Shown: positions 1-64,000 of the stretch, piece after piece | How the letters are laid out: each line of letters begins with the position of its first letter | Position numbering within the stretch: the first letter of the stretch is position 1 | From: Paludibacteraceae bacterium | GTDB taxonomy: Bacteria > Bacteroidota > Bacteroidia > Bacteroidales > Paludibacteraceae | Assembly (NCBI GenBank): GCA_024401535.1 | Contig: JAKSKX010000007.1 | Coordinates: forward strand, 1 to 64,000 | DNA: 64,000 nucleotides | Direction: 5' to 3' | The notes under the pieces: model-generated | What the model was told of the DNA's origin: nothing | The model's database searches: none | The model's input: the letters and a program-made list of their open reading frames with translations, nothing else | Translations under genes and position numbers: made by a program

Positions 1-326
1 CGACCCCTTTTGATGCTGCAGTAAAGACATTCTCGCTTTTGGGAATGGACAAGACGAAGCACAAGAATGGTGTACTTTTCTATATCTTGTGCGACGATAG
101 AGCTTTTGCGGTGATAGGAGACAGAGGTATTGACCTTGTTGTGCCTAATGGATTCTGGGACGACATTTGTGCCAGCCTTTCCAATTATTTCAAGCAGGGA
201 GACTTTGCCGGAGGGCTAGAGTTTGCCATTTTGAAGTGCGGTGCTAAACTCAAGGAGTTTTTCCCTTCCGATAGCAGTAACGAGGACGAGTTGCCAAACG
301 ATATTTCCTATGGTAAGAATGAATAG
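1..326 (+). CDS. TPM-domain family protein, C-terminal part (5' truncated by window)
   Basis: The reading frame is open from base 3 to the TAG at 324-326, so the gene begins before the window. The visible part has the pattern DAAVKTFSLLGMDKTK followed by NGVLFYILCDDRAFAVIGD, as in short TPM (PF04536-like) proteins found next to LemA and larger TPM proteins in Bacteroidetes. There is no membrane segment in the visible part and the tail is acidic. It overlaps the next TPM gene by a few bases, which suggests translational coupling. The molecular function of the family is not settled; a role at the envelope is inferred. Confidence 0.75.
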   Translation, partial: TPFDAAVKTFSLLGMDKTKHKNGVLFYILCDDRAFAVIGDRGIDLVVPNGFWDDICASLSNYFKQGDFAGGLEFAILKCGAKLKEFFPSDSSNEDELPNDISYGKNE

Positions 327-1095
327 AATACTTAAATATGCATTGACTTTGCTAATGTCTCTCGTAGTCTTTACTATGAGCGCAGCGGGTATTCCCGATA
401 AGCCCAAAGAGGAGAGACTAGTGAATGATTTTGCTGGTATTCTATCACCAAACACTGTTGCTGTACTTGAGGATTCTTTGGTGCGTGTTTCCAATAGGAC
501 ATCCACTCAAATTGCTGTAGTTACTGTCAACTCTCTTGATGGATATGATGTTTCCCAGTTCGCCTATACCCTCGGAGAAAAATGGGGCGTGGGTGGAGCC
601 AAGAACAATAATGGCGTTGTAATACTTGTTAAGCCGAAGACTCCTGACAGCAGAGGTCAAGCTTTTATTGCTACCGGATATGGACTCGAGGGAGTTCTTC
701 CCGATATCATTTGCGGCAGAATTGTAAATGATATCATGATTCCCTATTTCAAGAGGAACGATTACCAAGGGGGAATCACTGCAGGAACTTACGAGGTAAT
801 AAAGCGAGTTCAAGGCGAATATACTGCAGATCCTTACGACGAGGAAATTGATTGGGTGACAATTCTTATTATGTTTGGTATCATAGGTCTTTTCCTTTAC
901 ATCACCTTCAAGAGCGGTGGGGGCAGTAACTTTGGCGGAGGTAGTGGCAGAAGAAGATACAATGACCATATTACCTATTCCAACGACTCTTTCATCTTCG
1001 GCAGGGGTGGATTCTCTGGCGGAGGTGGCGGAGGCGGTTTCGGCGGTTTTGGCGGCGGTCACTTCGGTGGAGGTGGAGGTGGCGGAAGCTGGTAA
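319..1095 (+). CDS. TPM-domain membrane protein with glycine-rich tail (YgcG-like)
   Basis: The 258-residue product has an N-terminal signal peptide, a TPM domain (about residues 30-165), one membrane segment around 185-205 (TILIMFGIIGLFLYITF) and a C-terminal region made almost only of glycine with F, H, S and W. This is the classic layout of YgcG/TPM proteins with the domain outside the inner membrane. I chose ATG 319; ATG 310 is in frame and equally possible, and both overlap the end of the preceding TPM gene. The pair probably forms an operon with a lemA gene upstream of the window, but that is inference. Confidence 0.8.
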   Translation: MNRILKYALTLLMSLVVFTMSAAGIPDKPKEERLVNDFAGILSPNTVAVLEDSLVRVSNRTSTQIAVVTVNSLDGYDVSQFAYTLGEKWGVGGAKNNNGVVILVKPKTPDSRGQAFIATGYGLEGVLPDIICGRIVNDIMIPYFKRNDYQGGITAGTYEVIKRVQGEYTADPYDEEIDWVTILIMFGIIGLFLYITFKSGGGSNFGGGSGRRRYNDHITYSNDSFIFGRGGFSGGGGGGGFGGFGGGHFGGGGGGGSW

Positions 1096-1132
1096 CTACT
1101 TTTTTTAACTGATAATAACAATAAAACGATAA

Positions 1133-2230
1133 ATGGGTAAGATTATTCTGACTGGTGACCGTCCTACGGGCAAGCTTCACCTCGGACATTATGTAGGTTC
1201 TCTAAAGCGTCGTGTTGAGTTGCAGAACTCTGGCGAGTTTGAGAAGATTTTTATTATGATTGCTGATGCTCAGGCTTTGACTGACAATGCTGACAATCCC
1301 GAGAAGGTGCGTCAGAACATTATCGAGGTTGCGCTTGACTACCTTTCTGTAGGTATTGACCCTACTAAGTCAACAATCTTTATACAGAGCCAGGTTGCTG
1401 AGCTTACTGAACTTGCTTTCTATTACATGAACCTTGTTACAGTTAGCCGTGTTCAGCGCAATCCGACTGTTAAGACTGAAATCAAGTTGAGAAACTTCGA
1501 GGCTAACATCCCTGTTGGTTTCTTCTGCTATCCTATCTCTCAGGCTTCGGATATTACTGCCTTCCGCGCAACTACAGTTCCTGTAGGTGAGGACCAGGCT
1601 CCGATGATCGAGCAGACTCGTGAAATTGTAGCTCGTTTCAACAATATCTATGGCGAGACTCTTGTCGAGCCTAACATCCTTCTCCCTGACAATGCGGCTT
1701 GTCTTCGTTTGCCAGGTACAGACGGAAAGGCAAAGATGAGCAAGAGCCTTGGAAACTGTATCTATCTTTCGGACTCTGAGGCAGATGTCCAGAAGAAGGT
1801 CAAGTCTATGTTTACCGACCCTACTCACTTGAAGGTTTCTGACCCAGGTAAGCTTGAGGGCAACACAGTGTTCACATACCTTGACGCTTTCAGCCGTGAC
1901 GAGCATTTCGCAGAGTTCCTTCCAGAGTACAAGTGCCTTCAGGAGTTGAAGGACCACTATACAAGAGGTGGACTTGGTGACATGAAGGTTAAGATGTTCC
2001 TTAACTCTATCCTTCAGGAGGAGCTTCGTCCAATTCGTGAGCGCAGAAAAGAGCTTGAGAAGGACATCGTTGACGTGTACCGTATCCTAAAGGAGGGTTC
2101 TGATGTTGCAAGAGCTGTAGCTGCCGATACTTTGGCTGACGTCAAGCGCGCGATGAAGATTAACTACTTCGAGGACCAGGAGTTGATTCAGGAGCAGGCA
2201 AAAAGATATGCTGAACTAGCTAATCAGTAA
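1133..2230 (+). CDS. trpS: tryptophan--tRNA ligase
   Basis: This 365-residue class I aminoacyl-tRNA synthetase charges tRNA-Trp in the cytoplasm. The HIGH-type motif is HLGH at residues 16-19 after TGDRPTG, and the KMSKS loop is at residues 201-205, both typical of TrpRS. Length is slightly above the usual 330-350. The start ATG at 1133 follows an AT-rich spacer without a Shine-Dalgarno sequence, as is normal in Bacteroidetes. A strong hairpin with a T-rich tail lies right behind the stop, so the gene ends its transcription unit. Confidence 0.97.
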
Positions 2231-2246
2231 ATCCCATGCAATTTCT

Positions 2247-2294
2247 AAAAGGGTGGAGTGACATGAAGATGTCGTTCCACCCTTTTGTTTTTGC
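2247..2294 (+). terminator. intrinsic terminator after trpS
   Basis: An 18-bp stem, AAAAGGGTGGAGTGACAT against ATGTCGTTCCACCCTTTT with only two G-T wobbles, closes a GAAG loop and runs into TTTTGTTTTT. Confidence 0.85.
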
Positions 2295-2529
2295 GTTTCG
2301 ATGTCTGTCGTGTCACAGTTAGTTTCCATTTTTCCCCTTTTGTGCTTTGTATGGTGTCGGACGGCAAATACAAAGAAGCCAATCTTCTCAAACTTTGCCA
2401 ATGGACAAATTTTAAGTTTCATGCAGGTAACAACCTCTCTTCAGAGGGGAATAAGCCTTTTGCAGTTCCTTTATCAGTATCTTTTGATTAAAAATACACC
2501 GGGAGTATGAATATTCCTGTCTGTTTTGT
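2295..2529. other. non-coding spacer between trpS and the WYL gene
   Basis: No convincing gene or structured element is visible here. Short open frames overlap each other and look like chance frames. Confidence 0.5.
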
Positions 2530-2537
2530 TACCTTTG
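2530..2537 (+). promoter_or_regulatory. Bacteroidetes -7 element for the WYL gene
   Basis: TACCTTTG matches TAnnTTTG and lies 36 bases before ATG 2574. Confidence 0.6.
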
Positions 2538-2573
2538 CTTCGATTTACTTCCAAACAAATAAATCTGCTAAAA

Positions 2574-3476
2574 ATGAGCAAGACTTCCTTTATAAGATAT
2601 GTATGGCTGGTGTCAATCATCCGCCAGTACGGACACATAACTCTTAGCCAGATACAAGATGAGTGGAGGCGCTCGAGTTTGAGTGATAATTTCACGGATC
2701 TTCCCCGTCGTACCTTTGCTTCACACAAGGATGCGGTAGAGGAAATGTTCGGCATTAAAATAAAGGTCAACGGTTACAACCAGTACTATATAGCTGAAGA
2801 GGAGGACACGACTGGGCTTCATAATGTACTGCTCGATTCATTCGCCATAAAGAATATCTTTAGCATGGTTCCAAGTCTGGAGGGCAGAATCCTATACGAG
2901 AACGTGCCTTCTGGCCACAAGTACCTGGTAAGTATAGTGGAAAGCATGAAGATGTCCAGGAAACTGGCTATACATTACCATAAGTTCGGTGCTTCGGAAT
3001 CGAACTTGCATTATTGCAACCCGTTGGCGCTAAAGACCTACAGAAGACGCTGGTATCTTATTGCCCAAGATTCAGAGAATACGGATTACATTTTCCCTTT
3101 GGCTTTGGACAGAATATCATCTCTGGAGGAGCTTGACGAGACGTTCTTCATGCCAAAGGGCTTTGATGCGCAAACTTATCTGAGAAATTGCGTGGGAATG
3201 TTCAACAACAATGATATAAAGCCCGAAAAAATCGTGTTCCGAACAACTGAAATTGCTGCGGACTATGTCAGAACTCTGCCATTCCACCATTCGCAGAAGG
3301 AGTTGCGCACTGAGGACGGGTGGGTGTATTTCGAACTGTTTGTCAAGCCTACCTATGACTTGAAGCAGCAGTTCATCGAGCAGATGGACGGGCTTGAGGT
3401 TATGGAACCGCTCAGTTTGAGGAACAGTATGGCTGAAATAGCAGAGTCTATATTGAAAAGGTATTCTAAACAGTAA
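2574..3476 (+). CDS. WYL-domain transcriptional regulator
   Basis: The 300-residue protein has an N-terminal winged-helix part (about 1-75), a WYL domain (about 110-185) with NPLALKTYRRRWYLIAQD, and a C-terminal WCX-like region ending in the helix SMAEIAESILKRY. WYL proteins are DNA-binding regulators thought to sense nucleic-acid or nucleotide ligands; many sit near defence genes, but here the neighbours are a housekeeping gene and a lipoprotein. ATG 2574 was chosen because it follows a -7 element and starts the folded region. The target is unknown. Confidence 0.85.
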   Translation: MSKTSFIRYVWLVSIIRQYGHITLSQIQDEWRRSSLSDNFTDLPRRTFASHKDAVEEMFGIKIKVNGYNQYYIAEEEDTTGLHNVLLDSFAIKNIFSMVPSLEGRILYENVPSGHKYLVSIVESMKMSRKLAIHYHKFGASESNLHYCNPLALKTYRRRWYLIAQDSENTDYIFPLALDRISSLEELDETFFMPKGFDAQTYLRNCVGMFNNNDIKPEKIVFRTTEIAADYVRTLPFHHSQKELRTEDGWVYFELFVKPTYDLKQQFIEQMDGLEVMEPLSLRNSMAEIAESILKRYSKQ

Positions 3477-3576
3477 TAATGGGATAAAAGTTGTTTTAAA
3501 GCAATAAAATCTGTATATTTGTTGAAAGAGAGTGTTTTTTTTGTATGTTTTTCTTGGTCGTTTTTAGAATTGTTCT

Positions 3577-3584
3577 TATGTTTG
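3577..3584 (+). promoter_or_regulatory. -7 element upstream of small lipoprotein
   Basis: TATGTTTG fits TAnnTTTG and leaves a leader of roughly 90 bases before ATG 3679. A second match, TATATTTG, is at 3514-3521, so two start sites are possible. Confidence 0.45.
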
Positions 3585-3678
3585 CATCCGAAACGAGGGA
3601 TAAACGGGCTAAAGTAAACGCTTTCCGACAGTTTCAATAGATAAGAATTGTTTAACTAATAAAATTGATAAAAAGATT

Positions 3679-4170
3679 ATGAAGAAGATTTTTAATCTTG
3701 CAGTTATTTTGTCAACACTTTTCGCAGGTGTAGCTTTCACTTCATGTGAGGATGACGAGGAGGATTCAAAGGAGAACGCTGAGAAGCAGGGTAAGACTGA
3801 GCTTCAGGTAGTTAAGGGCGGTGAGTACTCTTGCTCAAACGCAGTTAAGGCTTTCTCTTTCAAGGTAACTGATGCTAAGGGAACTTATATTGATGGTACT
3901 CAGGAGGTAACTTTCAAGATCGATGGTTTCGATGGTGACATTACTCTTTCTGATGCTGGTAACTCTTATCTAATCTGGAATGGTACTCAGTTCGTTTCAG
4001 CTAATACTGCAACTGCTAAGGATCATGTAAAGGATATCGTTATGTGCCTTGCATACAAGAACTCTAAGGCTGATTACACAATCACTTCAGCTACAGTTAA
4101 CGACACAATGAATGGTCTTGGTGCTACAGAGTCTAAGTTCTCTGCTAACAACCGTGAGGCTAACAAGTAA
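3679..4170 (+). CDS. small predicted surface lipoprotein
   Basis: This 163-residue protein has a signal peptide ending in the lipobox FTSC, followed at once by EDDEED, which resembles the acidic export signal that sends Bacteroidetes lipoproteins to the cell surface. The remaining ~130 residues look like one beta-rich domain (DITLSDAGNSYLIWNGTQF). I do not recognise the family. Codon use is that of highly expressed genes here (AAG, CTT, GCT, GGT), which suggests an abundant protein. It is monocistronic, with its own promoter-like elements and terminator. Confidence 0.75.
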   Translation: MKKIFNLAVILSTLFAGVAFTSCEDDEEDSKENAEKQGKTELQVVKGGEYSCSNAVKAFSFKVTDAKGTYIDGTQEVTFKIDGFDGDITLSDAGNSYLIWNGTQFVSANTATAKDHVKDIVMCLAYKNSKADYTITSATVNDTMNGLGATESKFSANNREANK

Positions 4171-4195
4171 TTGCAAGTCAAAAGCTTCAAAGAAT

Positions 4196-4229
4196 AAGAG
4201 CTACACCGCAAGGTGTGGCTCTTTTTTTT
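4196..4229 (+). terminator. intrinsic terminator after lipoprotein gene
   Basis: A 12-bp stem, AAGAGCTACACC against GGTGTGGCTCTT with one wobble, closes a GCAA tetraloop and is followed by a T run. Confidence 0.88.
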
Positions 4230-4304
4230 GTGTGCGATGCGCATTAAACTGTAGCTTAAAATGTTATGTAGCATAAACCTATATTTTATTAAAAAATTAT
4301 TACA

Positions 4305-4332
4305 TAACTTTGAAAATAAATATCTATCTTTG
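4305..4332 (+). promoter_or_regulatory. promoter region of the cellobiose phosphorylase gene
   Basis: TATCTTTG at 4325-4332 matches the -7 consensus. TAACTTTG at 4305-4312 also matches and may be a second start or provide an upstream TTTG. The leader would be about 80 bases. Confidence 0.6.
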
Positions 4333-4417
4333 CCGAACGTTGTGTGTTGTGTGCTTCCTATTGCGCCCAGTTCATGGCGAGAAAAAGATAATATAAAATA
4401 AATTTAAGAATAAAAAC

Positions 4418-6907
4418 ATGGATTTCGGACATTTTGACGATGCGAACCGTGAGTTCGTCATCACCAATCCCGCAACACCATTCCCTTGGATTAACTACCT
4501 AGGAAATGAGGACTTCTTCGGTTTGATCTCTAATACAGCCGGAGGTTATGACTTCTACAAGGACGCTAAGTTCCGTCGTATCACTCGTTACCGTTACAAC
4601 GGTGTACCTATGGATAACGGTGGTCGTTACTTCTACATCAACGACAACGGTACTGTTTGGAACCCAGGTTGGAAGCCTTGCAAGACTCCACTTGACTCAT
4701 ACGAGTGCCGTCATGGTATGAACTACACTCGCATCACTGGTTCTAAGAACGGTATCGAGGCGTCAGTTCTTTTCTTCGTTCCTTTGAAGACTTGGGCTGA
4801 GGTTCAGAAGGTAACTTTGAGAAACACTTCTCCTGTTGCCAAGAAGATCAAGTTGTTCTCTTTCGCTGAGTGGTGTTTGTGGAATGCCGCAACAGATATG
4901 GAGAACTTCCAGCGTAACTGGTCAACTGGTGAGGTTGAGATCGACGGAAGCGTAATCTATCACAAGACAGAGTACAAGGAGCGTCGTGACCACTACGCAT
5001 ACTACGCAGTAACAAATGCAAAGATTGACGGTTACGATACTGACCGTGAGTCATTCATCGGTCTATACAACGAGTTCGCTGACCCTCAGTGTGTAATGGC
5101 TGGTAAGCCAGGTAACTCTTTGGCACACGGTTGGTCGCCTATCGCTTCTCACTACATCGAGGTTGAGCTTCAGCCAGGAGAGAGCAAGGACTACATCTTC
5201 GTCCTTGGTTATGTAGAGAACAAGCAGGAGGAGAAGTTCTCTAAGGAGGACATCGCACGCAAGAAGAGCGGCGAGTTGATTTCTTCTCAGGATTCAGACG
5301 TAACTCTAGTAAACAAGAAGAAGGCACAGGAGCTAATCAAGAGATTCTCTACAGTAGAGGCAGTTGACGCTGCATTCGCAGAGTTGGCTAATATGTGGGA
5401 TATCCTTCTTGACAAGTACGTTGTTAAGTCAGAGGATGACAAGCTTAACCGTATGGTTAATATCTGGAGCCAGTACCAGTGTATGATCACATTCAACTTC
5501 TCTCGTTCAGCTTCATTCTTCGAGAGCGGTGTTGGTCGTGGTATGGGATTCCGTGACTCTAACCAGGACTTGGTTGGTTTCGTTCACCAGATTCCTTCTC
5601 GTGCTCGCGAGCGTATAATTGATATCGCATCTACTCAGTTCCCTGACGGAGGTTGCTACCACCAGTACCAGCCACTTACTAAGCACGGTAACAATGACAT
5701 CGGTGGTGGATTCAACGATGACCCATGCTGGTTGATCTTCGGTACTGCTGCATACGTTAAGGAGTCAGGAGACTTCTCTATCCTTAAGGAGCCAGTTCCA
5801 TTCGATAACAAGCCAGGTACAGAGGTTTCATTGTTCGAGCACTTGAAGATTTCTTTCAACCACGTTGTTAACAACCTTGGACCTCACATGTTGCCACTAA
5901 TCGGTCGTGCTGACTGGAACGACTGTTTGAACTTGAACTGCTTCTCTTGGGATCCAAACGAGTCATTCCAGACTACAGAGAACAATTCAGTAGGTTCAAA
6001 GGCTGAGTCTTTGATGATTGCAGGTTTGTTCGTAGTAACTGGTAAGGACTACGTAGAGCTATGTAAGGAGATCGGTGAGACTGCAGAGGCTGAGCGCGCA
6101 CAGAAGTGCATCGACTCTATGGTTGAGGCAGTTAAGAAGCACGGTTGGGACGGAGAGTGGTACCTACGTGCATACGACTTCTACGGAAACAAGATCGGTT
6201 CTAACGAGTGTGAGGAAGGTAAGATCTTCATCGAGTCTCAGGGATTCTGTACAATGGCAGGTATCGGACTTGAGGAGGGTATGGTTGACAAGGCTATCGA
6301 CTCATGTAAGAAGTATCTTGACTGTGAGCACGGTATGGTACTTAACAACCCTGCCTACACAACTTACCACGTTGAGATGGGTGAGATTTCTTCTTATCCT
6401 GCAGGTTACAAGGAGAACGCAGGTATCTTCTGTCACAATAACCCTTGGGTAATCATCGGTGAGACAGTTGCTTCTCGTGGTAACGATGCTTGGGAGTTGT
6501 TCCGCAAGATCGCACCTATGTACTTGAAGGATCAGGCACTTCACAAGGTTGAGCCATACGTAAACTGCCAGATGGTTGCCGGTAAGGACGCTGCTAAGCC
6601 AGGTGAGGGTAAGAACTCTTGGTTGACAGGTACAGCTGCTTGGATGTGGTTGACTGTTTCCCAGTACTTGCTAGGTATCAAGCCTTCTTACAAGGGATTG
6701 GAGATCAACCCATGTCTTCCATCAGACATGAAGCCTTACTCTGTAAACCGTAAGTTCCGTGACGCTGACTACAGCATCAAGGTTGTTCCTAACGGTACTC
6801 AGAAGGGTGTCAAGAAGGTTATTGTTAACGGTAAGGAGATTGCAGGAAACGTCGTTCCTATGCAGCCTGCTGGTAGCAAGAACACTGTTGAGGTAATAAT
6901 GGGATAA
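4418..6907 (+). CDS. cellobiose phosphorylase (GH94)
   Basis: The 829-residue cytoplasmic enzyme is predicted to split cellobiose with phosphate into glucose 1-phosphate and glucose. Its length fits GH94 cellobiose phosphorylases. Recognisable parts are the N-terminal segment with [13 protein letters not shown], the conserved block [11 protein letters not shown], and the catalytic-region motif RADWNDCLN, whose acidic residues are D499 and D502. There is no signal peptide. It heads a set with a GH5 endoglucanase and a GPH transporter, which supports cellobiose rather than chitobiose as substrate. Codon use indicates high expression. Confidence 0.93.
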
Positions 6908-6923
6908 TATATCCTTGAAACAT

Positions 6924-6970
6924 AAGAGTTGCAGGTGGGGTTTCCATCCTGCACTCTTTTGTTTGTTTTT
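6924..6970 (+). terminator. terminator between GH94 and GH5 genes
   Basis: AAGAGTTGCAGG pairs with CCTGCACTCTT with one bulged T, and T-rich sequence follows. No clear promoter lies between it and the GH5 gene, so it may only attenuate transcription. Confidence 0.7.
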
Positions 6971-7005
6971 ATCAAAGACTGAACAATAATATTAAAAGCA
7001 ATTCA

Positions 7006-8181
7006 ATGAAGAAACTGATTGTTGCTCTTGTTTCTTTTCTTATGGTTCTTGCTACTTCATGTAACCAGAAGAACGAGGAGCCGCAGGTATTCAAAGATTC
7101 TATTCCTGCAGTTGAGCTATACGGCGCATTGCAAGTAAAAGGTCTTCAGTTGTGCGATCAGCATGGTGATCCCGTACAGCTCGGAGGAATCAGCACGATG
7201 GGTTATCAGTGGTTCGGCCAGTGCTACACTAGAGAGTCTATCGAGATGATGGTTAAAGAATGGCACATCAAGATTCTCCGTCTCGCTATGTATGTCGAGG
7301 AGGGAGGATACAATTATAAACCAGAGATACGTGATGAGATGTGTAATCTCATCGACATCTGTGAGGAGCTTGGCATCTATTGTATTATGGACTGGCATAT
7401 ATTGTCTCCAGGTAATCCGTTAGATCCTAAGTATTCCAAGGCTGAAGATTTCTTTAAGTTTATGGCTAAAAGAAATGCAGGTAAGCCTCATGTACTATAT
7501 GAGATTTGCAACGAACCTAACGGCAGCAAGGTAACTTGGGACACTATCGCAACTTATGCTAATAAGATTATACCTATTCTTCATAGTGCAGCGGACAGTG
7601 TGGGAGCGCCTCATCCAATCGTAATTGTTGGAACTCCTCAGTGGTGTCAGCTTGTTGACGCCTGTATCAAGGATGGTCGTACTCAGGGTAACGGACTTGA
7701 TCTTGACGCATATCTTCCAGACAATGACAAGAGATTGAAGTTCGATAACGTAATGTATAACTTCCATTTCTATGCAGGTTCACATAACGAGGGACATTTG
7801 GAGAAGGGAAAGGAGAACTACTATGACATGTACACTTACATGTATGACGTTCTTGGTCGTATTCCTGTATTTTGTTCTGAGTTCGGTTGTGTAGAAGCTT
7901 GGGGTGGCGGTGACGAGGACTTCGACCGTACAGACAAGTGGTTGCTTATGCTTTCGGGAAACAATGCAGGTAAACAGAAGGTAAGTTTCTGTAACTGGAG
8001 TTTCTGTGACAAGGACGAAACATCTTCAATCTTCCTTCCTGGTTCATGCAAGTCAAAGGAGTGGGAGAAGCGTTCTCCGGCAGGCGAGTACATGAAGCGC
8101 GTGCTTGCAGTTGTTAACGGAGGAATTAAGGATACAACGGTGCTTAAGCGTTCAAATATATATTTGAAGCCTGAGCAGTAA
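7006..8181 (+). CDS. endo-beta-1,4-glucanase lipoprotein (GH5, probably subfamily 2)
   Basis: The 391-residue product has a lipoprotein signal with ATSC and then a single GH5 barrel. The acid/base is E170 in YEICNEPNG and the nucleophile is E292 in FCSEFG; the strand LGIYCIMDWHILSPGNP is typical of GH5_2 cellulases. It is predicted to sit in the outer membrane or periplasm and cut cellulose or mixed-link beta-glucan to cello-oligosaccharides. It lies between the cellobiose phosphorylase and a sugar symporter, so its product feeds both. There is no carbohydrate-binding module and no susC/susD pair nearby. Confidence 0.92.
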   Translation: MKKLIVALVSFLMVLATSCNQKNEEPQVFKDSIPAVELYGALQVKGLQLCDQHGDPVQLGGISTMGYQWFGQCYTRESIEMMVKEWHIKILRLAMYVEEGGYNYKPEIRDEMCNLIDICEELGIYCIMDWHILSPGNPLDPKYSKAEDFFKFMAKRNAGKPHVLYEICNEPNGSKVTWDTIATYANKIIPILHSAADSVGAPHPIVIVGTPQWCQLVDACIKDGRTQGNGLDLDAYLPDNDKRLKFDNVMYNFHFYAGSHNEGHLEKGKENYYDMYTYMYDVLGRIPVFCSEFGCVEAWGGGDEDFDRTDKWLLMLSGNNAGKQKVSFCNWSFCDKDETSSIFLPGSCKSKEWEKRSPAGEYMKRVLAVVNGGIKDTTVLKRSNIYLKPEQ

Positions 8182-8232
8182 TGACAAGTAATCTTTTAAC
8201 AATAAATCTATACAAATAAAACACAAATAATT

Positions 8233-9918
8233 ATGGCATTAATTGACGAAAACAATCACAAGCTTAGCGTGCTTGAGAAGTGCGCGTATGGAGCTGGAGA
8301 TTTGGCGTGCAACCTATTTTGGGGTATCGTATGTATCGCCAGTATGTTCTATTCTGATATCTTTGGATTGAAACCTGCTGATGCTGGTTTTATGATGATG
8401 ATTATCAGTTGGTTGGATATTGTGATTGACGTATTTATCGGAGGCGCTTCCGATAGGTGTAACACAAAGTATGGTAAGTTCCGTCCTTGGATTCTTTACG
8501 GATTGGTTCCATTCTGTGTGGCAGGTGTATTTGCATTCCGCACTCCAGAACTCTCTATGACTGGAAAGTTGATATATGCTTATATTTCTTTCTTCTTGTT
8601 CAGAATTCTTTACGCTGTAGTAAACGTGCCTTACGGTGCTTTGCTCGGAGTTCTTTCTAAAGATCCAGAGGAGAGAGACTCAGTTTCTGCATATAGAAAT
8701 ATTGGTGCCCAGATTGGTTTCTGGTTGAGCTTCGCAATGGTAATGGACTTTGCTGATATGATGCAGGATGCAACAGGAGCTTCAACATCTTCTTCATTTT
8801 ACTATGTAGTGTTGATTTACGGTATTGTTGCTTTGGCATTGCTGTTCTTTACATTCAAGTTCACAAGAGAGCGTGTTAAGCCAATTAAGGAGCAGAACAA
8901 CAGTTTGAAGGAAGACCTTTCCGACCTTGCGTCAAATCGTCAGTGGTGGTGCCTTTCTTTAGCTGGAATTGCATTGATTCTTTTCACTGCATGTCATAAC
9001 TCTACTGCTACATATTATGCAAAGTATTTCCTTGCTGATATAGAGATTGTTGAGCCTGCAAGTAAGATTCTTGAAATCTCAAAGACTCAAGATAACAAGG
9101 AGACTCCTATCTACAGATTGGAGAACGGAAGATTGGATACTCTATCAGTAGGAAAGATGGTCGTTAACGGCGATACAGTAAATATTGAAAGATGTTTCGA
9201 GACTATCGGAGCTGACGGCAAGTTGGCTAACATCAAGTCTGTTAGAGGTGAGGATACAGAGGTTAAGGTTGGTGACTGCGTAAGTTTCTTTAAGTACAAT
9301 ATCGAGGGTACTTGTTTCGGAATGAAGGTTAACTGGCAGAGATTCTACTCTTGGTTTGCTTCTCTTGGAACATTGTTCACTATTCTTGGTACAATGCTTA
9401 TCAAGCCTATAGTTACAAGATTCGGAAAGAAGCCAGTTTGGATTGGATGTTTCATTCTTTCGGCTTTGGTTTCGCTTCTATTCTTGTTCATCCCTAAGGA
9501 TAGCCTTTCTACAATCATCGTACTAAACTGTTTGTTTACTTTGATTATTGGCCCGACTGGATTTATCATGTGGAGTATGTACGCTGACGTAGCTGATAAC
9601 GCAGAGGTTGAGACAGGTCGTCGTGCAACAGGTTTGATTTATACTTCTGCCACAATGGCTCAGAAGTTGGGTTACTCAATCGCTAACTCGCTTCCATTGT
9701 TCGGTCTAGCAATCATCGGCTTCATTTCAAACGATGTTAACATTACTTCTGACATCAAGGAATCTGTAAAGGTTATCTTCGTTTTGGTTCCATTGATAGG
9801 AGCTGCGTTGGGAGTTCTTGCTTTGGTATTCTATACAATCGACAATAAGAAGATTGAGGAGAATGCAAAGAAGCTTGCAGAAATGAAGGCTAATAAGGAA
9901 AGTGTTGTAGCAGAGTAA
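8233..9918 (+). CDS. GPH-family sugar/cation symporter, likely cellobiose importer
   Basis: The 561-residue inner-membrane protein belongs to the glycoside-pentoside-hexuronide (MelB-like) group: EKCAYGAGDLACNLFWG at the start and MWSMYADVADNAEVETGRRATG in the second half are hallmarks. Family members usually have about 450-500 residues; the extra length is a hydrophilic insert of about 95 residues (roughly 267-363) between predicted helices 7 and 8. By MelB topology this loop faces the periplasm. Position behind GH94 and GH5 suggests cellobiose or short cellodextrins as substrate, which is inference. Confidence 0.88.
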   Translation: MALIDENNHKLSVLEKCAYGAGDLACNLFWGIVCIASMFYSDIFGLKPADAGFMMMIISWLDIVIDVFIGGASDRCNTKYGKFRPWILYGLVPFCVAGVFAFRTPELSMTGKLIYAYISFFLFRILYAVVNVPYGALLGVLSKDPEERDSVSAYRNIGAQIGFWLSFAMVMDFADMMQDATGASTSSSFYYVVLIYGIVALALLFFTFKFTRERVKPIKEQNNSLKEDLSDLASNRQWWCLSLAGIALILFTACHNSTATYYAKYFLADIEIVEPASKILEISKTQDNKETPIYRLENGRLDTLSVGKMVVNGDTVNIERCFETIGADGKLANIKSVRGEDTEVKVGDCVSFFKYNIEGTCFGMKVNWQRFYSWFASLGTLFTILGTMLIKPIVTRFGKKPVWIGCFILSALVSLLFLFIPKDSLSTIIVLNCLFTLIIGPTGFIMWSMYADVADNAEVETGRRATGLIYTSATMAQKLGYSIANSLPLFGLAIIGFISNDVNITSDIKESVKVIFVLVPLIGAALGVLALVFYTIDNKKIEENAKKLAEMKANKESVVAE

Positions 9919-9939
9919 AATTAAAATAAAACTCATACG

Positions 9940-9977
9940 AAGAGGGTTGCTCGAAAGAGTTGCCCTCTTTTGTTTGT
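9940..9977 (+). terminator. terminator of the cellobiose locus
   Basis: AGAGGGTTGCTC and GAGTTGCCCTCT pair around a GAAA loop, with wobbles and one mismatch, and TTTTGTTTG follows. Confidence 0.75.
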
Positions 9978-10141
9978 TATAATAAGATGTTTCTTGGTCA
10001 TGTAAGCGAATATTATTATCGTGGTGTGAGTTCGTAATGACGGGAACTTTTTTACTAGTAATATTTGTGTTAAAAATCCTTAGTTTTGCTCGATTACAAC
10101 ATAAAAATTAAAAAAGGTTGTGAAATTTAGTTGATTATTTT

Positions 10142-10149
10142 TATCTTTG
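10142..10149 (+). promoter_or_regulatory. -7 element of the envelope operon
   Basis: TATCTTTG fits the Bacteroidetes -7 consensus and lies 25 bases before ATG 10175. It probably drives porG-like, uppS, bamA and the first ompH genes. Confidence 0.7.
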
Positions 10150-10174
10150 CTACCAAATTGTGAATTGTAGATAG

Positions 10175-10891
10175 ATGTTTAGTTTAAAACATATAAGACT
10201 TATTTTCTTTTTTGCACTGATATCGGTGTTTCAAATTGCTTACTCTCAAGCATCTTATGTTGGAGAGTTGGGGTTGAATGGTGGAATTTCCTACTATAAT
10301 GGTGATGTGAATTCTACGCGAATTTTCGTGCATAACAGGGAGGCAGCGGGGCTATTCTTCCGATTGAGAGTCAATGATTACATAGGTATAAAGATAGATG
10401 GAGGTATCGCAGGCGTTAAAGGTAGTGGAAAGAACTTCCCTAAGAACCATCTGCCTTTGAAGTACGAGAATGGTGCTGCCGGTTATAACTATGAGTTTTC
10501 AAAGAGGCTCCTTAATGTTGATGCTTTGTTTTGCCTTAACTTCTTCAAGTTCGACTACCATAAGCATGACAGAGAGGCAAAGTGGCACACTCCATACGTC
10601 ATGTTAGGCCCAGGTCTAGCGATTCAGGACCAGTGGACAGGTAATGACTGCATGTTAAATTTAGCCTATGGAGTAGGATATAAGTTTAAGATAGGCCCTC
10701 GTGTCAACGCTGGTGTCGAGTGGACAATGCACAAGCTCACACACGACAATTTGGACAACGAAGGCTTCAAGAAATACTTGGATGACCCATATAAGGTTGG
10801 TCACGAGAGATTGAAGAATAATGACTATTTTAGTACATGTGTTCTCTTCGTTTCATTCGATTTGATTAAGAAGAGAGGTATTTGTCATTAA
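10175..10891 (+). CDS. PorG-like outer-membrane beta-barrel protein (DUF6089-type)
   Basis: This 238-residue protein has a signal peptide ending near AYSQ, then alternating amphipathic strands with conserved GGISYYNGDVN near the start and PYVMLGPGLA in the middle. In Porphyromonas gingivalis the gene in this position, directly before uppS and bamA, encodes PorG, the outer-membrane part of the PorK/PorN ring of the type IX secretion system. Assignment rests on gene order and barrel character, not on a residue-level comparison. A T9SS-type tail on the esterase at 34130-35932 makes a working T9SS in this organism plausible. Confidence 0.72.
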   Translation: MFSLKHIRLIFFFALISVFQIAYSQASYVGELGLNGGISYYNGDVNSTRIFVHNREAAGLFFRLRVNDYIGIKIDGGIAGVKGSGKNFPKNHLPLKYENGAAGYNYEFSKRLLNVDALFCLNFFKFDYHKHDREAKWHTPYVMLGPGLAIQDQWTGNDCMLNLAYGVGYKFKIGPRVNAGVEWTMHKLTHDNLDNEGFKKYLDDPYKVGHERLKNNDYFSTCVLFVSFDLIKKRGICH

Positions 10892-10905
10892 TTATTAAGG
10901 TAACA

Positions 10906-11655
10906 ATGAGCAAGATAAACGAGATAGATAGAGACAGACTTCCACAGCACGTTTCCATTATCATGGACGGTAATGGAAGATGGGCTAAGGAGAGAGGTCA
11001 GGAGCGCATTTTTGGACACAAGGAAGGAGTTGATTCCGTTGACAAAGTTGTAGAAGCTGCGGCTGAACTTGGCATAAAGTACATTTCCATGTACGCTTTC
11101 AGTACCGAAAATTGGAACAGACCAAAAGAAGAGGTGGCCGGACTGATGGAGATTTTTGCGACTGCCATGTCTGCCTATATCGGAAAGTTGATGCAGAATA
11201 ATGTCAGAATCATCATTCTTGGTGATTTGGACAAACTATCTGATACCGCAAAGGAGAAGCTGGTTGACGGTATGCAGAAAACAGCTTCGAATACAGGTCT
11301 TACTATGATTCTCTTTATCAGCTATTCCTCTCGTTGGGAGATTATCGAAGCTGTGAAGAATATAGCTAAAGGGGCAAAGAGCGGAGAGATAAACATTGAT
11401 GACATTAATGATGACATGTTCTCGAGTTATCTTTGCACAAAGGGCATTCCCGATCCCGACTTGATGATTCGTACAAGCGGCGAGCAGAGAATAAGCAACT
11501 TCCTGATGTGGCAGTTGTCCTACGCAGAGTTGTATTTCAGTAACGTAAGCTGGCCTGAGTTCAAGAAAGAGCAGTTTTTTGAGGCGATTGCGGATTACCA
11601 GAAGCGACAGAGGCGTTTCGGTAAGACAGGAGAACAGATTGAAAATAAACTATGA
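10906..11655 (+). CDS. uppS: di-trans,poly-cis-undecaprenyl-diphosphate synthase (isoprenyl transferase)
   Basis: The 249-residue enzyme elongates farnesyl diphosphate with isopentenyl units to undecaprenyl diphosphate, the lipid carrier for cell-wall synthesis. Catalytic D21 lies in IMDGNGRWA; STENWNRPKEE and the C-terminal RTSGEQRISNF with WQLSYAELYF are family signatures. I chose ATG 10906, 14 bases behind the preceding stop, because the conserved region begins there. Its stop overlaps the start of bamA (ATGA), pointing to translational coupling. Confidence 0.96.
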   Translation: MSKINEIDRDRLPQHVSIIMDGNGRWAKERGQERIFGHKEGVDSVDKVVEAAAELGIKYISMYAFSTENWNRPKEEVAGLMEIFATAMSAYIGKLMQNNVRIIILGDLDKLSDTAKEKLVDGMQKTASNTGLTMILFISYSSRWEIIEAVKNIAKGAKSGEINIDDINDDMFSSYLCTKGIPDPDLMIRTSGEQRISNFLMWQLSYAELYFSNVSWPEFKKEQFFEAIADYQKRQRRFGKTGEQIENKL

Positions 11656-14351
11656 TATCGATGTACAGAAATATAATAAACTGTGGACGAAGTGCAGTAT
11701 TGATGGGTATTTTTACTGCGTTTGGTTTGCTTTTGTCGTTATTCCCGGCGAGCGCCCAGTCTGATTCCTCTGCAGTTGTATTGGATTCCTTAGTAACACC
11801 TGTAGCAGAGGGCAATTCGTTGCCTCGTATATATTATTCTTCTAATCCTAAAACATATACTATTCAGTCAGTAGATGTTGTGGGTGCTGACGGATATGAC
11901 AAGAATGTCGTATCCAACTATTCTGGTCTTTATGCTGGTCAGGAGGTTAAGGTTCCTGGACCTGCATTCTCTAATGCCATCAAGAGATACTGGAAGCAGG
12001 GATTGTTCTCGGACGTTAAGATTTACGCTACAAAGATTGTTGATAACAAGATATGGTTGGAGATAAGTGTGAAGCAGCGTCCAAGGGTTTCTGACATCAC
12101 ATTCTCTGGAATAAAGAAGAAGGACTCTGATCACTTCTCTTCAAACATAGGTATTACCAAAGGCAGTCAGATTTCGCAGAACATGATTGATCGTGCTCGC
12201 GGAATTATAAGAAAGGAACTTGAAATTGACGGTTACAAGAACGCAGATGTTAACATAACATTCAATGATGATCCACAGAAGCCTGGATATGTAATCGTTA
12301 ATATTGACATTGACAAGAAAAACAAGGTAAAGATATACCGTATCAATATCGAGGGGAACGAAAATGTTAAGTCCAGCAAGCTAAAGTTTGCTATGAAGGA
12401 CACTAAGGAAAAGCATATCATCCCTAACTTGTTCAAATCAAAGAAGTTTGTAGCCGAGAATTACGAAAAGGACAAGCGTCTGTTAGTTGACAAGTATAAC
12501 GAATACGGTTACCGTGACGCTGAAATCGTATTTGATACAGTATATCAGTCCGAAAAGAAGCCAAAGCGTGTAGATATCAGGATAAAAGTTAGCGAGGGTA
12601 AGAAGTACTATATTCGCAATATAACATGGGTAGGCAATACCGTTTATCCAGAAGCGTATTTGTCTCAGGTTTTTGGAATGAAGAAGGGTGACGTTTACAA
12701 CCAGAAACTTCTTCAGGAGAGACTTTCTGATGATGAGGATGCTGTTTCCGGTCTTTACCTTGACAATGGATATTTGTTCTTTAATGTTGATCCTATAGAG
12801 TCGAACATCGAAGGAGATTCTGTAGATCTAGAGATGAGAATCTATGAGGGAAGACAGGCAGTAATAAACAACGTGGAAATTCACGGAAACGAGGCAGTGT
12901 TCGAGCATGTCATACGCCGTGAGCTACGTACTAAACCAGGTCAGTTGTTTAGCAAGAGCGACCTTCAGCGTTCAGCTCGTGAACTTGCGGCAACTGGACA
13001 TTTTAATCCAGAGAAACTTGATATTCGCCCAATTCCAAATCCTGAAGAGGGTACTGTAGATATTGTCTATAATCTTGAACAGAAGAGAAATGACCAGTTC
13101 GAGCTTTCTTTCGGTTACAGTCAGACAGGTGTGACAGGTTCGTTGGGCGTTAAGTTCACAAACTTCTCTTTGGGTAATTTGTTCAATAAAAAAGCATACA
13201 AGCCATTGCCTCAGGGAGACGGCCAGACATTGCAGTTGTCATATTCAACCAATGGTCGTTACTACCAGTGTGCAAGTGCTACATTCCTTGAGCCTTGGTT
13301 TGGAGGAAAGAAGCCAGTCAGTCTTTCCGGCTCGTTCTTCTGGAGCAAGCAGACTGATGTAAGTAGCAGATATTTCGATAATAGTTATTACACTTACTAC
13401 AATGACTATTCAAACAACTACATTAACTATGAGTCAGACCCTGACAAATACATAGTTACTGTAGGTGCGTCTGTAGGACTAGGAAAGAGATTGAAGTGGC
13501 CGGATGATTATTTCTCGTTATACTATGAGTTGGCTTACCGTCACTATAAATTGCAAGACTGGAACTTCTTTACATTGTCAACCGGTAAGGCAAACAACCT
13601 TCGTTTAGGTGTTACGTTTGCTCGTAACTCTATCGATAACCCTTACTATACTCGTAGAGGATCATCGTTTTCGCTTTCAGTACAGGCAACCCCTCCATAC
13701 TCACTCATGAAGGACAACTCTACGGTCGATGCGTTGCTTGACAAGAAGGAAAATGTAGGATTGACAAGCGAGGAAAATCTGAAGTTGAAGCAAGATTTGT
13801 ACAAGTGGGTTGAGTACTACAAGACTGAGTTCAAGGCCAAAGTGTTCACTCCGATTTCTAAGAACCAGAAGCTTGTACTCCTAACTCGTGCAGAGTATGG
13901 ATTCCTTGGATACTATGACAAGAACCACCGTTCTCCATTCGAGAGATACTATTTCGGAGGAGACGGAACAAGTGGAACAAGTTCTACGTATGCTATGTCT
14001 ATTGTTACGCTTAGAGGATACAAGAATGGATATTTGACGCCTCGTGACAATGAAGGTTTGTATGCGGGAAACTTGTATTCGAAGGTGTCTTTGGAGTTGC
14101 GTTATCCTTTGATGCTTGAGCAGGCAGCAACAATATACGCCTTGGCTTTCGCTGAGGCAGGTAACTGCTGGTACGATTTCAAAGACTTCAACCCATTCAA
14201 TTTGAAGCGTTCTGCCGGTGCCGGTGTGAGGGTGTTCCTTCCAATGCTTGGACTACTTGGTGTTGACTGGGGATATGGATTCGATACGGATCTTGTTACA
14301 GGCAAGAAGTCAAAGACTAACTTCCATCTTGTAATCGGTCAGGAATTCTAA
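11652..14351 (+). CDS. bamA: outer-membrane protein assembly factor BamA
   Basis: The 899-residue Omp85 protein inserts beta-barrel proteins into the outer membrane. It has a signal peptide ending at PASAQ, about five POTRA repeats (roughly 55-480) and a C-terminal barrel with FELSFGYSQTGVTGSLGVKF and the closing strand NFHLVIGQEF, ending in F as barrel proteins do. Length is a little above E. coli BamA. Its ATG overlaps the uppS stop, and Skp-type chaperone genes follow, so the whole group serves outer-membrane biogenesis. Confidence 0.96.
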   Translation: MISMYRNIINCGRSAVLMGIFTAFGLLLSLFPASAQSDSSAVVLDSLVTPVAEGNSLPRIYYSSNPKTYTIQSVDVVGADGYDKNVVSNYSGLYAGQEVKVPGPAFSNAIKRYWKQGLFSDVKIYATKIVDNKIWLEISVKQRPRVSDITFSGIKKKDSDHFSSNIGITKGSQISQNMIDRARGIIRKELEIDGYKNADVNITFNDDPQKPGYVIVNIDIDKKNKVKIYRINIEGNENVKSSKLKFAMKDTKEKHIIPNLFKSKKFVAENYEKDKRLLVDKYNEYGYRDAEIVFDTVYQSEKKPKRVDIRIKVSEGKKYYIRNITWVGNTVYPEAYLSQVFGMKKGDVYNQKLLQERLSDDEDAVSGLYLDNGYLFFNVDPIESNIEGDSVDLEMRIYEGRQAVINNVEIHGNEAVFEHVIRRELRTKPGQLFSKSDLQRSARELAATGHFNPEKLDIRPIPNPEEGTVDIVYNLEQKRNDQFELSFGYSQTGVTGSLGVKFTNFSLGNLFNKKAYKPLPQGDGQTLQLSYSTNGRYYQCASATFLEPWFGGKKPVSLSGSFFWSKQTDVSSRYFDNSYYTYYNDYSNNYINYESDPDKYIVTVGASVGLGKRLKWPDDYFSLYYELAYRHYKLQDWNFFTLSTGKANNLRLGVTFARNSIDNPYYTRRGSSFSLSVQATPPYSLMKDNSTVDALLDKKENVGLTSEENLKLKQDLYKWVEYYKTEFKAKVFTPISKNQKLVLLTRAEYGFLGYYDKNHRSPFERYYFGGDGTSGTSSTYAMSIVTLRGYKNGYLTPRDNEGLYAGNLYSKVSLELRYPLMLEQAATIYALAFAEAGNCWYDFKDFNPFNLKRSAGAGVRVFLPMLGLLGVDWGYGFDTDLVTGKKSKTNFHLVIGQEF

Positions 14352-14369
14352 CAATAAACAAAGAAGAAA

Positions 14370-14897
14370 ATGAAAAGATACATTCTTTCTATTATATTTG
14401 CCACTTTTTGCTGTATGTGTTCCTTTGCACAGTTTGGTGGCGGTAAAGTGGCAGTTATTGACCTCGAGTACATTTTAAAGAATATGCCGATGTATGAGTC
14501 TGCAAACGAACAGGTGAAGCAGATATCTAAGAAGTGGCAGGCAGAAGTAGAGCAGAAGCACGAGGAGGCCCGTGTACTTCAGAAAAACTATCAGACTGAG
14601 GTAGTGTTCCTTTCCGATGACATGAAGAAGTCTAAGGAGAAAGAGATTCTTGCCAAGGAGAAGGAAGCCAATGAACTTCAGCGTAAGTACTTCGGTCCTG
14701 ACGGCGAGCTTTTCAAAAAGAAGGAGAGTTTGATGAAGCCTATACAGGATGAAATATATATTGCCGTGAAGGATATTGCCGACAGTAAGGGATATGGTTT
14801 GGTTCTTGACAAGGCTTCTACTGCTGGAGTTATCTACTTCACTTCCAAGATTGATATTAGCGATGATGTGCTTGGAAAGCTTGGATATGTTAAGTAA
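14370..14897 (+). CDS. OmpH/Skp family periplasmic chaperone 1
   Basis: The 175-residue product has a signal peptide (FCCMCSFAQ) and a long charged coiled-coil core (about 45-135) framed by a short beta part with KVAVIDLEYILKNMP at the N terminus and GYGLVLDK near the C terminus. This is the Skp architecture; Skp trimers hold unfolded outer-membrane proteins in the periplasm. It starts 18 bases after bamA, so it is probably co-transcribed with its client machine. Confidence 0.9.
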   Translation: MKRYILSIIFATFCCMCSFAQFGGGKVAVIDLEYILKNMPMYESANEQVKQISKKWQAEVEQKHEEARVLQKNYQTEVVFLSDDMKKSKEKEILAKEKEANELQRKYFGPDGELFKKKESLMKPIQDEIYIAVKDIADSKGYGLVLDKASTAGVIYFTSKIDISDDVLGKLGYVK

Positions 14898-14915
14898 TCT
14901 TAAAATTTGCTAAAG

Positions 14916-15425
14916 ATGAGATTATTTCATGGTGTAATCCTACTTTTCTTGCTTATCTTTGCACCGTTATCAGCCCAGAACACTAAACTCAGGCTTGCGC
15001 ATTATGACGAGGAGCAGGTGTTGAAGGCTATGTCTGAGACTGCAGAAGTTGAAAGAGCAATCAAAAGTCTCGGAGATCAGTATGAGGCTGAGATGACAAG
15101 GATGGAAGAAGAGTATTCTAGAAAGGCCGGAGAATATCAGAAGGGCTACATCTCTTGGGACGAGACCATACGAATGACGCGTATGGAGGAACTTCACACA
15201 ATGAAGACCAAGATGCAGAACTATTACGATATGGCCGATCAGACGCTAAAGGCAAAGCGTGTTGAACTTTATGCACCTGTTTATAAGACGCTGTATGATG
15301 CAGTGGCCAAGGTGGCTGAGCAACACCAGTTCCTCTATGTTTGGGATATCAAGCAGATCAAATATATGTCAAAGGATGCCGTAGATATTACTCCTATGAT
15401 TAAGAGAGAACTTGGTATTAAGTAA
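14916..15425 (+). CDS. OmpH/Skp family periplasmic chaperone 2
   Basis: This second Skp-like protein has 169 residues, a signal peptide ending near LSAQ and a coiled-coil middle rich in E, K and M. The opening strand LRLAHYDEEQVLKAM matches the position of the one in the first copy but is clearly diverged. I took ATG 14916 as start; a TTG three codons upstream is in frame. It follows copy 1 by 18 bases and is probably in the same transcript. Confidence 0.88.
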   Translation: MRLFHGVILLFLLIFAPLSAQNTKLRLAHYDEEQVLKAMSETAEVERAIKSLGDQYEAEMTRMEEEYSRKAGEYQKGYISWDETIRMTRMEELHTMKTKMQNYYDMADQTLKAKRVELYAPVYKTLYDAVAKVAEQHQFLYVWDIKQIKYMSKDAVDITPMIKRELGIK

Positions 15426-15465
15426 GTATTAATGTTGTTAATAATAGAATTTTTATAGAACGGTT

Positions 15466-15981
15466 ATGATTAAAAGATTTTTAATAGCACTTCTTTGTGT
15501 GCTTCCGCTAGCTTCAAATGCACAGCAGCAGGTTAAACTTGGACATATCGATGTTCAGGCTCTTTTCTTCTCACTTCCTGATGTAAAGGATATCGAGACT
15601 AAGATGAAGGATATTCAGGCTCAGTATGAGAAGGAGATCAAGGATCAGAACGATGAGTTTACTCGTAAGTTCTCTGACTTTCAGCAGAACTATGACAAGA
15701 TGGACGAGACTATCCGCAAGATGCGTCAGGATGAGCTAGAGGCATTGAAGCAGAAGCTTGATAACTTCTATCAGACTGCGCAGACTAGCCTTGCACAGAA
15801 GCAGGAGGAGATGCAGGTTCCAGTAAGAAAGAAGATTCTTGACGCTATCGCAGAGGTTTCTAAGGAGAACGGTTTCACTTACGTTTTCGATACAGCTGCT
15901 CTTCTTTACAAGGGTGAATCAGGAACAGATCTTACAGATATGGTTCTTAAGAAGCTTGGTGTAAATAATGTTGCCAAGTAA
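15466..15981 (+). CDS. OmpH/Skp family periplasmic chaperone 3
   Basis: The third tandem Skp-like protein (171 residues) has a signal peptide ending at SNAQ, the opening strand VKLGHIDVQALFFSLP, a coiled coil with many Q, K and E residues and the closing segment GFTYVFDT. It is closer in pattern to copy 2 than to copy 1. Codon use is more optimised than in copy 2, which hints at higher expression. It is the last gene before a terminator. Confidence 0.9.
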   Translation: MIKRFLIALLCVLPLASNAQQQVKLGHIDVQALFFSLPDVKDIETKMKDIQAQYEKEIKDQNDEFTRKFSDFQQNYDKMDETIRKMRQDELEALKQKLDNFYQTAQTSLAQKQEEMQVPVRKKILDAIAEVSKENGFTYVFDTAALLYKGESGTDLTDMVLKKLGVNNVAK

Positions 15982-16006
15982 TCAGAAATAACAGAGTTTG
16001 ATTAAG

Positions 16007-16042
16007 GAGCGGACTTCGCTGAGGTTCGCTCTTTCTTTTTTT
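16007..16042 (+). terminator. terminator after the third ompH gene
   Basis: GAGCGGA pairs with TTCGCTC (one wobble) and is followed by TTTCTTTTTTT. It ends only 8 bases before murI, so murI may be reached by read-through. Confidence 0.7.
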
Positions 16043-16049
16043 AGAAAAT

Positions 16050-16898
16050 ATGCAGTCCAACTTGTTACATACTTTGGTTTCCGGACCTATCGGGGTTTTC
16101 GATTCTGGATTTGGTGGGCTTACGATTCTTCGTGAGATGCGCAAGATTCTTCCACAGTATGACTATATGTTCTTGGGAGATAATGCCCGTGCGCCCTATG
16201 GCTCGCATTCGTTTGATGTGGTTTATGACTATACACGCCAGTGTGTCGAGTATCTTTTCTCGAAGGGATGTCCGCTTGTGATTCTTGCATGCAATACCGC
16301 TTCTGCAAAGGCTCTGAGGACGATCCAGATGAACGACTTGCCGGAGTGGAATAAGGACAAGAGAGTGCTGGGAATCATACGACCTACTGCCGAGCATGTC
16401 AGTGAATATACACGAACTGGACACGTCGGTCTTTTTGCCACAACTGGAACGGTGACGAGCCAGTCTTATCCAATCGAACTTTCAAAGATAAACCAAAGTA
16501 TAGAAGTGGCTAGTGTTGCCTGTCCTATGTGGGTGCCTTTGGTAGAGAATGGCGAATATGATAACGAGGGAGCAGATTATTTTGTAAGAAAGAAAGTCGA
16601 GGAACTCCTTTCCATGGACAGCAGGATTGATTCGGTTATATTGGGCTGCACCCATTATCCATTATTGTTGGACAAGATAAAAAAGTACCTGCCAAAGTCG
16701 GTGCAAATAATTTCCCAAGGCGAAATTGTAGCCCAAAGTTTGAAGGATTATCTTGAGCGTCATACTGACCTTGAAGCCTTTTTGACTAGGAATGGTGGTT
16801 GTGAGTTTTTGACAACCGAAAGTGAAGAAAAGTTCAAGCATGCGGCCCAAGTTTTTCTAAGCAATTCAGAAATTTCCGCAAAAAAGGTAGTGATTTAG
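16050..16898 (+). CDS. murI: glutamate racemase
   Basis: The 282-residue enzyme makes D-glutamate for peptidoglycan. Both catalytic cysteines are visible: C81 in LACNTAS and C200 in LGCTHYPLLL; the N-terminal IGVFDSGFGGLT with the catalytic-site aspartate and serine is also intact. ATG 16050 was chosen as the first in-frame ATG before the conserved region. It follows the envelope operon, consistent with its cell-wall role. Confidence 0.96.
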   Translation: MQSNLLHTLVSGPIGVFDSGFGGLTILREMRKILPQYDYMFLGDNARAPYGSHSFDVVYDYTRQCVEYLFSKGCPLVILACNTASAKALRTIQMNDLPEWNKDKRVLGIIRPTAEHVSEYTRTGHVGLFATTGTVTSQSYPIELSKINQSIEVASVACPMWVPLVENGEYDNEGADYFVRKKVEELLSMDSRIDSVILGCTHYPLLLDKIKKYLPKSVQIISQGEIVAQSLKDYLERHTDLEAFLTRNGGCEFLTTESEEKFKHAAQVFLSNSEISAKKVVI

Positions 16899-17141
16899 AG
16901 GTTATCAACAGCTTTATCAACAATTTGGGGTATGCTCATACCGATTGTTGATTATATTTGCTACGATTGTTAATAACAATGGCTTGATATAAGCTACAGA
17001 AACCAATGATTTTACTAATTTTGCATTGTCAAACAAAACGAAATGTGTCACTCTGATGAGTGAGAAGATATACACAAATCGAAAAATGTGATACACAAAA
17101 TTGTTTTGTAAGTCATTGGAAAATAAGTTCTTTGTTTTGAG
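16899..17141. other. non-coding spacer with two DnaA-box-like repeats
   Basis: The spacer between murI and ychF begins with two close direct copies of TTATCAACA (16904-16912 and 16914-16922), each one base away from the DnaA box TTATCCACA. The rest is AT-rich with no supported gene. I do not call an origin from two imperfect boxes. Confidence 0.3.
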
Positions 17142-17173
17142 AAGAGTCACAAGTGATTGCGACTCTTTTTTCT
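17142..17173 (+). terminator. terminator upstream of ychF
   Basis: AAGAGTC pairs with GACTCTT, an inner CAA/TTG closes a GTGA loop, and TTTTTTCTTT follows. It probably ends transcription from murI. Confidence 0.7.
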
Positions 17174-17191
17174 TTATATAAACTTTTTTAC

Positions 17192-17199
17192 TATCTTTG
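17192..17199 (+). promoter_or_regulatory. -7 element of ychF
   Basis: TATCTTTG matches the -7 consensus 39 bases before ATG 17239. Confidence 0.7.
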
Positions 17200-17238
17200 C
17201 ACTCAATTTCGTAATAGCTAATAAAGAAACTTAATTAT

Positions 17239-18339
17239 ATGGCACTTCAATGTGGTATCGTAGGTTTGCCTAATGTTGGTAAATCGACTCTTTTTAACTG
17301 CTTGTCTAATGCTAAGGCACAGGCAGCAAACTTCCCTTTTTGTACAATCGAGCCTAACGTAGGTGTGATTACTGTTCCTGATGACAGACTTGTCACTCTA
17401 GAGAACCTTGTTCACCCACAGCGTGTTGTTCCTACAACAGTAGAGATTGTTGACATCGCAGGTCTTGTGAAGGGTGCGAGCAAGGGAGAGGGACTTGGAA
17501 ACAAGTTCTTGGCTAACATTCGCGAGACAGATGCTATCCTTCATGTTCTTCGTTGCTTTGACAATGATAACGTAACACATGTTGACGGTCGTGTTGATCC
17601 TGTTCGTGACAAGGAGATTATTGATACTGAGCTTCAGCTTAAGGACCTTGAGACGGTAGAGAGCAGACTTCAGAAACTTATGAAGCAGGCTACAACAGGA
17701 GGAGATAAAGCAGCACGTGCTGTCTGCGACGTTCTTGAGAAGTATCGTGCGGTCCTTCTTGAGGGTAAGTCGGCTCGTTCGGTTGAACTATCAAAGGAGG
17801 AGAAGCTTTTGGTAAAGGACCTTTACCTTCTTACTACAAAGCCTGTCATGTATGTTTGTAATGTTGACGAGGCAAGCGCTGTAACAGGAAACAAATATAC
17901 TGAGGCTGTCAAGGAGGCAATAAAGGGAGAGAACGCCGAAATGCTTATCGTTGCAGCTGCCACAGAGGCTGACATCAATGAGCTTGAGACTTTTGAGGAG
18001 CGTCAGGAGTTCCTTGAGGCTGCCGGTTTGAAGGAGTCTGGTGTTGTTCGCTTGATCAAGGCTGCTTACAGACTGCTTGACCTTCAGACATACTTTACTG
18101 CCGGAGTTCAGGAGGTTCGAGCATGGACATTCATGCGTGGTTCAAAGGCTCCTCAGTGTGCCGGAATTATCCACTCTGACTTCGAGAAGGGTTTCATCCG
18201 TGCCGAGGTTATCAAGTACGACGACTATATCGCTCTTGGTAGTGAGGCCGCTTGTCGTGAGGCCGGAAAGATCTCTATCGAGGGTAAGGACTATGTATGT
18301 CAGGATGGTGACATAATGCACTTCAGATTCAACGTGTAA
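17239..18339 (+). CDS. ychF: redox-regulated ATPase/GTPase YchF (OLA1 family)
   Basis: The 366-residue P-loop NTPase has G1 motif GLPNVGKST at residues 9-17, G3 region DIAGLVKGASKGEGLGN, the NVDE motif in place of NKxD that favours ATP, and a C-terminal TGS domain ending in GDIMHFRFNV. Family members bind ribosomes and respond to oxidative stress. It is monocistronic with its own promoter and terminator. Confidence 0.97.
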   Translation: MALQCGIVGLPNVGKSTLFNCLSNAKAQAANFPFCTIEPNVGVITVPDDRLVTLENLVHPQRVVPTTVEIVDIAGLVKGASKGEGLGNKFLANIRETDAILHVLRCFDNDNVTHVDGRVDPVRDKEIIDTELQLKDLETVESRLQKLMKQATTGGDKAARAVCDVLEKYRAVLLEGKSARSVELSKEEKLLVKDLYLLTTKPVMYVCNVDEASAVTGNKYTEAVKEAIKGENAEMLIVAAATEADINELETFEERQEFLEAAGLKESGVVRLIKAAYRLLDLQTYFTAGVQEVRAWTFMRGSKAPQCAGIIHSDFEKGFIRAEVIKYDDYIALGSEAACREAGKISIEGKDYVCQDGDIMHFRFNV

Positions 18340-18367
18340 TCTTACTTATATCAAACAAATAAAATGG

Positions 18368-18399
18368 AAGGTCGTGGGTTTTTCTCGCGACTTTTTTTG
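18368..18399 (+). terminator. intrinsic terminator after ychF
   Basis: AAGGTCGTGG pairs with CTCGCGACTT through several wobbles and a T run follows. Confidence 0.75.
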
Positions 18400-18568
18400 T
18401 ATTAGTGCCGATGAATTCTGCAGAGTTCAATCGTAGCTATATTGGGGCGCAGTCCCCTTTTTACATTTTTGTTTCTAAAGAGATTCCAAACTCAATTCAT
18501 ATTTTCATTTTCGTATTAGAGATTGTTCCTTTTAGAATTTGATAATAAAGAATCACTAGCATCTGTTC

Positions 18569-18595
18569 GTTGATGGAAAAACAAAAATAAAATTG
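18569..18595 (+). repeat. imperfect direct repeat, copy 1
   Basis: A 27-base unit beginning GTTGATGGAAAAACA matches 18653-18679 at 23 positions. Each copy follows or precedes a -7-like element in the cassette A upstream region. Its role is unknown. Confidence 0.45.
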
Positions 18596-18652
18596 TTTCT
18601 TTATAATTCCCAGTTCCGTTTTTTATCTTTGTTTTTGCCTAAAGTTCTTTCT

Positions 18653-18679
18653 GTTGATAGAAAAACAGAATCAAAATTG
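18653..18679 (+). repeat. imperfect direct repeat, copy 2
   Basis: A 27-base unit beginning GTTGATAGAAAAACA pairs with 18569-18595 as a direct repeat. It lies between two -7-like elements. Confidence 0.45.
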
Positions 18680-18771
18680 CAGAGCGAATGAAATATAATC
18701 GAATTTGCAGAGCAAACCACTTATTAGGGCAATAAAACACTCTTGATTATAGAAATCTGCAAAAAATGTTG

Positions 18772-18779
18772 TACTTTTG
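18772..18779 (+). promoter_or_regulatory. -7 element of cassette A head
   Basis: TACTTTTG fits TAnnTTTG. A transcript starting about 7 bases later would carry the whole structured element and the HTH gene. Confidence 0.6.
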
Positions 18780-18837
18780 CTTGCGTTAAAAAGATGAATA
18801 AGAACCAGAAATAAAAGAATTTACATAAATATCTAAT

Positions 18838-18968
18838 AAGCGTTCGCTTTTCGAGTCAATCTAAAATCGCCAATTTTAAGTAAACAACCGAAAGTGAACG
18901 TCTGGGTGTATGCTATACACTCGGACGTTACTGTTTGTTTACGGGTGTTTGGCGATACCTAGATTGGC
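18838..18968 (+). ncRNA. structured leader element, copy A (four stacked helices)
   Basis: This 131-base element folds into one long rod. P1 pairs GTCAATCTA (18855-18863) with TAGATTGGC (18960-18968). P2 pairs ATCGCCAA (18866-18873) with TTGGCGAT (18949-18956). P3 pairs GTAAACAA (18880-18887) with TTGTTTAC (18935-18942). P4 is a 15-bp hairpin from 18897-18911 to 18915-18929, extended by AGT/ACT. The 3' strand between P3 and P1 holds GGGTGTTTGGCGATACCT. A second copy at 44277-44409 keeps the same pairings with different bases in P1, P3 and P4, which is strong evidence for selected structure. It ends 30 bases before the HTH start, so it may be a cis-regulatory leader, a separate RNA, or a DNA hairpin used by a protein. 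Confidence 0.75.
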
Positions 18969-18998
18969 GCAGTGGCGTCCGTTTCGTTTTAATACACT

Positions 18999-19232
18999 AT
19001 GAACAATAACAAAGAGACACAAGAACTACATGTGGGCAAGATGATTGAGGCCTACCTTAATGAGAACAAGATACCTAAAGTGAAATTCGCCGAACTTATT
19101 TCGTGTTCAAGGGGGAATGTATATAACATTCTAAATAGCCCAAGTGTAAACACCCAAATGCTACAGCATATATGTTATGTTTTGCAGCATGATTTCTTTT
19201 TTGACATCAGCAAGAAGTATATTAGAGTGTAA
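18999..19232 (+). CDS. small XRE/Cro-type HTH protein, cassette A
   Basis: The 77-residue protein is a single helix-turn-helix domain: LHVGKMIEAYLNEN forms the first helix, FAELISCSRGNVYNIL the HTH core, and LQHICYVLQHDFFFDIS the last helix. It belongs to the orphan small Cro-like proteins common in Bacteroidales. About two thirds of aligned residues are identical to the cassette B protein (44431-44661). Both follow the same structured element and precede a palindrome and promoter, so it likely controls the cassette. There is no Shine-Dalgarno sequence. Confidence 0.85.
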   Translation: MNNNKETQELHVGKMIEAYLNENKIPKVKFAELISCSRGNVYNILNSPSVNTQMLQHICYVLQHDFFFDISKKYIRV

Positions 19233-19239
19233 CGAATTA

Positions 19240-19253
19240 CTGTACATGTACAG
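19240..19253. promoter_or_regulatory. perfect palindrome, candidate HTH operator A
   Basis: CTGTACATGTACAG is a perfect 14-base palindrome 7 bases after the HTH stop and about 45 bases before the next -7 element. Cassette B has TTTACATGTAAA at the same place; the shared core is TACATGTA. Confidence 0.55.
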
Positions 19254-19296
19254 AAAGTCGTGACATTGATTTGAGATGTTGTGTTGTTTTTGAATT

Positions 19297-19304
19297 TAAT
19301 TTTG
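19297..19304 (+). promoter_or_regulatory. -7 element for cassette A cargo
   Basis: TAATTTTG precedes GCGT exactly as TACTTTTG does in cassette B. The leader to ATG 19451 would be about 140 bases and includes a tiny frame of 11 codons at 19347, which I do not call as a gene. Confidence 0.5.
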
Positions 19305-19450
19305 CGTCCGACAAAGTAAACTATCTGATTTTGGAAATCTACCACAATGACTTTTGTTGAGAAAAAGTTATTGGATATTTAAGAAGTAGAGAGGAGACAG
19401 ATAGGTATTGAGACTGTATTTGTTATATTAATAAAATCTTTCAATTAAGT

Positions 19451-20152
19451 ATGAACAAGAAATTTGATGCAGATTTTGTAAAAGTGGCAGGACTAAGTTG
19501 GATTCCGTGGGTAGGAGACAATTACGAGAATGCTTCATGCAAAGTTTTGTTGGTAGGCGAAAGTGTGTATGCAACAAATGACAACGATGACACTTTGGAA
19601 CATTATGATGAAATTAACTCTAACCCTGACTATGTGAGAGAACGAAATGTAAAATGGTGGGCTAATGACGAAAAAAATGTCAACCCACGTCCATTCCCTA
19701 AAAATACAATGGATCTACTTTGTCGAGAGAATGCTCAATTAGACAAGAACTCTTTTTGGAATGGTGTGGCATTCACAGAGTTGATACAGGTGGCTATGAG
19801 CAACAGTTCGGACAGACCAGCTTCTGCGCAACGTGAGGCAGGATTAGTTGCATTGTTTGAGACAATAGATATTCTTAAGCCTGATTATGTCTTGTTTTTG
19901 CATAATGAGAGTTTAGAGGACAAGTATATGAGAAAGGTAGCGAAAACGCTTAACCTTGATTTCTCTGAGTGTCAATGGATAGAAAGTAACAATGTGAGAA
20001 ATCACATGCGTTTTTCTACTTACAAGCAATATAAACTGATTGCTGTTCCGCATCCGTCTCGTGTAATGACATCAGACAAGTTGCGCTCAGATTGGTATGA
20101 AGAACTTAAGCGTTGTTACCCAGATATGATTAACTATTTCAACAGCTTGTAA
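19451..20152 (+). CDS. uracil-DNA-glycosylase-like protein, cassette A cargo
   Basis: The 233-residue soluble protein shows the two landmarks of the UDG fold: a hydrophobic first strand leading into a polar loop, CKVLLVGESVY at residues 30-40, and a C-terminal strand into HPS, LIAVPHPSRVMTSD, with H201-P202-S203. Central parts (FTELIQVAM, PDYVLFLHNESL) fit the alternating fold. The canonical GQDPY water-activating motif is not present, so base excision activity is uncertain. Codon use is AT-rich compared with ychF and metG, suggesting transfer. It is followed by its own terminator. A defence or nucleic-acid-sensing role is inference from context. Confidence 0.65.
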   Translation: MNKKFDADFVKVAGLSWIPWVGDNYENASCKVLLVGESVYATNDNDDTLEHYDEINSNPDYVRERNVKWWANDEKNVNPRPFPKNTMDLLCRENAQLDKNSFWNGVAFTELIQVAMSNSSDRPASAQREAGLVALFETIDILKPDYVLFLHNESLEDKYMRKVAKTLNLDFSECQWIESNNVRNHMRFSTYKQYKLIAVPHPSRVMTSDKLRSDWYEELKRCYPDMINYFNSL

Positions 20153-20203
20153 CAAGCAAAATAGTCAGAACAAGATTTGACCATTTGCTTTGAAGATAAC
20201 CAT

Positions 20204-20250
20204 AACAAATCACTATTCGTATGTTTAAGAATAGTGGTTTGTTGTCTTTT
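20204..20250 (+). terminator. terminator after the UDG-like gene
   Basis: AACAAATCACTATTC pairs with GAATAGTGGTTTGTT (15 bp, one wobble) across a short loop, then TTTT. Confidence 0.8.
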
Positions 20251-20290
20251 GTTGAATAATCTGTTTTTTTATAATAATTGAGCTAAACCA

Positions 20291-21004
20291 ATGAAATACA
20301 AGTACAAACCTAAAACAAAAAAAGAATTGATTAAAGCTATTAGTGCTGAAATCAAGAAACAAGGCTATCAGGCAGACCTTAATTGTATTGACACATCTGC
20401 GATTACTAATATGCAATTGTTGTTTGCCATAGAGAGTTATGATGAAATTCCGTATGCTGCTCATGAATTTAACGGCGATATTTCTCAATGGGATGTTTCC
20501 AATGTGTCAAACATGGTCGGGATGTTTGCGGGAAGTACATTTAATGGCGATATTTCTAAATGGGACGTCTCAAATGTGACAAATATGCGTTCGATGTTTT
20601 CAGAAAGTACCTTTAATGGAGATTTGTCGCGTTGGGATGTCGGCAAAGTTACTGCTATGGACGGCATGTTTACAAGAAGCTCCTTTAATGGGGATTTGTC
20701 GCGTTGGAATGTTAGCAATGTGACTGATATGTGTGAAATGTTTAGAGAAAGCTTGTTTGACGGAGATATTTCGAATTGGGATGTTTCCAGTGTGACAGAA
20801 ATGGGTGGAATGTTTAGAGAAAGCTCGTTTAACGGAGATGTTTCGCGTTGGAATGTCAGCAATGTGACAGATATGTTTGAAATGTTTAGTGGAAGCAGTT
20901 TCAACGGGGATGTTTCTAAATGGAAGGTGGGTAAAGAAACCACAACGAAAGATATGTTTTTACAAAGCAATTGTCCAGTTCCTGATTGGTATAAAGATAT
21001 TTAA
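20291..21004 (+). CDS. DUF285/BspA-like repeat protein, cassette A
   Basis: The 237-residue protein has a lysine-rich start (KYKYKPKTKKELIKAI), a short unique region and then seven near-perfect 24-residue repeats of the type FNGDISxWDVSNVTNMxxMF. This is the DUF285 pattern seen in Mycoplasma and BspA-type surface proteins, where it mediates protein contacts. No signal peptide is visible, so it may stay in the cytoplasm. It follows a strong terminator without a clear promoter. Gain and loss of repeats could alter its binding face. Function is unknown. Confidence 0.8.
   Translation: MKYKYKPKTKKELIKAISAEIKKQGYQADLNCIDTSAITNMQLLFAIESYDEIPYAAHEFNGDISQWDVSNVSNMVGMFAGSTFNGDISKWDVSNVTNMRSMFSESTFNGDLSRWDVGKVTAMDGMFTRSSFNGDLSRWNVSNVTDMCEMFRESLFDGDISNWDVSSVTEMGGMFRESSFNGDVSRWNVSNVTDMFEMFSGSSFNGDVSKWKVGKETTTKDMFLQSNCPVPDWYKDI
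20468..20971 (+). repeat. seven 72-base coding repeats
   Basis: Seven in-frame units of 72 bases each encode 24 residues starting with F(N/D)GD. Units differ by scattered substitutions but not in length. Confidence 0.85.
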
Positions 21005-21027
21005 ATCGGGTTCATAAAGGCCCTGTT

Positions 21028-21064
21028 CAAGAGGTTAGTTCTCCCGAACTAACCTCTTGTTTTT
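21028..21064 (+). terminator. intrinsic terminator after cassette A
   Basis: CAAGAGGTTAGTTC and GAACTAACCTCTTG form a perfect 14-bp stem with a TCCC loop and a T run. It closes cassette A. Confidence 0.93.
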
Positions 21065-21117
21065 ATATAAATATTTTAAGTCTATTGTTTTGTTTTCGTT
21101 ATCTGCAAAAAAATACG

Positions 21118-21125
21118 TAACTTTG
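21118..21125 (+). promoter_or_regulatory. -7 element of the S66 peptidase gene
   Basis: TAACTTTG matches the consensus 28 bases before ATG 21154. Confidence 0.65.
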
Positions 21126-21153
21126 CACATAAATCTATATTGTAAGATAGTTT

Positions 21154-22200
21154 ATGAAGTTATTGACTAAGTTATTTGCTCTTTGTGGTGGTTTGGTTGT
21201 GATGTCTTCGTGCGGAGACGACATAACTAACGAGTACGTTACAAACGAGTACTATAACATATACAACAAGGAGTATTATACAACTGTTCTTGCCGACCAG
21301 AAGGAGATTACAGAGGATATTCGTGCGCCTTTCCTAAAGAAGGGAGACACTGTCGGTATCTTCGCCTTGTCTAATGCTGTTACAAGGGATGAGCTTGCTT
21401 CGGGAATAGCAACAATCAAGAGCTGGGGGCTTAATGTCCTCGAGGCAGATAACCTTTACGAAGTTGACGGACGCTATGCGGGAACGGTCTCGCAGAGAGT
21501 TGACGGCACACAGAAGCTGATAGACAACCCTAATGTCAAGGCTATGATTGCCGCTAGAGGTGGTTATGGAGCTGCAATGACTCTTCCTTTCCTTGATTTG
21601 GAGGCGCTTCAGAACAAGCCTAAATGGATTGTCGGCTATAGCGATGTCACTGCTTTGCATGTTGCGATAAACAATCTTGGTGTAGAGACTATTCATGGCG
21701 GAATGGCACAGAACCTTTCCAACAGCACAACTGCAGAGAGCCTTAGAAAGACATTGTTCGGAGAGAGCGACGGACTTGAGATAGGTATAAATGACGGTTG
21801 CAAGGAAGGTGTTGCCCAGGGCAGACTTGTCGGGGGAAACCTTTCTCTTATCTATAGTCTTGGAGGTACAGTTTACGACTTGAACGCCAAGAATGCCATC
21901 TTGTTTATCGAAGATACCGGAGAGAGCAACTACAGCCTAGACAGAATGCTTACACAGTTGAAATTGAGCGGTAAGCTTGATATGCTTAGCGGTGTTGTCG
22001 TAGGCCAGTTCATCAAGATGAATCAGGGTATGGACAAATCAGTAAAGGAAATTATAAAGGAGAAATTTGCTGATATAGACATTCCTATCATGTACGGTGT
22101 AAATGTCGGACACGACCAGCCCAACAATTCCATCTGTCTCGGCAGAACTGTAAAGCTGACTGTTGACGCCAGCAAGGCTTCGTTAAAGTACGTTGATTAA
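21154..22200 (+). CDS. S66-family carboxypeptidase lipoprotein (LD-carboxypeptidase/MccF-like)
   Basis: The 348-residue product has a lipoprotein signal (VMSSCGDD) and an S66 catalytic fold. The nucleophile is S163 in VGYSDVT, with E253 in FIEDTGES and H320 in GHDQPN completing the triad. ARGGYG upstream is a family signature. LdcA enzymes trim the terminal D-alanine from muropeptide tetrapeptides, while MccF cleaves microcin C; the lipoprotein form would act in the periplasm or at the outer membrane. Which of these it does cannot be decided from sequence alone. Confidence 0.88.
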   Translation: MKLLTKLFALCGGLVVMSSCGDDITNEYVTNEYYNIYNKEYYTTVLADQKEITEDIRAPFLKKGDTVGIFALSNAVTRDELASGIATIKSWGLNVLEADNLYEVDGRYAGTVSQRVDGTQKLIDNPNVKAMIAARGGYGAAMTLPFLDLEALQNKPKWIVGYSDVTALHVAINNLGVETIHGGMAQNLSNSTTAESLRKTLFGESDGLEIGINDGCKEGVAQGRLVGGNLSLIYSLGGTVYDLNAKNAILFIEDTGESNYSLDRMLTQLKLSGKLDMLSGVVVGQFIKMNQGMDKSVKEIIKEKFADIDIPIMYGVNVGHDQPNNSICLGRTVKLTVDASKASLKYVD

Positions 22201-22212
22201 AAGTTTTTAGTG

Positions 22213-22929
22213 ATGAGAAACATTTTGCTTTTCATATTTTTGTCCTTGACTGTTGGCTTGTCTGCGCAGTCCAGGAAACACAGACAGATGTACGATGAAA
22301 TTGCGCAAATCTGCAGGGTTAATGACTGTTTCAACTTGATGGATTTTTACATGAAGAATTCAGTTATGGCCAAACAAACTAGAGATTCTGTAGCGAAATA
22401 TAATGTTGAGTATGTGATGGATAAGTTTACTGTAAAGGAAATGCAGGATTCAGCATATTCAAAGTTCAGCGGGTTTCCTGAGAATGTTATGGTTTCTATT
22501 AAATCAATGCTTTCAAATCCTGCACTTGCTGGATGTTTGGATTTCAACAGTATAATTATCATTAGAAGTGATAGTGAGAAAGTTAAGGAAATATTAGAAA
22601 AATTGAATGAGAATTCTAATGCTGAGATATCTCCTATTCATCAATGGAGTGCTGATGATTTGAAAAAGGCTGCAAAAACTTTTCAGTTGCTAGAGAAGTT
22701 AAATACGATTGGTCGTCAAAGTGGGGAGGTAACAGTGGAACCTTGGGGAGGATATAGTTCAAACGAACTAAGGAAAGCTGCTGACGACATGAAGTATCTT
22801 GAAAAAGTGAAATTTTTAGGAAAAATGTTAGAAGCTATAGAAGAAGCTCCTTCTAAGGTGATAGGAAAACTGGTGAGAAAGCAAAACAGCCTTTTGGAAG
22901 CCAAAGGTGTTGACTATAGGGTTAGATAA
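22213..22929 (+). CDS. secreted protein of unknown function
   Basis: The 238-residue protein begins with a signal peptide (LLFIFLSLTVGLSAQS) and is otherwise soluble, helical and rich in K and E, with two SADDLKKAAK / SSNELRKAADD-like segments about 50 residues apart that may be an internal repeat. I do not recognise the family. It starts 12 bases after the S66 gene and stops 21 bases before metG, so the three may be co-transcribed. Codon use is more AT-rich than in its neighbours. Confidence 0.65.
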   Translation: MRNILLFIFLSLTVGLSAQSRKHRQMYDEIAQICRVNDCFNLMDFYMKNSVMAKQTRDSVAKYNVEYVMDKFTVKEMQDSAYSKFSGFPENVMVSIKSMLSNPALAGCLDFNSIIIIRSDSEKVKEILEKLNENSNAEISPIHQWSADDLKKAAKTFQLLEKLNTIGRQSGEVTVEPWGGYSSNELRKAADDMKYLEKVKFLGKMLEAIEEAPSKVIGKLVRKQNSLLEAKGVDYRVR

Positions 22930-22950
22930 ATAAAAGAAAATCAAGATATA

Positions 22951-25044
22951 ATGGAAAAGAAATATAAAAGAACGACCGTGACTTCGGCACTTCCATACGC
23001 AAATGGACCAGTGCATATCGGTCACCTTGCAGGAGTGTATGTGCCTGCTGATATCTATGTTCGCTATCTTCGTTTGAAGGGCGAGGATGTAATTTTCATC
23101 GGTGGTTCTGACGAACATGGAGTGCCTGTAACTATTCGTGCAAGAAAAGAGGGCATTACTCCACAGGATGTTGTTGACCGCTACCACAAGATTATCAAGG
23201 ATTCGTTCGCTGAGTTCGGAATCTCTTTCGATGTTTACTCTCGTACAACATCAAAGATTCATCATAAGTTGGCTTCTGACTTCTTCAAGACTTTGTACGA
23301 TAACGGCAAGTTCGTGGAGCAGACAAGCGAGCAGTACTATGACGAGGAGGCTAAGACTTTCTTGGCTGACCGCTACATTGTTGGTGAGTGTCCTCGTTGT
23401 CACGCACAGGGAGCTTACGGAGACCAGTGTGAGAAGTGCGGTAGCACTCTTTCTCCGGAGGAGTTGATCAATCCCGTAAGTAAGCTGTCAGGTTCTAAGC
23501 CGGTCAAGAGACCTACAAAGCATTGGTTCTTGCCTTTGAACCAGCACCAGGATTGGTTGAAGAAGTGGATTTTGGAGAACCACAAGGAGTGGCGTTCAAA
23601 TGTATATGGCCAGTGCAAGAGCTGGTTGGACATGGACCTTATGCCACGTGCCGTAACTCGTGACTTGGAGTGGGGTATTCCAGTTCCAGTTGAGGGTGCT
23701 GAGGGCAAGGTGCTTTATGTTTGGTTCGATGCACCTATCGGTTACATCAGCAACACTAAGGAGATTTGCGACGCTAACCCAGAGAAGTACGGTAATTGGG
23801 AGAAGTGGTGGAAGGACGAGGACACTCGCTTGATTCACTTCATTGGCAAGGACAATATCGTGTTCCACTGCATCGTGTTCCCTGCAATGCTAAAGGCAGA
23901 AGGCAGCTACATCCTTCCAGACAATGTTCCAAGCAACGAGTTCCTTAACCTTGAGGGTGACAAGATCTCTACATCTCGCAACTGGGCTGTATGGTTGAAC
24001 GAGTATTTGGTTGATTTCCCAGGCAAGCAGGATGTTCTTCGCTACGTGCTTACTGCAAATGCTCCAGAGACTAAGGACAATGACTTTACTTGGAAAGATT
24101 TCCAGGCAAGAAACAACAGCGAGCTTGTAGCCATCTATGGAAACTTCATCAACAGAGCATTGGTTCTAACTTCAAAGTATTTCGACGGAAAGGTGCCTGC
24201 ATTGAAGGAGTTGACAGACTATGACAAGGAGACTCTAAAGGAGTTCGCTGATGTCAAGGCTCGCCTAGAGCAGTTGCTTGACAACTTCAAGTTCCGTGAT
24301 GCGCAGAAGGAGGCTATGAACCTAGCTCGTATCGGTAACAAGTACTTGGCAGAGACTGAGCCTTGGAAACTTGCTAAGACTGATATGGAGCGCACTGCTT
24401 CTATCCTTCATATTGCATTGCAGATTGCAGCTAACCTTGCAATCGCATTCGAGCCGTTCCTTCCATTCTCGTCTGAGAAGCTTCGCAAGATGTTGAATAT
24501 GCAGTCGTTCGAGTGGAATCAGCTTGGTAATGTTGATTTGTTGAAGGTTGGTGCTGAGCTTGGCAAGGCAGAGCTTTTGTTCGAGAAGATTGAGGATGAC
24601 GCTATCGAAGGACAAATCAAGCGTCTGGAGACTATCAAGAAGGAGAACGAGGCTGCAATAGCTGAGGCAGAGGCTAAACAGGCTGCCGCTTCCTGGAAGC
24701 CTGAGGCTGTCAAGGAGTATGCTGACTTCGAGGGATTCGAGAAGCTTGACATTCGTGTCGGAAAGATTCTTGAGTGTACAAATGTGCCTAAGTCAGACAA
24801 ACTTCTTCAGTTCAAGATTGATGATGGTATGGGTGGACGTACAATTCTTTCAGGTATAGCGAAGAGTTACCCTAATCCTGCGGAACTTGTCGGCAAGCAG
24901 GTATGTTTCGTGGCTAACTTCAAGCCAAGAAAGATGATGGGTATCGAGAGCCAGGGAATGATTATGTCTGCGGTGAACAGCGACGGCAAGCTTGTAGTTA
25001 TCTCTCCAAGCAAGGAAGTCGCAAACGGTTGTGAAGTAGGATAA
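22951..25044 (+). CDS. metG: methionine--tRNA ligase
   Basis: The 697-residue synthetase charges initiator and elongator tRNA-Met. The HIGH motif is HIGH at residues 22-25 after PYANGPV, a zinc knuckle has CPRC and CEKC pairs near residue 150, and the KMSKS loop is KISTS at 338-342. The C-terminal ~110 residues form the EMAP/Trbp-type tRNA-binding domain (LDIRVGKI to the end). Length and order match long bacterial MetRS of the MetG1 type. Confidence 0.97.
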
Positions 25045-25052
25045 TTTTTCAT

Positions 25053-25085
25053 AGAGATAGGGGAGTGCTTCATTCCTCTATCTCT
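25053..25085. terminator. hairpin after metG
   Basis: AGAGATAGGGGA pairs with TCCTCTATCTCT with one wobble. No T run follows on the plus strand, so termination may be weak. Confidence 0.5.
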
Positions 25086-25103
25086 AAATAATAATATATT
25101 ATT

Positions 25104-25451
25104 ATGAAAACGTTTGATATTGTACTAATTGTAATAGCTCTTGTTCTAGTAGCTGTTCTATTGCCAGAGCTGCCAAGTTTTCCAGGATTCGGACTGTTTG
25201 GTTTATTGATAAAGTTGGCAAGTTTTGTGTTACTAATGCTCTTCGTTTTTTATTGGAAGTTTGCGCAGTATAAAGGTTCAATGAGTGAAAGTTGGGCAAA
25301 GCTTATAGAAAGCGGAGAAAAGATTTTTCTTCCTGTATTGAACTGGTTAGACAGTAAGGTAAGCAAGATTACACTGGGACCTAAGTTAGTGACAAGCAAA
25401 TCTCCGCTAATAATAGTAGGAGTATTGTCCTTTTTAATTTTTATATTTTAA
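25104..25451 (+). CDS. small inner-membrane protein of unknown function
   Basis: This 115-residue protein has three hydrophobic segments (about 5-22, 34-52 and 99-115) with a polar stretch between the second and third (SESWAKLIESGEKIF). The family is not recognised. It starts 60 bases after metG and ends 27 bases before an SPFH-domain gene, so a membrane-linked job together with that protein is possible. Confidence 0.6.
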   Translation: MKTFDIVLIVIALVLVAVLLPELPSFPGFGLFGLLIKLASFVLLMLFVFYWKFAQYKGSMSESWAKLIESGEKIFLPVLNWLDSKVSKITLGPKLVTSKSPLIIVGVLSFLIFIF

Positions 25452-25478
25452 ATTAAGATTTAGAGTAATTTATAAGTT

Positions 25479-26279
25479 ATGAATAAAGTTAGAGTTTTTT
25501 TAATAATCTTTATCCTGTTCGCAGTTATAGGCTTGGGTATAAAGTGGTTGGTAGGTGTCGAGAGAATCGACGCAGGTTATGTTGGTATCCGCGTTAACCT
25601 TGTAGGTGGAGAGCGTGGAGTTGCCGATGTAGAGGAAGTTACCGGTTGGGTTGTTTATATGCCGCTTTTGACACAGATTCACGAGTTCCCTACATATATG
25701 CAGGTAAAGGACTACAATTCATTCCCTGTAACAACAAAGGACGGAGCTGAGTTTACAATCGACCCAATCTTCTCTTACAGAGTTGACAATGGCAAGGTGC
25801 CTCACATCTTCCGTACATATCGTCGTTCTCTTCCTGAACTTGAGGAGGGTTACCTTCAGAACGTCATTATGGACAGCTACCGTTTGGCGGCAAACCAGTA
25901 CATCTCTGACTCTTTGATTTCAAACCGTATGTTGTTCGAGAACGCTGTTGAGTCTCATATCAGAGAGGTGCTTGGCAAGGACGGATTCATATTCGAGCAG
26001 CTTACATCAAACATCAAGGCTCCTCAGTCATTGATGGATGCCATCGAGGCTAAGAACCGTGCCACTCAGGAGGCTATCCAGGCAGAGAACAAGCTTCGTC
26101 AGGCTGAGGCTCAGGCAAAGCAGAACGTGATTTTGGCCGAGAGTGAGAAGAAGGTTAACGACTTGAAGACTTCATCTTTGACTCCGCTTATCATTCAGCA
26201 GATGTTTATCGAGAAATGGGACGGTAAGCTTCCTGTATATGGCGAGACTCCAAAGATTTTCAAGGAGGTTACCAAGTAA
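25479..26279 (+). CDS. SPFH/Band 7 (prohibitin-like) membrane protein
   Basis: The 266-residue protein has one N-terminal membrane helix (about 5-23), a Band 7 domain with AGYVGIRVNLVGGERGV and TKDGAEFTIDPIFSYRV, and a coiled-coil stretch rich in A, E and Q (about 190-235). Prohibitin-like proteins assemble into large rings in the inner membrane and often work with the FtsH protease or organise lipid domains. No protease gene lies next to it here. Confidence 0.88.
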   Translation: MNKVRVFLIIFILFAVIGLGIKWLVGVERIDAGYVGIRVNLVGGERGVADVEEVTGWVVYMPLLTQIHEFPTYMQVKDYNSFPVTTKDGAEFTIDPIFSYRVDNGKVPHIFRTYRRSLPELEEGYLQNVIMDSYRLAANQYISDSLISNRMLFENAVESHIREVLGKDGFIFEQLTSNIKAPQSLMDAIEAKNRATQEAIQAENKLRQAEAQAKQNVILAESEKKVNDLKTSSLTPLIIQQMFIEKWDGKLPVYGETPKIFKEVTK

Positions 26280-26304
26280 TCGAAGTAAAGCACAGTCATA
26301 TAGC

Positions 26305-26339
26305 CAGCCATGGACTCAAGCGAGTCCGTGGCTGTTTTT
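26305..26339 (+). terminator. intrinsic terminator after the SPFH gene
   Basis: CAGCCATGGACTC and GAGTCCGTGGCTG form a 13-bp stem (one wobble) around AAGC, followed by five T. Confidence 0.9.
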
Positions 26340-26449
26340 CTGTAGGCAGCAAATTCTGAAATTAAAATACAAACTGTTTTTTATGTGCTTTTATTTTTTC
26401 TTTGATATAGCATAGAGTTCGATTTGTAAGTATGTAAAAATTGATTGCC
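26340..26449. other. AT-rich spacer before the IS remnant
   Basis: Nothing codes here. Together with the terminator, the IS remnant and the short stretch 26580-26644 it makes up the 365-base gap between the SPFH and PPOX genes. Confidence 0.5.
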
Positions 26450-26579
26450 TGGCTTGAAAATTTTAGAAGTCTAACTATTGATTACGAATTTCACTCTGAG
26501 TCTTCTGTCGCAATGATTCAATTAGCCTTCTGCTTTTTGATCCTTAACAAAATTTTCCACTAAAATTTAAACAGCTTCT
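26450..26579 (+). mobile_element. IS5-family remnant (right end only)
   Basis: About 130 bases match the last part of the IS at 27178-27976 in the same orientation with about two differences, from the codons for WLENFRRLTIDYEF through the transposase stop to the terminal CAGCTTC. It is a decayed or deleted copy that kept only the right end and cannot make a transposase. Confidence 0.9.
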
Positions 26580-26644
26580 AATTTCCTTTCTTAATCCATA
26601 AAATAATTGGCATACACCAACCTTTAAAAATTTGTTCCATATTC

Positions 26645-27157
26645 TTATTCCATCCTACCATACTTCATCTCATCACCGTTCTTGTCGTACTGCTTACGTT
26701 TCCCGACAGGAGGCTCGGTGAGACGGATTCGAACCACCGCCGTACGGGCAAGGCTTCTGGCAATCGAGGTATCAAAAGCATCCATGTGTTGAGGCAAAAA
26801 GCGCTCGCACACGGCACGCAAAGCTTCGATTTTCTCGTCTTCAGCCTCAACGATTTCCGCCACACCGAAGGCAATGGCGGAGTTGAACTCCAACGTGAAA
26901 CTTCCATCCTTCGGTCCAACGGTCGGTTTGCACCTCGAGACAGCACTTAAGCAGACACGAGGATTCTTTCGCAGAATATCCAACTTCTTACCTTCTAAGG
27001 CACAGTGGAAATAGAACACTTCGCCCACCCTTGCCAGCGACAACGGAACGGCATAGGGGGTTCCATCCTCTTCGGTCATGCTGACCGTCACATACGGAGC
27101 TTTAATCAAAACCCCCATGGCCCATTCGGCACTCATTTCTCTACTCTCTTTTCTCAT
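26645..27157 (-). CDS. pyridoxamine 5'-phosphate oxidase-like flavoprotein (Nim-related)
   Basis: The 170-residue protein has the split-barrel FMN-binding pattern: PYVTVSMTEEDGTPYAVPLS, VGEVFYFHCALEGKKLDIL, NPRVCLSAV, and a C-terminal GKRKQYD. Relatives include 5-nitroimidazole reductases (Nim) and many uncharacterised flavin reductases common in Clostridia. It is the only gene here with a textbook Shine-Dalgarno sequence, has a visibly higher GC content than its surroundings, and sits between an IS remnant and a full IS. All this points to recent transfer. Nitroimidazole resistance is possible but not shown. Confidence 0.82.
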   Translation of the reverse strand: MRKESREMSAEWAMGVLIKAPYVTVSMTEEDGTPYAVPLSLARVGEVFYFHCALEGKKLDILRKNPRVCLSAVSRCKPTVGPKDGSFTLEFNSAIAFGVAEIVEAEDEKIEALRAVCERFLPQHMDAFDTSIARSLARTAVVRIRLTEPPVGKRKQYDKNGDEMKYGRME

Positions 27158-27163
27158 TGTTTT

Positions 27164-27170
27164 CCTCCTT
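27164..27170 (-). promoter_or_regulatory. perfect Shine-Dalgarno of the PPOX gene
   Basis: On the minus strand AAGGAGG lies 6 bases before the ATG at 27157. Such sites are not used by most Bacteroidetes genes and are absent before the neighbours, which supports a foreign origin. Confidence 0.85.
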
Positions 27171-27177
27171 TATTATA

Positions 27178-27976
27178 AGAAATTGTGAACAATTACCCAA
27201 CAAATCTCACAGATAATCAGTGGAAAATTATAGAAAAATTTGTAGATGTGCAAGCAAGGAAACGAAAATATCCATTAAGAAGTGTTTTTGACGCCATCAG
27301 TTACCTATTAAAATCAGGTTGTCAGTGGCGAATGCTTCCTAAAGATTTCCCTCCTTATAACACTGTGTTCTACTACTTCAGCAAGTGGAAAAACGAAGGC
27401 ATTTTCGAAGACTTGTTCATAAAGATACACATATACCTCAGAGTCTTGCTGGGTCGATGTGAGTGCCCAAGTCTCGGGCTTATAGATTCGCGTAGTGTGA
27501 AAACTTCACATCACGTTGATAAATGCAGAGGCATTGATGGCAACAAGAAAATCAAAGGGAGAAAACAACATCTTGTAGTTGACATATTGGGTATCCCTTT
27601 GACTGTCGTTGTACACGAGGCGAATATCCATGACAGCGTAGGTGCTGTCCAAGTCTTTGAAAATATGAGATATAAGTTCCCTAAACTTGCAAAAATAATT
27701 GCAGATGGCGGATTCGGGGGAACATTTATCAAAAAAACGCTTAAAGCAACTTTAGGATGCGATCTTGAGATTGTACTCAGACCTGATGAATGCCCTTCTA
27801 AATTCCAAGTCTTGCCCCAAAGATGGATTGTGGAACGCTCGTTTGCATGGCTTGAAAATTTTAGAAGACTAACTATTGATTACGAATTTTACTCTGAGTC
27901 TTCTGTCGCAATGATTCAATTAGCCTTCTGCTTTTTGATCCTTAACAAAATTTTCCACTAAAATTTAAACAGCTTC
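27178..27976 (+). mobile_element. IS5-family insertion sequence
   Basis: A ~0.8-kb element with one transposase gene. The right end AAATTTAAACAGCTTCT (27960-27976) and the left-end sequence AGAAATTGTGAACAATT (27178-27194) are imperfect inverted repeats (11 of 17 by eye). The flanking bases read TAA on the left and TGA on the right if the repeats start at GAA, so a clean target duplication is not visible. The left boundary is tentative. Confidence 0.75.
27185..27961 (+). CDS. IS5-family transposase (DDE)
   Basis: The 258-residue transposase appears intact. An N-terminal DUF4096-type region (TDNQWKIIEKF, LKSGCQWRMLPKDFPPYNTV) precedes the DDE domain with catalytic residues in LIDSRSVK, IADGGFGG and RWIVERSFAWLENFRRL. 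The only start is a GTG at 27185, which lies inside the proposed left inverted repeat; that, and the lack of room upstream, may mean the left end was trimmed. Confidence 0.9.
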   Translation: MNNYPTNLTDNQWKIIEKFVDVQARKRKYPLRSVFDAISYLLKSGCQWRMLPKDFPPYNTVFYYFSKWKNEGIFEDLFIKIHIYLRVLLGRCECPSLGLIDSRSVKTSHHVDKCRGIDGNKKIKGRKQHLVVDILGIPLTVVVHEANIHDSVGAVQVFENMRYKFPKLAKIIADGGFGGTFIKKTLKATLGCDLEIVLRPDECPSKFQVLPQRWIVERSFAWLENFRRLTIDYEFYSESSVAMIQLAFCFLILNKIFH

Positions 27977-28129
27977 TGAACTAAACGAAGTATTAGATAT
28001 TGTTTCAAATTTAATACTTGTTTTGAACTGAGTATTGAATAATAAACAGGCAAGTGTATGTTTTATAGTTCTTTTTGCTCTTAAAAATAAAAATTGCATA
28101 AAAAATAATCACAATAAAGAAAAAAATTA

Positions 28130-28137
28130 TATCTTTG
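28130..28137 (+). promoter_or_regulatory. -7 element of the DUF177-rpmF operon
   Basis: TATCTTTG ends 8 bases before ATG 28146, so the mRNA would start almost at the start codon. Confidence 0.7.
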
Positions 28138-28145
28138 CACCCCGT

Positions 28146-28721
28146 ATGGAGCAGAATAACGATTACATAATCGATTTGCGAGATTTAGAGCAAGGAACTC
28201 ACCATTTCACTTACACCCTAAACGATGACTTCTTTACGAAGTTAGACGGTCCAGAATTTCAAAAAGGTCATGTGAAAGTTGAACTTGACTTGCATAAGTC
28301 CTCATCTGCGTTCACTTTTGATTTCACTTTCGAAGGTATAGTTATTGTTAAGTGTGACTACTGCTTGGATGACATGGAGCAGGACATCGACACAGACGGA
28401 CATTTGGATGTGAAGTTTGGCGAGGAATTCAACGATGAGGAGGAATTGATTATTGTGGACGAGAATGACGGTACAATAGACCTTTCGTGGTATATGTACG
28501 AGTTCATAGCTCTGAACATTCCTTTGAACCACTTCCACGAGGATGGTGAGTGCAACGAGGAAATGATGGAAAAACTTAAGAAGCATATATGCTACTCAGT
28601 GAATGAGGAGGAAGAGGGGGACGATAGCGACTCTGCCAACCTGGCAAGTGATAGTGCAGAGGAAGAGAGAGATATAGATCCTCGTTGGGCAGCATTAAAG
28701 AATATTAAAATAGAAAACTAA
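28146..28721 (+). CDS. DUF177 (YceD-like) protein
   Basis: The 191-residue acidic protein has the DUF177 pattern: FEGIVIVKCDYCLDDME with a Cys pair around residue 70, GEEFNDEEELIIVDENDGTIDLSWYMYEFIALNIPL, and a C-terminal DPRWAALKNIK. It is encoded before rpmF in most bacteria and is linked to 23S rRNA or ribosome biogenesis in E. coli and plants. ATG 28146 was chosen over upstream frames because it directly follows a good -7 element and starts the family homology. Confidence 0.92.
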   Translation: MEQNNDYIIDLRDLEQGTHHFTYTLNDDFFTKLDGPEFQKGHVKVELDLHKSSSAFTFDFTFEGIVIVKCDYCLDDMEQDIDTDGHLDVKFGEEFNDEEELIIVDENDGTIDLSWYMYEFIALNIPLNHFHEDGECNEEMMEKLKKHICYSVNEEEEGDDSDSANLASDSAEEERDIDPRWAALKNIKIEN

Positions 28722-28736
28722 AAATAATTTAAGAAA

Positions 28737-28922
28737 ATGGCACATCCTAAGAGACGTCAGGGAAAGACAAGAGGAGCAAAGAGAAGAACTCATTACAAGG
28801 CAGTAGCTCCAACTTTGGCAGTTTGCCCTAACTGCGGAGCACTTCACATCTTCCACACAGTATGTGGTGAGTGCGGTTACTACCGTGGTAAGGTTGCTAT
28901 CGAGAAGGCTGTTGAGGAGTAA
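28737..28922 (+). CDS. rpmF: 50S ribosomal protein L32
   Basis: The 61-residue protein opens with AHPKRRQGKTRGAKRRTHYK and has two Cys pairs, CPNC and CGEC, that bind zinc. It lies 15 bases after DUF177. In many Bacteroidetes fabH follows, but here a terminator and an unrelated secreted nuclease follow. Confidence 0.97.
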   Translation: MAHPKRRQGKTRGAKRRTHYKAVAPTLAVCPNCGALHIFHTVCGECGYYRGKVAIEKAVEE

Positions 28923-28945
28923 TCTCGTCTTTTCGAAAGGATATG

Positions 28946-28979
28946 TAAGAGGTTGTCAAAAGCAGCCTCTTATTTTTTT
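28946..28979 (+). terminator. intrinsic terminator after rpmF
   Basis: TAAGAGGTTG pairs with CAGCCTCTTA (one wobble) and a run of T follows. Confidence 0.87.
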
Positions 28980-29009
28980 GCGTTTTTTGTTTTATTTCTC
29001 TAATTTTTT

Positions 29010-29017
29010 TACTTTTG
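29010..29017 (+). promoter_or_regulatory. -7 element of the nuclease gene
   Basis: TACTTTTG matches the consensus 20 bases before ATG 29038. Confidence 0.6.
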
Positions 29018-29037
29018 CCATTAATATAAAAGAAGTT

Positions 29038-29880
29038 ATGAATAGACTATTATTGTTTTTTTTCACCCTTTTGTTTAATGTACTCTCGTTTGCTAATTCA
29101 AACAAGAGTATTGCTGATACTTTTTCTGTTACCAATCACGATATTGTCAAGTTGTATTCTGAAAAACACATTACAAATTCAGGTAACGAGAAGGACAAAT
29201 TTTTTGCTGAAGTAAAGGCAAAGTCAGTCAAGGCTAAAACTAACCCCAAGGCCCATATTTCAAAGCGTGACTATACTTATTTGAATGATGCCAACAAGGC
29301 AAATATCACGGTTGAACTACTTTACATCCTAAAGAACGGGAAAGGCAGAATTGTGTGCGGAAGTCGGACAGAATCAGCCTCAACACCGAAAAGTCAAGGC
29401 TTTGTTTCTGCTCAACCTATAGACAACGATTTGTGTGTAAAGAAAATACTCAAAGTCAAGGACGGAGACACCTTCGACTACCTTGCTTGCAGTGGAAAGA
29501 CAATGAGTGTCAGACTAAGCGGAATAGATGCGCCGGAAAAGGGAAATAATGCATACTGCGGACAACCTATGTCGCAGAAATCAAAGGAGAAATTGAGCGA
29601 GCTTTTGTCAAGGGGAAATGTAAGGCTTGTCCGTACAGGAGTGAGCCATAATCGTATTGTCTGCGAAGTATATGCAGGTGATGTGAACGTATGCCTTGAG
29701 ATGGTGAAGTCTGGACTTGCGTGGAGAGAACCTCACTTCGACTCCAAGAACAAATATGTTGAGGCTGAAACAAAGGCAAAAGAGCAGAAGATAGGCATCT
29801 GGTCAACAAAGGAAAAGCCTCTTGCCCCTTGGAAATGGAGACGCCTTTCAAAGATTGAGAAACAACTGTTATGTAGATAA
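29038..29880 (+). CDS. secreted thermonuclease-like (SNase domain) protein
   Basis: The 280-residue protein has a signal peptide (LLLFFFTLLFNVLSFA), a polar linker of about 110 residues and a C-terminal SNase domain. DGDTF, VRLSGIDAPE, the arginine in VRTGVSHNRIVCEVY and AWREPHFD are the usual landmarks of calcium-dependent nucleases. It would act in the periplasm or outside the cell on DNA or RNA, possibly for nucleotide scavenging. The next gene, 10 bases downstream, is also secreted and probably co-expressed. Confidence 0.88.
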   Translation: MNRLLLFFFTLLFNVLSFANSNKSIADTFSVTNHDIVKLYSEKHITNSGNEKDKFFAEVKAKSVKAKTNPKAHISKRDYTYLNDANKANITVELLYILKNGKGRIVCGSRTESASTPKSQGFVSAQPIDNDLCVKKILKVKDGDTFDYLACSGKTMSVRLSGIDAPEKGNNAYCGQPMSQKSKEKLSELLSRGNVRLVRTGVSHNRIVCEVYAGDVNVCLEMVKSGLAWREPHFDSKNKYVEAETKAKEQKIGIWSTKEKPLAPWKWRRLSKIEKQLLCR

Positions 29881-29890
29881 AAACAACTAT

Positions 29891-31195
29891 ATGAATAAAT
29901 TTAGACTATTTGTTGCTGCTATTGCATCGGCTATATGCGGAAGTGTGATGGCTGATAGTGCACCTGTGTTTGATATGCCTGGAGGTAATGTTATGCCAAT
30001 ATCTAACAATGACATCAGGTTGGTAAGCGAAACTATCGACTTCTATCTGTTAGGTGATGAATATATGGTAGAGGTTAACTATAACTTCTATAACGAGGGC
30101 AAAACACAGAATGTCGAACTTGGCTTTCCAACGGAATTGGAGTGCTGTGTGGGTTATCGTAATTTCAAGTCTTCGGTAAACGGTCAAAAAGTCGAGGTTA
30201 ACAGAAAACCAGGAACTTGGTCGTTCATAGAAAAGAAAGGTGAAGAAGGTATTTATCCAGCATCATTAGACCAGGATGGTAAAACCATTCCGTATTCAGC
30301 GTATTCGGATTGTTTCCCTCATTATATAGTAAATAATTCATCGGTTAAAGGAGGAAATAGTTTTGATGTATTTAATGTGACATTCAAAGGTGGAGACACA
30401 ACGAAGGTGATGAACTCGTATGAACAAAGTTATGAAAATCTTGGACATAGTGAAGGACTTTTCTTTTGGTATATACTTGAGACTGGCAGATACTGGAAAG
30501 GCAAGATAGACGAAGTAATTGTAAGAGTGCATACGAACAATTATACTCCAGGCAGAAATTACGTCTTTCCTGTAAGTCAATATGATAATTATTTTAGGGT
30601 GTTCAAGGATATAGAGCCGGATTTTAATTTATACTTCCACATACCTGAATTTTTCAATACAATGCCGGAGGCAAGCAGCACTTTGAAGGCAGGCGAGAAT
30701 AATTCTTATGGCGTCGAGAACCTTGTAGATGGAAATCCTGCGACGGCATGGGTAGAAGGTGTTGACGGGTACGGAGAAGGAGAGACGTTGGATTTTTGTA
30801 TGGCTTGTAATTTCGAGTATGATTGCGGAAATGAAACTATATCCAAGATACATATTGTAAATGGTTACGCCAAGAACGAAACAACTTTCAAAAACAACTC
30901 AAGAGTAAATGAACTTGAGGTACGTGTCAGAGAATTGGTGGAAAAAAGTGTTGTTGAAGCTCCTAACAGCCCCTATTTCAACATAGAAGATGCTGGTGAT
31001 TGTTATACACTAGATAGTTCATTTGTATATGCGGATCGTTACTACTATTTTGTTCTGGACGATACAATGAAAGAGCAGACACTAGATTTAGGAGGAGAAA
31101 AAGATGTATTCAAGGTGACATTCAAAATTGTTTCGGTCTATAAGGGAGACAAATACAAGGATACTGCTATTTCAGAGATTCGTTTCTCTAATTAA
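29891..31195 (+). CDS. secreted protein with C-terminal discoidin-like (NADase-type glycan-binding) domain
   Basis: The 434-residue protein has a signal peptide, an N-terminal region of about 230 residues with DIRLVSETIDFYLLGDEYMV and YNFYNEGKTQNVELGFP resembling DUF4424-type beta-sandwiches, and a C-terminal domain with YGVENLVDGNPATAWVEG followed by GEGETL. That last pattern is shared by discoidin/F5-8-like glycan-binding domains. Binding to host or dietary glycans is inferred. It follows the nuclease gene closely and ends before a terminator. Confidence 0.7.
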   Translation: MNKFRLFVAAIASAICGSVMADSAPVFDMPGGNVMPISNNDIRLVSETIDFYLLGDEYMVEVNYNFYNEGKTQNVELGFPTELECCVGYRNFKSSVNGQKVEVNRKPGTWSFIEKKGEEGIYPASLDQDGKTIPYSAYSDCFPHYIVNNSSVKGGNSFDVFNVTFKGGDTTKVMNSYEQSYENLGHSEGLFFWYILETGRYWKGKIDEVIVRVHTNNYTPGRNYVFPVSQYDNYFRVFKDIEPDFNLYFHIPEFFNTMPEASSTLKAGENNSYGVENLVDGNPATAWVEGVDGYGEGETLDFCMACNFEYDCGNETISKIHIVNGYAKNETTFKNNSRVNELEVRVRELVEKSVVEAPNSPYFNIEDAGDCYTLDSSFVYADRYYYFVLDDTMKEQTLDLGGEKDVFKVTFKIVSVYKGDKYKDTAISEIRFSN

Positions 31196-31201
31196 AGAAT
31201 T

Positions 31202-31228
31202 AAAAAGACGCTGAGTGCGTCTTTTTTT
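31202..31228 (+). terminator. intrinsic terminator upstream of mutS
   Basis: AAAAAGACGC and GCGTCTTTTT form a perfect stem with a 5-base loop and a T run. Confidence 0.85.
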
Positions 31229-31239
31229 ATTAAATGTTG

Positions 31240-31247
31240 TAACTTTG
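31240..31247 (+). promoter_or_regulatory. -7 element of mutS
   Basis: TAACTTTG lies 38 bases before ATG 31285. Confidence 0.65.
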
Positions 31248-31284
31248 CGCAAAGAATATTAAAAACTAACAAGATTACACGGAA

Positions 31285-33927
31285 ATGGCAGATAAAACAT
31301 CGGATACTCCCTTGATGAAGCAATACACAGAGTTTAAGGAAAAATACCCTGATGCGTTGTTGTTGTTTCGTGTAGGTGACTTCTACGAAACATTTGGTGA
31401 CGATGCCATCAAGGCTTCTGAGGCTTTGGGTATTACCTTGACCAAGAGGGGAACTAATAACGGTCAGCCCATTCCGTTGGCAGGTTTCCCCCATCATGCT
31501 CTCGATACATATCTGCCTAAGCTTGTGCGCTGGGGGTATCGTGTTGCGGTGTGTGACCAGCTGGAAGATCCGAAACTTACCAAGAAACTTGTTAAGCGTG
31601 GTGTCACTGAACTTGTTACTCCGGGCGTGGTTACTGGAGACAATATTCTTGATCCAAGAGAGAATAATTTTCTTGCGGCAATCCATGTGCAGAAGAATGT
31701 TGTCGGAGTTTCTTTCCTTGACCTTTCAACAGGTGAGTTCTATCTGTCAGAGGGAACAAAGGAGTATGTTGAGAAACTGCTTGCAAGTTTCTCGCCTAAA
31801 GAGGTGCTTGTAGAGTACGGCACAAAAGTTAAGTTTCAGGAGAACTATTCGTCTGCATACCTAGCATACGAACTAGATGACTGGATTTTTACCAAGGAAA
31901 GCGCTACAGACAGACTGTTGAAGCACTTCAATACAACAACACTCAAGGGATTCGGTGTCGAGACTTTGCTAGTCGGACAGATTGCTGCCGGCGCAATCTT
32001 GCACTACCTTGACATTACCCAGCACACAAACATAAAGCACATCACATCTATTCGCAGAATACAGGAGGAGAAGTACATGTGGATGGACCGATTCACTGTG
32101 CGAAACCTCGAGATATTTGGTGGAGAGACTCAGGACAGTTCTCTTGCCAGGGTGCTTAACAAGGCAATAACTCCGATGGGGTCACGTCTGATGTTCCGTT
32201 GGATAGCTCAGCCTTTGAGAGATTTGGAGAAGATTACACAGCGTCACCGCATGGTAGAAAGTTTCTTCAAAGATGTAAATGTTAGGGGTGTTATAGCAGA
32301 AGAACTTGCAAAGATTGGAGATATGGAACGTATCATTTCAAGAGTTGCCAGTTTAAGGGCTACGCCAAGGGACATGATTACACTTGCAAGTGCATTGCGT
32401 TGCGTCACTCCTATCAAAGAGGCTTGTGCGACAAGTTCCGATCAGACTATAGTAGAGATGAGTGCAATGCTCAACGCTTGCGAAGAGTTGTCTGTTAAGA
32501 TTGAGCAGATGATTGAGCCGGAATCACCTATCTCGATAAAGAAGGGTAATGTTATTCGTGCAGGGTATAACGAAGAACTTGACCATTACCGCAACCTTTC
32601 AAAGAATAGTATTGCTGAGTTGAAGAAGATTGAGGAGGATGAAAGAGTGAAGAATGATATCCCTTCTCTAAAACTTGGCTACAATAATGTGTTCGGCTAC
32701 TACCTTGAGGTAAGAAACACTCACAAGGACAAAGTGCCGGCTGAATGGATTAGAAAGCAAACCCTAACAGGTGCAGAAAGATACATCACCGAGCAGCTTC
32801 ATACGTTTGAGGAGGAAATCCTTAAGGCAGAGTCTTTGATTCAGCCTCTTGAGGAAAAGTTGTTCAACGACTTGCTGGCTGAGTCGCTCAATTACATCAC
32901 TTATATTCAGACAAATACAATCATACTTTCTCAACTTGACTGTATTCATTCGTTCTATACTATAGCGAACGAGTATCATTATGTTTGTCCGGTAATGAAT
33001 GATGGTTTTGCCATAGATATCAAGGACGGACGCCATCCAGTTATAGAAAGACAGCTGCCTGTAGGTCAAAGCTACATTGCTAACAGCGTTTATCTTGACA
33101 ATGAAACTCAGCAGATAATGATGATTACCGGTCCGAACATGGCGGGTAAGTCTGCTTTGCTTAGGCAGACTGCACTAATTGTCATTATGGCGCAGATAGG
33201 TTCTTTTGTCCCTGCAGAGAGCGCAACTATCGGAGTCGTTGACAAGGTCTTTACCCGAGTTGGCGCTTCGGACAACATAGCTCAGGGAGAATCGACATTC
33301 ATGGTAGAGATGAGCGAGGCTGCAAACATCGTGAACAATATCACTTCTCGCTCGCTTGTCTTGTTTGACGAGCTTGGACGAGGAACTTCAACGTACGACG
33401 GAATATCTATTGCATGGTCTATTGTCGAGTACTTGCACGAGAACGAGAGAGCAAACCCTAAGACTTTGTTTGCAACCCACTACCACGAGTTGAACGAGAT
33501 GGAAAAGACTTTCGGAAGAATCAAGAATTTTAATGTCTCGGTTCGTGAGGATAACGGAAAGGTTGTATTCCTTCGTAAGCTTGCAAAGGGTGGAAGCGAG
33601 CACAGTTTCGGTATTCATGTGGCAAAGATTGCTGGAATGCCAATGGATGTAGTGGAGAGAGCAAACGAAATACTTGCAAAACTGGAAGGTGAGAATCATG
33701 CTGACGTAGGCTCGAAGATGAGTAAGAAGAATGAGAAGGCTCTTGTGAAGAACGCAACCAAGAAAGAGACTAAGGTTGACGGTGCTGTTCAGTTGAGCAT
33801 GTTTGCACTTGACGACCCTCTAGTTGACGAGGTGCGCCAGACAATCCTGAATGTCGATATAAACAACCTTACTCCGCTAGAGGCTTTGAACAAGCTGTCA
33901 GAGATTAAGGGGATTCTGACGAGATAG
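31285..33927 (+). CDS. mutS: DNA mismatch repair protein MutS
   Basis: The 880-residue ATPase recognises mismatches and recruits MutL. F33 and E35 in GDFYETFGDD are the mismatch-reading residues; the Walker A motif GPNMAGKS starts at residue 616 and the Walker B/D-loop is LVLFDELGRGTSTYDG. The C-terminal part has the short clamp-interaction-like QLSMFAL. Length and order match MutS1. Confidence 0.98.
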   Translation: MADKTSDTPLMKQYTEFKEKYPDALLLFRVGDFYETFGDDAIKASEALGITLTKRGTNNGQPIPLAGFPHHALDTYLPKLVRWGYRVAVCDQLEDPKLTKKLVKRGVTELVTPGVVTGDNILDPRENNFLAAIHVQKNVVGVSFLDLSTGEFYLSEGTKEYVEKLLASFSPKEVLVEYGTKVKFQENYSSAYLAYELDDWIFTKESATDRLLKHFNTTTLKGFGVETLLVGQIAAGAILHYLDITQHTNIKHITSIRRIQEEKYMWMDRFTVRNLEIFGGETQDSSLARVLNKAITPMGSRLMFRWIAQPLRDLEKITQRHRMVESFFKDVNVRGVIAEELAKIGDMERIISRVASLRATPRDMITLASALRCVTPIKEACATSSDQTIVEMSAMLNACEELSVKIEQMIEPESPISIKKGNVIRAGYNEELDHYRNLSKNSIAELKKIEEDERVKNDIPSLKLGYNNVFGYYLEVRNTHKDKVPAEWIRKQTLTGAERYITEQLHTFEEEILKAESLIQPLEEKLFNDLLAESLNYITYIQTNTIILSQLDCIHSFYTIANEYHYVCPVMNDGFAIDIKDGRHPVIERQLPVGQSYIANSVYLDNETQQIMMITGPNMAGKSALLRQTALIVIMAQIGSFVPAESATIGVVDKVFTRVGASDNIAQGESTFMVEMSEAANIVNNITSRSLVLFDELGRGTSTYDGISIAWSIVEYLHENERANPKTLFATHYHELNEMEKTFGRIKNFNVSVREDNGKVVFLRKLAKGGSEHSFGIHVAKIAGMPMDVVERANEILAKLEGENHADVGSKMSKKNEKALVKNATKKETKVDGAVQLSMFALDDPLVDEVRQTILNVDINNLTPLEALNKLSEIKGILTR

Positions 33928-33946
33928 ATATTTTTTGACGATTAAC

Positions 33947-33980
33947 AGAGCGGTTGCAAATTTGCAGTCGCTCTTGTTTT
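33947..33980 (+). terminator. intrinsic terminator after mutS
   Basis: AGAGCGGTTGCA and TGCAGTCGCTCT pair (two wobbles) around AATT, followed by TGTTTTG. Confidence 0.82.
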
Positions 33981-34077
33981 GTTAGGAATGGGTAACATTG
34001 AAGGTGGTTTGTTGTAACATGATTTGTTTTTATATGACAATGATAGGAATTTAAAAGTAATGTTGTTCAGTGTCATA

Positions 34078-34085
34078 TATTTTTG
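34078..34085 (+). promoter_or_regulatory. -7 element of the esterase gene
   Basis: TATTTTTG matches the consensus 45 bases before ATG 34130. Confidence 0.5.
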
Positions 34086-34129
34086 TAGTGTTAAATATTA
34101 AGAAAATACAGATTTTATTCTATTATAAC

Positions 34130-35932
34130 ATGAAACACACAAAACTCATGCGTATAGCTTTATGGCTATGTATGTTCTTCTCTTGTGCTTTGGTATCTAA
34201 TGCTGAGCCAGATCCAAACTATCATATCTATTTGTGTTGGGGACAGTCCAACATGGAGGGTAACGCTACAGTTCCAGCTTCAGAGAAAGTCGGAGTTGAC
34301 GAGAGATTCAGAATGTTCTATACCGGTAACGGTTGTACACAGAACGGCTGCGGAAGACAGAAAGGCAAGGAATATACAGCCGTACCTCCTTTGGCTCGTT
34401 GCTTCCACTGGAACAATGCAGGCTTCGGTCCGGTTGACTACTTCGGCAGAACATTGGTAGATAAGCTGGACAAGGAAATCAAGGTCGGTGTAGTTGTTGT
34501 GGCTTGCGGCGGAGCAAGTATCGAACTATTTCAAAAGACTAAATATCAAAGCTATCTAAGCACTTGTGCCGATTGGTTGAGAGGCTATGCAAACGACTAC
34601 GGAGGAAACCCTTACGGCCGTTTGATTGAGGTTGCAAAAGAGGCTCAGAAGGTAGGTGTGATTAAAGGTATTCTTGTTCACCAGGGAGAGACAAATTCAG
34701 GCAATCCTAACTGGCCTAATGACTTGAAGGGCGTTTACGAGGATATGTTGAAAGACCTTGGCCTTAACGGAAAGGATGTTCCCTTGCTTGTTGGTGAGGT
34801 TCGCTACACCGGTCCATGCAGAGGACACAACAATGTTATCAAGAACGTGCCTAACGTAATCCCTAACTCATACGTAATTTCGGCAGCTAACTGCGAGGCT
34901 GCAAGTGACGACTATCACTTCACTGTTGCCGGCTACAAGCTGCTTGGACAGAGATACGCAGAGAAGATGTTGGAGATTCTAAAGAATAACGGTAGTGCCA
35001 ACCCTCAGAAGTCGGTTTCTGTTGCCGCCATGATAACAAAGGAGGATGACCCGGGTGAGGTTGAAATCTATGTCAAGAACGAGATAGAGAACATCAAGGG
35101 AATAGATGTTTACGCTGACGACAAGTTGATTGCTTCCGATGAGTCAAAGGTCGTTTGGAGCAATGTTTCGGAAGGTAAGCACTCAATTTGGGCTGTAGCT
35201 CATGGCTCTGACGGAAAGGACTACACTTCTGCCAAGACTGAGGTTACAATCTTCGAGACCCAGAGACCTTACAATGGTGTGCCTGCCAAGATTCCGGGCA
35301 AGATTGAAGCCGAGGAGTTCGACTATGGCGGTGAAGGTAACGCCTATCACGACAATGACGAGCAGAACAGAAACGGTGGTGACCGTAACGAAGGTGTAGA
35401 TATGAGCAACGAGGCTATCGGCTATTCCCAGACAGGCGAGTGGATTGAATACACTGTCGAAGTCGAGGAGGACGGTGAGTACATTGTCGAGTCAAGAGTT
35501 GCTTCGGGTTCCGATGGCTCTGCATTCACTCTTTACCTTGACGGCCTGTTCATCATTCCTGGCGAGGACGGAACTCCTGGAGGTTTTGTGAAAGTGCCTA
35601 ATACGGGAGACTGGAGCATATTTACAACAGTAGAGACAAAGCTAAACAAATTGACAAAGGGTGTTCATGTCTTGAAGCTCGAGATTACCGGTGACTGGGT
35701 TGACCTTGACTGTATGACATTCAAGAAGGTCGGAGGCTCAAACACAGGTGTGGAGCTTGTGTCTTCTGCAAAGGCAATTCCAGACGGTGAATATATGGTG
35801 CATGACGCATCAGGAAAGTTCCTAAAGAACATTTCCATAAGTTCGGGAGTTAAAAGTGAACAGCTTTCCAAAGGTTTCTATATTTTGAGAAACAAGGAGG
35901 GCAATTCATACTCTATATTGATAGGAAAGTAA
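34130..35932 (+). CDS. secreted carbohydrate esterase (CE6/SASA) with CBM6 and T9SS-type tail
   Basis: The 600-residue protein has a signal peptide, an SGNH-type esterase domain (about 25-285) with nucleophile S40 in GQSNMEG and H263 in DDYHFTVAGY, a small beta domain, a CBM6-like module (about 385-535; KIEAEEFDYGG to WVDLDCMTFKKV) and a C-terminal ~55-residue domain ending SKGFYILRNKEGNSYSILIGK-like, as in T9SS sorting tails. It is predicted to remove acetyl groups from xylan at or outside the cell surface. No other xylan genes are adjacent. Confidence 0.88.
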   Translation: MKHTKLMRIALWLCMFFSCALVSNAEPDPNYHIYLCWGQSNMEGNATVPASEKVGVDERFRMFYTGNGCTQNGCGRQKGKEYTAVPPLARCFHWNNAGFGPVDYFGRTLVDKLDKEIKVGVVVVACGGASIELFQKTKYQSYLSTCADWLRGYANDYGGNPYGRLIEVAKEAQKVGVIKGILVHQGETNSGNPNWPNDLKGVYEDMLKDLGLNGKDVPLLVGEVRYTGPCRGHNNVIKNVPNVIPNSYVISAANCEAASDDYHFTVAGYKLLGQRYAEKMLEILKNNGSANPQKSVSVAAMITKEDDPGEVEIYVKNEIENIKGIDVYADDKLIASDESKVVWSNVSEGKHSIWAVAHGSDGKDYTSAKTEVTIFETQRPYNGVPAKIPGKIEAEEFDYGGEGNAYHDNDEQNRNGGDRNEGVDMSNEAIGYSQTGEWIEYTVEVEEDGEYIVESRVASGSDGSAFTLYLDGLFIIPGEDGTPGGFVKVPNTGDWSIFTTVETKLNKLTKGVHVLKLEITGDWVDLDCMTFKKVGGSNTGVELVSSAKAIPDGEYMVHDASGKFLKNISISSGVKSEQLSKGFYILRNKEGNSYSILIGK

Positions 35933-35953
35933 AACAAGGTTAACAGATATTGG

Positions 35954-35993
35954 AGTAGGGGGCGTGTGAACGTCTCCTACTTTTCCTTTTTTT
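35954..35993 (+). terminator. intrinsic terminator after the esterase gene
   Basis: GTAGGGGGCGT pairs with ACGTCTCCTAC (two wobbles) around GTGA, then TTTTCCTTTTTTT. Confidence 0.82.
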
Positions 35994-36257
35994 ACCAAAG
36001 CCATTAGAATGAGGAGTTTTATTTAAAAAATCGTGTATAAAAGTCTCTTTATCCATATATTATTATTGTAATAGTGCTGTTGAGGATGGACTAGCAAATC
36101 TTTTTAAAAACAATTGTCGGATAAATTTATTGCTAAGGAATTTGTTTTTCAGATTTCCATATCCACTTGAAAACGTATAAGTTTTGTCATGAAAATCGTC
36201 CCCTATTATTTAAATACATCATTTTTATGTTTTTGTTTGTTATTATGGAATTTGTTG
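35994..36257. other. AT-rich non-coding spacer
   Basis: No gene or structure is visible between the terminator and the next promoter. Confidence 0.5.
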
Positions 36258-36265
36258 TAACTTTG
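36258..36265 (+). promoter_or_regulatory. -7 element of the FISUMP-like gene
   Basis: TAACTTTG matches the consensus and lies 20 bases before ATG 36286. Confidence 0.65.
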
Positions 36266-36285
36266 TGTCGGTTAAATTCAGACTT

Positions 36286-36822
36286 ATGAGACAATTATTT
36301 CTGTTAGGTGTTCTATTGTTGGGTTTCGTCGGAGCAGACGCAAAGTCTCCGGCAGTTTCGGTAACTGCTAGTGTTGACGGCCATGCGTATGTCGATCTTG
36401 GTTTGCCAAGTGGCTTGAAATGGGCAACTTGTAATGTGGGAGCGAGCAGCCCGATTGAATGCGGAGACTATATTGATTTGGATGATCGCGATAAAGCAGT
36501 GTCATCAAAATTTGGTAGTAATTGGAAGGTGCCAAGCAGAGAAGACCTTGAAGAACTTTATCATAACTGTATTTGGGAATGGACAACTATTGAGGGCGTA
36601 AATGGTTATAAGGTTTCTAGCAAGAAAAGCAAAAAGCAGTTTATTTTTCTTCCAGCTGCCGGTAGATTTTTAGGTGCCTATGAATGGGGAAAGAAGGGTG
36701 AGATGGGTGCCTATTGGTGTTCAGGCGAGGGCGCTGATTACCTTAACATAGATCAAAAATCAAAAGGCTTCAGTTATGTTGGTCCGATGGTCAAACAAAG
36801 TGTCCGCCCAGTTACGGAATAA
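36286..36822 (+). CDS. secreted protein with FISUMP-like domain
   Basis: The 178-residue product has a signal peptide ending near ADAK and one domain with YVDLGLPSGLKWATCNVGA, WKVPSREDLEELY, FIFLPAAGRF and YWCSGEG. This is the Fibrobacter succinogenes major paralogous domain pattern, abundant in Prevotella secreted proteins. Its biochemical role is unknown. I chose ATG 36286 because the promoter sits where the longer frame would begin. The next gene follows after 14 bases. Confidence 0.82.
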   Translation: MRQLFLLGVLLLGFVGADAKSPAVSVTASVDGHAYVDLGLPSGLKWATCNVGASSPIECGDYIDLDDRDKAVSSKFGSNWKVPSREDLEELYHNCIWEWTTIEGVNGYKVSSKKSKKQFIFLPAAGRFLGAYEWGKKGEMGAYWCSGEGADYLNIDQKSKGFSYVGPMVKQSVRPVTE

Positions 36823-36836
36823 CAATTAATATATAT

Positions 36837-37832
36837 ATGAAAGCAAGATTAGCTGCACTGTTTGTGCTACTCGTGTCAGGTTTGTCACTGTTTGCGAACG
36901 ATGAAGTGTTTGTCAAACCAGATGATGAAATTTTTGACAAGACAAAGAAGGCGGAAAGCCCCGACACTCCATTGATGTTCGAGATTATGTCAAATACAAC
37001 AGTAAAGGTTGTGGATTATATTCCGTCCTCAGGTATTGATTCCGTAGTTGTGCCTGAAAAAGTGCAAATAGAAGGCAAGGAGTATAAAGTTGTTTGTATA
37101 GGGAAAAAGGCTTTTGGTGGTTACAGAAAGCTCAAAAGTGTAGAGCTTCCGTCAACTTTGACTACTATCGAGGATTTTGCATTCAGCTACAGCGAAGATT
37201 TGTCAAGAGTTATTATTCCTTCTAGTGTTTACAAAATAGGTGAAAGGGCATTCTTTAGATGTAAAAGATTAACAACAATTAATATTCCATCTGGAATTTC
37301 AACTATAAGTGAAGGGGCATTCGCGTATTGTGAGAATTTGGAAGAGATTGTTATTCCTTATAGAGTATTTACAATTGAGAGCAATGCGTTTAGAGGGTGT
37401 AAAAAGTTGTCAAAAGTAGAAATTCCAAATTCGGTTGAGAAGATAGGTGATGGAGCATTCCTCGATTGCGAATCTTTGGCTAGTATAGAAATCCCCTGTT
37501 CTGTGGAAGCGGAGGCTTTCAGTTATTGTAAAAATTTGAAAAGTGTCAAGCTTCCTGAGTACGGAAGAATTATTGGAACTAGGGTTTTTGCATTCTGCAC
37601 ATCGCTAGAAAGTGTTGAGTTGCCCCAATCCCTTGAAAGTATTAAGCCAGGTGCATTCCAGGATTGCAAAAGTTTGAAGAAAGTTATTGTTCCTTCGAAA
37701 GTGAATCGCATAGGTGAGCGAGCCTTTATGAATTGTGAGAATCTGGATTTGATTATAGATAATTCTCAGGACAAAGTATATTTGGAATATCAAGCGACTT
37801 ATAATTGTAAGTCTGTAACGTATAAAAAGTAA
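36837..37832 (+). CDS. secreted BspA-type leucine-rich repeat protein
   Basis: The 331-residue protein has a signal peptide and about ten LRR_5/BspA repeats of roughly 23 residues, such as SSVYKIGERAFFRCKRLTTI. BspA-like proteins of oral and gut Bacteroidetes bind host matrix proteins or other bacteria. No C-terminal sorting domain or lipobox is visible, so its anchoring is unclear. One repeat (around residues 220-230) is shortened. Confidence 0.87.
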   Translation: MKARLAALFVLLVSGLSLFANDEVFVKPDDEIFDKTKKAESPDTPLMFEIMSNTTVKVVDYIPSSGIDSVVVPEKVQIEGKEYKVVCIGKKAFGGYRKLKSVELPSTLTTIEDFAFSYSEDLSRVIIPSSVYKIGERAFFRCKRLTTINIPSGISTISEGAFAYCENLEEIVIPYRVFTIESNAFRGCKKLSKVEIPNSVEKIGDGAFLDCESLASIEIPCSVEAEAFSYCKNLKSVKLPEYGRIIGTRVFAFCTSLESVELPQSLESIKPGAFQDCKSLKKVIVPSKVNRIGERAFMNCENLDLIIDNSQDKVYLEYQATYNCKSVTYKK

Positions 37833-37851
37833 AAATCAAGAAATTAACAAG

Positions 37852-37881
37852 CAAGGCAATCGAGAAATCGGTTGCCTTGTT
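37852..37881 (+). terminator. intrinsic terminator after the LRR gene
   Basis: CAAGGCAATCG pairs with CGGTTGCCTTG (one wobble), followed by TTTGTTG. Confidence 0.78.
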
Positions 37882-37948
37882 TGTTGTGTGTCTAATCTAC
37901 TTTTTAGTAAAAAATCCCCAAAATAGCAATAATTTATAAAAAAAGCAG

Positions 37949-37956
37949 TATCTTTG
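37949..37956 (+). promoter_or_regulatory. -7 element of ftsX
   Basis: TATCTTTG ends 6 bases before ATG 37963, so the transcript would be leaderless. Confidence 0.68.
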
Positions 37957-37962
37957 CCAGAT

Positions 37963-38835
37963 ATGGCGAAAGGTGTTGCTAAATATAAAATCTTCAATTC
38001 GAAGCTTACTGCCATCGTATCAATTTCGATGGTGCTGTTTCTTCTTGGTCTGGTCTCTATGGGACTTATGATAGAGGACAAGCTCAGCAGCTATGTAAAG
38101 GAAAACTACATAGTTAGTCTGACTATTCGTGATGGTTCTTCGGACAAGGATGTGCAGACGACACTTGATATTCTGAAGGGCAAGGAGTACACGAAGGAGG
38201 TCAAGTACATCAGCAAGGAGGACGCATTGAAGGAACTGACTGAGGAGATGGGCGAGGACCCAGTTGATTTCCTTGGCTACAACCCTTTGTTTGCATCTTT
38301 TGAAATCAAGTTGAAAAGCGAGTTTGCCGAAGCAGCCAAGATAGATAAGATTGCAAAGGAACTCGGAGGCCTTTCAGTGTTGAAGGAGATTCGTTGTCCA
38401 AAGCAGTTGATGGAGAAGGTGAACAACAACATCAACAGGCTGTCATTCCTTTTGCTGTTGTTCTCTGCAGTGCTTCTGTTCATCTCGTTTGTGCTGATAA
38501 ACAATACGGTGAGACTGCTTATATATTCTGACAGATTCTTGATTCATACCATGAAGCTTGTTGGTGCGACACGAAGTTTTATTCGTCGCCCATACATGAA
38601 GACAGGTGTGGTTATCGGACTGCTTGCGGCATTGTTTGCCATTGGGTATGTGCTTTTGATGTCGTACCTGCTTGACGACAAGTTGAGGCTGTTCATCGAC
38701 TTCAATGATATGAGCGTGTATGCTGTCATGTTCGCGACAATCCTGGTTTCGGGCATAGTGATAACCCTGATAGCAACTTACCTGTCAGTGAACAAGTTCC
38801 TGAACAAGCACGAGGGAGACCTCTATTACATATAG
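37963..38835 (+). CDS. ftsX: cell-division protein FtsX
   Basis: The 290-residue membrane protein has the FtsX layout: a first helix (about 20-42), an extracytoplasmic domain with YISKEDALKELTEEMGEDPVDFLGYNPL, and three C-terminal helices. With the ATPase FtsE it controls peptidoglycan hydrolases at the septum; ftsE is not in this window. ATG 37963 was preferred over an ATG three codons upstream because it fits the promoter and the family start. Confidence 0.93.
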   Translation: MAKGVAKYKIFNSKLTAIVSISMVLFLLGLVSMGLMIEDKLSSYVKENYIVSLTIRDGSSDKDVQTTLDILKGKEYTKEVKYISKEDALKELTEEMGEDPVDFLGYNPLFASFEIKLKSEFAEAAKIDKIAKELGGLSVLKEIRCPKQLMEKVNNNINRLSFLLLLFSAVLLFISFVLINNTVRLLIYSDRFLIHTMKLVGATRSFIRRPYMKTGVVIGLLAALFAIGYVLLMSYLLDDKLRLFIDFNDMSVYAVMFATILVSGIVITLIATYLSVNKFLNKHEGDLYYI

Positions 38836-38865
38836 TTAAAGAACAAAAAAGAAAACATAATAGAT

Positions 38866-39144
38866 ATGAAATCTGAATATGCATTGAGAAAAGGCAATTT
38901 TATATTGCTTGCAGTTAGCTTCTTCATTATCGTGATTGGCTTCGTGTTGATGATAGGAGGCGGAAGCGAGGGCAAGGAGTTCAATCCTGAAATCTATAGC
39001 ACACAACGTATAACTGTAGGCCCAATGATTTCCCTTTTCGGTTTCGTGCTTGCTATATTCGCTATTCTTTGGGCGCCAAAGGGTAACGGAAACAAGTTTG
39101 ACAAGATGTTGGGTGAGGATGAGTCATCTGTCAACGAAGATTAA
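38866..39144 (+). CDS. DUF3098 small membrane protein
   Basis: The 92-residue protein has two membrane helices (about 12-30 and 50-67) joined by a short loop with GGGSEGKEFNPEIYSTQRITVGPM, the DUF3098 pattern. In Bacteroidetes it lies between ftsX and uppP, as here. Function is unknown; the gene order suggests a link to cell-wall growth. Confidence 0.85.
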   Translation: MKSEYALRKGNFILLAVSFFIIVIGFVLMIGGGSEGKEFNPEIYSTQRITVGPMISLFGFVLAIFAILWAPKGNGNKFDKMLGEDESSVNED

Positions 39145-39184
39145 TTAGAAAAATAGTTTTGGTATTTTATAATTCATTATCAAG

Positions 39185-40057
39185 GTGGATTGGTTAGAAG
39201 CACTTATCTTAGGTATAGTACAGGGACTTACAGAGTTTTTGCCTGTTAGTAGTAGCGGACACTTGACTATAGGTCAGGAGATTCTTCATTTGAATACAGA
39301 TGGAGGGGATAACCTCCTTTTTGACGTCATAGTTCATGCGGCAACAGTATGCAGTACTATTGTTGTACTATGGCATGAGATTTCAAAGTTGTTGAAGGGA
39401 ACATTTACAACTAAAGAGTGGAACGAGGACAAGGAGTATGTGCTAAAGATTGTCATCTCCATGATTCCTATCTTCATTGTTGGCATATTCTTCAAGGATA
39501 CTGTTGAGGCTATCTTTGGTGAGGGATTGCTTGTTGTGGGATGCTGCCTGTTGCTTACAGCTACACTTCTTGCATTCTCGTACTATGCAAAGCCAAGACA
39601 GAAAGAGGAGATTTCACGAAAGGATGCATTCATTATTGGTATAGGTCAGGCTTGTGCAGTGTTGCCAGGTCTGTCACGAAGCGGAACAACTATCGCAACA
39701 GGTCTATTGCTTGGAAACAAGAAGGAGTCGGTTGCAAAGTTCTCTTTCCTAATGGTTCTTGTGCCTATCCTAGGAGACGCATTCCTTGAGTTGCTAAAGA
39801 TTATCAAGCACAAGTGTCCGGACTGCAAGACAGTGATGGAGATGGTAAACGGAGACTATTTCTGCCAGGTTTGCAATAAGGTTCAGGATTTGGCCTTGGG
39901 TGTTGATGTGATGGTCGTAGGTTTCCTAGCGGCATTCATTTCGGGAGTTTTGGCGTGCAAGGGAATGGTAGAGTTCGTGAAGAAGGGTAAGATGATTTAC
40001 TTCTCTATATACTGCGCAATAATCGGATGTTGGGCTATCGCATATAGCTTGATGTAA
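39185..40057 (+). CDS. uppP: undecaprenyl-diphosphatase with inserted zinc-ribbon-like loop
   Basis: The 290-residue BacA/UppP enzyme recycles undecaprenyl diphosphate to the monophosphate carrier. Active-site motifs are [14 protein letters not shown] and PGLSRSGTT. The start is GTG 39185. Unusually, a loop before the last helices carries CPDC (C211, C214) and CQVC (C227, C230), a zinc-ribbon spacing that I do not expect in this family. It sits in a ftsX-DUF3098-uppP-truB-queA run. Confidence 0.93.
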
Positions 40058-40067
40058 TAAAGGAAGT

Positions 40068-40781
40068 ATGGATTTCGTAGAAGGAGAAGTATTATATTTC
40101 AACAAGCCTCTTCATTGGTCGTCCTTTGATTTGGTAAACAAGGCGAGAATAGGCATCCGCCACTGTCTTGGGGTTAAGAAAATCAAGATAGGCCATGCGG
40201 GAACACTTGATCCGCTTGCTTCCGGTGTACTTATTATCTGTACCGGAAAGAAGACTAAGCAGATTGATAACTTCCAATATCAGACTAAGGAATACGTGGC
40301 AAAGATAATGCTTGGAGCAACAACTCCTTCATTCGATCTCGAGACTGAGGTTGATGCAACTTATCCGACAGACCACATAACAAAGGAGTTGGTTCTTGAG
40401 ACTCTAAAGACATTCCTTGGTGAGATTCAACAGATACCCCCGACTTACTCGGCTGTCAAGATTAACGGCAAGAGAGCCTATGAGTATGCACGAAAGGGTG
40501 AGGAAGTAGAGATAAAGCCTAAGACTCTTGTCATTGACGAGATAGAGCTTATGGACTGCTCGCTTCCAGAGATTACAATTCGTGTGGTTTGTAGCAAGGG
40601 AACATACATCAGAGGTTTGGCGAGAGATATTGGCAAAGCTTTGAATAGTGGAGCGCATCTCACAGCTTTGGAACGTACACGCATCGGAGACGTAAAGTTG
40701 GAGGACTGCATCACACTCGAACAGTTCCAGTTCCTTCTTGACCATTCATCGGACATCGTTGTACCCGAAGAACAAGTTTAA
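40068..40781 (+). CDS. truB: tRNA pseudouridine(55) synthase
   Basis: The 237-residue enzyme converts U55 of tRNA to pseudouridine. The catalytic aspartate is D48 in GHAGTLDPLASGVL; KEYVAKIMLG and GTYIRGLARDIG are further signatures. It starts 10 bases after uppP. Confidence 0.96.
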   Translation: MDFVEGEVLYFNKPLHWSSFDLVNKARIGIRHCLGVKKIKIGHAGTLDPLASGVLIICTGKKTKQIDNFQYQTKEYVAKIMLGATTPSFDLETEVDATYPTDHITKELVLETLKTFLGEIQQIPPTYSAVKINGKRAYEYARKGEEVEIKPKTLVIDEIELMDCSLPEITIRVVCSKGTYIRGLARDIGKALNSGAHLTALERTRIGDVKLEDCITLEQFQFLLDHSSDIVVPEEQV

Positions 40782-40811
40782 CATTTAGAACAAGACAAAA
40801 TTATTTCATAT

Positions 40812-41861
40812 ATGAAGCTGTCACAATTTAAGTTTGAGTTACCAGATGAGCTAATCGCTCAGTATCCTACAGAGGAGAGAGACGAGTGTCGTCTTTTGGT
40901 GTTGCATAAGAAGACAGGAGAAATAGAGCACAAGGTGTTCAAGGACGTTCTTGACTATTTCGATGATAAAGACGTTTTTGTGTTTAATGATACTAAGGTG
41001 TTCCCTGCTATTCTTCATGGTAACAAGGAGAAAACAAATGCTAATATCGAGGTAACTCTACTTAAGGAGTTGAACCCAGAGATCAAGCTTTGGGATGTAT
41101 TGGTCGAGCCAGCACGTAAGATTCGTATAGGAAACAAACTGTATTTCGGTGAGGACGACTCTCTTGTGGCAGAGGTTATCGACAATACAACTTCAAGAGG
41201 TAGAACACTCCGCTATTTGTTCGATGGAACATACGAGGAGTTCAAGCAGACTTTGGACAATTTGGGTGAAACTCCGCTTCCTCCATATATCACTCGTCCG
41301 GCAGAGAAGGCCGACAGAGAGAGATACCAGACTTATTATGCTAAGAAGGAGGGTGCTGTTATGGCTCCAGCTGCGGGAATGCACTTCTCTCGCGAGCTTT
41401 TGAAGAGACTTGAAATCAAGGGTTGCGAGTTTGCATACGTTACTTTGCACGCAGGTTTGGGCAACTTCAGAGATGTTGATGTTGAGGAGTTGACTCGTCA
41501 TAAGACTGATTCTGAGCCGTTGTTTATCACTGAAGAGAATACAGAGATTATCAATCAAGCCAAAGAGGAGAGAAGAAACATCTGTGCTGTAGGTGCAACA
41601 ACCCTTAGGGCTCTAGAGACTTCTGTAACTACTTCTGGTACAGTCAAGCCTTTCGAGGGATGGACTAACAAGTTCATCTTCCCTCCTTATAAGTTCAGTG
41701 TTGCCAATAGATGCATCACTAATCTTCACCTTCCATACTCAACATTGTTGATGATGTCTTGCGCTTTCGGTGAGTACGATGTTGTGATGAAGGCATATCA
41801 GGAGGCGGTGAAAGAGAAGTATCGTTTCGGAGCATTCGGCGATGCTATGCTTATTATGTAA
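40812..41861 (+). CDS. queA: S-adenosylmethionine:tRNA ribosyltransferase-isomerase
   Basis: The 349-residue enzyme makes epoxyqueuosine in tRNA from the preQ1-modified base. Signatures include [21 protein letters not shown], the block [13 protein letters not shown] and the C-terminal [16 protein letters not shown]. Full length for the family. Confidence 0.96.
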
Positions 41862-41902
41862 TTTTAGGGAAAGATATTTAGACAATATATTAAATCATAT
41901 TG

Positions 41903-43597
41903 ATGATGAGCAAACAGATGAAGGGTGCATACATTCTCATGGAGAGCCTATTGAAGGAGAATGTTGACACTATTTTTGGGTATCCTGGAGGTAGCATCAT
42001 GCCTACCTTTGACGCTCTTTATGACTATATGGATAAGTTTAATTATGTCCTTACACGTCATGAGCAAGGTGCAACACACGCAGCGCAGGGATACGCACGA
42101 GTCAGTGGTAAGACTGGTGTTTGCTTAGTGACTTCAGGACCAGGTGCCACTAACGCAATCACAGGAATTGCTGATGCAATGATGGATTCTACTCCTCTTG
42201 TGGTGATTGCAGGTCAGGCTGGTGCGGCTTTCCTTGGTACAGATGCGTTCCAGGAGGTTGACCTTATTGGTATCACTAATCCGATTACAAAGTGGAACTA
42301 TCAGATTCGTTCCGCAGCAGATATTGCTCCAGCTGTAGCAAAGGCATTCCATATCGCCAACACTGGTAGAAAGGGGCCGGTTGTGCTTGACTTCGCAAAG
42401 AATGCTCAGGTAGAATTGGCAGAGTTTGTTTACGAGAAGTGTCATTTCACTCGCGGATACATTCCTTTCCAGGCGGTAAGTCCTGCGCAGATTGATGCCG
42501 CTGCAGAGATTATCAATAATGCAAAGAAGCCTTTAGCCCTTGTAGGTCAGGGTGTTGTCCTTGGTAACGCTGAGGCTGAACTTAAGGCATTCCTAGAGAA
42601 GGCAGACATCCCTGCTGGTAATACACTTCTTGGTTTGTCTGCGCTTCCTTCTGATCATCCTTTGAACAAGGGTATGCTTGGAATGCACGGAAACGTAGGT
42701 CCGAACATTAAGACTAACGAGGCTGACGTTATTATAGCCATAGGTATGCGCTTTGACGACCGTGTAACCGGTGATTTGAAGACATACGCTAAGCAGGCCA
42801 AGATAGTTCACCTTGATATCGATACTGCAGAGCTTGACAAGAACGTCAAGGCAACTGCTAAGGTTGTTGGAGATGTTAAGGCAACCCTTCCAGAGCTTAC
42901 TCTAAAGCTAAAGGAGGCTAAGCACACTGAGTGGATAGAGAGCTTCCGTGAGTATGAGTTGAAGGAGGAGCAGAAAGTTATCCGTCCTGAGGTCGGTTCT
43001 ACTGAAGGTCCTCTTAAGATGGGTGAGGTTGTACGTAAGATTTCTGAGGCAACAAACAACGAGGCTGTACTTGTTACTGACGTAGGTCAGAACCAGGTTA
43101 TGGCGGCCCGCTACTTCAAATATACAAAGTCCCGCAGTGTTGTAACAAGCGGCGGACTTGGTACTATGGGATTCGGTATCCCTGCAGCTATCGGAGCCAA
43201 GATAGGTGCCCCTGAGCGTACAGTATGTATGTTCGCAGGAGATGGAGGATTCCAGATGACTATCCAGGAGCTTGGTACTATCATGGAGAAGCAGATAGGT
43301 GTCAAGATGATTATTCTTAACAACAACTATCTTGGAATGGTACGTCAGTGGCAGCAGTTATTTTATGACGCAAGATATTCATCTACTCCTATGCTAAACC
43401 CTAACTTCAAGGCTATTGCAGAGGCGTATGGCATCAAGGCGGCGGAAGCTACAACAAGAGAGGAGCTAGACAAATCTATCAAGGAGATGTTTGCAGACGA
43501 CAAACCATATTTGTTGATTGCAAATTGTGAGGAGATGGGTATGGTTTATCCTATGGTTCCAGCCGGAGAAACAGTTACTAACATTCTATTGGGTTAA
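41903..43597 (+). CDS. ilvB: acetolactate synthase, large catalytic subunit
   Basis: The 564-residue ThDP enzyme forms acetolactate or acetohydroxybutyrate, the first common step to valine, leucine and isoleucine. FGYPGGSIMP, the catalytic-site Glu in TRHEQGATHAAQGYAR, and the ThDP-binding GDGGFQMT...NNNYLGMV region are intact. Two ATGs (41903, 41906) and an upstream TTG are possible starts. No ilvD or ilvC gene is in the window. Confidence 0.95.
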   Translation: MMSKQMKGAYILMESLLKENVDTIFGYPGGSIMPTFDALYDYMDKFNYVLTRHEQGATHAAQGYARVSGKTGVCLVTSGPGATNAITGIADAMMDSTPLVVIAGQAGAAFLGTDAFQEVDLIGITNPITKWNYQIRSAADIAPAVAKAFHIANTGRKGPVVLDFAKNAQVELAEFVYEKCHFTRGYIPFQAVSPAQIDAAAEIINNAKKPLALVGQGVVLGNAEAELKAFLEKADIPAGNTLLGLSALPSDHPLNKGMLGMHGNVGPNIKTNEADVIIAIGMRFDDRVTGDLKTYAKQAKIVHLDIDTAELDKNVKATAKVVGDVKATLPELTLKLKEAKHTEWIESFREYELKEEQKVIRPEVGSTEGPLKMGEVVRKISEATNNEAVLVTDVGQNQVMAARYFKYTKSRSVVTSGGLGTMGFGIPAAIGAKIGAPERTVCMFAGDGGFQMTIQELGTIMEKQIGVKMIILNNNYLGMVRQWQQLFYDARYSSTPMLNPNFKAIAEAYGIKAAEATTREELDKSIKEMFADDKPYLLIANCEEMGMVYPMVPAGETVTNILLG

Positions 43598-43601
43598 AAT
43601 T

Positions 43602-44219
43602 ATGGCAGAAGAATTTAAGGCTAACCGTTGCGGTCAGGATTGTCAGAAGTGCAACCCTGCAGAGTGCAATGATGGTAAGAAGTTGTTTACAGTTACAGTA
43701 TTCTCGGAGAATCAGGTTGGTTTGCTTAATCAAATCTCTATTATCTTCACTCGTCGTCGTTTGAACATCGAGAGTTTGAGCGTGTCTCAGTCCGCTCTTC
43801 CTGGCATCCATAAGTTTACTATTACAACTATTACTGACGAGGATACTATCGAGAAGGTGGTGAAGCAGATAGACAAGCGCATTGATATCATCAAGAGCTT
43901 CTATAATGACGACTCTGACCTTGTATATCAGGAGATAGCGATGTACAAGATTGCTACTCAGGATTTCATCAACCTTGGTGGAACAGAGGAGTTAATTAGA
44001 AAGTACAACATTCGCATTCTTGAGATTAACGAGACTTGTGTTATCTTCGAGAAAACAGGTCATTCTGACGAGACTCAAGGATTGTTCGAGGAGCTAAGCC
44101 AGAAACTGCAGGTCCTTCAGTTTATTCGTTCCGGTCGTGTGGCTATCACAAAATCTAAGATCGAGAGATTAAGTGACATGCTTGCAAAGATTGAGGCGCA
44201 CAAGATGATGTACGAATAA
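43602..44219 (+). CDS. ilvN: acetolactate synthase, regulatory small subunit
   Basis: The 205-residue protein carries an N-terminal ACT domain (about 27-100; FTVTVFSENQVGLLNQISIIFTRR) and a C-terminal domain seen in longer IlvN/IlvH subunits. It binds IlvB and confers feedback control by valine. It starts 4 bases after ilvB. An extra N-terminal segment has four cysteines (C10, C14, C17, C22) that could bind a metal. ilvC, which follows in related genomes, is replaced here by cassette B. Confidence 0.94.
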   Translation: MAEEFKANRCGQDCQKCNPAECNDGKKLFTVTVFSENQVGLLNQISIIFTRRRLNIESLSVSQSALPGIHKFTITTITDEDTIEKVVKQIDKRIDIIKSFYNDDSDLVYQEIAMYKIATQDFINLGGTEELIRKYNIRILEINETCVIFEKTGHSDETQGLFEELSQKLQVLQFIRSGRVAITKSKIERLSDMLAKIEAHKMMYE

Positions 44220-44241
44220 TGTTATTGAAAAGGAGGAGTTT

Positions 44242-44262
44242 AAAGTTTAGTTAGACTTTTTT
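44242..44262 (+). terminator. possible weak terminator after ilvN
   Basis: AAAGT and ACTTT pair around a short loop and T residues follow. The stem has only 5 bp, so read-through into cassette B is likely. Confidence 0.35.
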
Positions 44263-44276
44263 ATTACATATTTTTT

Positions 44277-44409
44277 AAGCGTTTGCTTTTTAGTTGCACC
44301 GAAATCGCCAATTTCAAAACAGCTGATAAAAGTAAACGCTCAGGTGTATGTATTCCATACGCTTGGGCGTTGTTGTCAGTTGTGGGTGTTTGGCGATACC
44401 TGGTGCGAC
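44277..44409 (+). ncRNA. structured leader element, copy B (four stacked helices)
   Basis: This 133-base element has the same architecture as copy A. P1 pairs GTTGCACC (44293-44300) with GGTGCGAC (44402-44409). P2 pairs ATCGCCAA (44304-44311) with TTGGCGAT (44390-44397). P3 pairs ACAGCTGAT (44319-44327) with GTCAGTTGT (44375-44383). P4 is a 16-bp hairpin (44335-44350 with 44356-44371) with a 5-base loop. P1 and P3 share almost no sequence with copy A yet pair fully, while P2 and the strand GGGTGTTTGGCGATACCT are identical. It ends 21 bases before the HTH start. No clear promoter lies between ilvN and the element. Confidence 0.75.
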
Positions 44410-44430
44410 CAATAATGTCCAAGTTTTTTT

Positions 44431-44661
44431 ATGGAAAATAGTAAAGTATTGCATGTGGGTAAAATGATAGAGATATACTTGAAAGAGAATAGTATATCTA
44501 AGGTGGAGTTTGCCAAGTTGATGCCATGCTCTCGCGTAACTGTTTATAATATATTAAGTAGTCCTAATATCAATACTCAAACACTACAGCATATTTGCAA
44601 TATCTTAAACCATGATTTTTTCTTAGACATAAGTAATGAGCATATAAAACGTAAAGATTAG
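44431..44661 (+). CDS. small XRE/Cro-type HTH protein, cassette B
   Basis: The 76-residue single-domain HTH protein is the sister of the cassette A protein: LHVGKMIEIYLKEN, FAKLMPCSRVTVYNIL and LQHICNILNHDFFLDIS align without gaps. Most differences lie in the recognition helix region (GN versus VT) and the ends, so the two may read different sites. AT-rich codons (ATA, TTA, AAA) contrast with ilvN. Confidence 0.85.
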   Translation: MENSKVLHVGKMIEIYLKENSISKVEFAKLMPCSRVTVYNILSSPNINTQTLQHICNILNHDFFLDISNEHIKRKD

Positions 44662-44662
44662 A

Positions 44663-44674
44663 TTTACATGTAAA
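44663..44674. promoter_or_regulatory. perfect palindrome, candidate HTH operator B
   Basis: TTTACATGTAAA begins 2 bases after the HTH stop. It shares the core TACATGTA and its position with the cassette A palindrome, with different flanking arms. Confidence 0.55.
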
Positions 44675-44718
44675 GAATGTCTTAACATTATAACTGAAAT
44701 TGTTCTGTTTTTAAATAG

Positions 44719-44726
44719 TACTTTTG
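44719..44726 (+). promoter_or_regulatory. -7 element for cassette B cargo
   Basis: TACTTTTG followed by GCGT matches the layout in cassette A and lies 31 bases before ATG 44758. Confidence 0.6.
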
Positions 44727-44757
44727 CGTTTGTGTAGTAACAAAAATAATTGAAAAA

Positions 44758-45765
44758 ATGGGACATTGGAAAGAAAAGTTGGAATACGAGCGACAAAAAA
44801 AACAAGATGAACAATTTCATGCTATTTTAAGTACAATTATAAAAATATTGGGGGCTATCTTAACTTTCTTTTTTGTTAAGTTATTAGCACCGGTTGCGCA
44901 AAAGCATCCTGCTGCTACTCTAGTCACATTATTATCACTTGGCATAGGAACTTTTGTGTATTTTAATTACTTTGCTCCCGAAGTTGTTATTAAAGAAGAA
45001 ATAGAAAGTTTTGAGAAATTTGCATACGAGTTTTCTAAAAATGAGGATTATTGCAGACGTCACATAAACAAAATTGTTGCTGCAGAAGGATATGAAAAAG
45101 AGTCATATGCAGGGAATACTCTTTCTTCAAAGAAAATCATGTCTTCTATAATAATAGAATCACCGCAAAATTATTCAGGAGATGGCGTTAATAATGAGTT
45201 GTGTGTTGGCCGATTTACAAAGATTTCCGAGAATAAATATGTATATCAATTATTAAAGGTGTCTGATAATACGCTCGTAAAACTATTTGAGTTTACTTTG
45301 GACAAAAAAGATTGGTATCTTACGAAAATTCAAAGAGGAGGGAATCCTGTTGATGAAACTCCTGTTACTGATAACTCAGTAAATGTACAGGTTAATTCTG
45401 ATAGTAAAGAAACAAATTTTATTATTGTTGAAGGTTTCAATATTTATATTCCAGAAGGCTTTGTCTCTCATCCTAGAATGTCAAACATATATGTTTTATT
45501 TGATAAAAGCGGTGCGGATTCAGTGTATTTCAGTTATGAAATTCTCTCTAATCCTAAAGGACCATACGATTTGAATCCAGAAGCTTGTAATGCTGATTAT
45601 ACAGGAAATGAAAATGATTTGTATGTTTCAAAAGAAGGTGGAGATGAGATGTCTTCAATTTGGCGTGAATATAAGAAAGACAATAAATGGTGTTTGCTGG
45701 AGATGTCATATGACAAAGATAAGAATTTAAATGCTATCTATGATATTTTGGCAAAATCTAATTAA
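44758..45765 (+). CDS. membrane protein of unknown function, cassette B cargo
   Basis: The 335-residue protein has a charged N terminus (KEKLEYERQKKQDEQF), two membrane helices (about 23-43 and 51-70) and a soluble C-terminal part of about 260 residues. That part seems to hold two beta-rich domains split by a polar linker (PVTDNSVNVQVNSDSKETN). I do not recognise the family. The two-helix-plus-sensor layout is seen in membrane effectors or anchors, but this is only a comparison of shape. Codon use is strongly AT-rich. It lies 14 bases before the UDG-like gene. Confidence 0.65.
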   Translation: MGHWKEKLEYERQKKQDEQFHAILSTIIKILGAILTFFFVKLLAPVAQKHPAATLVTLLSLGIGTFVYFNYFAPEVVIKEEIESFEKFAYEFSKNEDYCRRHINKIVAAEGYEKESYAGNTLSSKKIMSSIIIESPQNYSGDGVNNELCVGRFTKISENKYVYQLLKVSDNTLVKLFEFTLDKKDWYLTKIQRGGNPVDETPVTDNSVNVQVNSDSKETNFIIVEGFNIYIPEGFVSHPRMSNIYVLFDKSGADSVYFSYEILSNPKGPYDLNPEACNADYTGNENDLYVSKEGGDEMSSIWREYKKDNKWCLLEMSYDKDKNLNAIYDILAKSN

Positions 45766-45779
45766 ATGTTCTTTAAAGT

Positions 45780-46553
45780 ATGATTAATGAGGAACTAGAA
45801 AAAATATTTGTAGTTTGGAAAAATAAACTCAAAGAAAATGGAGATGGTGAGTTCTTTACGAAGGATGGAATCCTACGTCAAAACAATAAATCAGATGAAC
45901 AAATAGAGCAAGAGTGGTTTTCGTCTTCAAAAAGAATATTGATTTTGTTGAAAGATCAAAATCAATATGGTGAGCTGAAGTGGGATGAGGACATTCGAGA
46001 TTGGTTGAAAGATACAGAAACTGACAATTCAAGAGTTCTTGAGCAAAAACAAAAAAATCGTAATCTTGAGATTCAATTTACTAAAAGAATAGCTTTTCTT
46101 TTATGGGGGTTGTCAAAGATGGACGAAGGATGCAAGTGGTGGTGTAATGAGGTTGTTATGCATATTGATGAAGTGAAGAAATTTTTTAATACACAACCTT
46201 TTGCTTTAGTGGAATGTAAAAAAGTGCCGGGAGGTGGTTTCCTTAATGATAGAACTTTGAAAAAGCATTTGCAGCGATATGGAGCTTTATTAAAAAATGA
46301 AATCGACATATTAAATCCCAATATAGTTGTATGCACAAGTCCGTATATATATGATTTTGTTGTTAGTTCGTTTCCTAAAGAGTCCATATTTACAATAGAC
46401 GGACATAATAGTATTCGTATAAGTAAAGACGGACAAAAAGAAACGATAATACTGTGTTCTTATCATCCAAGTGTTCGTAAAAGTGATGAATATTTTTACG
46501 AAGGTGTTATGGATCATTATAGAGAGTATATACAGAGATTTACAGAGAAATAA
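45780..46553 (+). CDS. uracil-DNA-glycosylase-like protein, cassette B cargo
   Basis: The 257-residue soluble protein has a hydrophobic strand into a polar loop, RILILLKDQNQYG (about residues 51-63), a middle strand NPNIVVCTSPYIYDFV, and a late strand into H229-P230-S231 (IILCSYHPSVRKSD). This layout matches the UDG fold, although the GQDPY motif is again absent. It is not an obvious close paralogue of the cassette A protein: lengths and most residues differ. It is probably co-transcribed with the membrane protein upstream. Function unknown. Confidence 0.6.
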   Translation: MINEELEKIFVVWKNKLKENGDGEFFTKDGILRQNNKSDEQIEQEWFSSSKRILILLKDQNQYGELKWDEDIRDWLKDTETDNSRVLEQKQKNRNLEIQFTKRIAFLLWGLSKMDEGCKWWCNEVVMHIDEVKKFFNTQPFALVECKKVPGGGFLNDRTLKKHLQRYGALLKNEIDILNPNIVVCTSPYIYDFVVSSFPKESIFTIDGHNSIRISKDGQKETIILCSYHPSVRKSDEYFYEGVMDHYREYIQRFTEK

Positions 46554-46560
46554 CTCTTTC

Positions 46561-46592
46561 AAGAATCCTTCCACAGTGAGGGATTCTTTTTT
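46561..46592 (+). terminator. intrinsic terminator closing cassette B
   Basis: AAGAATCCTTC and GAGGGATTCTT form an 11-bp stem (one wobble) and TTTTTTCTTT follows. Confidence 0.85.
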
Positions 46593-46627
46593 CTTTATAT
46601 AATATCCGAATAGTTCTTGAAATTTGA

Positions 46628-46635
46628 TACATTTG
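46628..46635 (+). promoter_or_regulatory. -7 element of yraN
   Basis: TACATTTG matches the consensus 19 bases before ATG 46655. Confidence 0.6.
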
Positions 46636-46654
46636 CAGTCAAATAGATTGTTAT

Positions 46655-47044
46655 ATGGCTGAACATAACGAGTTAGGAAAGAGAGGAGAGGATTTCGCTG
46701 CCGAGCAGTTGGTGAAGGACGGATATACTATCCTCGAACGAAATTGGAGAAGCGGCAAATGCGAACTTGACATCATTGCCGATAAGGATGGTGTTTTAGT
46801 CGTTGTTGAGGTGAAAACCCGAAGAAACAATATATTCGCTGATCCTACGGAAAGCATAGGTGTCAAGAAAATACAAATGTTGTTAAAAGGAATTTCTGCC
46901 TATATAGAAGAAAAATGTATAGATAAAGATATTCGAATAGATGTCTTTTCGGTGGTCATAAAAGATGTGAAAACAAACACATTTACATACGAACATTTCA
47001 AGGACGCAATAAACCTTGCAAATATGCCTATGACTAACTACTGA
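46655..47044 (+). CDS. yraN: UPF0102 (YraN) endonuclease-like protein
   Basis: The 129-residue protein has the UPF0102 pattern: LGKRGEDFAAEQLVKDGY, NWRSGKCELDIIADKDG and VVVEVKTRR, which form a PD-(D/E)xK-like core (E, D, ExK). A DNA-related role is assumed for the family but not settled. Confidence 0.92.
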   Translation: MAEHNELGKRGEDFAAEQLVKDGYTILERNWRSGKCELDIIADKDGVLVVVEVKTRRNNIFADPTESIGVKKIQMLLKGISAYIEEKCIDKDIRIDVFSVVIKDVKTNTFTYEHFKDAINLANMPMTNY

Positions 47045-47127
47045 TGTTTTAGGGGTACTATTTATTCCCTTTTTCATCGTTGATAATACATTTAAATTGG
47101 ATTTGGTTGTTTTCTCCATAAAATCCT

Positions 47128-47135
47128 TATTTTTG
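47128..47135 (+). promoter_or_regulatory. -7 element of the DUF445 gene
   Basis: TATTTTTG matches the consensus 25 bases before ATG 47161. Confidence 0.55.
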
Positions 47136-47160
47136 CGACATTAAACTTAAAAGGATTATT

Positions 47161-48087
47161 ATGTACGAATATCTGCAGTTTTTGGTTCCCCCTGTATTGG
47201 GAGGTGTTATCGGTTACATTACAAATGATTTGGCGATAAAGATGTTGTTCCGTCCGCACAAACCTAAGTTTTTGTTCGGATGGCAGTTGCCTTTCACTCC
47301 AGGACTTATTCCCAAGGAGAAGTTCCGCATTGCTGTCTCTATAGCAGGGGCTGTAAGCGAGAACCTTATGAACAAGGAGGTCCTTGCCAAGCATTTGTCG
47401 AGCGACGAGATGATAGCGAAAATTACTGACTCTATAGACGGGTTCTTTGCCACTCAGAAAGAGAATAAGGAGTCTTTGCGTGAATTCCTTGCCCATTACT
47501 TGGGTGATGACGAGATAGACTCTGCTATCAAGAATTTATCAGACACTGCTTCGGCACAAGTTTCGGACAAACTGGGAGATACGAAATTGGCAAATGAGAT
47601 TTCGGAACAAGTAGTTGAGCATATAAAGGAGAAGGGTTTGGGAGATCTTGTTCCTGCAATGTTTGCCGGTCCCATTATGTCTTTGATAGGTGATGGTGTG
47701 AAGGTGTATCTTGCTAAGAACATAAACGAAATGCTCAGGGATAAAGGCCCTGCAATGGTAAAGGACTTTATCGGTGTGGCAATTACTGACTTTTCAGCAA
47801 TGCCTGTACAGAGTTTGTTGAACGGTAAGGATGCGCAGATAGAGAGCTTCAAACGATCGCTAATCTTCTCGTACAAGAAGTTGATTGATGAGCATCTGCC
47901 TCAAATTCTTGGCAAGATAGACATTTCCAAAATCATTTCCGAAAGAATAAACGAGATGGACACCATAGAGATGGAGAAACTTATTCTTGGACTCATGAAG
48001 AAGGAGTTGAGCCATATAGTATGGATTGGAGCCGCATTGGGTGCGCTTATAGGCTGCCTGAACATATTTATGAACAGAATGTTATAA
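47161..48087 (+). CDS. DUF445 family membrane protein
   Basis: The 308-residue protein has one helix at each end (about 5-25 and 285-303), an amphipathic helical middle, and the family motif [15 protein letters not shown] with [10 protein letters not shown] shortly after. DUF445/YheB-like proteins are of unknown function at the membrane. It is convergent with ddl and shares a terminator. Confidence 0.85.
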
Positions 48088-48106
48088 TGTATATGACCAA
48101 ATGAAA

Positions 48107-48143
48107 AGAAGGGTGCGCTTAATGTTAAGCACACCCTTCTTTC
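48107..48143. terminator. bidirectional terminator between DUF445 gene and ddl
   Basis: GAAGGGTGCGCTTA and TAAGCACACCCTTC pair with one mismatch, with A residues before and T residues after, so it can serve both strands. Confidence 0.85.
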
Positions 48144-48159
48144 GTATTCTATTGTTTGA

Positions 48160-49125
48160 TTATCCCTCGATAATCTCGCTAAGCACGTCACCAATGTTAA
48201 GGCCTGCGGCTCTAACTTGCTGAGGAATAAAGCTTGTAGGCGTCATTCCCGGAGTAGTGTTCACCTCAAGAAGGTTTACCACGTTATCATTAGTGATGAT
48301 GTAGTCAACACGGATTATTCCGTGAGCACCGATGATGTTGTAAATCTTCTCAGTCTGCTTTCTTACTACGTTAGCAACTTCCTCTGGTATTCTTGCAGGA
48401 GTGATTTCCTTAACCTGTCCCTTGTACTTTGCATCGTAGTCGAAGAACTCGTTTTCGCTTACAACCTCTGTGATAGGGAACACTGTTGTCTTGCCGCCTG
48501 CACGATAGATACCGCAAGTGATTTCAGTACCCTGCATAAAGCTTTCAACAACAACCTCTGCACCTTCCTCGAATGCTTTCTTTAGTGCGAAGCTGATTTG
48601 GTCCTGAGTCTTTACCTTTGTAACACCAAAGCTGCTTCCTCCATCATTAGGCTTGATGAAGCAAGGAAGACCAACTGTGTCGATAATCTCCTGCTCTGTA
48701 TAGTTGTTGATGTTTCTAAGTCTCAAAGACTTGGCAACAGGGATTCCGAAGTTCTTCAAGTAAGTGTTGCAAGTAAACTTGTTGTATGTAAGTGCCGAAG
48801 CCAGTACACCGCAACTAGAGTAAGGCATCTTGATTAGGTCGAAGTAGCCTTGAAGCTTACCATCCTCACCCGGAGTGCCGTGAATAGTTATGTAGGCGTA
48901 GTCGAAGTTGATTTTCTCCTGACCTACAGTAAAGCTGAAATCGTTCTTGTCGATTGGGTACTTTTCATTGTTGTACTCAACCTCCCAGTTTCCACCGATT
49001 ACAGTGACGATATAGACATCGTACTTGTCCTTGTCCATGAACGAGAGCAAACCATTTGCACTCTTTAGGGATACAACCACTTCGGATTGATCTCCACCTG
49101 CCACTATAGCAACTTTCTTTTTCAT
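48160..49125 (-). CDS. ddl: D-alanine--D-alanine ligase
   Basis: The 321-residue ATP-grasp enzyme joins two D-alanines for peptidoglycan precursors. GGDQSEVVVSLKSA replaces the usual glycine-rich start with HExS-like spacing; FIKPNDGGSSFGV, VRVDYI and LLEVNTTPGMT are the ATP and metal motifs. It reads toward a shared terminator. aroC lies 22 bases upstream on the same strand. Confidence 0.95.
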   Translation of the reverse strand: MKKKVAIVAGGDQSEVVVSLKSANGLLSFMDKDKYDVYIVTVIGGNWEVEYNNEKYPIDKNDFSFTVGQEKINFDYAYITIHGTPGEDGKLQGYFDLIKMPYSSCGVLASALTYNKFTCNTYLKNFGIPVAKSLRLRNINNYTEQEIIDTVGLPCFIKPNDGGSSFGVTKVKTQDQISFALKKAFEEGAEVVVESFMQGTEITCGIYRAGGKTTVFPITEVVSENEFFDYDAKYKGQVKEITPARIPEEVANVVRKQTEKIYNIIGAHGIIRVDYIITNDNVVNLLEVNTTPGMTPTSFIPQQVRAAGLNIGDVLSEIIEG

Positions 49126-49147
49126 TGCTTATTGTTCTTTGTTGTTC

Positions 49148-50224
49148 TTATATCTTGGCGCATCTGTCCATGAGCATTGCGTCCAATATTACCATTGCAG
49201 CCATAGCCTCAACAATAGGCACAGCTCTAGGCAATACGCATGGATCGTGACGTCCTCTTGCTTTGATTATTGCGTTTTCTCCAGCCTTGTTCACAGTGTT
49301 CTGTTCGAACAGAAGTGTAGGGATAGGCTTGAAAGCGGCTCTGAAATAAATATCTTCGCCGTTAGAGATTCCTCCCTGAATACCGCCCGAGTGGTTAGTT
49401 TTTGTCGATATCTTTCCGTTCTCGCTTATGAAAGAGTCGTTCATCTGCGAGCCTCTTCCACAAACTCCGTCGAAACCCATACCGTATTCGAAACCTTTGC
49501 AGGCGTTGATGCTCAATATGGCTGCACCAAGCTGTGCATGAAGCTTTCCGAATGCAGGTTCTCCAAGTCCTACGGGAGTTCCCTTTATCACGCAAGTGAT
49601 GGTTCCACCGATAGTGTCGCCTTCGTTCTTAACTTCTTTGATTAGCTCTATCATCTTTTCTGCCATCTCAGAGTCTGGGCAGCGAACGATATTGCTTTCT
49701 ATCTTGCTAAGGTCGTATTTCTTGTAGTCAGTGTCAAGTTTAAGGCTGCCTACCTGAGAAGTGTATGCGGCAATGCAGATACCTTTCTCCCTTAGGGCAA
49801 GTTTTGCCAATGCACCGCCCACTACTCTTGATATAGTTTCGCGAGCCGAAGAGCGTCCGCCACCTCTATGGTCACGAACGCCATACTTTGTCTGGTATGT
49901 GTAGTCTGCGTGACTTGGGCGATATAGGTTTTTCATTTCTTCGTAGTCCGAAGAGTGTTGGTTCGTGTTTCTAACCTCGAATGCTATAGGAGTACCTGTG
50001 CTGACTCCCTCGTAAACACCGGAAAGAATTTCAACCTTGTCACCCTCGGCACGTGCTGTAGTTATGGCAGACTGACCTGGGCGGCGTCTGTCCAGCTCGC
50101 TCTGGATGAAGTCAACATCTATCTTCACTCCGGCAGGGAATCCGTCAACGATACCGCCAACCGCGGCGCCATGGCTTTCCCCGTATGTTGTGAGTCTGAA
50201 TATGTTACCTATTGTGTTGCTCAT
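49148..50224 (-). CDS. aroC: chorismate synthase
   Basis: The 358-residue FMN-dependent enzyme makes chorismate from EPSP. Typical blocks are [20 protein letters not shown] at the start, the RPGQS / [13 protein letters not shown] region, [14 protein letters not shown] and the C-terminal [15 protein letters not shown]. The start at 50224 (MSNTIGN) was preferred over a longer frame because family proteins begin there. Confidence 0.97.
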
Positions 50225-50244
50225 TGTCTTATGCTTTGTTTGTA

Positions 50245-50829
50245 TTAGTGGCAGCCTCCGCAACCGCCTTCTCCACAGCCACCACCGCAGCCGCCTTCAC
50301 CACAATTTCCACCGCAGCTTCCGCAACCGCCTCCGCACTTGTGGTTTTTGACTAAGTCTATCTCGAACTGAGTTGCTGGACGTACCTCTACAACTTCTCC
50401 TACGAAGTGTAGTCTTTCGCCTGCAAGTGGATGGTTGAAATCCATCTTCACGTTGTCGTCAGTGATTTCAAGCACTCGGCCGTTCATACGATGGCCCTCT
50501 GAAGACATCATTGGAAGAGTGTTGCCCACGAAAAGGTACTTCTCGTCGTACTCGCCTTTCTCGTTTGCAAAAATGTTCTTTGGAAGGTTGACGCAAAGCT
50601 CCTTCTCATATTCTCCGTATGCGTCCTCCGAAGATATATAGAACTGGAACTTGTCACCCTGAGCCTTCCCCTTCAAACCTTCCTCGAATTTTGGGAGAAC
50701 CATTCCAAGTCCGAAAGTGAACTTGAAAGGCTGGTCGTCAGGAGTCTCTTCTATCATTACTTCCTCGTTGTCTGCGCCCACATAAAGTTGGTACTTTAGT
50801 GTTACAAACATGTTGTCCTCGATAATCAT
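50245..50829 (-). CDS. slyD: SlyD-type FKBP peptidyl-prolyl isomerase with Cys-Gly tail
   Basis: The 194-residue protein has an FKBP domain interrupted by an insert-in-flap (IF) domain, with [24 protein letters not shown] and [21 protein letters not shown]. The last ~33 residues are almost only G and C with eight cysteines and a final histidine. SlyD uses a His/Cys-rich tail to carry nickel, so metal storage is likely but inferred. It lies 20 bases upstream of aroC on the same strand. Confidence 0.9.
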
Positions 50830-50889
50830 ATATATTGTGAATTGTAAAAATCAAACTTGAATGAAAATGTGTTTCGCGAGCTGGTTCAG

Positions 50890-51342
50890 TTACCACTTCA
50901 CGTCTATGACTTTTCCAACGAAGTGAAGTCTTTCGTCGGCAAGCGGATGGTTGAAGTCAAGTGTTACTTCGTCCTTCGTAACGCTAGTCACAAGGGCAGG
51001 ACACTCCTCGTCGTCCTCGTTTAGCATCATGATGGCATTGCCCTCGTAAAGTTCCTCCTCGTCAATTTCTCCGTCACACAAGAATGTAGTTTTTGGGAAA
51101 GTCTTTACGTTGTCCTCGCTCCATTCACCGTAAGCGTCCTGAGGCTCCACGTAAATATCAAAACTGTCACCTTTCTTTAGTCCGATAAGCTGCTCCTCGA
51201 ACTTGTCGAGCATCTCACCGTTGCCTACCTTGAAAGTTTCTGGCTCCTCGGCAGTAGCCTCCTCCATTAGCTCTATGTCATCGCCTTCACCACAGTATAG
51301 CTGGTAGGAGATGCTAACCACTTTGTTGTCGTCAATAGTCAT
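50890..51342 (-). CDS. SlyD-type FKBP peptidyl-prolyl isomerase without metal tail
   Basis: The 150-residue acidic protein has the same FKBP-IF layout (NGEMLDKFEEQLIGLKKG, PQDAYGEW, LDFNHPLADERLHFVGKVIDV) but ends right after the core. It is a tandem paralogue of the neighbouring gene. The start at 51342 follows a promoter element by 27 bases; the longer upstream frame has no family homology. Confidence 0.88.
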   Translation of the reverse strand: MTIDDNKVVSISYQLYCGEGDDIELMEEATAEEPETFKVGNGEMLDKFEEQLIGLKKGDSFDIYVEPQDAYGEWSEDNVKTFPKTTFLCDGEIDEEELYEGNAIMMLNEDDEECPALVTSVTKDEVTLDFNHPLADERLHFVGKVIDVKW

Positions 51343-51369
51343 TGTCGTAATGATTTTATTATTTAGGTG

Positions 51370-51377
51370 CAAAGGTA
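51370..51377 (-). promoter_or_regulatory. -7 element of the FKBP genes (minus strand)
   Basis: On the minus strand the sequence is TACCTTTG, matching the consensus 27 bases before the ATG at 51342. Confidence 0.65.
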
Positions 51378-51413
51378 TAAAAAGAAAAGGAAAAATGAAC
51401 CGAAAGGTGTAAT

Positions 51414-51451
51414 AAAAAAGCGTGGAGGCAATAAAAACCTCCACGCTTTTT
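51414..51451 (-). terminator. intrinsic terminator of the HU gene
   Basis: AAAAAGCGTGGAGG and CCTCCACGCTTTTT form a perfect 14-bp stem with a 9-base loop and A/T runs on both sides. It lies downstream of HU on the minus strand. Confidence 0.9.
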
Positions 51452-51475
51452 ACGAAACGAAAACCACTTTTCTTA

Positions 51476-51754
51476 TTAGCTGTTACGAACTGCATCGTCA
51501 AGCTCAGCTCCTGCCTTGAAAGCAACGGCCTTTCTAGCGGCAATAGTGATTGTCTCCTTTGTACGAGGATTGATACCCTGACGCTCACCCTTCTCCTTTA
51601 CTGAAAGCGACATGAAGCCAGTGATGTTGATTACCTCACCCTTTGTTAGAGTCTCCTTTACAGCATCAAGGAATGCATCAAGAGCCTTCTTCGAATCAGC
51701 CTTAGTAAGACCTGATTTTGCTGCGATAGCGTCAGTTAATTCTGTCTTGTTCAT
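51476..51754 (-). CDS. HU family DNA-binding protein
   Basis: The 92-residue nucleoid protein has the HU pattern: MNKTELTDAIAAKSGLTKADSKKALDAF-type helices, the saddle VINITGFMSLSVKEKGERQGINPRT with the DNA-intercalating arm NPRT, and the closing FKAGAELDDAV. It bends DNA as a dimer. It has its own promoter and terminator. Confidence 0.95.
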   Translation of the reverse strand: MNKTELTDAIAAKSGLTKADSKKALDAFLDAVKETLTKGEVINITGFMSLSVKEKGERQGINPRTKETITIAARKAVAFKAGAELDDAVRNS

Positions 51755-51805
51755 AATCGAAAAATTAGTTACTATTCAAAAATCAAATTGTCCTAATCGA
51801 CAAGG

Positions 51806-51813
51806 CAAATGTA
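51806..51813 (-). promoter_or_regulatory. -7 element of the HU gene (minus strand)
   Basis: The minus strand reads TACATTTG, 51 bases before the ATG at 51754. Confidence 0.6.
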
Positions 51814-52438
51814 TAGCTTTTGTTGAATAAACAAATAAAAATTCAGCTTTTTTTGATAAAAACACACCGAAATAGCGAAAAATATTGTTGAAAGGCATAT
51901 TTTTCTCGACTTTTTTAGCGAACCCTGTACATTTTTAATCAAAAGTATCTTTGTGTTTAAGAGTGATATAACAAAGGGCGTGTGGATGCAATTAGAACCG
52001 AAAAACATGTTTCTAAGCAAGTTAAGGAGCGTTGGCAAAGCAATTTCTTTTTGTCTGTTATCGGCGAGGACAGTTTCATGTGAAATTTGAATTTTGTAAA
52101 AGATAGTCATAGCTCCGCTATAACAAAACTAAGATTCTTTGGTATGCAAAATGTAATCGGAATTAAATTTATTCTTGTGTTTTCGCCTGCCATACTCTTG
52201 GGGTTGCAATTGCATGAAAAGATGGAAATTTTAATTATCTTTGTTTTTTTTGTACTTAGTTTTTATATTATTTTGCTTATAAAAAAGAAATTTTATTTAA
52301 TTTTGCGGTGTTTTTGAAACGGGAGATTATAGTATGACAAATTATTATGTTACGTTTCATGGCTTGAATACTATGGTTTTATTGCCTCGCCATATTGTTT
52401 AATAAACTATTATGTAGGCTGTTGTTTTATTCAGGTGT
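51814..52438. other. long non-coding region with an orphan promoter
   Basis: No supported gene lies in this 625-base stretch. A -7-type TATCTTTG at 51946-51953 points to the right and is followed by a less AT-rich segment (about 51960-52140) that could be a small RNA. A 76-codon hydrophobic frame at 52087-52317 is AT-rich and looks accidental. Confidence 0.4.
51946..51953 (+). promoter_or_regulatory. orphan -7 element
   Basis: TATCTTTG fits the consensus but no gene begins within 450 bases downstream. Confidence 0.4.
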
Positions 52439-52914
52439 TATGGTGGAGATGCAATAAAATTTGGTATAACTGCATATTAATTAAGTATTATGAGAATTTG
52501 GTATTTGTTATTTTATCTGGTGTCGGTTTCCCTATCTTTGGTTGTGAATTCTTGTGATGACAAGAAAGAAGATGATGCGGAATATACATTTGAATATGGG
52601 GTGATGTACAACAGAGGCGACGGAGAAGGTGCTTATATTTATAATGTTTATTGGAGTGTGTTTGAAGGTGCAGGTCTTGCCTTTAATTACAGTAGCGGAA
52701 CTTTTTCTAAGAGCCCTTCTAAAAAAGATATATTGAAGGCATGCGAGGAGGCTCATGACGCTATCCTTACTTCTTCGTATAAGTTTGAGGGTCAATACAC
52801 ATACGAGTTGAAGGAGAATGGGAATGTAATATTTCGAAAGACTTACGGAATGAAGCATGATTAGTACATGATTTTGTGTCATGGAAAGTGGAGGACAGCT
52901 ATGTCTTTCCCCTT
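52439..52914 (+). repeat. tandem duplication, unit 1
   Basis: Unit 1 spans the lipoprotein gene and its flanks. It matches 52974-53451 almost base for base; the 375-base coding parts are identical, and differences (a 2-base insertion, two upstream substitutions and a T/G in the terminator) lie outside them. Confidence 0.92.
52490..52864 (+). CDS. small lipoprotein, copy 1
   Basis: The 124-residue protein has a signal peptide ending in VVNSC followed by DDKKEDDAE, a Bacteroidetes-type acidic surface-export motif. The remaining ~95 residues include AYIYNVYWSVFEGAGLAFNYSSG and a helical KKDILKACEEAHDAI segment. I do not recognise the family. It is identical to the gene at 53027-53401. Upstream lies the fragment YGGDAIKFGITAY, the apparent end of another frame. 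Confidence 0.7.
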   Translation: MRIWYLLFYLVSVSLSLVVNSCDDKKEDDAEYTFEYGVMYNRGDGEGAYIYNVYWSVFEGAGLAFNYSSGTFSKSPSKKDILKACEEAHDAILTSSYKFEGQYTYELKENGNVIFRKTYGMKHD

Positions 52915-52915
52915 A
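52886..52915 (+). terminator. hairpin after lipoprotein copy 1
   Basis: AAAGTGGA and TCCCCTTT pair with one mismatch (T where copy 2 has G), plus an inner GACA/TGTC. The mismatch should weaken it. Confidence 0.55.
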
Positions 52916-52973
52916 TTTTTATGAACCAATATTGGAAAAATGTGTTTCCGATAATACATACGAAGTGAGAACA

Positions 52974-53451
52974 TATGGTGGTGATACAATAAAATTTGGT
53001 ATAACTGCATATATTAATTAAGTATTATGAGAATTTGGTATTTGTTATTTTATCTGGTGTCGGTTTCCCTATCTTTGGTTGTGAATTCTTGTGATGACAA
53101 GAAAGAAGATGATGCGGAATATACATTTGAATATGGGGTGATGTACAACAGAGGCGACGGAGAAGGTGCTTATATTTATAATGTTTATTGGAGTGTGTTT
53201 GAAGGTGCAGGTCTTGCCTTTAATTACAGTAGCGGAACTTTTTCTAAGAGCCCTTCTAAAAAAGATATATTGAAGGCATGCGAGGAGGCTCATGACGCTA
53301 TCCTTACTTCTTCGTATAAGTTTGAGGGTCAATACACATACGAGTTGAAGGAGAATGGGAATGTAATATTTCGAAAGACTTACGGAATGAAGCATGATTA
53401 GTACATGATTTTGTGTCATGGAAAGGGGAGGACAGCTATGTCTTTCCCCTT
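52974..53451 (+). repeat. tandem duplication, unit 2
   Basis: Unit 2 is the direct copy of 52439-52914; about 60 unrelated bases separate the two units. Confidence 0.92.
53027..53401 (+). CDS. small lipoprotein, copy 2
   Basis: This gene is identical in sequence to the one at 52490-52864, so it makes the same 124-residue lipoprotein. Perfect identity means a very recent duplication or ongoing gene conversion. Here the frame ending just upstream reads YGGDTIKFGITAYIN and extends back to an ATG at 52881, a 46-codon frame I do not call as a gene. Confidence 0.7.
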   Translation: MRIWYLLFYLVSVSLSLVVNSCDDKKEDDAEYTFEYGVMYNRGDGEGAYIYNVYWSVFEGAGLAFNYSSGTFSKSPSKKDILKACEEAHDAILTSSYKFEGQYTYELKENGNVIFRKTYGMKHD

Positions 53452-53454
53452 TTC
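53422..53454 (+). terminator. intrinsic terminator after lipoprotein copy 2
   Basis: AAAGGGGA pairs perfectly with TCCCCTTT, with inner GACA/TGTC, and TTTT follows. Confidence 0.75.
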
Positions 53455-53596
53455 TGTTAATTAAAGTTAAAATATGTGAGGAAAGTACATTTATGTTGAA
53501 CATTGGAGTGCATAATCCGTATCTTTGTCGGCGGTAAGAGTAGGAAAATATGCAGAAAATGAAGCTATGTTTTTATAAAAATACAAAAAAAGTTTT

Positions 53597-53604
53597 TACT
53601 TTTG
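53597..53604 (+). promoter_or_regulatory. -7 element of the dapB-lepB operon
   Basis: TACTTTTG matches the consensus 89 bases before ATG 53694. Confidence 0.6.
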
Positions 53605-53693
53605 CCAATCTATATTGTGAGTATTGTGCCTTGTTGTGCACATTTACTATTGTTTGTTTAAAATAAACTGTTGAATATAAAAGAATTAAAGAT

Positions 53694-54410
53694 ATGAAGA
53701 TTGCTTTGATTGGATATGGCAAGATGGGCCATATAATTGAAAAGATAGCTAGAGAAAGAGGTCATGAGATAGTTTCCATTATTGACATTGACAATCGTGA
53801 TGACATGAAGGACGACGCTTTCAAGAGCGCTGATGCAGCTATCGAGTTCACTATGCCAGCTGTGGCAATCGACAATATCTATGCTTGTTTCAATGCCGGT
53901 GTTCCTGTAGTCTGCGGTACAACAGGCTGGACTGAGAAGATGCCTGAGGTTAAGGCTGAGATGGAGAAGAAGAACGGAACTTTGTTCTGGAGCTCAAACT
54001 ACTCGGTGGGTGTGAACGTCTTTATGGCAGTGAACAAGTACCTTGCAAAGATTATGAACGGATTCTCTCAGTACAACGTAGAGATGACTGAGGTTCATCA
54101 TATTCACAAGCTTGATGCGCCAAGCGGTACAGCAATCACTCTTGCTGAGGGCATTCTTGACAACCTTGACCGCAAGACCGCATGGACTAAGGAGGTAGAG
54201 GGAAAGAACACAGACCTTGCCATCAAGTCTATTCGAGAGGGAGAGGTTCCAGGCATTCACACAATCCGCTACGAGTCTGCAGTGGATTCAATAGAGATTA
54301 CTCATGATGCAAAGAATCGTGAGGGATTTGCGCTTGGTGCTGTTCTTGCCGCAGAGTTCGTTGTCGGCAAGAAGGGATTGCTTGGTACAGGTGATTTGTT
54401 TAAGTTTTAA
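53694..54410 (+). CDS. dapB: 4-hydroxy-tetrahydrodipicolinate reductase
   Basis: The 238-residue NAD(P)H enzyme acts in lysine and diaminopimelate synthesis. GYGKMGHIIEKIA is the nucleotide-binding start, and VHHIHKLDAPSGTA holds the catalytic histidine and lysine. It is somewhat shorter than E. coli DapB, as usual in Bacteroidetes. lepB starts 5 bases later. Confidence 0.95.
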   Translation: MKIALIGYGKMGHIIEKIARERGHEIVSIIDIDNRDDMKDDAFKSADAAIEFTMPAVAIDNIYACFNAGVPVVCGTTGWTEKMPEVKAEMEKKNGTLFWSSNYSVGVNVFMAVNKYLAKIMNGFSQYNVEMTEVHHIHKLDAPSGTAITLAEGILDNLDRKTAWTKEVEGKNTDLAIKSIREGEVPGIHTIRYESAVDSIEITHDAKNREGFALGAVLAAEFVVGKKGLLGTGDLFKF

Positions 54411-54415
54411 GAATT

Positions 54416-55894
54416 ATGGGAATTATTTCTGTAAGGTCGAAAGATAAGAAGGATCAGGAGTACATCGGGGCAAAAAGCGGCTCGTTCTCTGACCGTGAGA
54501 AAAGCACAAAGCCTGTACAGTGGGTCAAGTTCGGACTTTTGGCTCTTTTGATAGTACTGTTCACTGTATGGGCTTCGAATCCGTGGGTGTTGCTTTGGCT
54601 TATTCCCGCATTCGAGGTTTATGTCACTCGATATGTAGCTTGGGATGCGTGGAAAAAGAGTCCCAATGCATTGTTCCGTGGCATAGCTTCTTGGGTTGAC
54701 GCGATTGTGTTCGCCCTTTTCGCTGTGTATTTCATTAACAACTACGTCTTTCAGAACTATAAGATTCCTACATCTTCGCTTGAAAAGACTTTGCTTATCG
54801 GCGACTATTTGTGTGTGAGCAAGGTGAGCTATGGACCTCGTTCTCCGATGACTCCGCTGTCTCTTCCTTTGGTTCAGCATACATTGCCGTTCTTTAACTG
54901 CAAGTCATACCTTGAAAAGCCGTCTTGGGACTACAACCGCCTGCCAGGTCTTGGAAACATAGAGCTTTACGATATCGTGGTGTTCAATTTCCCTGCCGGT
55001 GACACTGTGTTGGCTAACTGTCCTAACCCAGACTACTATTCTATGGTAAGCCAGTATGGCAGAGACTGGGTGTGGAATAACCTTGACAGAGGCGAGAATT
55101 TGGGCGAGGTTTTGTATCGCCCTGTTGACAGAAGAGAGAATTACGTAAAGCGATGTGTTGGACTTCCGGGTGACGACCTTCTGCTTTCTGACGGAAACCT
55201 CTATTTGAACAACCAGCTTATCGAGGATCCAAAGAATATGCAGTTCTGCTATTGGGTGGAGACAACAAGCAAGATTTCAGACAAGTATTTCACAAGTCTT
55301 TCTATAAATATTGAGGACAGATACCTGATAAACAAGTCGTTGGGTGCTGCGAACATATTGGAGAGAACAGGGTACAAGATGAATGCTAACGGCCTTTACA
55401 ACTATGTCTATCGTCTTCCTTTGACAAAGCAGATGAAGGAAAAGATCGCCACTCGTTCGGATGTCGTAAGCATCAAGCGAGAGTCTGACGAGGACTTCGG
55501 TAGCAAGGTATATCCTTTGAACGATCCGAACAACAAGTGGACAAGGGACAATTACGGTCCTATACATATTCCTGCCAAAGGGGAGACTATCGCACTAGAC
55601 ATGAGCAATATCTATGTTTATGAGCGCTGTATAAAGAATTATGAAGGTAACAGTCTTGAAATCAAGGACGGCACTATCTATATCAACGGTGCCGAGGCGA
55701 ACAGCTACACATTCAAGATGGATTACTACTGGATGATGGGAGACAACAGACACAACTCGCTGGATTCACGATACTGGGGATTCGTTCCAGAGGACCACAT
55801 AGTCGGCAAGCCTTTGTTCATCTGGCTTTCAATAGACGGTGATACAGGAGACATCAGATGGTCAAGACTGTTCAAGTCTGTGCATCCCAATTAG
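54416..55894 (+). CDS. lepB: signal peptidase I
   Basis: The 492-residue inner-membrane protease removes signal peptides. Two membrane regions (about 40-75 and 100-117) precede the catalytic domain. The nucleophile is S121 in PTSSLEKTL and the general base K245 in NYVKRCVGLPGD; the C-terminal box GDNRHNSLDSRYWGFV is intact. The large size compared with E. coli is due to an insert between catalytic boxes, common in Bacteroidetes. Confidence 0.95.
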   Translation: MGIISVRSKDKKDQEYIGAKSGSFSDREKSTKPVQWVKFGLLALLIVLFTVWASNPWVLLWLIPAFEVYVTRYVAWDAWKKSPNALFRGIASWVDAIVFALFAVYFINNYVFQNYKIPTSSLEKTLLIGDYLCVSKVSYGPRSPMTPLSLPLVQHTLPFFNCKSYLEKPSWDYNRLPGLGNIELYDIVVFNFPAGDTVLANCPNPDYYSMVSQYGRDWVWNNLDRGENLGEVLYRPVDRRENYVKRCVGLPGDDLLLSDGNLYLNNQLIEDPKNMQFCYWVETTSKISDKYFTSLSINIEDRYLINKSLGAANILERTGYKMNANGLYNYVYRLPLTKQMKEKIATRSDVVSIKRESDEDFGSKVYPLNDPNNKWTRDNYGPIHIPAKGETIALDMSNIYVYERCIKNYEGNSLEIKDGTIYINGAEANSYTFKMDYYWMMGDNRHNSLDSRYWGFVPEDHIVGKPLFIWLSIDGDTGDIRWSRLFKSVHPN

Positions 55895-55918
55895 TATTAA
55901 CCAATAAATTTGACGAAT

Positions 55919-56743
55919 ATGAAACGAATTGGCTTATTATTGGTAACGCTTTTGATGGCGGTGTTGTCGTTTGCTAAGACAAACAAGGAGTTGTATTTGA
56001 GAGAGCCTGTATTCCAGGTTGGAGAGAAGGCTACCTATAACATATACTTCAACCTTGGATTCATCTGGGTTCACGCCGGTGATGTCAAGTTTGAATGTAG
56101 TTCCGCGATGAAGAACGGAAAGGACTGCTACAAGTTGTCTGTAACAGGCTACACATTGGGCATGTTCGAAAAGTACTATGTCATTCGCGACACATTCGTT
56201 TCATATATCGACAAAAAGACTCTTGATCCTGTTGCCTACGAGGACCATAAGCATGAGGACAAGTATATAAGCAGTACAAGTTATGTCTATACCCCTAACG
56301 GTGACAGTGTTCTTGTGAACTACCACAGGGATAAGAAGAACAACTCGTGGGGCAAGCAGTACAACATCGCAAAGGATGTTTATGACTTGATATCATGTTG
56401 CTATACTACAAGAAACATAAACACTGACGCATTGGTTCGCAAGCAGCAGGTTCCACTTAACATGATGTACGAGGACGGTGTCCATCAATTGGGACTGTCA
56501 TTTCAGGGCAAGAAGAACCTGAAGGTCAAGAACGGAACAAAGTACAAGACAATGTACTTCACACCTTCGGTAATTTCGGGAGGCCTTTTCAAACATGAAG
56601 AGGATTTAGGTGTGTATGTGGCAGACGACGCAAACCACATACCCGTATATGTAGAAGCGAAGTTGAAAATGGGATCGGCAGTTGCTTCTCTTGAAAAGAT
56701 AGAGGGGGCCAAGTATCCAATAACTTCGATAATTAAGAGGTAG
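55919..56743 (+). CDS. DUF3108 family secreted protein
   Basis: The 274-residue protein has a signal peptide and a beta-rich fold with VGEKATYNIYFNLGFIWVHAGD at the start and YFTPSVISGGLFKHEEDLGVYVADDANHIPVYVEAKL near the end, the DUF3108 pattern. It probably works in the periplasm; its role is unknown. ATG 55919 was chosen over a frame three codons longer because it starts the signal peptide. Confidence 0.82.
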   Translation: MKRIGLLLVTLLMAVLSFAKTNKELYLREPVFQVGEKATYNIYFNLGFIWVHAGDVKFECSSAMKNGKDCYKLSVTGYTLGMFEKYYVIRDTFVSYIDKKTLDPVAYEDHKHEDKYISSTSYVYTPNGDSVLVNYHRDKKNNSWGKQYNIAKDVYDLISCCYTTRNINTDALVRKQQVPLNMMYEDGVHQLGLSFQGKKNLKVKNGTKYKTMYFTPSVISGGLFKHEEDLGVYVADDANHIPVYVEAKLKMGSAVASLEKIEGAKYPITSIIKR

Positions 56744-56765
56744 ATATAATATTAGGGGAAACACA

Positions 56766-58010
56766 ATGGCAAAGATATTAGTAGTAGATGATGAGCGCAG
56801 CATACGCAACACGCTGATGGACATTCTCGAAAGCGAGAACCATGAGGTCGTGGTTGCTGCAAACGGAGAGATAGCACTTGAAAAAGCGGCGACAGAAACA
56901 TTCGACTTGGTATTCTCGGATATCAAGATGCCTAAGGTTGACGGAATCGAAGTTCTTGAGACAATGAAGAAACTGCATCCGGAAACAAAGATGATTCTGA
57001 TTTCCGGACATGGAAATATCGAGACTGCAGTCGAGTGCATCAAAAAAGGTGCATTTGACTTTATAGAGAAGCCGATTGAGTTTGATCGTCTTTTGACTGT
57101 GGTCAAGGATGCGTTGTCGGCAAGTTCCCAGCATGGGGGAATGGTACATAGCGTTATTGGAGGAGAGCCGGAGAAGAAAGTGGTTTCTGCTCCTGTAAAC
57201 GACGGTCCTGCCGCTTCTTCTTCCTCAAAGGAACCAGTTTTGGTTGCTTCTTCTCATCCAATGATAGGAGAAAGCCCTGTGATGAACCATCTGAAGGCTA
57301 TCATTTCCCGTGTAGCTCCGACTGATGCCAGAGTGTTGATTACGGGAGAGAACGGTACAGGTAAGGAGGTTGTCGCCCGCAGTATCTTTGAGAACAGTAA
57401 CAGAAAAAATATGCCTTTCGTAGAGGTGAACTGTGCGGCCATCCCATCGGAACTGATAGAAAGCGAGCTGTTCGGTCACGAGAAAGGTTCGTTCACATCA
57501 GCTGTAAAGCAGAGAATAGGAAAGTTTGAACAGGCTGACGGTGGTACTCTGTTCCTTGACGAGGTCGGAGACATGTCGTTGTCTGCACAAACCAAGGTGT
57601 TGCGTGTGCTTCAGGAGAACGAACTCACGAGAGTGGGCGGAGACAAGAGCCTGAAGGTCAATGTGCGCGTGATTGCCGCTACAAACAAAGATTTGAAGAA
57701 GGAAATCTCGCTGGGTAATTTCCGTGAGGACCTTTACCATAGATTGAATGTGATTCCTATTCATGTGCCACCTTTGAGAGAGCGCAAGACTGACATTCCA
57801 ATCCTTGTAAACCACTTTATTAAGCAGATGGCTCCCGAGGGTGAGGAACCCAAGGTGGTAACTCCAGAGGCTATAGAGGCACTGATGAACATGGAGTGGA
57901 CAGGTAATATCCGAGAACTGAGAAATGTGGTCGAGAGATTGTTGATCCTATGTCCTTCGGAAATTACTGCTCAGGATGTGGAGATGTTTACCTCTTCATC
58001 GTTCCTATAA
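56766..58010 (+). CDS. NtrC-like response regulator lacking the DNA-binding domain
   Basis: The 414-residue protein has a receiver domain (about 1-120) with phospho-acceptor D52 in FSDIKMP, a linker rich in A, S and V, and a sigma-54-type AAA+ domain (about 160-395) with Walker A GENGTGKE and FLDEVGD. The sigma-54 contact loop GAFTGA reads GSFTSA. It ends right after the AAA+ helices, without the Fis-type HTH. It may act without DNA contact or through a partner. No histidine kinase is next to it. Confidence 0.9.
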
Positions 58011-58044
58011 GAGAAAATCAAAGCAAAGAACTTATCAAATAAAT

Positions 58045-58488
58045 ATGGCAGAGAACAAAGAAAAGCAGAAAAAGCTTGACAGCCGCTACATCCGTATGGC
58101 TTATATATGGGCAGAGAACTCATACTGTATTCGCAGAAGAGTTGGAGCTTTGCTTGTAAAAGACAATATGATTATTTCTGATGGCTACAACGGTACACCA
58201 TCGGGGTTCGAGAATGTTTGTGAGGACGACAACAACAAGACTTTCCCTTATGTCCTCCATGCAGAGGCTAATGCCATCACAAAGGTGGCAAGATCGAACA
58301 ACAGTAGCGACGGAGCCACTCTTTATGTCACTGCTTCTCCGTGCATCGAGTGTGCGAAGCTGATTATCCAGGCCGGCATAAAGCGTGTCGTATATTCCGA
58401 AGAGTACAGACTGACTGACGGAATAGATCTGCTTGAGGCCGCAGGTGTCAAGATTGAGTTACTAAAGATAGACGAAACCGACAGATGA
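58045..58488 (+). CDS. deoxycytidylate deaminase-like protein
   Basis: The 147-residue zinc enzyme has HAEANAI (proton-shuttling Glu and zinc His) and SPCIECAKLI (two zinc Cys). GYNGTPSGFENVCED and the ComEB-like start point to dCMP deaminase, which yields dUMP for thymidylate synthesis. ATG 58045 starts the family homology. Other nucleoside deaminases are less likely because of the GYNG block. Confidence 0.9.
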   Translation: MAENKEKQKKLDSRYIRMAYIWAENSYCIRRRVGALLVKDNMIISDGYNGTPSGFENVCEDDNNKTFPYVLHAEANAITKVARSNNSSDGATLYVTASPCIECAKLIIQAGIKRVVYSEEYRLTDGIDLLEAAGVKIELLKIDETDR

Positions 58489-58503
58489 TAAATCCTGAAT
58501 CTT

Positions 58504-60189
58504 ATGAAAAATTTTAAGCTAAAAATTTTATTTCCCCTAATCCTTGCTGTTGTGGCTGTCGCAGCCTATCAGGTAGGTATGTATTCGGTTAGGGCAAAGC
58601 AGACTGTTGTTGATCAAATTTCATCAGTTCAGAACCCTATGCCGATGACATATTCTGATGATGCGGGCTATGTAAAGCTTGCAGAGGTTATGCGTTTGGT
58701 GTCCGAAACATACGTTGATACTGTCAATATGACTGATTTGGTAGAGCAGTCGCTCCCTACAATCCTTTCAAACCTTGACCCTCATTCATCGTATATTCCT
58801 GCCAAGGATTTGGACTTGACAAACGAGAGCCTTGCAGACAAGTTCTTTGGTGTTGGTATTCAGTTTAATATCCAGGAGGATACTATACACGTGGTGTCTG
58901 TAATTTCTGGAGGTCCGGCTCAGAAGGTCGGCATTTTGCCAGGAGACAAGATCGTGACAATAGACGATTCATTGTTTGTCGGCAAAATATGCACTAATGA
59001 GACTGTGATAAAGAGATTGCGCGGCAGCAAGGAAACAAAGGTTAAGGTCGGTGTCAAGAGACAGAGCAGCAAGGATATTCTTCCATTCGAGATTGTACGT
59101 GGAGAAATACCTTTGGAGACCATTGACACGCACTACATGATAGACGACAAGACAGGCTACATCCGTGTGGACAGATTCGGAGAATCAACAGACAAAGAGT
59201 TCTTGGCGTGCCTTGAGAACCTTCACAACGAAGGTGTAAGGCAGTTGATTGTTGATTTGAGAGGTAATGGAGGAGGATTCCTTAATGTTGTCAAGAACAT
59301 GCTTGACAACCTGTTAAGCAAGAATGATCTGATCCTTATTACAAGAGGAACTAAGATAAGGGAAAAAAGATATAATGCTAATGGTAACAAGAAGTACTGC
59401 AACTTGCCGATAGTGGTCCTTGTTGATGAACATTCGGCTTCGGCAAGCGAGATCTTTGCCGGTGCAATTCAGGATAACGATCGTGGTCTGATCGTTGGAC
59501 GTAGGTCGTTTGGTAAGGGACTTGTCCAGCAGCAGTATCCTTTGCTTGACAATTCCGCTATCAGAGTGACTATTGCAAGGTATTATACACCTTCCGGAAG
59601 ATGTATCCAGAAGCCTTATGGTGATGGTAAGGATTACGAGAAGGATTTGTTGGACAGATACGAGAAGGGTGAAATTTTTGACGAAGACAGTATGCGTGCA
59701 TCCATAAAGGATTCTGTTGAATATAAGACACTTAAACTCGGCCGTACTATCTATGCAGGCGGAGGAATAGCTCCTGATATCTTTGTGTCTCGCGATACTG
59801 TAAACAACAGTCCCTATTACATCCAGGCATTCAACAAGGGCTTGATATACAGCTTTGCCCTAAAGTATTCCGAGGACAACAGGGAATTGCTTTTGAAACA
59901 GGGTGATTATAAGAAGTTGTATAAATATCTTGTCACAAACAATATCGTTGACAAGTTTGTTGATTATGCCTCTGTCAAGGGATTGGAAAGAAAGGACAAG
60001 GAGATAAACATCTCTCGCAGCAAGATGGAGATGTCCCTTTGCGCATACATCGTGAGAAACGTCATTGGCAAGGATGACCACGGGGACAGACCTTTCTACT
60101 GGATTTTAAACAAATCCGACAAAGAGATACTTCAGGCTATCAAGGCCTTTGATTCCAAGGAAATGAAAGAAATAACTGAGTCGTTATAA
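58504..60189 (+). CDS. C-terminal processing peptidase (CtpA/S41)
   Basis: The 561-residue protease has one N-terminal helix, a PDZ domain (about 110-195; GVGIQFNIQEDTIHVVSV) and an S41 domain. The catalytic serine is S313 in HSASASEIFAGAIQDNDRG and the lysine K338 in FGKGLVQQ, 25 residues apart as in E. coli Prc. The C-terminal ~130 residues are helical. It cleaves periplasmic substrates from their C-terminal end. Confidence 0.94.
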   Translation: MKNFKLKILFPLILAVVAVAAYQVGMYSVRAKQTVVDQISSVQNPMPMTYSDDAGYVKLAEVMRLVSETYVDTVNMTDLVEQSLPTILSNLDPHSSYIPAKDLDLTNESLADKFFGVGIQFNIQEDTIHVVSVISGGPAQKVGILPGDKIVTIDDSLFVGKICTNETVIKRLRGSKETKVKVGVKRQSSKDILPFEIVRGEIPLETIDTHYMIDDKTGYIRVDRFGESTDKEFLACLENLHNEGVRQLIVDLRGNGGGFLNVVKNMLDNLLSKNDLILITRGTKIREKRYNANGNKKYCNLPIVVLVDEHSASASEIFAGAIQDNDRGLIVGRRSFGKGLVQQQYPLLDNSAIRVTIARYYTPSGRCIQKPYGDGKDYEKDLLDRYEKGEIFDEDSMRASIKDSVEYKTLKLGRTIYAGGGIAPDIFVSRDTVNNSPYYIQAFNKGLIYSFALKYSEDNRELLLKQGDYKKLYKYLVTNNIVDKFVDYASVKGLERKDKEINISRSKMEMSLCAYIVRNVIGKDDHGDRPFYWILNKSDKEILQAIKAFDSKEMKEITESL

Positions 60190-60206
60190 ACTTTTAGTGT
60201 TTGAAT

Positions 60207-61319
60207 ATGAGCGAGGAAGTAAAGGTGAATTCATTAAAGGCTTGGGTGCTGGCATCTCGCCCCAAAACTTTGGCAGCTGCTATTGCTCCAGTGCTTGTCG
60301 GTGCCGCTTTAGGTTGGAGGTTGGAATATTGCTTCAGCAGTCATGTTGCAGATATAACAGGAGCAGAAGCCTATGTTGAAATGGGATTCAAGTCCTGGTT
60401 TGACTGCTTTATGTATTTCCAAATACCTTCATTTATATTGGCAGGATTATGCCTTCTTTTCGCTGTTCTTATGCAGATAGATGCAAACTTTATCAACGAC
60501 CTTTACGACTATTTGAAGGGAACGGATGGAGAGGACAGACTCGGTCCCAAACGTGCTATGGCACAAGGCTGGATAACAAAGAAAGCAATGTATATTGGTA
60601 TAGCAATTGTTACTGCACTTGCTTGTATAGTCGGACTGGTAATGCTCTATAAGCTGTATATGGACATACAAGCAACAGAAGTTGTAAGTCCTTGGTATCA
60701 ACCGACATATAATGTATTGAAGACTTTGTGTATGGTCGGTGTGTTCAGTGTCTTGTTTGCATACTCTTATACATCAGGACCATTCCCTTTGTCTTATCAT
60801 GGATTGGGAGATGTGGCGGTAATAGCCTTCTTTGGTCATGTTGCTGTGTACTATACAGCCTATGTCATGACATACGACGAGCTGAGGAAATACTATATTC
60901 CTGTTTTCGTTGGAATATCGGTCGGAATGGTGGTTGATACCTTGCTCATAGTGAACAATTACCGAGACAGAGACACCGACAAGCGTGACGGCAAGAACAC
61001 ACTTGTGGCAATGTTCGGAGAAAAATTCGGGCGCTTCTTCTATTTGTTCATAGGCATAGGAGCTGTGTTGATCATGGCTTCGGGACTTTGTATGCATACA
61101 GAAAATAATATCAGCAGGGTGGCTATTGTATTGGCCTATATCCCTTATATTGTTGTGCATTTTCGCAACTATATTAAGTTAAAGGAAATCAGGTCAGGCA
61201 AGGCTTTGAATGTACTTATTGGGAAAAGCAGTATGGCAATGCTATTGTTTGCTGTTATTACGGTTCTGTTGTTTTTATTTGTTCCGGATTTAGTTTTTGA
61301 CTATTCGATAATATGTTAG
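60207..61319 (+). CDS. menA: 1,4-dihydroxy-2-naphthoate polyprenyltransferase
   Basis: The 370-residue UbiA-family membrane enzyme attaches the isoprenoid tail in menaquinone synthesis. The two aspartate-rich motifs are DANFINDLYDYLKGTD and NNYRDRDTDKRDGKNTL. About eight hydrophobic helices are visible. It is longer than usual (~300) because of two extracytoplasmic inserts (about 38-70 and 150-170). ATG 60207 was preferred over a TTG two codons upstream. The menaquinone product would be used by the fumarate reductase encoded next. Confidence 0.92.
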   Translation: MSEEVKVNSLKAWVLASRPKTLAAAIAPVLVGAALGWRLEYCFSSHVADITGAEAYVEMGFKSWFDCFMYFQIPSFILAGLCLLFAVLMQIDANFINDLYDYLKGTDGEDRLGPKRAMAQGWITKKAMYIGIAIVTALACIVGLVMLYKLYMDIQATEVVSPWYQPTYNVLKTLCMVGVFSVLFAYSYTSGPFPLSYHGLGDVAVIAFFGHVAVYYTAYVMTYDELRKYYIPVFVGISVGMVVDTLLIVNNYRDRDTDKRDGKNTLVAMFGEKFGRFFYLFIGIGAVLIMASGLCMHTENNISRVAIVLAYIPYIVVHFRNYIKLKEIRSGKALNVLIGKSSMAMLLFAVITVLLFLFVPDLVFDYSIIC

Positions 61320-61386
61320 AATAATAAAAAAACATTACGAAAGTTTTTTTTCAAATAAAAAATGCAGACTAATTGATATTTCTTTG

Positions 61387-61394
61387 TATTTTTG
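61387..61394 (+). promoter_or_regulatory. -7 element of the sdh/frd operon
   Basis: TATTTTTG precedes GCATCG and lies 77 bases before ATG 61472. Confidence 0.6.
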
Positions 61395-61471
61395 CATCGT
61401 GTGATAGTGTTTATCATGCATTTTAAGGTCGAAAAAATAAATAATAATTCAATAAAATAATTTAATTTTTT

Positions 61472-62185
61472 ATGTGGTTAACTAATTCTTCGGTGGGAAG
61501 AAAACTGGTAATGAGTATATCAGGTATTTTCCTTGTCCTTTTCTTGACATTTCACATGTCAATGAACTTAGTGGCTATCATTAGTGCTGATGCTTACAAT
61601 GCAGTTTGTGGCTTCCTAGGCTCTAATTGGTATGCTGTTGCTGGTACTGCAGTTCTTGTAGCTGGTGTGCTTGTTCACTTTGTTATGGCTGCTGTTCTTA
61701 CAGCTCAGAACAAGAACGCTCGTCCTGTAAAGTACGAGGTTTCTTCAAAGACTGATGTTGAGTGGTCTTCAAAGAACATGTTCGTTCTTGGTCTTGTAAT
61801 TATCGGTATCTTGTGTTTCCACTTGATCCACTTCTGGGCTAAGATGATGCTTCCTGAACTAATCGGTAGCGAGGATATGATTAAGGAGACAGCTGCTATT
61901 GTAGCTCAGTCAGGTCTAGAGTGTAAAGAAGTTGAGGCTACACAGAATGGTGCTGCTTTGATCAGGTTTACATTCAGCCAGTGGTGGGTTTGCCTTATTT
62001 ATCTAGCATGGTTGTGTGCATTGTGGTTCCACTTGACTCACGGTATTTGGTCAGCTCTTCACACTGTAGGTATGAACAACAAGGTTTGGATGAGCCGTAT
62101 CAAGTGCATCTCTATGATCTTCGCAACAATCATTTGCTTAGGTTTTGCTGCAGTTGTTGTGTTTGGTTACTGTTCAAACCTATAA
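61472..62185 (+). CDS. sdhC: succinate dehydrogenase/fumarate reductase cytochrome b subunit
   Basis: The 237-residue protein has five membrane helices and several helix histidines (FHMSMNLVAI, HFVMAAVL, FHLIHFWAKMM, WFHLTHGIWSALHT), typical of the single-subunit diheme cytochrome b of type B succinate:quinone oxidoreductases. In Bacteroidetes this complex mainly works as fumarate reductase. sdhA follows after 33 bases. Confidence 0.93.
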   Translation: MWLTNSSVGRKLVMSISGIFLVLFLTFHMSMNLVAIISADAYNAVCGFLGSNWYAVAGTAVLVAGVLVHFVMAAVLTAQNKNARPVKYEVSSKTDVEWSSKNMFVLGLVIIGILCFHLIHFWAKMMLPELIGSEDMIKETAAIVAQSGLECKEVEATQNGAALIRFTFSQWWVCLIYLAWLCALWFHLTHGIWSALHTVGMNNKVWMSRIKCISMIFATIICLGFAAVVVFGYCSNL

Positions 62186-62218
62186 TTTTATTTGTTTAAG
62201 TGTAAGAAAATAATAATT

Positions 62219-64000
62219 ATGGCAACTATAGATTCTAAAATTCCTAAAGGTCCTCTTGCTCAAAAGTGGACAAACTATAAGAATCACCAGAAGTTGGTTA
62301 ACCCAGCTAACAAGCGTAAGCTTGATATCATTGTAGTTGGTACAGGTCTTGCCGGTGCTTCTGCAGCAGCTTCTCTTGGTGCTCTTGGTTTCAATGTACT
62401 TAACTTCTGTATTCAGGATTCTCCTCGTCGTGCTCACTCTATCGCAGCACAGGGAGGTATCAACGCAGCTAAGAACTATCAGAACGATGGTGACTCTGTT
62501 TACCGTCTATTCTATGATACAATCAAGGGTGGTGACTATCGTGCTCGTGAGGCTAATGTTTACCGTCTAGCTGAGGTTTCTAACAGCATCATCGACCAGT
62601 GTGTTGCTCAGGGTGTTCCTTTCGCCCGTGAGTACGGCGGTCTTCTTGACAACCGTTCATTCGGTGGAGCTCAGGTGTCTCGTACATTCTATGCAAAGGG
62701 ACAGACAGGTCAGCAGCTTCTTCTTGGTGCTTATTCAGCTCTTAGCCGTCAGGTTAACAAGGGTACTGTTAAGCTTTATACTCGTTACGAGATGCTTGAC
62801 GTTGTTATCATCGACGGTCGTGCTCGTGGTATCATCGCTCGTAACCTTGTAACAGGTGAGATCGAGAGATTCGGTGCTCACGCTGTAGTTATCGGTACTG
62901 GTGGATATGGAAACACATACTTCCTTTCAACTAACGCTATGGGTTCAAACGGTTCTGCTGCTATGCAGATCTACCGTAAGGGTGCTTACTTCGCTAACCC
63001 ATGCTACGCACAGATTCACCCAACTTGTATTCCAGTTCACGGAGACATCCAGTCTAAGCTTACTTTGATGTCTGAGTCTCTTCGTAACGATGGACGTATC
63101 TGGGTTCCAAAGAAGAAGGAAGATGCAGAGAAGTTGCAGAGAGGCCAGATTAAGGCTACAGATATTCCTGATGAGGATCGTGACTTCTATTTGGAGCGTC
63201 GTTATCCAGCATTCGGTAACCTTGTGCCTCGTGACGTTGCTTCGCGTGCTGCTAAGGAGCGTTGTGATAACGGTTACGGAGTTAATAGTACTGGTCTTGC
63301 TGTATTCCTTGACTTTAAGTATGCTATCGATCGTCTTGGTAAGGATGTTGTTGCTGCAAGATATGGTAACTTGTTCCAGATGTATGAGAAGATTACTGAC
63401 CAGAATCCATACGAAGTTCCAATGCAGATCTTCCCTGCTATCCACTACACAATGGGTGGTATCTGGGTTGACTACGAGTTGATGACTTCTATCCCGGGTC
63501 TATTCGCTATTGGTGAGGCTAACTTCTCAGACCACGGTGCTAATCGTCTTGGTGCTTCTGCTTTGATGCAGGGTCTTGCAGATGGTTACTTCGTATTGCC
63601 TTACACTATCCAGAACTATCTTGCTGATCAGATTCAGGTTCCTCGTATCTCTACAGATTCTGCTGAGTTCGCTGACGCTGAGAAGGGTGTTAAGGATAAG
63701 ATTGCTAAGTTGATGAGCATTAAGGGTGAGCGTTCTGTAGATTCAATCCACAAGGAGCTTGGTCACGTAATGTGGGAGTATGTAGGAATGGGTCGTACTA
63801 AGGAGGGTCTTCAGATTGCAATGAAGAAGATTAAGGAGATCAAGAAGGAGTTCTGGACAAATGTATTCATTCCAGGTGAGGCTAACTCTCTAAACACTGA
63901 GTTGGAGAAGGCACTTCGTCTTGCTGACTTCCTTGAGATTGGTTACTTGATGGCAATCGACGGATTCAACAGAAACGAGTCTTGTGGTGGTCACTTCCGT
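62219..64000 (+). CDS. sdhA: succinate dehydrogenase/fumarate reductase flavoprotein subunit, 3' truncated by window
   Basis: 594 codons are open to the end of the window, with no stop. The FAD-binding start [14 protein letters not shown], the flavinylation site [22 protein letters not shown] and the active-site Arg region [18 protein letters not shown] are intact; [21 protein letters not shown] is the capping/FAD block. With sdhC (and an expected sdhB beyond the window) it interconverts succinate and fumarate. Confidence 0.96.

Follow-up and report, generated by a model that had tools for sequence, protein, structure and literature searches.

The window, that is, the whole stretch of 64,000 nucleotides that was analysed, contains two small Cro/C1-type helix-turn-helix (HTH) genes on the + strand, each preceded by a copy of the same structured element. 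The gene behind copy A (18999..19232) encodes 77 amino acids and the gene behind copy B (44431..44661) encodes 76. The HTH assignment of the original prediction agrees with Pfam for copy B, which matches HTH_26 with 27.3 bits (cut-off 22), and narrowly misses for copy A, which scores 20.5 bits. Reading of the sequence located both copies where they had been reported, at 18838-18968 and 44277-44409, with spacings to the ATG of 30 nt in copy A (18968 to 18999) and 21 nt in copy B (44409 to 44431). When up to three mismatches are permitted, the window contains exactly two occurrences of GGGTGTTTGGCGATACCT, against an expectation of 0. The ilvN gene lies just upstream of copy B, and the same arrangement was seen in five loci of the same genus. 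The description of a structured, covarying RNA before genes stands, but it missed two flanking strands. The true element is longer, about 18838-18990 in copy A and 44278-44430 in copy B, because an upstream strand (U) and a downstream strand (D) with its U-tract belong to it.

Both copies fold into a rod of helices, as had been described. The RNA fold of copy A (18838-18975) has an energy of -55.5 kcal/mol (z -6.11) and that of copy B (44277-44415) an energy of -63.3 kcal/mol (z -8.16); in each case 0 of 200 shuffles were equal or better. Bases of P1 and P3 changed between the copies with pairing retained in the fold, and the P2 sequence is the same in both, in line with the original description.

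In copy A, all on the + strand, strand U (18838..18854) is followed by the 5' strand of P1 (18855..18863), which pairs with the P1 3' strand at 18960..18968. Hairpin H1, with an A/U stem, spans 18862..18878 in the left-half fold and holds the 5' strand of P2 (18866-18873). The P3 5' strand (18880..18887, partner 18935-18942) leads into strands I5 (18889-18913) and I3 (18917-18933), which form the apical helix P4 (18889..18933), assigned from the fold and from its covariation. Hairpin H2, with a GGU/ACC stem (18944..18959), holds the 3' strand of P2 (18949-18956). Behind P1, a terminator-like segment (18970..18990) consists of strand D (18970-18981) followed by UUUCGUUUU, an imperfect U-tract. 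In the predicted alternative fold U pairs with I5 at about 18889-18901, and the left half folds by itself with z -2.84. Strand D forms 12 bp with I3 (18922-18933) in the centroid structure of the right half, from which the minimum-energy structure differs at equal energy. A putative -7 promoter motif, TACTTTTG (TAnnTTTG), lies at 18772..18779 on the + strand, 94 nt upstream of P2; inspection by eye found no good TTG for a -33 element at its usual distance.

Copy B, also on the + strand, has the same layout. Strand U (44278..44296) can form 19 bp with I5 (44320-44326 and 44329-44340), and the left half folds by itself with -22.8 kcal/mol (z -4.43). The fold places the P1 strands at 44293..44300 and 44402..44409, and the P3 5' strand at 44319..44327 with its partner at about 44375-44383. 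I5 and I3 with apical helix P4 occupy 44329..44375. Hairpin H1 (44301..44315, GAAAU/AUUUC) holds the P2 5' strand (44304-44311), and H2 (44385..44400) holds the P2 3' strand (44390-44397). The terminator-like segment (44410..44430) comprises strand D (44410-44424), which forms 15 bp with I3 (44361-44375), and seven U (44424-44430) that touch the AUG directly. The right half folds by itself with -33.6 kcal/mol (z -5.13).

No Rfam family accounts for the element, in agreement with the earlier statement that it is not a recognised motif. A known Rfam family was ruled out as its identity, since no threshold was reached in the window, at either copy or at the element in 19 relatives. Against Rfam 15, the whole window gave no match at gathering thresholds, and the surroundings of the two elements gave just 3 and 6 matches at E ≤ 10, the best far below threshold at 16.9 and 15.7 bits. 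Among the 19 relatives the only matches were an SRP RNA and a tRNA in one locus (L062), both away from the element. No description of it was found in the literature consulted. Searches with one member gave no match in plasmid records, and in phage records only a 38-nt chance-level match to a Shewanella phage.

The covariance-model search that had been proposed found many further copies. With a model built from relatives, five copies were found in the window's own genome, and the element was present in at least 56 of the 148 genomes sampled from the order, the window's genome included; the order, Bacteroidales, was inferred from labelled contigs. These censuses are lower bounds, as the scoring was limited to 22 or 16 candidates in each genome, under stricter filters. 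The element family in Bacteroidales thus appears to be large and undescribed. The three things on which the original prediction depended, namely further copies, significant covariation (see below) and the lack of an Rfam match, were all found. Paired copies 1-3 kb apart occur in two loci (L057 and L416), and in a third (L409) a second, weaker match of 31 bits, without a P2 call, lies beside the copy. Integron-like cassette arrays, judged from such chance observations, are not favoured. Of the 275 matches, 3 were dropped at contig ends and 3 of the remaining 272 had no P2 call; the resulting 269-member set includes places fetched twice (257 distinct sequences), and the 137-member set is therefore quoted in its place.

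The family alignment supports the covariation claim: P1, P2 and the apical helix P4 covary above a phylogenetic null. All 5-bp helices were scanned, unguided, in 105 members against 30 simulations; the null is a tree simulation made for this analysis, with 25, 40 and 30 replicates across the three tests, and the covariation tables are restricted to members whose inner part is of middle size (72 of 93 and 105 of 137). Five helices exceeded every null value, namely P1, which was the strongest, P2, P4 (I5:I3) and two segments of I3:D. They were followed by I3:D (E 0.7), H2 (0.9) and U:I5 (1.4), and the first helix outside the model came at E 2.4. At the level of single pairs, the best I3:D pair reached E 0.05 and the following one 0.43. 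Members were found with a model (R1) that contains P1, P2 and P4, so that these helices lean to the model; the scan columns for U and for the core of D fall outside its span. P4 and I3:D have I3 columns 106-107 in common, and therefore two exclusive pairings of I3 are both retained, with variation at these columns mostly on one side.

Exchanging strands between members supports the same pairings. In a swap test of 137 members, the energy with the own partner was better for P1, P2, I5:I3, U:I5 and I3:D (each p<1e-21), and this held against the 20 nearest relatives too. No own-partner preference was seen in these members for U:I3 or I5:D, and that for U:D, which the model does not require, was weak (p 2e-6). 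The predicted U:I5 pairing is thus supported by the swap test, its scan value being only the E 1.4 given above. In the 93 members whose halves were folded separately, mean z was -3.65 for the right half and -1.96 for the left. Support for a further strand, E, which would follow the U-tract and pair with D in two genomes (G080 and G144), was weak, 125 members giving only p 0.003 and 0.02.

In the original prediction the identical P2 strands were read as an unchanging site for binding or as an active core. This is not borne out by the family, in which the central 5-mer of P2 takes 22 sequences among 105 aligned members: it is TCGCC in 54, and 46 of the other 51 are fully Watson-Crick paired. These counts use MAFFT columns, not the complementarity-based placement of earlier counts, in which P2 was located by required Watson-Crick complementarity with a GGT/ACC bonus, so that its pairing was partly by construction. 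An invariant P2 as binding site was therefore rejected; the apparent invariance arose because the first relatives were fetched by an exact conserved 16-mer and hence all carried the same P2. There are 65 P2 types in the 269-member set and 43 in the 137 members, length variants of one sequence included; merging types with a common 6-mer leaves 19, and TCGCC is kept in 84 of 137. P2 varies even between copies inside a single genome (G080). The most constant feature is a GGU...ACC frame around the P2 3' strand, with GGT/ACC in 115 of 137 members in a placement search that favoured GGT/ACC; the H2 stem is GGC/GCC in 7 of the 137.

On the opposite strands, too, folding is better than in shuffles (z -5.85 in copy A and -5.29 in copy B), as the element is nearly palindromic. 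This raises the possibility of a DNA-level palindrome, such as a REP, a MITE or an attC-like recombination site, in which covariation would stem from single-stranded DNA hairpins. Of the 100 loci searched, 6 gave a weak match of the model to the opposite strand, and in G080 11 of 12 fetched copies have a common promoter and leader before apparently unrelated genes. However, the opposite-strand folds are weaker than the gene-sense folds by 11 kcal/mol in copy A and 19 kcal/mol in copy B, and BLAST matches among the G080 copies do not end at shared positions. DNA hairpins would not favour G-U above A-C between the arms, yet overall G-U outnumbers A-C (180 against 40 among 1674 cells of P1, P2 and P4). 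The bias is found in P4 (127:5), I3:D (152:15) and U:I5 (92:12), which argues that the gene-sense RNA is the conserved form, although it is absent in P1 (36:28) and P2 (3:5). With a promoter motif and a T-tract on the sense strand as well, a DNA palindrome seems very improbable.

The flanks of the element are polar. TAnnTTTG at -125..-50 of P2 gave 68 matches on the sense strand against 10 on the other strand in 92 members, with a sense-strand peak 75-100 nt upstream of P2. At least seven T in eight were found within the 52-nt region containing D in 60 of 93 members, compared to 7% of shuffles. A U-tract right behind the fourth strand and ahead of the gene is therefore common, but the signal is weaker against mirror tracts: at least seven T in eight occur downstream in 92 of 137 members and mirror A tracts in 50, and four consecutive T in 125, with mirror A in 103. 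The T-rich tracts are in part sequence background.

A promoter motif on one side and a terminator-like hairpin on the other would also suit a free-standing small RNA gene, with the following gene incidental. This is improbable, since 116 of the 128 members with sufficient flank are followed, at 20-260 nt, by the start of a gene on the same strand (1 by a gene on the opposite strand, 11 by none), the U-tract of copy B touches the AUG, and a plain small RNA does not need two exclusive conserved folds. The passages of PMC11697453 that define FopS/GibS describe a multicopy Bacteroides small RNA family with Bacteroidota promoters, which the element resembles in both respects. In those passages FopS is a trans-acting RNA, deposited in Rfam, whose 5' stretch is single-stranded and which has one terminator hairpin; the element differs in fold and has no Rfam match, and membership was rejected. 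Similarly, Fremin and Bhatt 2021 (PMC8040213) list palindromic structured candidates, mostly from Bacteroidetes, including HMP2_4205 (132 bp), found near TPR genes and itself predicted to be a terminator, and a candidate of 109 bp whose name appears there both as HMP_4078 and as HMP2_4078. Compared by description only, these resemble the element in palindromy, size and phylum, but section 8 of that paper describes no switch for them.

Taken together, these results suggest, with a probability of roughly 0.75, that the element lies in the 5' leader of the following gene and acts on it in cis as a transcription attenuator. Strands U, I5, I3 and D, in this order, would take the parts of strands 1-4 in classical attenuators, with the rod (I5:I3) and the pair U:I5 plus I3:D (terminator) mutually exclusive. 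As the RNA is made, U would pair with I5 first. The emerging I3, and then the 3' strands of P2 and P1, would pair back, displacing U and forming the rod (P1, P2, P3, P4), which would keep I3 from D and allow read-through. If the rod were blocked, or U:I5 held, I3:D with the U-tract would form an intrinsic terminator before the gene and turn it off. P2 links the loops of H1 and H2, and a loop-loop contact may nucleate the refolding. The two predicted folds, their exclusivity, the strand polarity and the place between promoter motif and gene are supported by the comparative data. We infer that D with the U-tract terminates transcription in the cell and that the on state corresponds to the rod; a signal (ligand, protein or transcription speed) would presumably act on the H1/H2 core. 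In minimum-energy folds of growing transcripts, U:I5 formed first in 125 of 137 members and the rod was present at the end in 136; termination should therefore need a signal or kinetics.

In trp-type attenuators the strands pair 1:2, 2:3 and 3:4. Selection on these pairings was found here too, 2:3 and 3:4 lying above the null and 1:2 being favoured by the swap test. Like the trp type, the element has four consecutive strands that can pair in two exclusive ways, with a U-tract at the fourth, and it lies directly before a gene. It differs in lacking a conserved leader peptide, in that a P1 that covaries and two hairpins whose loops are complementary lie between its strands, and in that its genes do not belong to one pathway. 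An ATG-started frame of at least five codons exists in only 37 of 137 leaders (ATG starts only), and ribosome-sensing leader-peptide attenuation was rejected on these grounds. ColE1 RNAI/RNAII-type kissing hairpins have short stems and complementary loops of 7-8 nt, as do H1 and H2; unlike them, the element's hairpins lie in one transcript, with the putative contact in cis.

All four strong copies in the window's genome precede small HTH genes, which agrees with the original description for 4 of the 5 copies there; in the family it applies to only 14 of 116 members, as judged by a simple N-terminal pattern in the same-strand gene. Possibly, a trans-acting protein recognises the H1/H2 core and throws the switch; examples would be an antiterminator of the NusG type, an RNA chaperone or the products of the small HTH genes. 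The recurrence of HTH genes and a frame that stays near-constant while the strands vary fit this explanation, but most of the controlled genes are not HTH genes, and because P2 varies among the G080 copies the protein would need to read shape. We regard a protein as a possible but unlikely trigger.

Alternatively, the core (P1, H1, P3, H2, the complementary loops and GGU/ACC) might bind a metabolite or second messenger that chooses between rod and terminator. Terminator-type riboswitches consist of a structured leader and an expression platform of antiterminator and terminator, and the element has the same self-contained cis architecture with a terminator-like platform; its wide occurrence in the order and the near-constant frame would also fit. 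Unlike known transcriptional riboswitches, however, its core is small (GGU/ACC), it has no Rfam match, and the downstream genes are diverse, with no common function or pathway, although control of diverse genes is known for riboswitches that sense second messengers. In addition, no invariant unpaired core of usual aptamer size was found in A1 apart from P2 and its flanks. A riboswitch therefore seems rather unlikely.

For the attenuator itself, a broader role can be proposed tentatively, with less than even confidence: a portable promoter-plus-switch cassette, in which one RNA device placed before many unrelated Bacteroidales accessory genes would read a single global signal via the kissing-hairpin core, and copies would drift to private self-pairing strands. 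The accessory genes named in this connection encode surface LRR proteins, DNA methylases, regulators and lipoproteins. If our interpretation is right, a common, uncharacterised gene switch would exist in a dominant gut phylum, tying many accessory genes to one mechanism and giving, for each genome, a direct list of candidate co-regulated genes. The signal that throws the switch could be tested on any copy. The element would also offer a two-state RNA with comparative backing for studying folding during transcription, and possibly an engineering part for Bacteroides.

The logic of the element is that of a four-strand attenuator. Both copies lie where the original prediction had placed them, and both fold far better than shuffled sequence; with the flanking strands included, copy A spans ~18838-18990 and copy B ~44278-44430. 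Flanks beyond the span first described complete the device, in which strands U, I5, I3 and D follow in this order: the rod (helices P1, P2, P3 and the apical P4, i.e., I5:I3) excludes the combination of U:I5 with a terminator-like I3:D. Folded alone, the left half of copy B forms U:I5 (-22.8 kcal/mol, z -4.43). Its right half forms a 15-bp I3:D helix enclosing H2, the small hairpin that carries the 3' strand of P2 (-33.6 kcal/mol, z -5.13), and seven U follow this helix, ending at AUG. Copy A shows the same arrangement, with a 12-bp I3:D and then UUUCGUUUU (z -2.84 left, -3.32 right); in its right half the centroid takes the I3:D form, and a different structure, equal in energy, is the MFE. 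Likewise, H1, a hairpin with an A/U stem, holds the 5' strand of P2 in both copies. Among 93 members, mean z was -1.96 for left halves (47 below -2) and -3.65 for right halves (80 below -2), and adding up the two halves gave a mean energy 1.2 kcal/mol higher than that of the rod by itself and 16.7 kcal/mol higher than that of the best whole-element fold.

These pairings were examined with a swap test, which compared the mean duplex energy of 137 members with their own or a randomly swapped partner. The own partner was preferred in P1 (-10.9 vs -3.4), P2 (-12.5 vs -7.6), I5:I3 (-29.6 vs -16.4), U:I5 (-16.2 vs -11.2) and I3:D (-25.8 vs -17.5), each at p<1e-21, also with the 20 nearest relatives as swap source. 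The controls U:I3 and I5:D showed no significant own-partner preference in these members, and U:D reached weak significance (p 2e-6). In an unguided scan of all 5-bp helices in 105 members, P1, P2, P4 and two I3:D segments exceeded every value of the null (sequences simulated on their tree, 30 replicates). Next in rank were a further I3:D segment (E 0.7), H2 (E 0.9) and U:I5 (E 1.4), and the top helix outside the model appeared only at E 2.4. Among single pairs, five in P1, five in P2 and one in P4 had E 0, a level that no value in 40 replicates reached; the best two I3:D pairs had E 0.05 and 0.43. I3 columns 106-107 are common to the P4 and I3:D windows and vary mostly one-sidedly; column 105 shows two-sided changes with both its partners, columns 96 (E 0.2) and 173 (E 0.43). 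Pairing of I3 with I5 rules out its pairing with D. At the level of sequence, the main evidence for a putative switch is the covariation of I3 in both P4 and I3:D, two mutually exclusive pairings.

For the rod, A1, an alignment of 72 relatives, showed standard pairs in 91.7% of 1674 cells. Its covariation score was 0.373, whereas shuffles scored 0.187 and slid partners did not exceed 0.102. P2 appears frozen in A1 because its members had been selected by P2. Beyond the two window copies, which have an identical P2, the MAFFT alignment columns of 105 members found by R1, the covariance model built from A1, held 22 different central 5-mers in the 5' strand (TCGCC in 54), and in 46 of the 51 other members this 5-mer forms nothing but Watson-Crick pairs with its partner columns. 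Of the 7 P2 column pairs, 6 show two or more Watson-Crick types. G-U pairs are nearly absent from P2 (3 G-U vs 5 A-C in 731 cells), a scarcity that would be compatible with a helix between two loops. Of 137 non-redundant members, 115 carry GGT/ACC and 7 carry GGC/GCC as the frame (GGU/ACC) that encloses the 3' strand of P2; these counts come from a search that favoured GGT/ACC. By alignment columns, H2 pairs were standard in 79–95%.

Further copies exist. R1 found five in the window's own genome, and matches in 8 of 9 genomes of the genus, 56 of 148 sampled genomes of the order (maximum 20 in one genome) and 13 of 198 sampled genomes of the phylum, the own genome counted each time. The 18-mer common to copies A and B occurs nowhere else within the window. 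The 16-mer GTGTTTGGCGATACCT retrieved at least 119 stretches from GTDB contigs; some matches outside Bacteroidota (e.g., L015, L031) have no element around them and appear fortuitous. In the pooled set (16-mer matches listed, viral loci, own-genome loci and the window), the P2 5' strand was also present in 114 stretches; 107 of these had both the exact 16-mer and a P1 helix of 6 bp or more, as the filter required. The exact sequence pattern was present in eleven IMG/VR stretches. Two loci carried paired same-strand matches: L409 at 989-1116 and 1201-1326, ~85 nt apart, the second weak (31 bits), and L416 at 401-530 and 1526-1655.

The association with small HTH genes held for the four strong own-genome copies, every one of which precedes such a gene, but in the wider set the small-HTH pattern matched only 14 of 116 same-strand downstream ORFs. 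The fifth, weaker own-genome copy precedes a 388-aa secreted-looking protein. Among 137 non-redundant members, 9 had too short a flank; in the other 128, a same-strand ORF started 20-260 nt downstream in 116 (median 88 nt), an opposite-strand ORF in 1 and none in 11. A Pfam search of 102 proteins from an earlier set of 113 elements gave BspA-like LRR_5 (11), HTH_26 (6), DNA methylase (3) and many families once; a crude rule classed the N-terminus of 49/102 as signal-like. Similar proteins follow the element at L096, L331 and L333, the latter two on IMG/VR contigs; the L096 protein was assigned by sequence to HSDR_N (1/102), the N-terminus of type I restriction enzyme R subunits. In the window, a protein with a weak uracil-DNA-glycosylase-fold match (Pfam UDG, below cut-off) lies near each element-HTH pair, at 19451-20152 and 45780-46553. 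BLAST at E 0.01 did not match these two proteins with one another; a relative of the former, at 59% identity, sits on L259, an element locus from the same genus. A surface-type protein with DUF285/PARCEL repeats (PF03382, TIGR02167) lies at 20291-21004. ilvN directly precedes copy B; five loci from this genus share the arrangement.

On the gene-sense strand, G-U outnumbered A-C in P4 (127:5), I3:D (152:15) and U:I5 (92:12), whereas P1 (36:28) and P2 (3:5) lacked this strong bias. TAnnTTTG, the -7 promoter motif of Bacteroidota, peaked on the sense strand 75-100 nt before P2 in 92 members, with 68 sense vs 10 opposite-strand occurrences within -125..-50 of P2, and was accompanied by TTG at -33 spacing in 30 of the 92. 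In genome G080, promoter region and leader are common to 11 of 12 fetched copies, P2 is not alike between copies, and the genes behind them look unrelated. At L310-L321 of this genome, a kept stretch AAGUCCC...GGGACUU behind the U-tract is able to pair with D in many copies. It is a possible fifth strand in the G080 copies, with weak family-wide support.

In line with the original prediction, no known Rfam family reached threshold in the window, where relaxing it to E 10 gave low scores alone; 19 relatives had no Rfam match at the element, and SRP RNA and tRNA matched away from it. No description of the element was found in the literature searched by text. Prezza et al. reportedly made a comparative study of Bacteroides RNA families. 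Part of Fremin and Bhatt 2021 (PMC8040213) catalogues palindromic Bacteroidetes candidates of similar size, which, judged by size and palindromic form, may already include the bare motif.

The family differs from trp-type attenuators in having no conserved leader peptide (candidate frames in just 37/137 leaders). The element, which is not known to have a ligand, may also be a riboswitch. When the growing transcript was folded, 125 of 137 members formed U:I5 first, with 6 or more pairs, and 136 ended in the rod, and for this reason the rod is taken as the resting state, which would permit read-through. The I3:D terminator would arise once something holds I5 on U or separates the H1 and H2 loops, and some molecule may thus throw the switch toward predicted termination.
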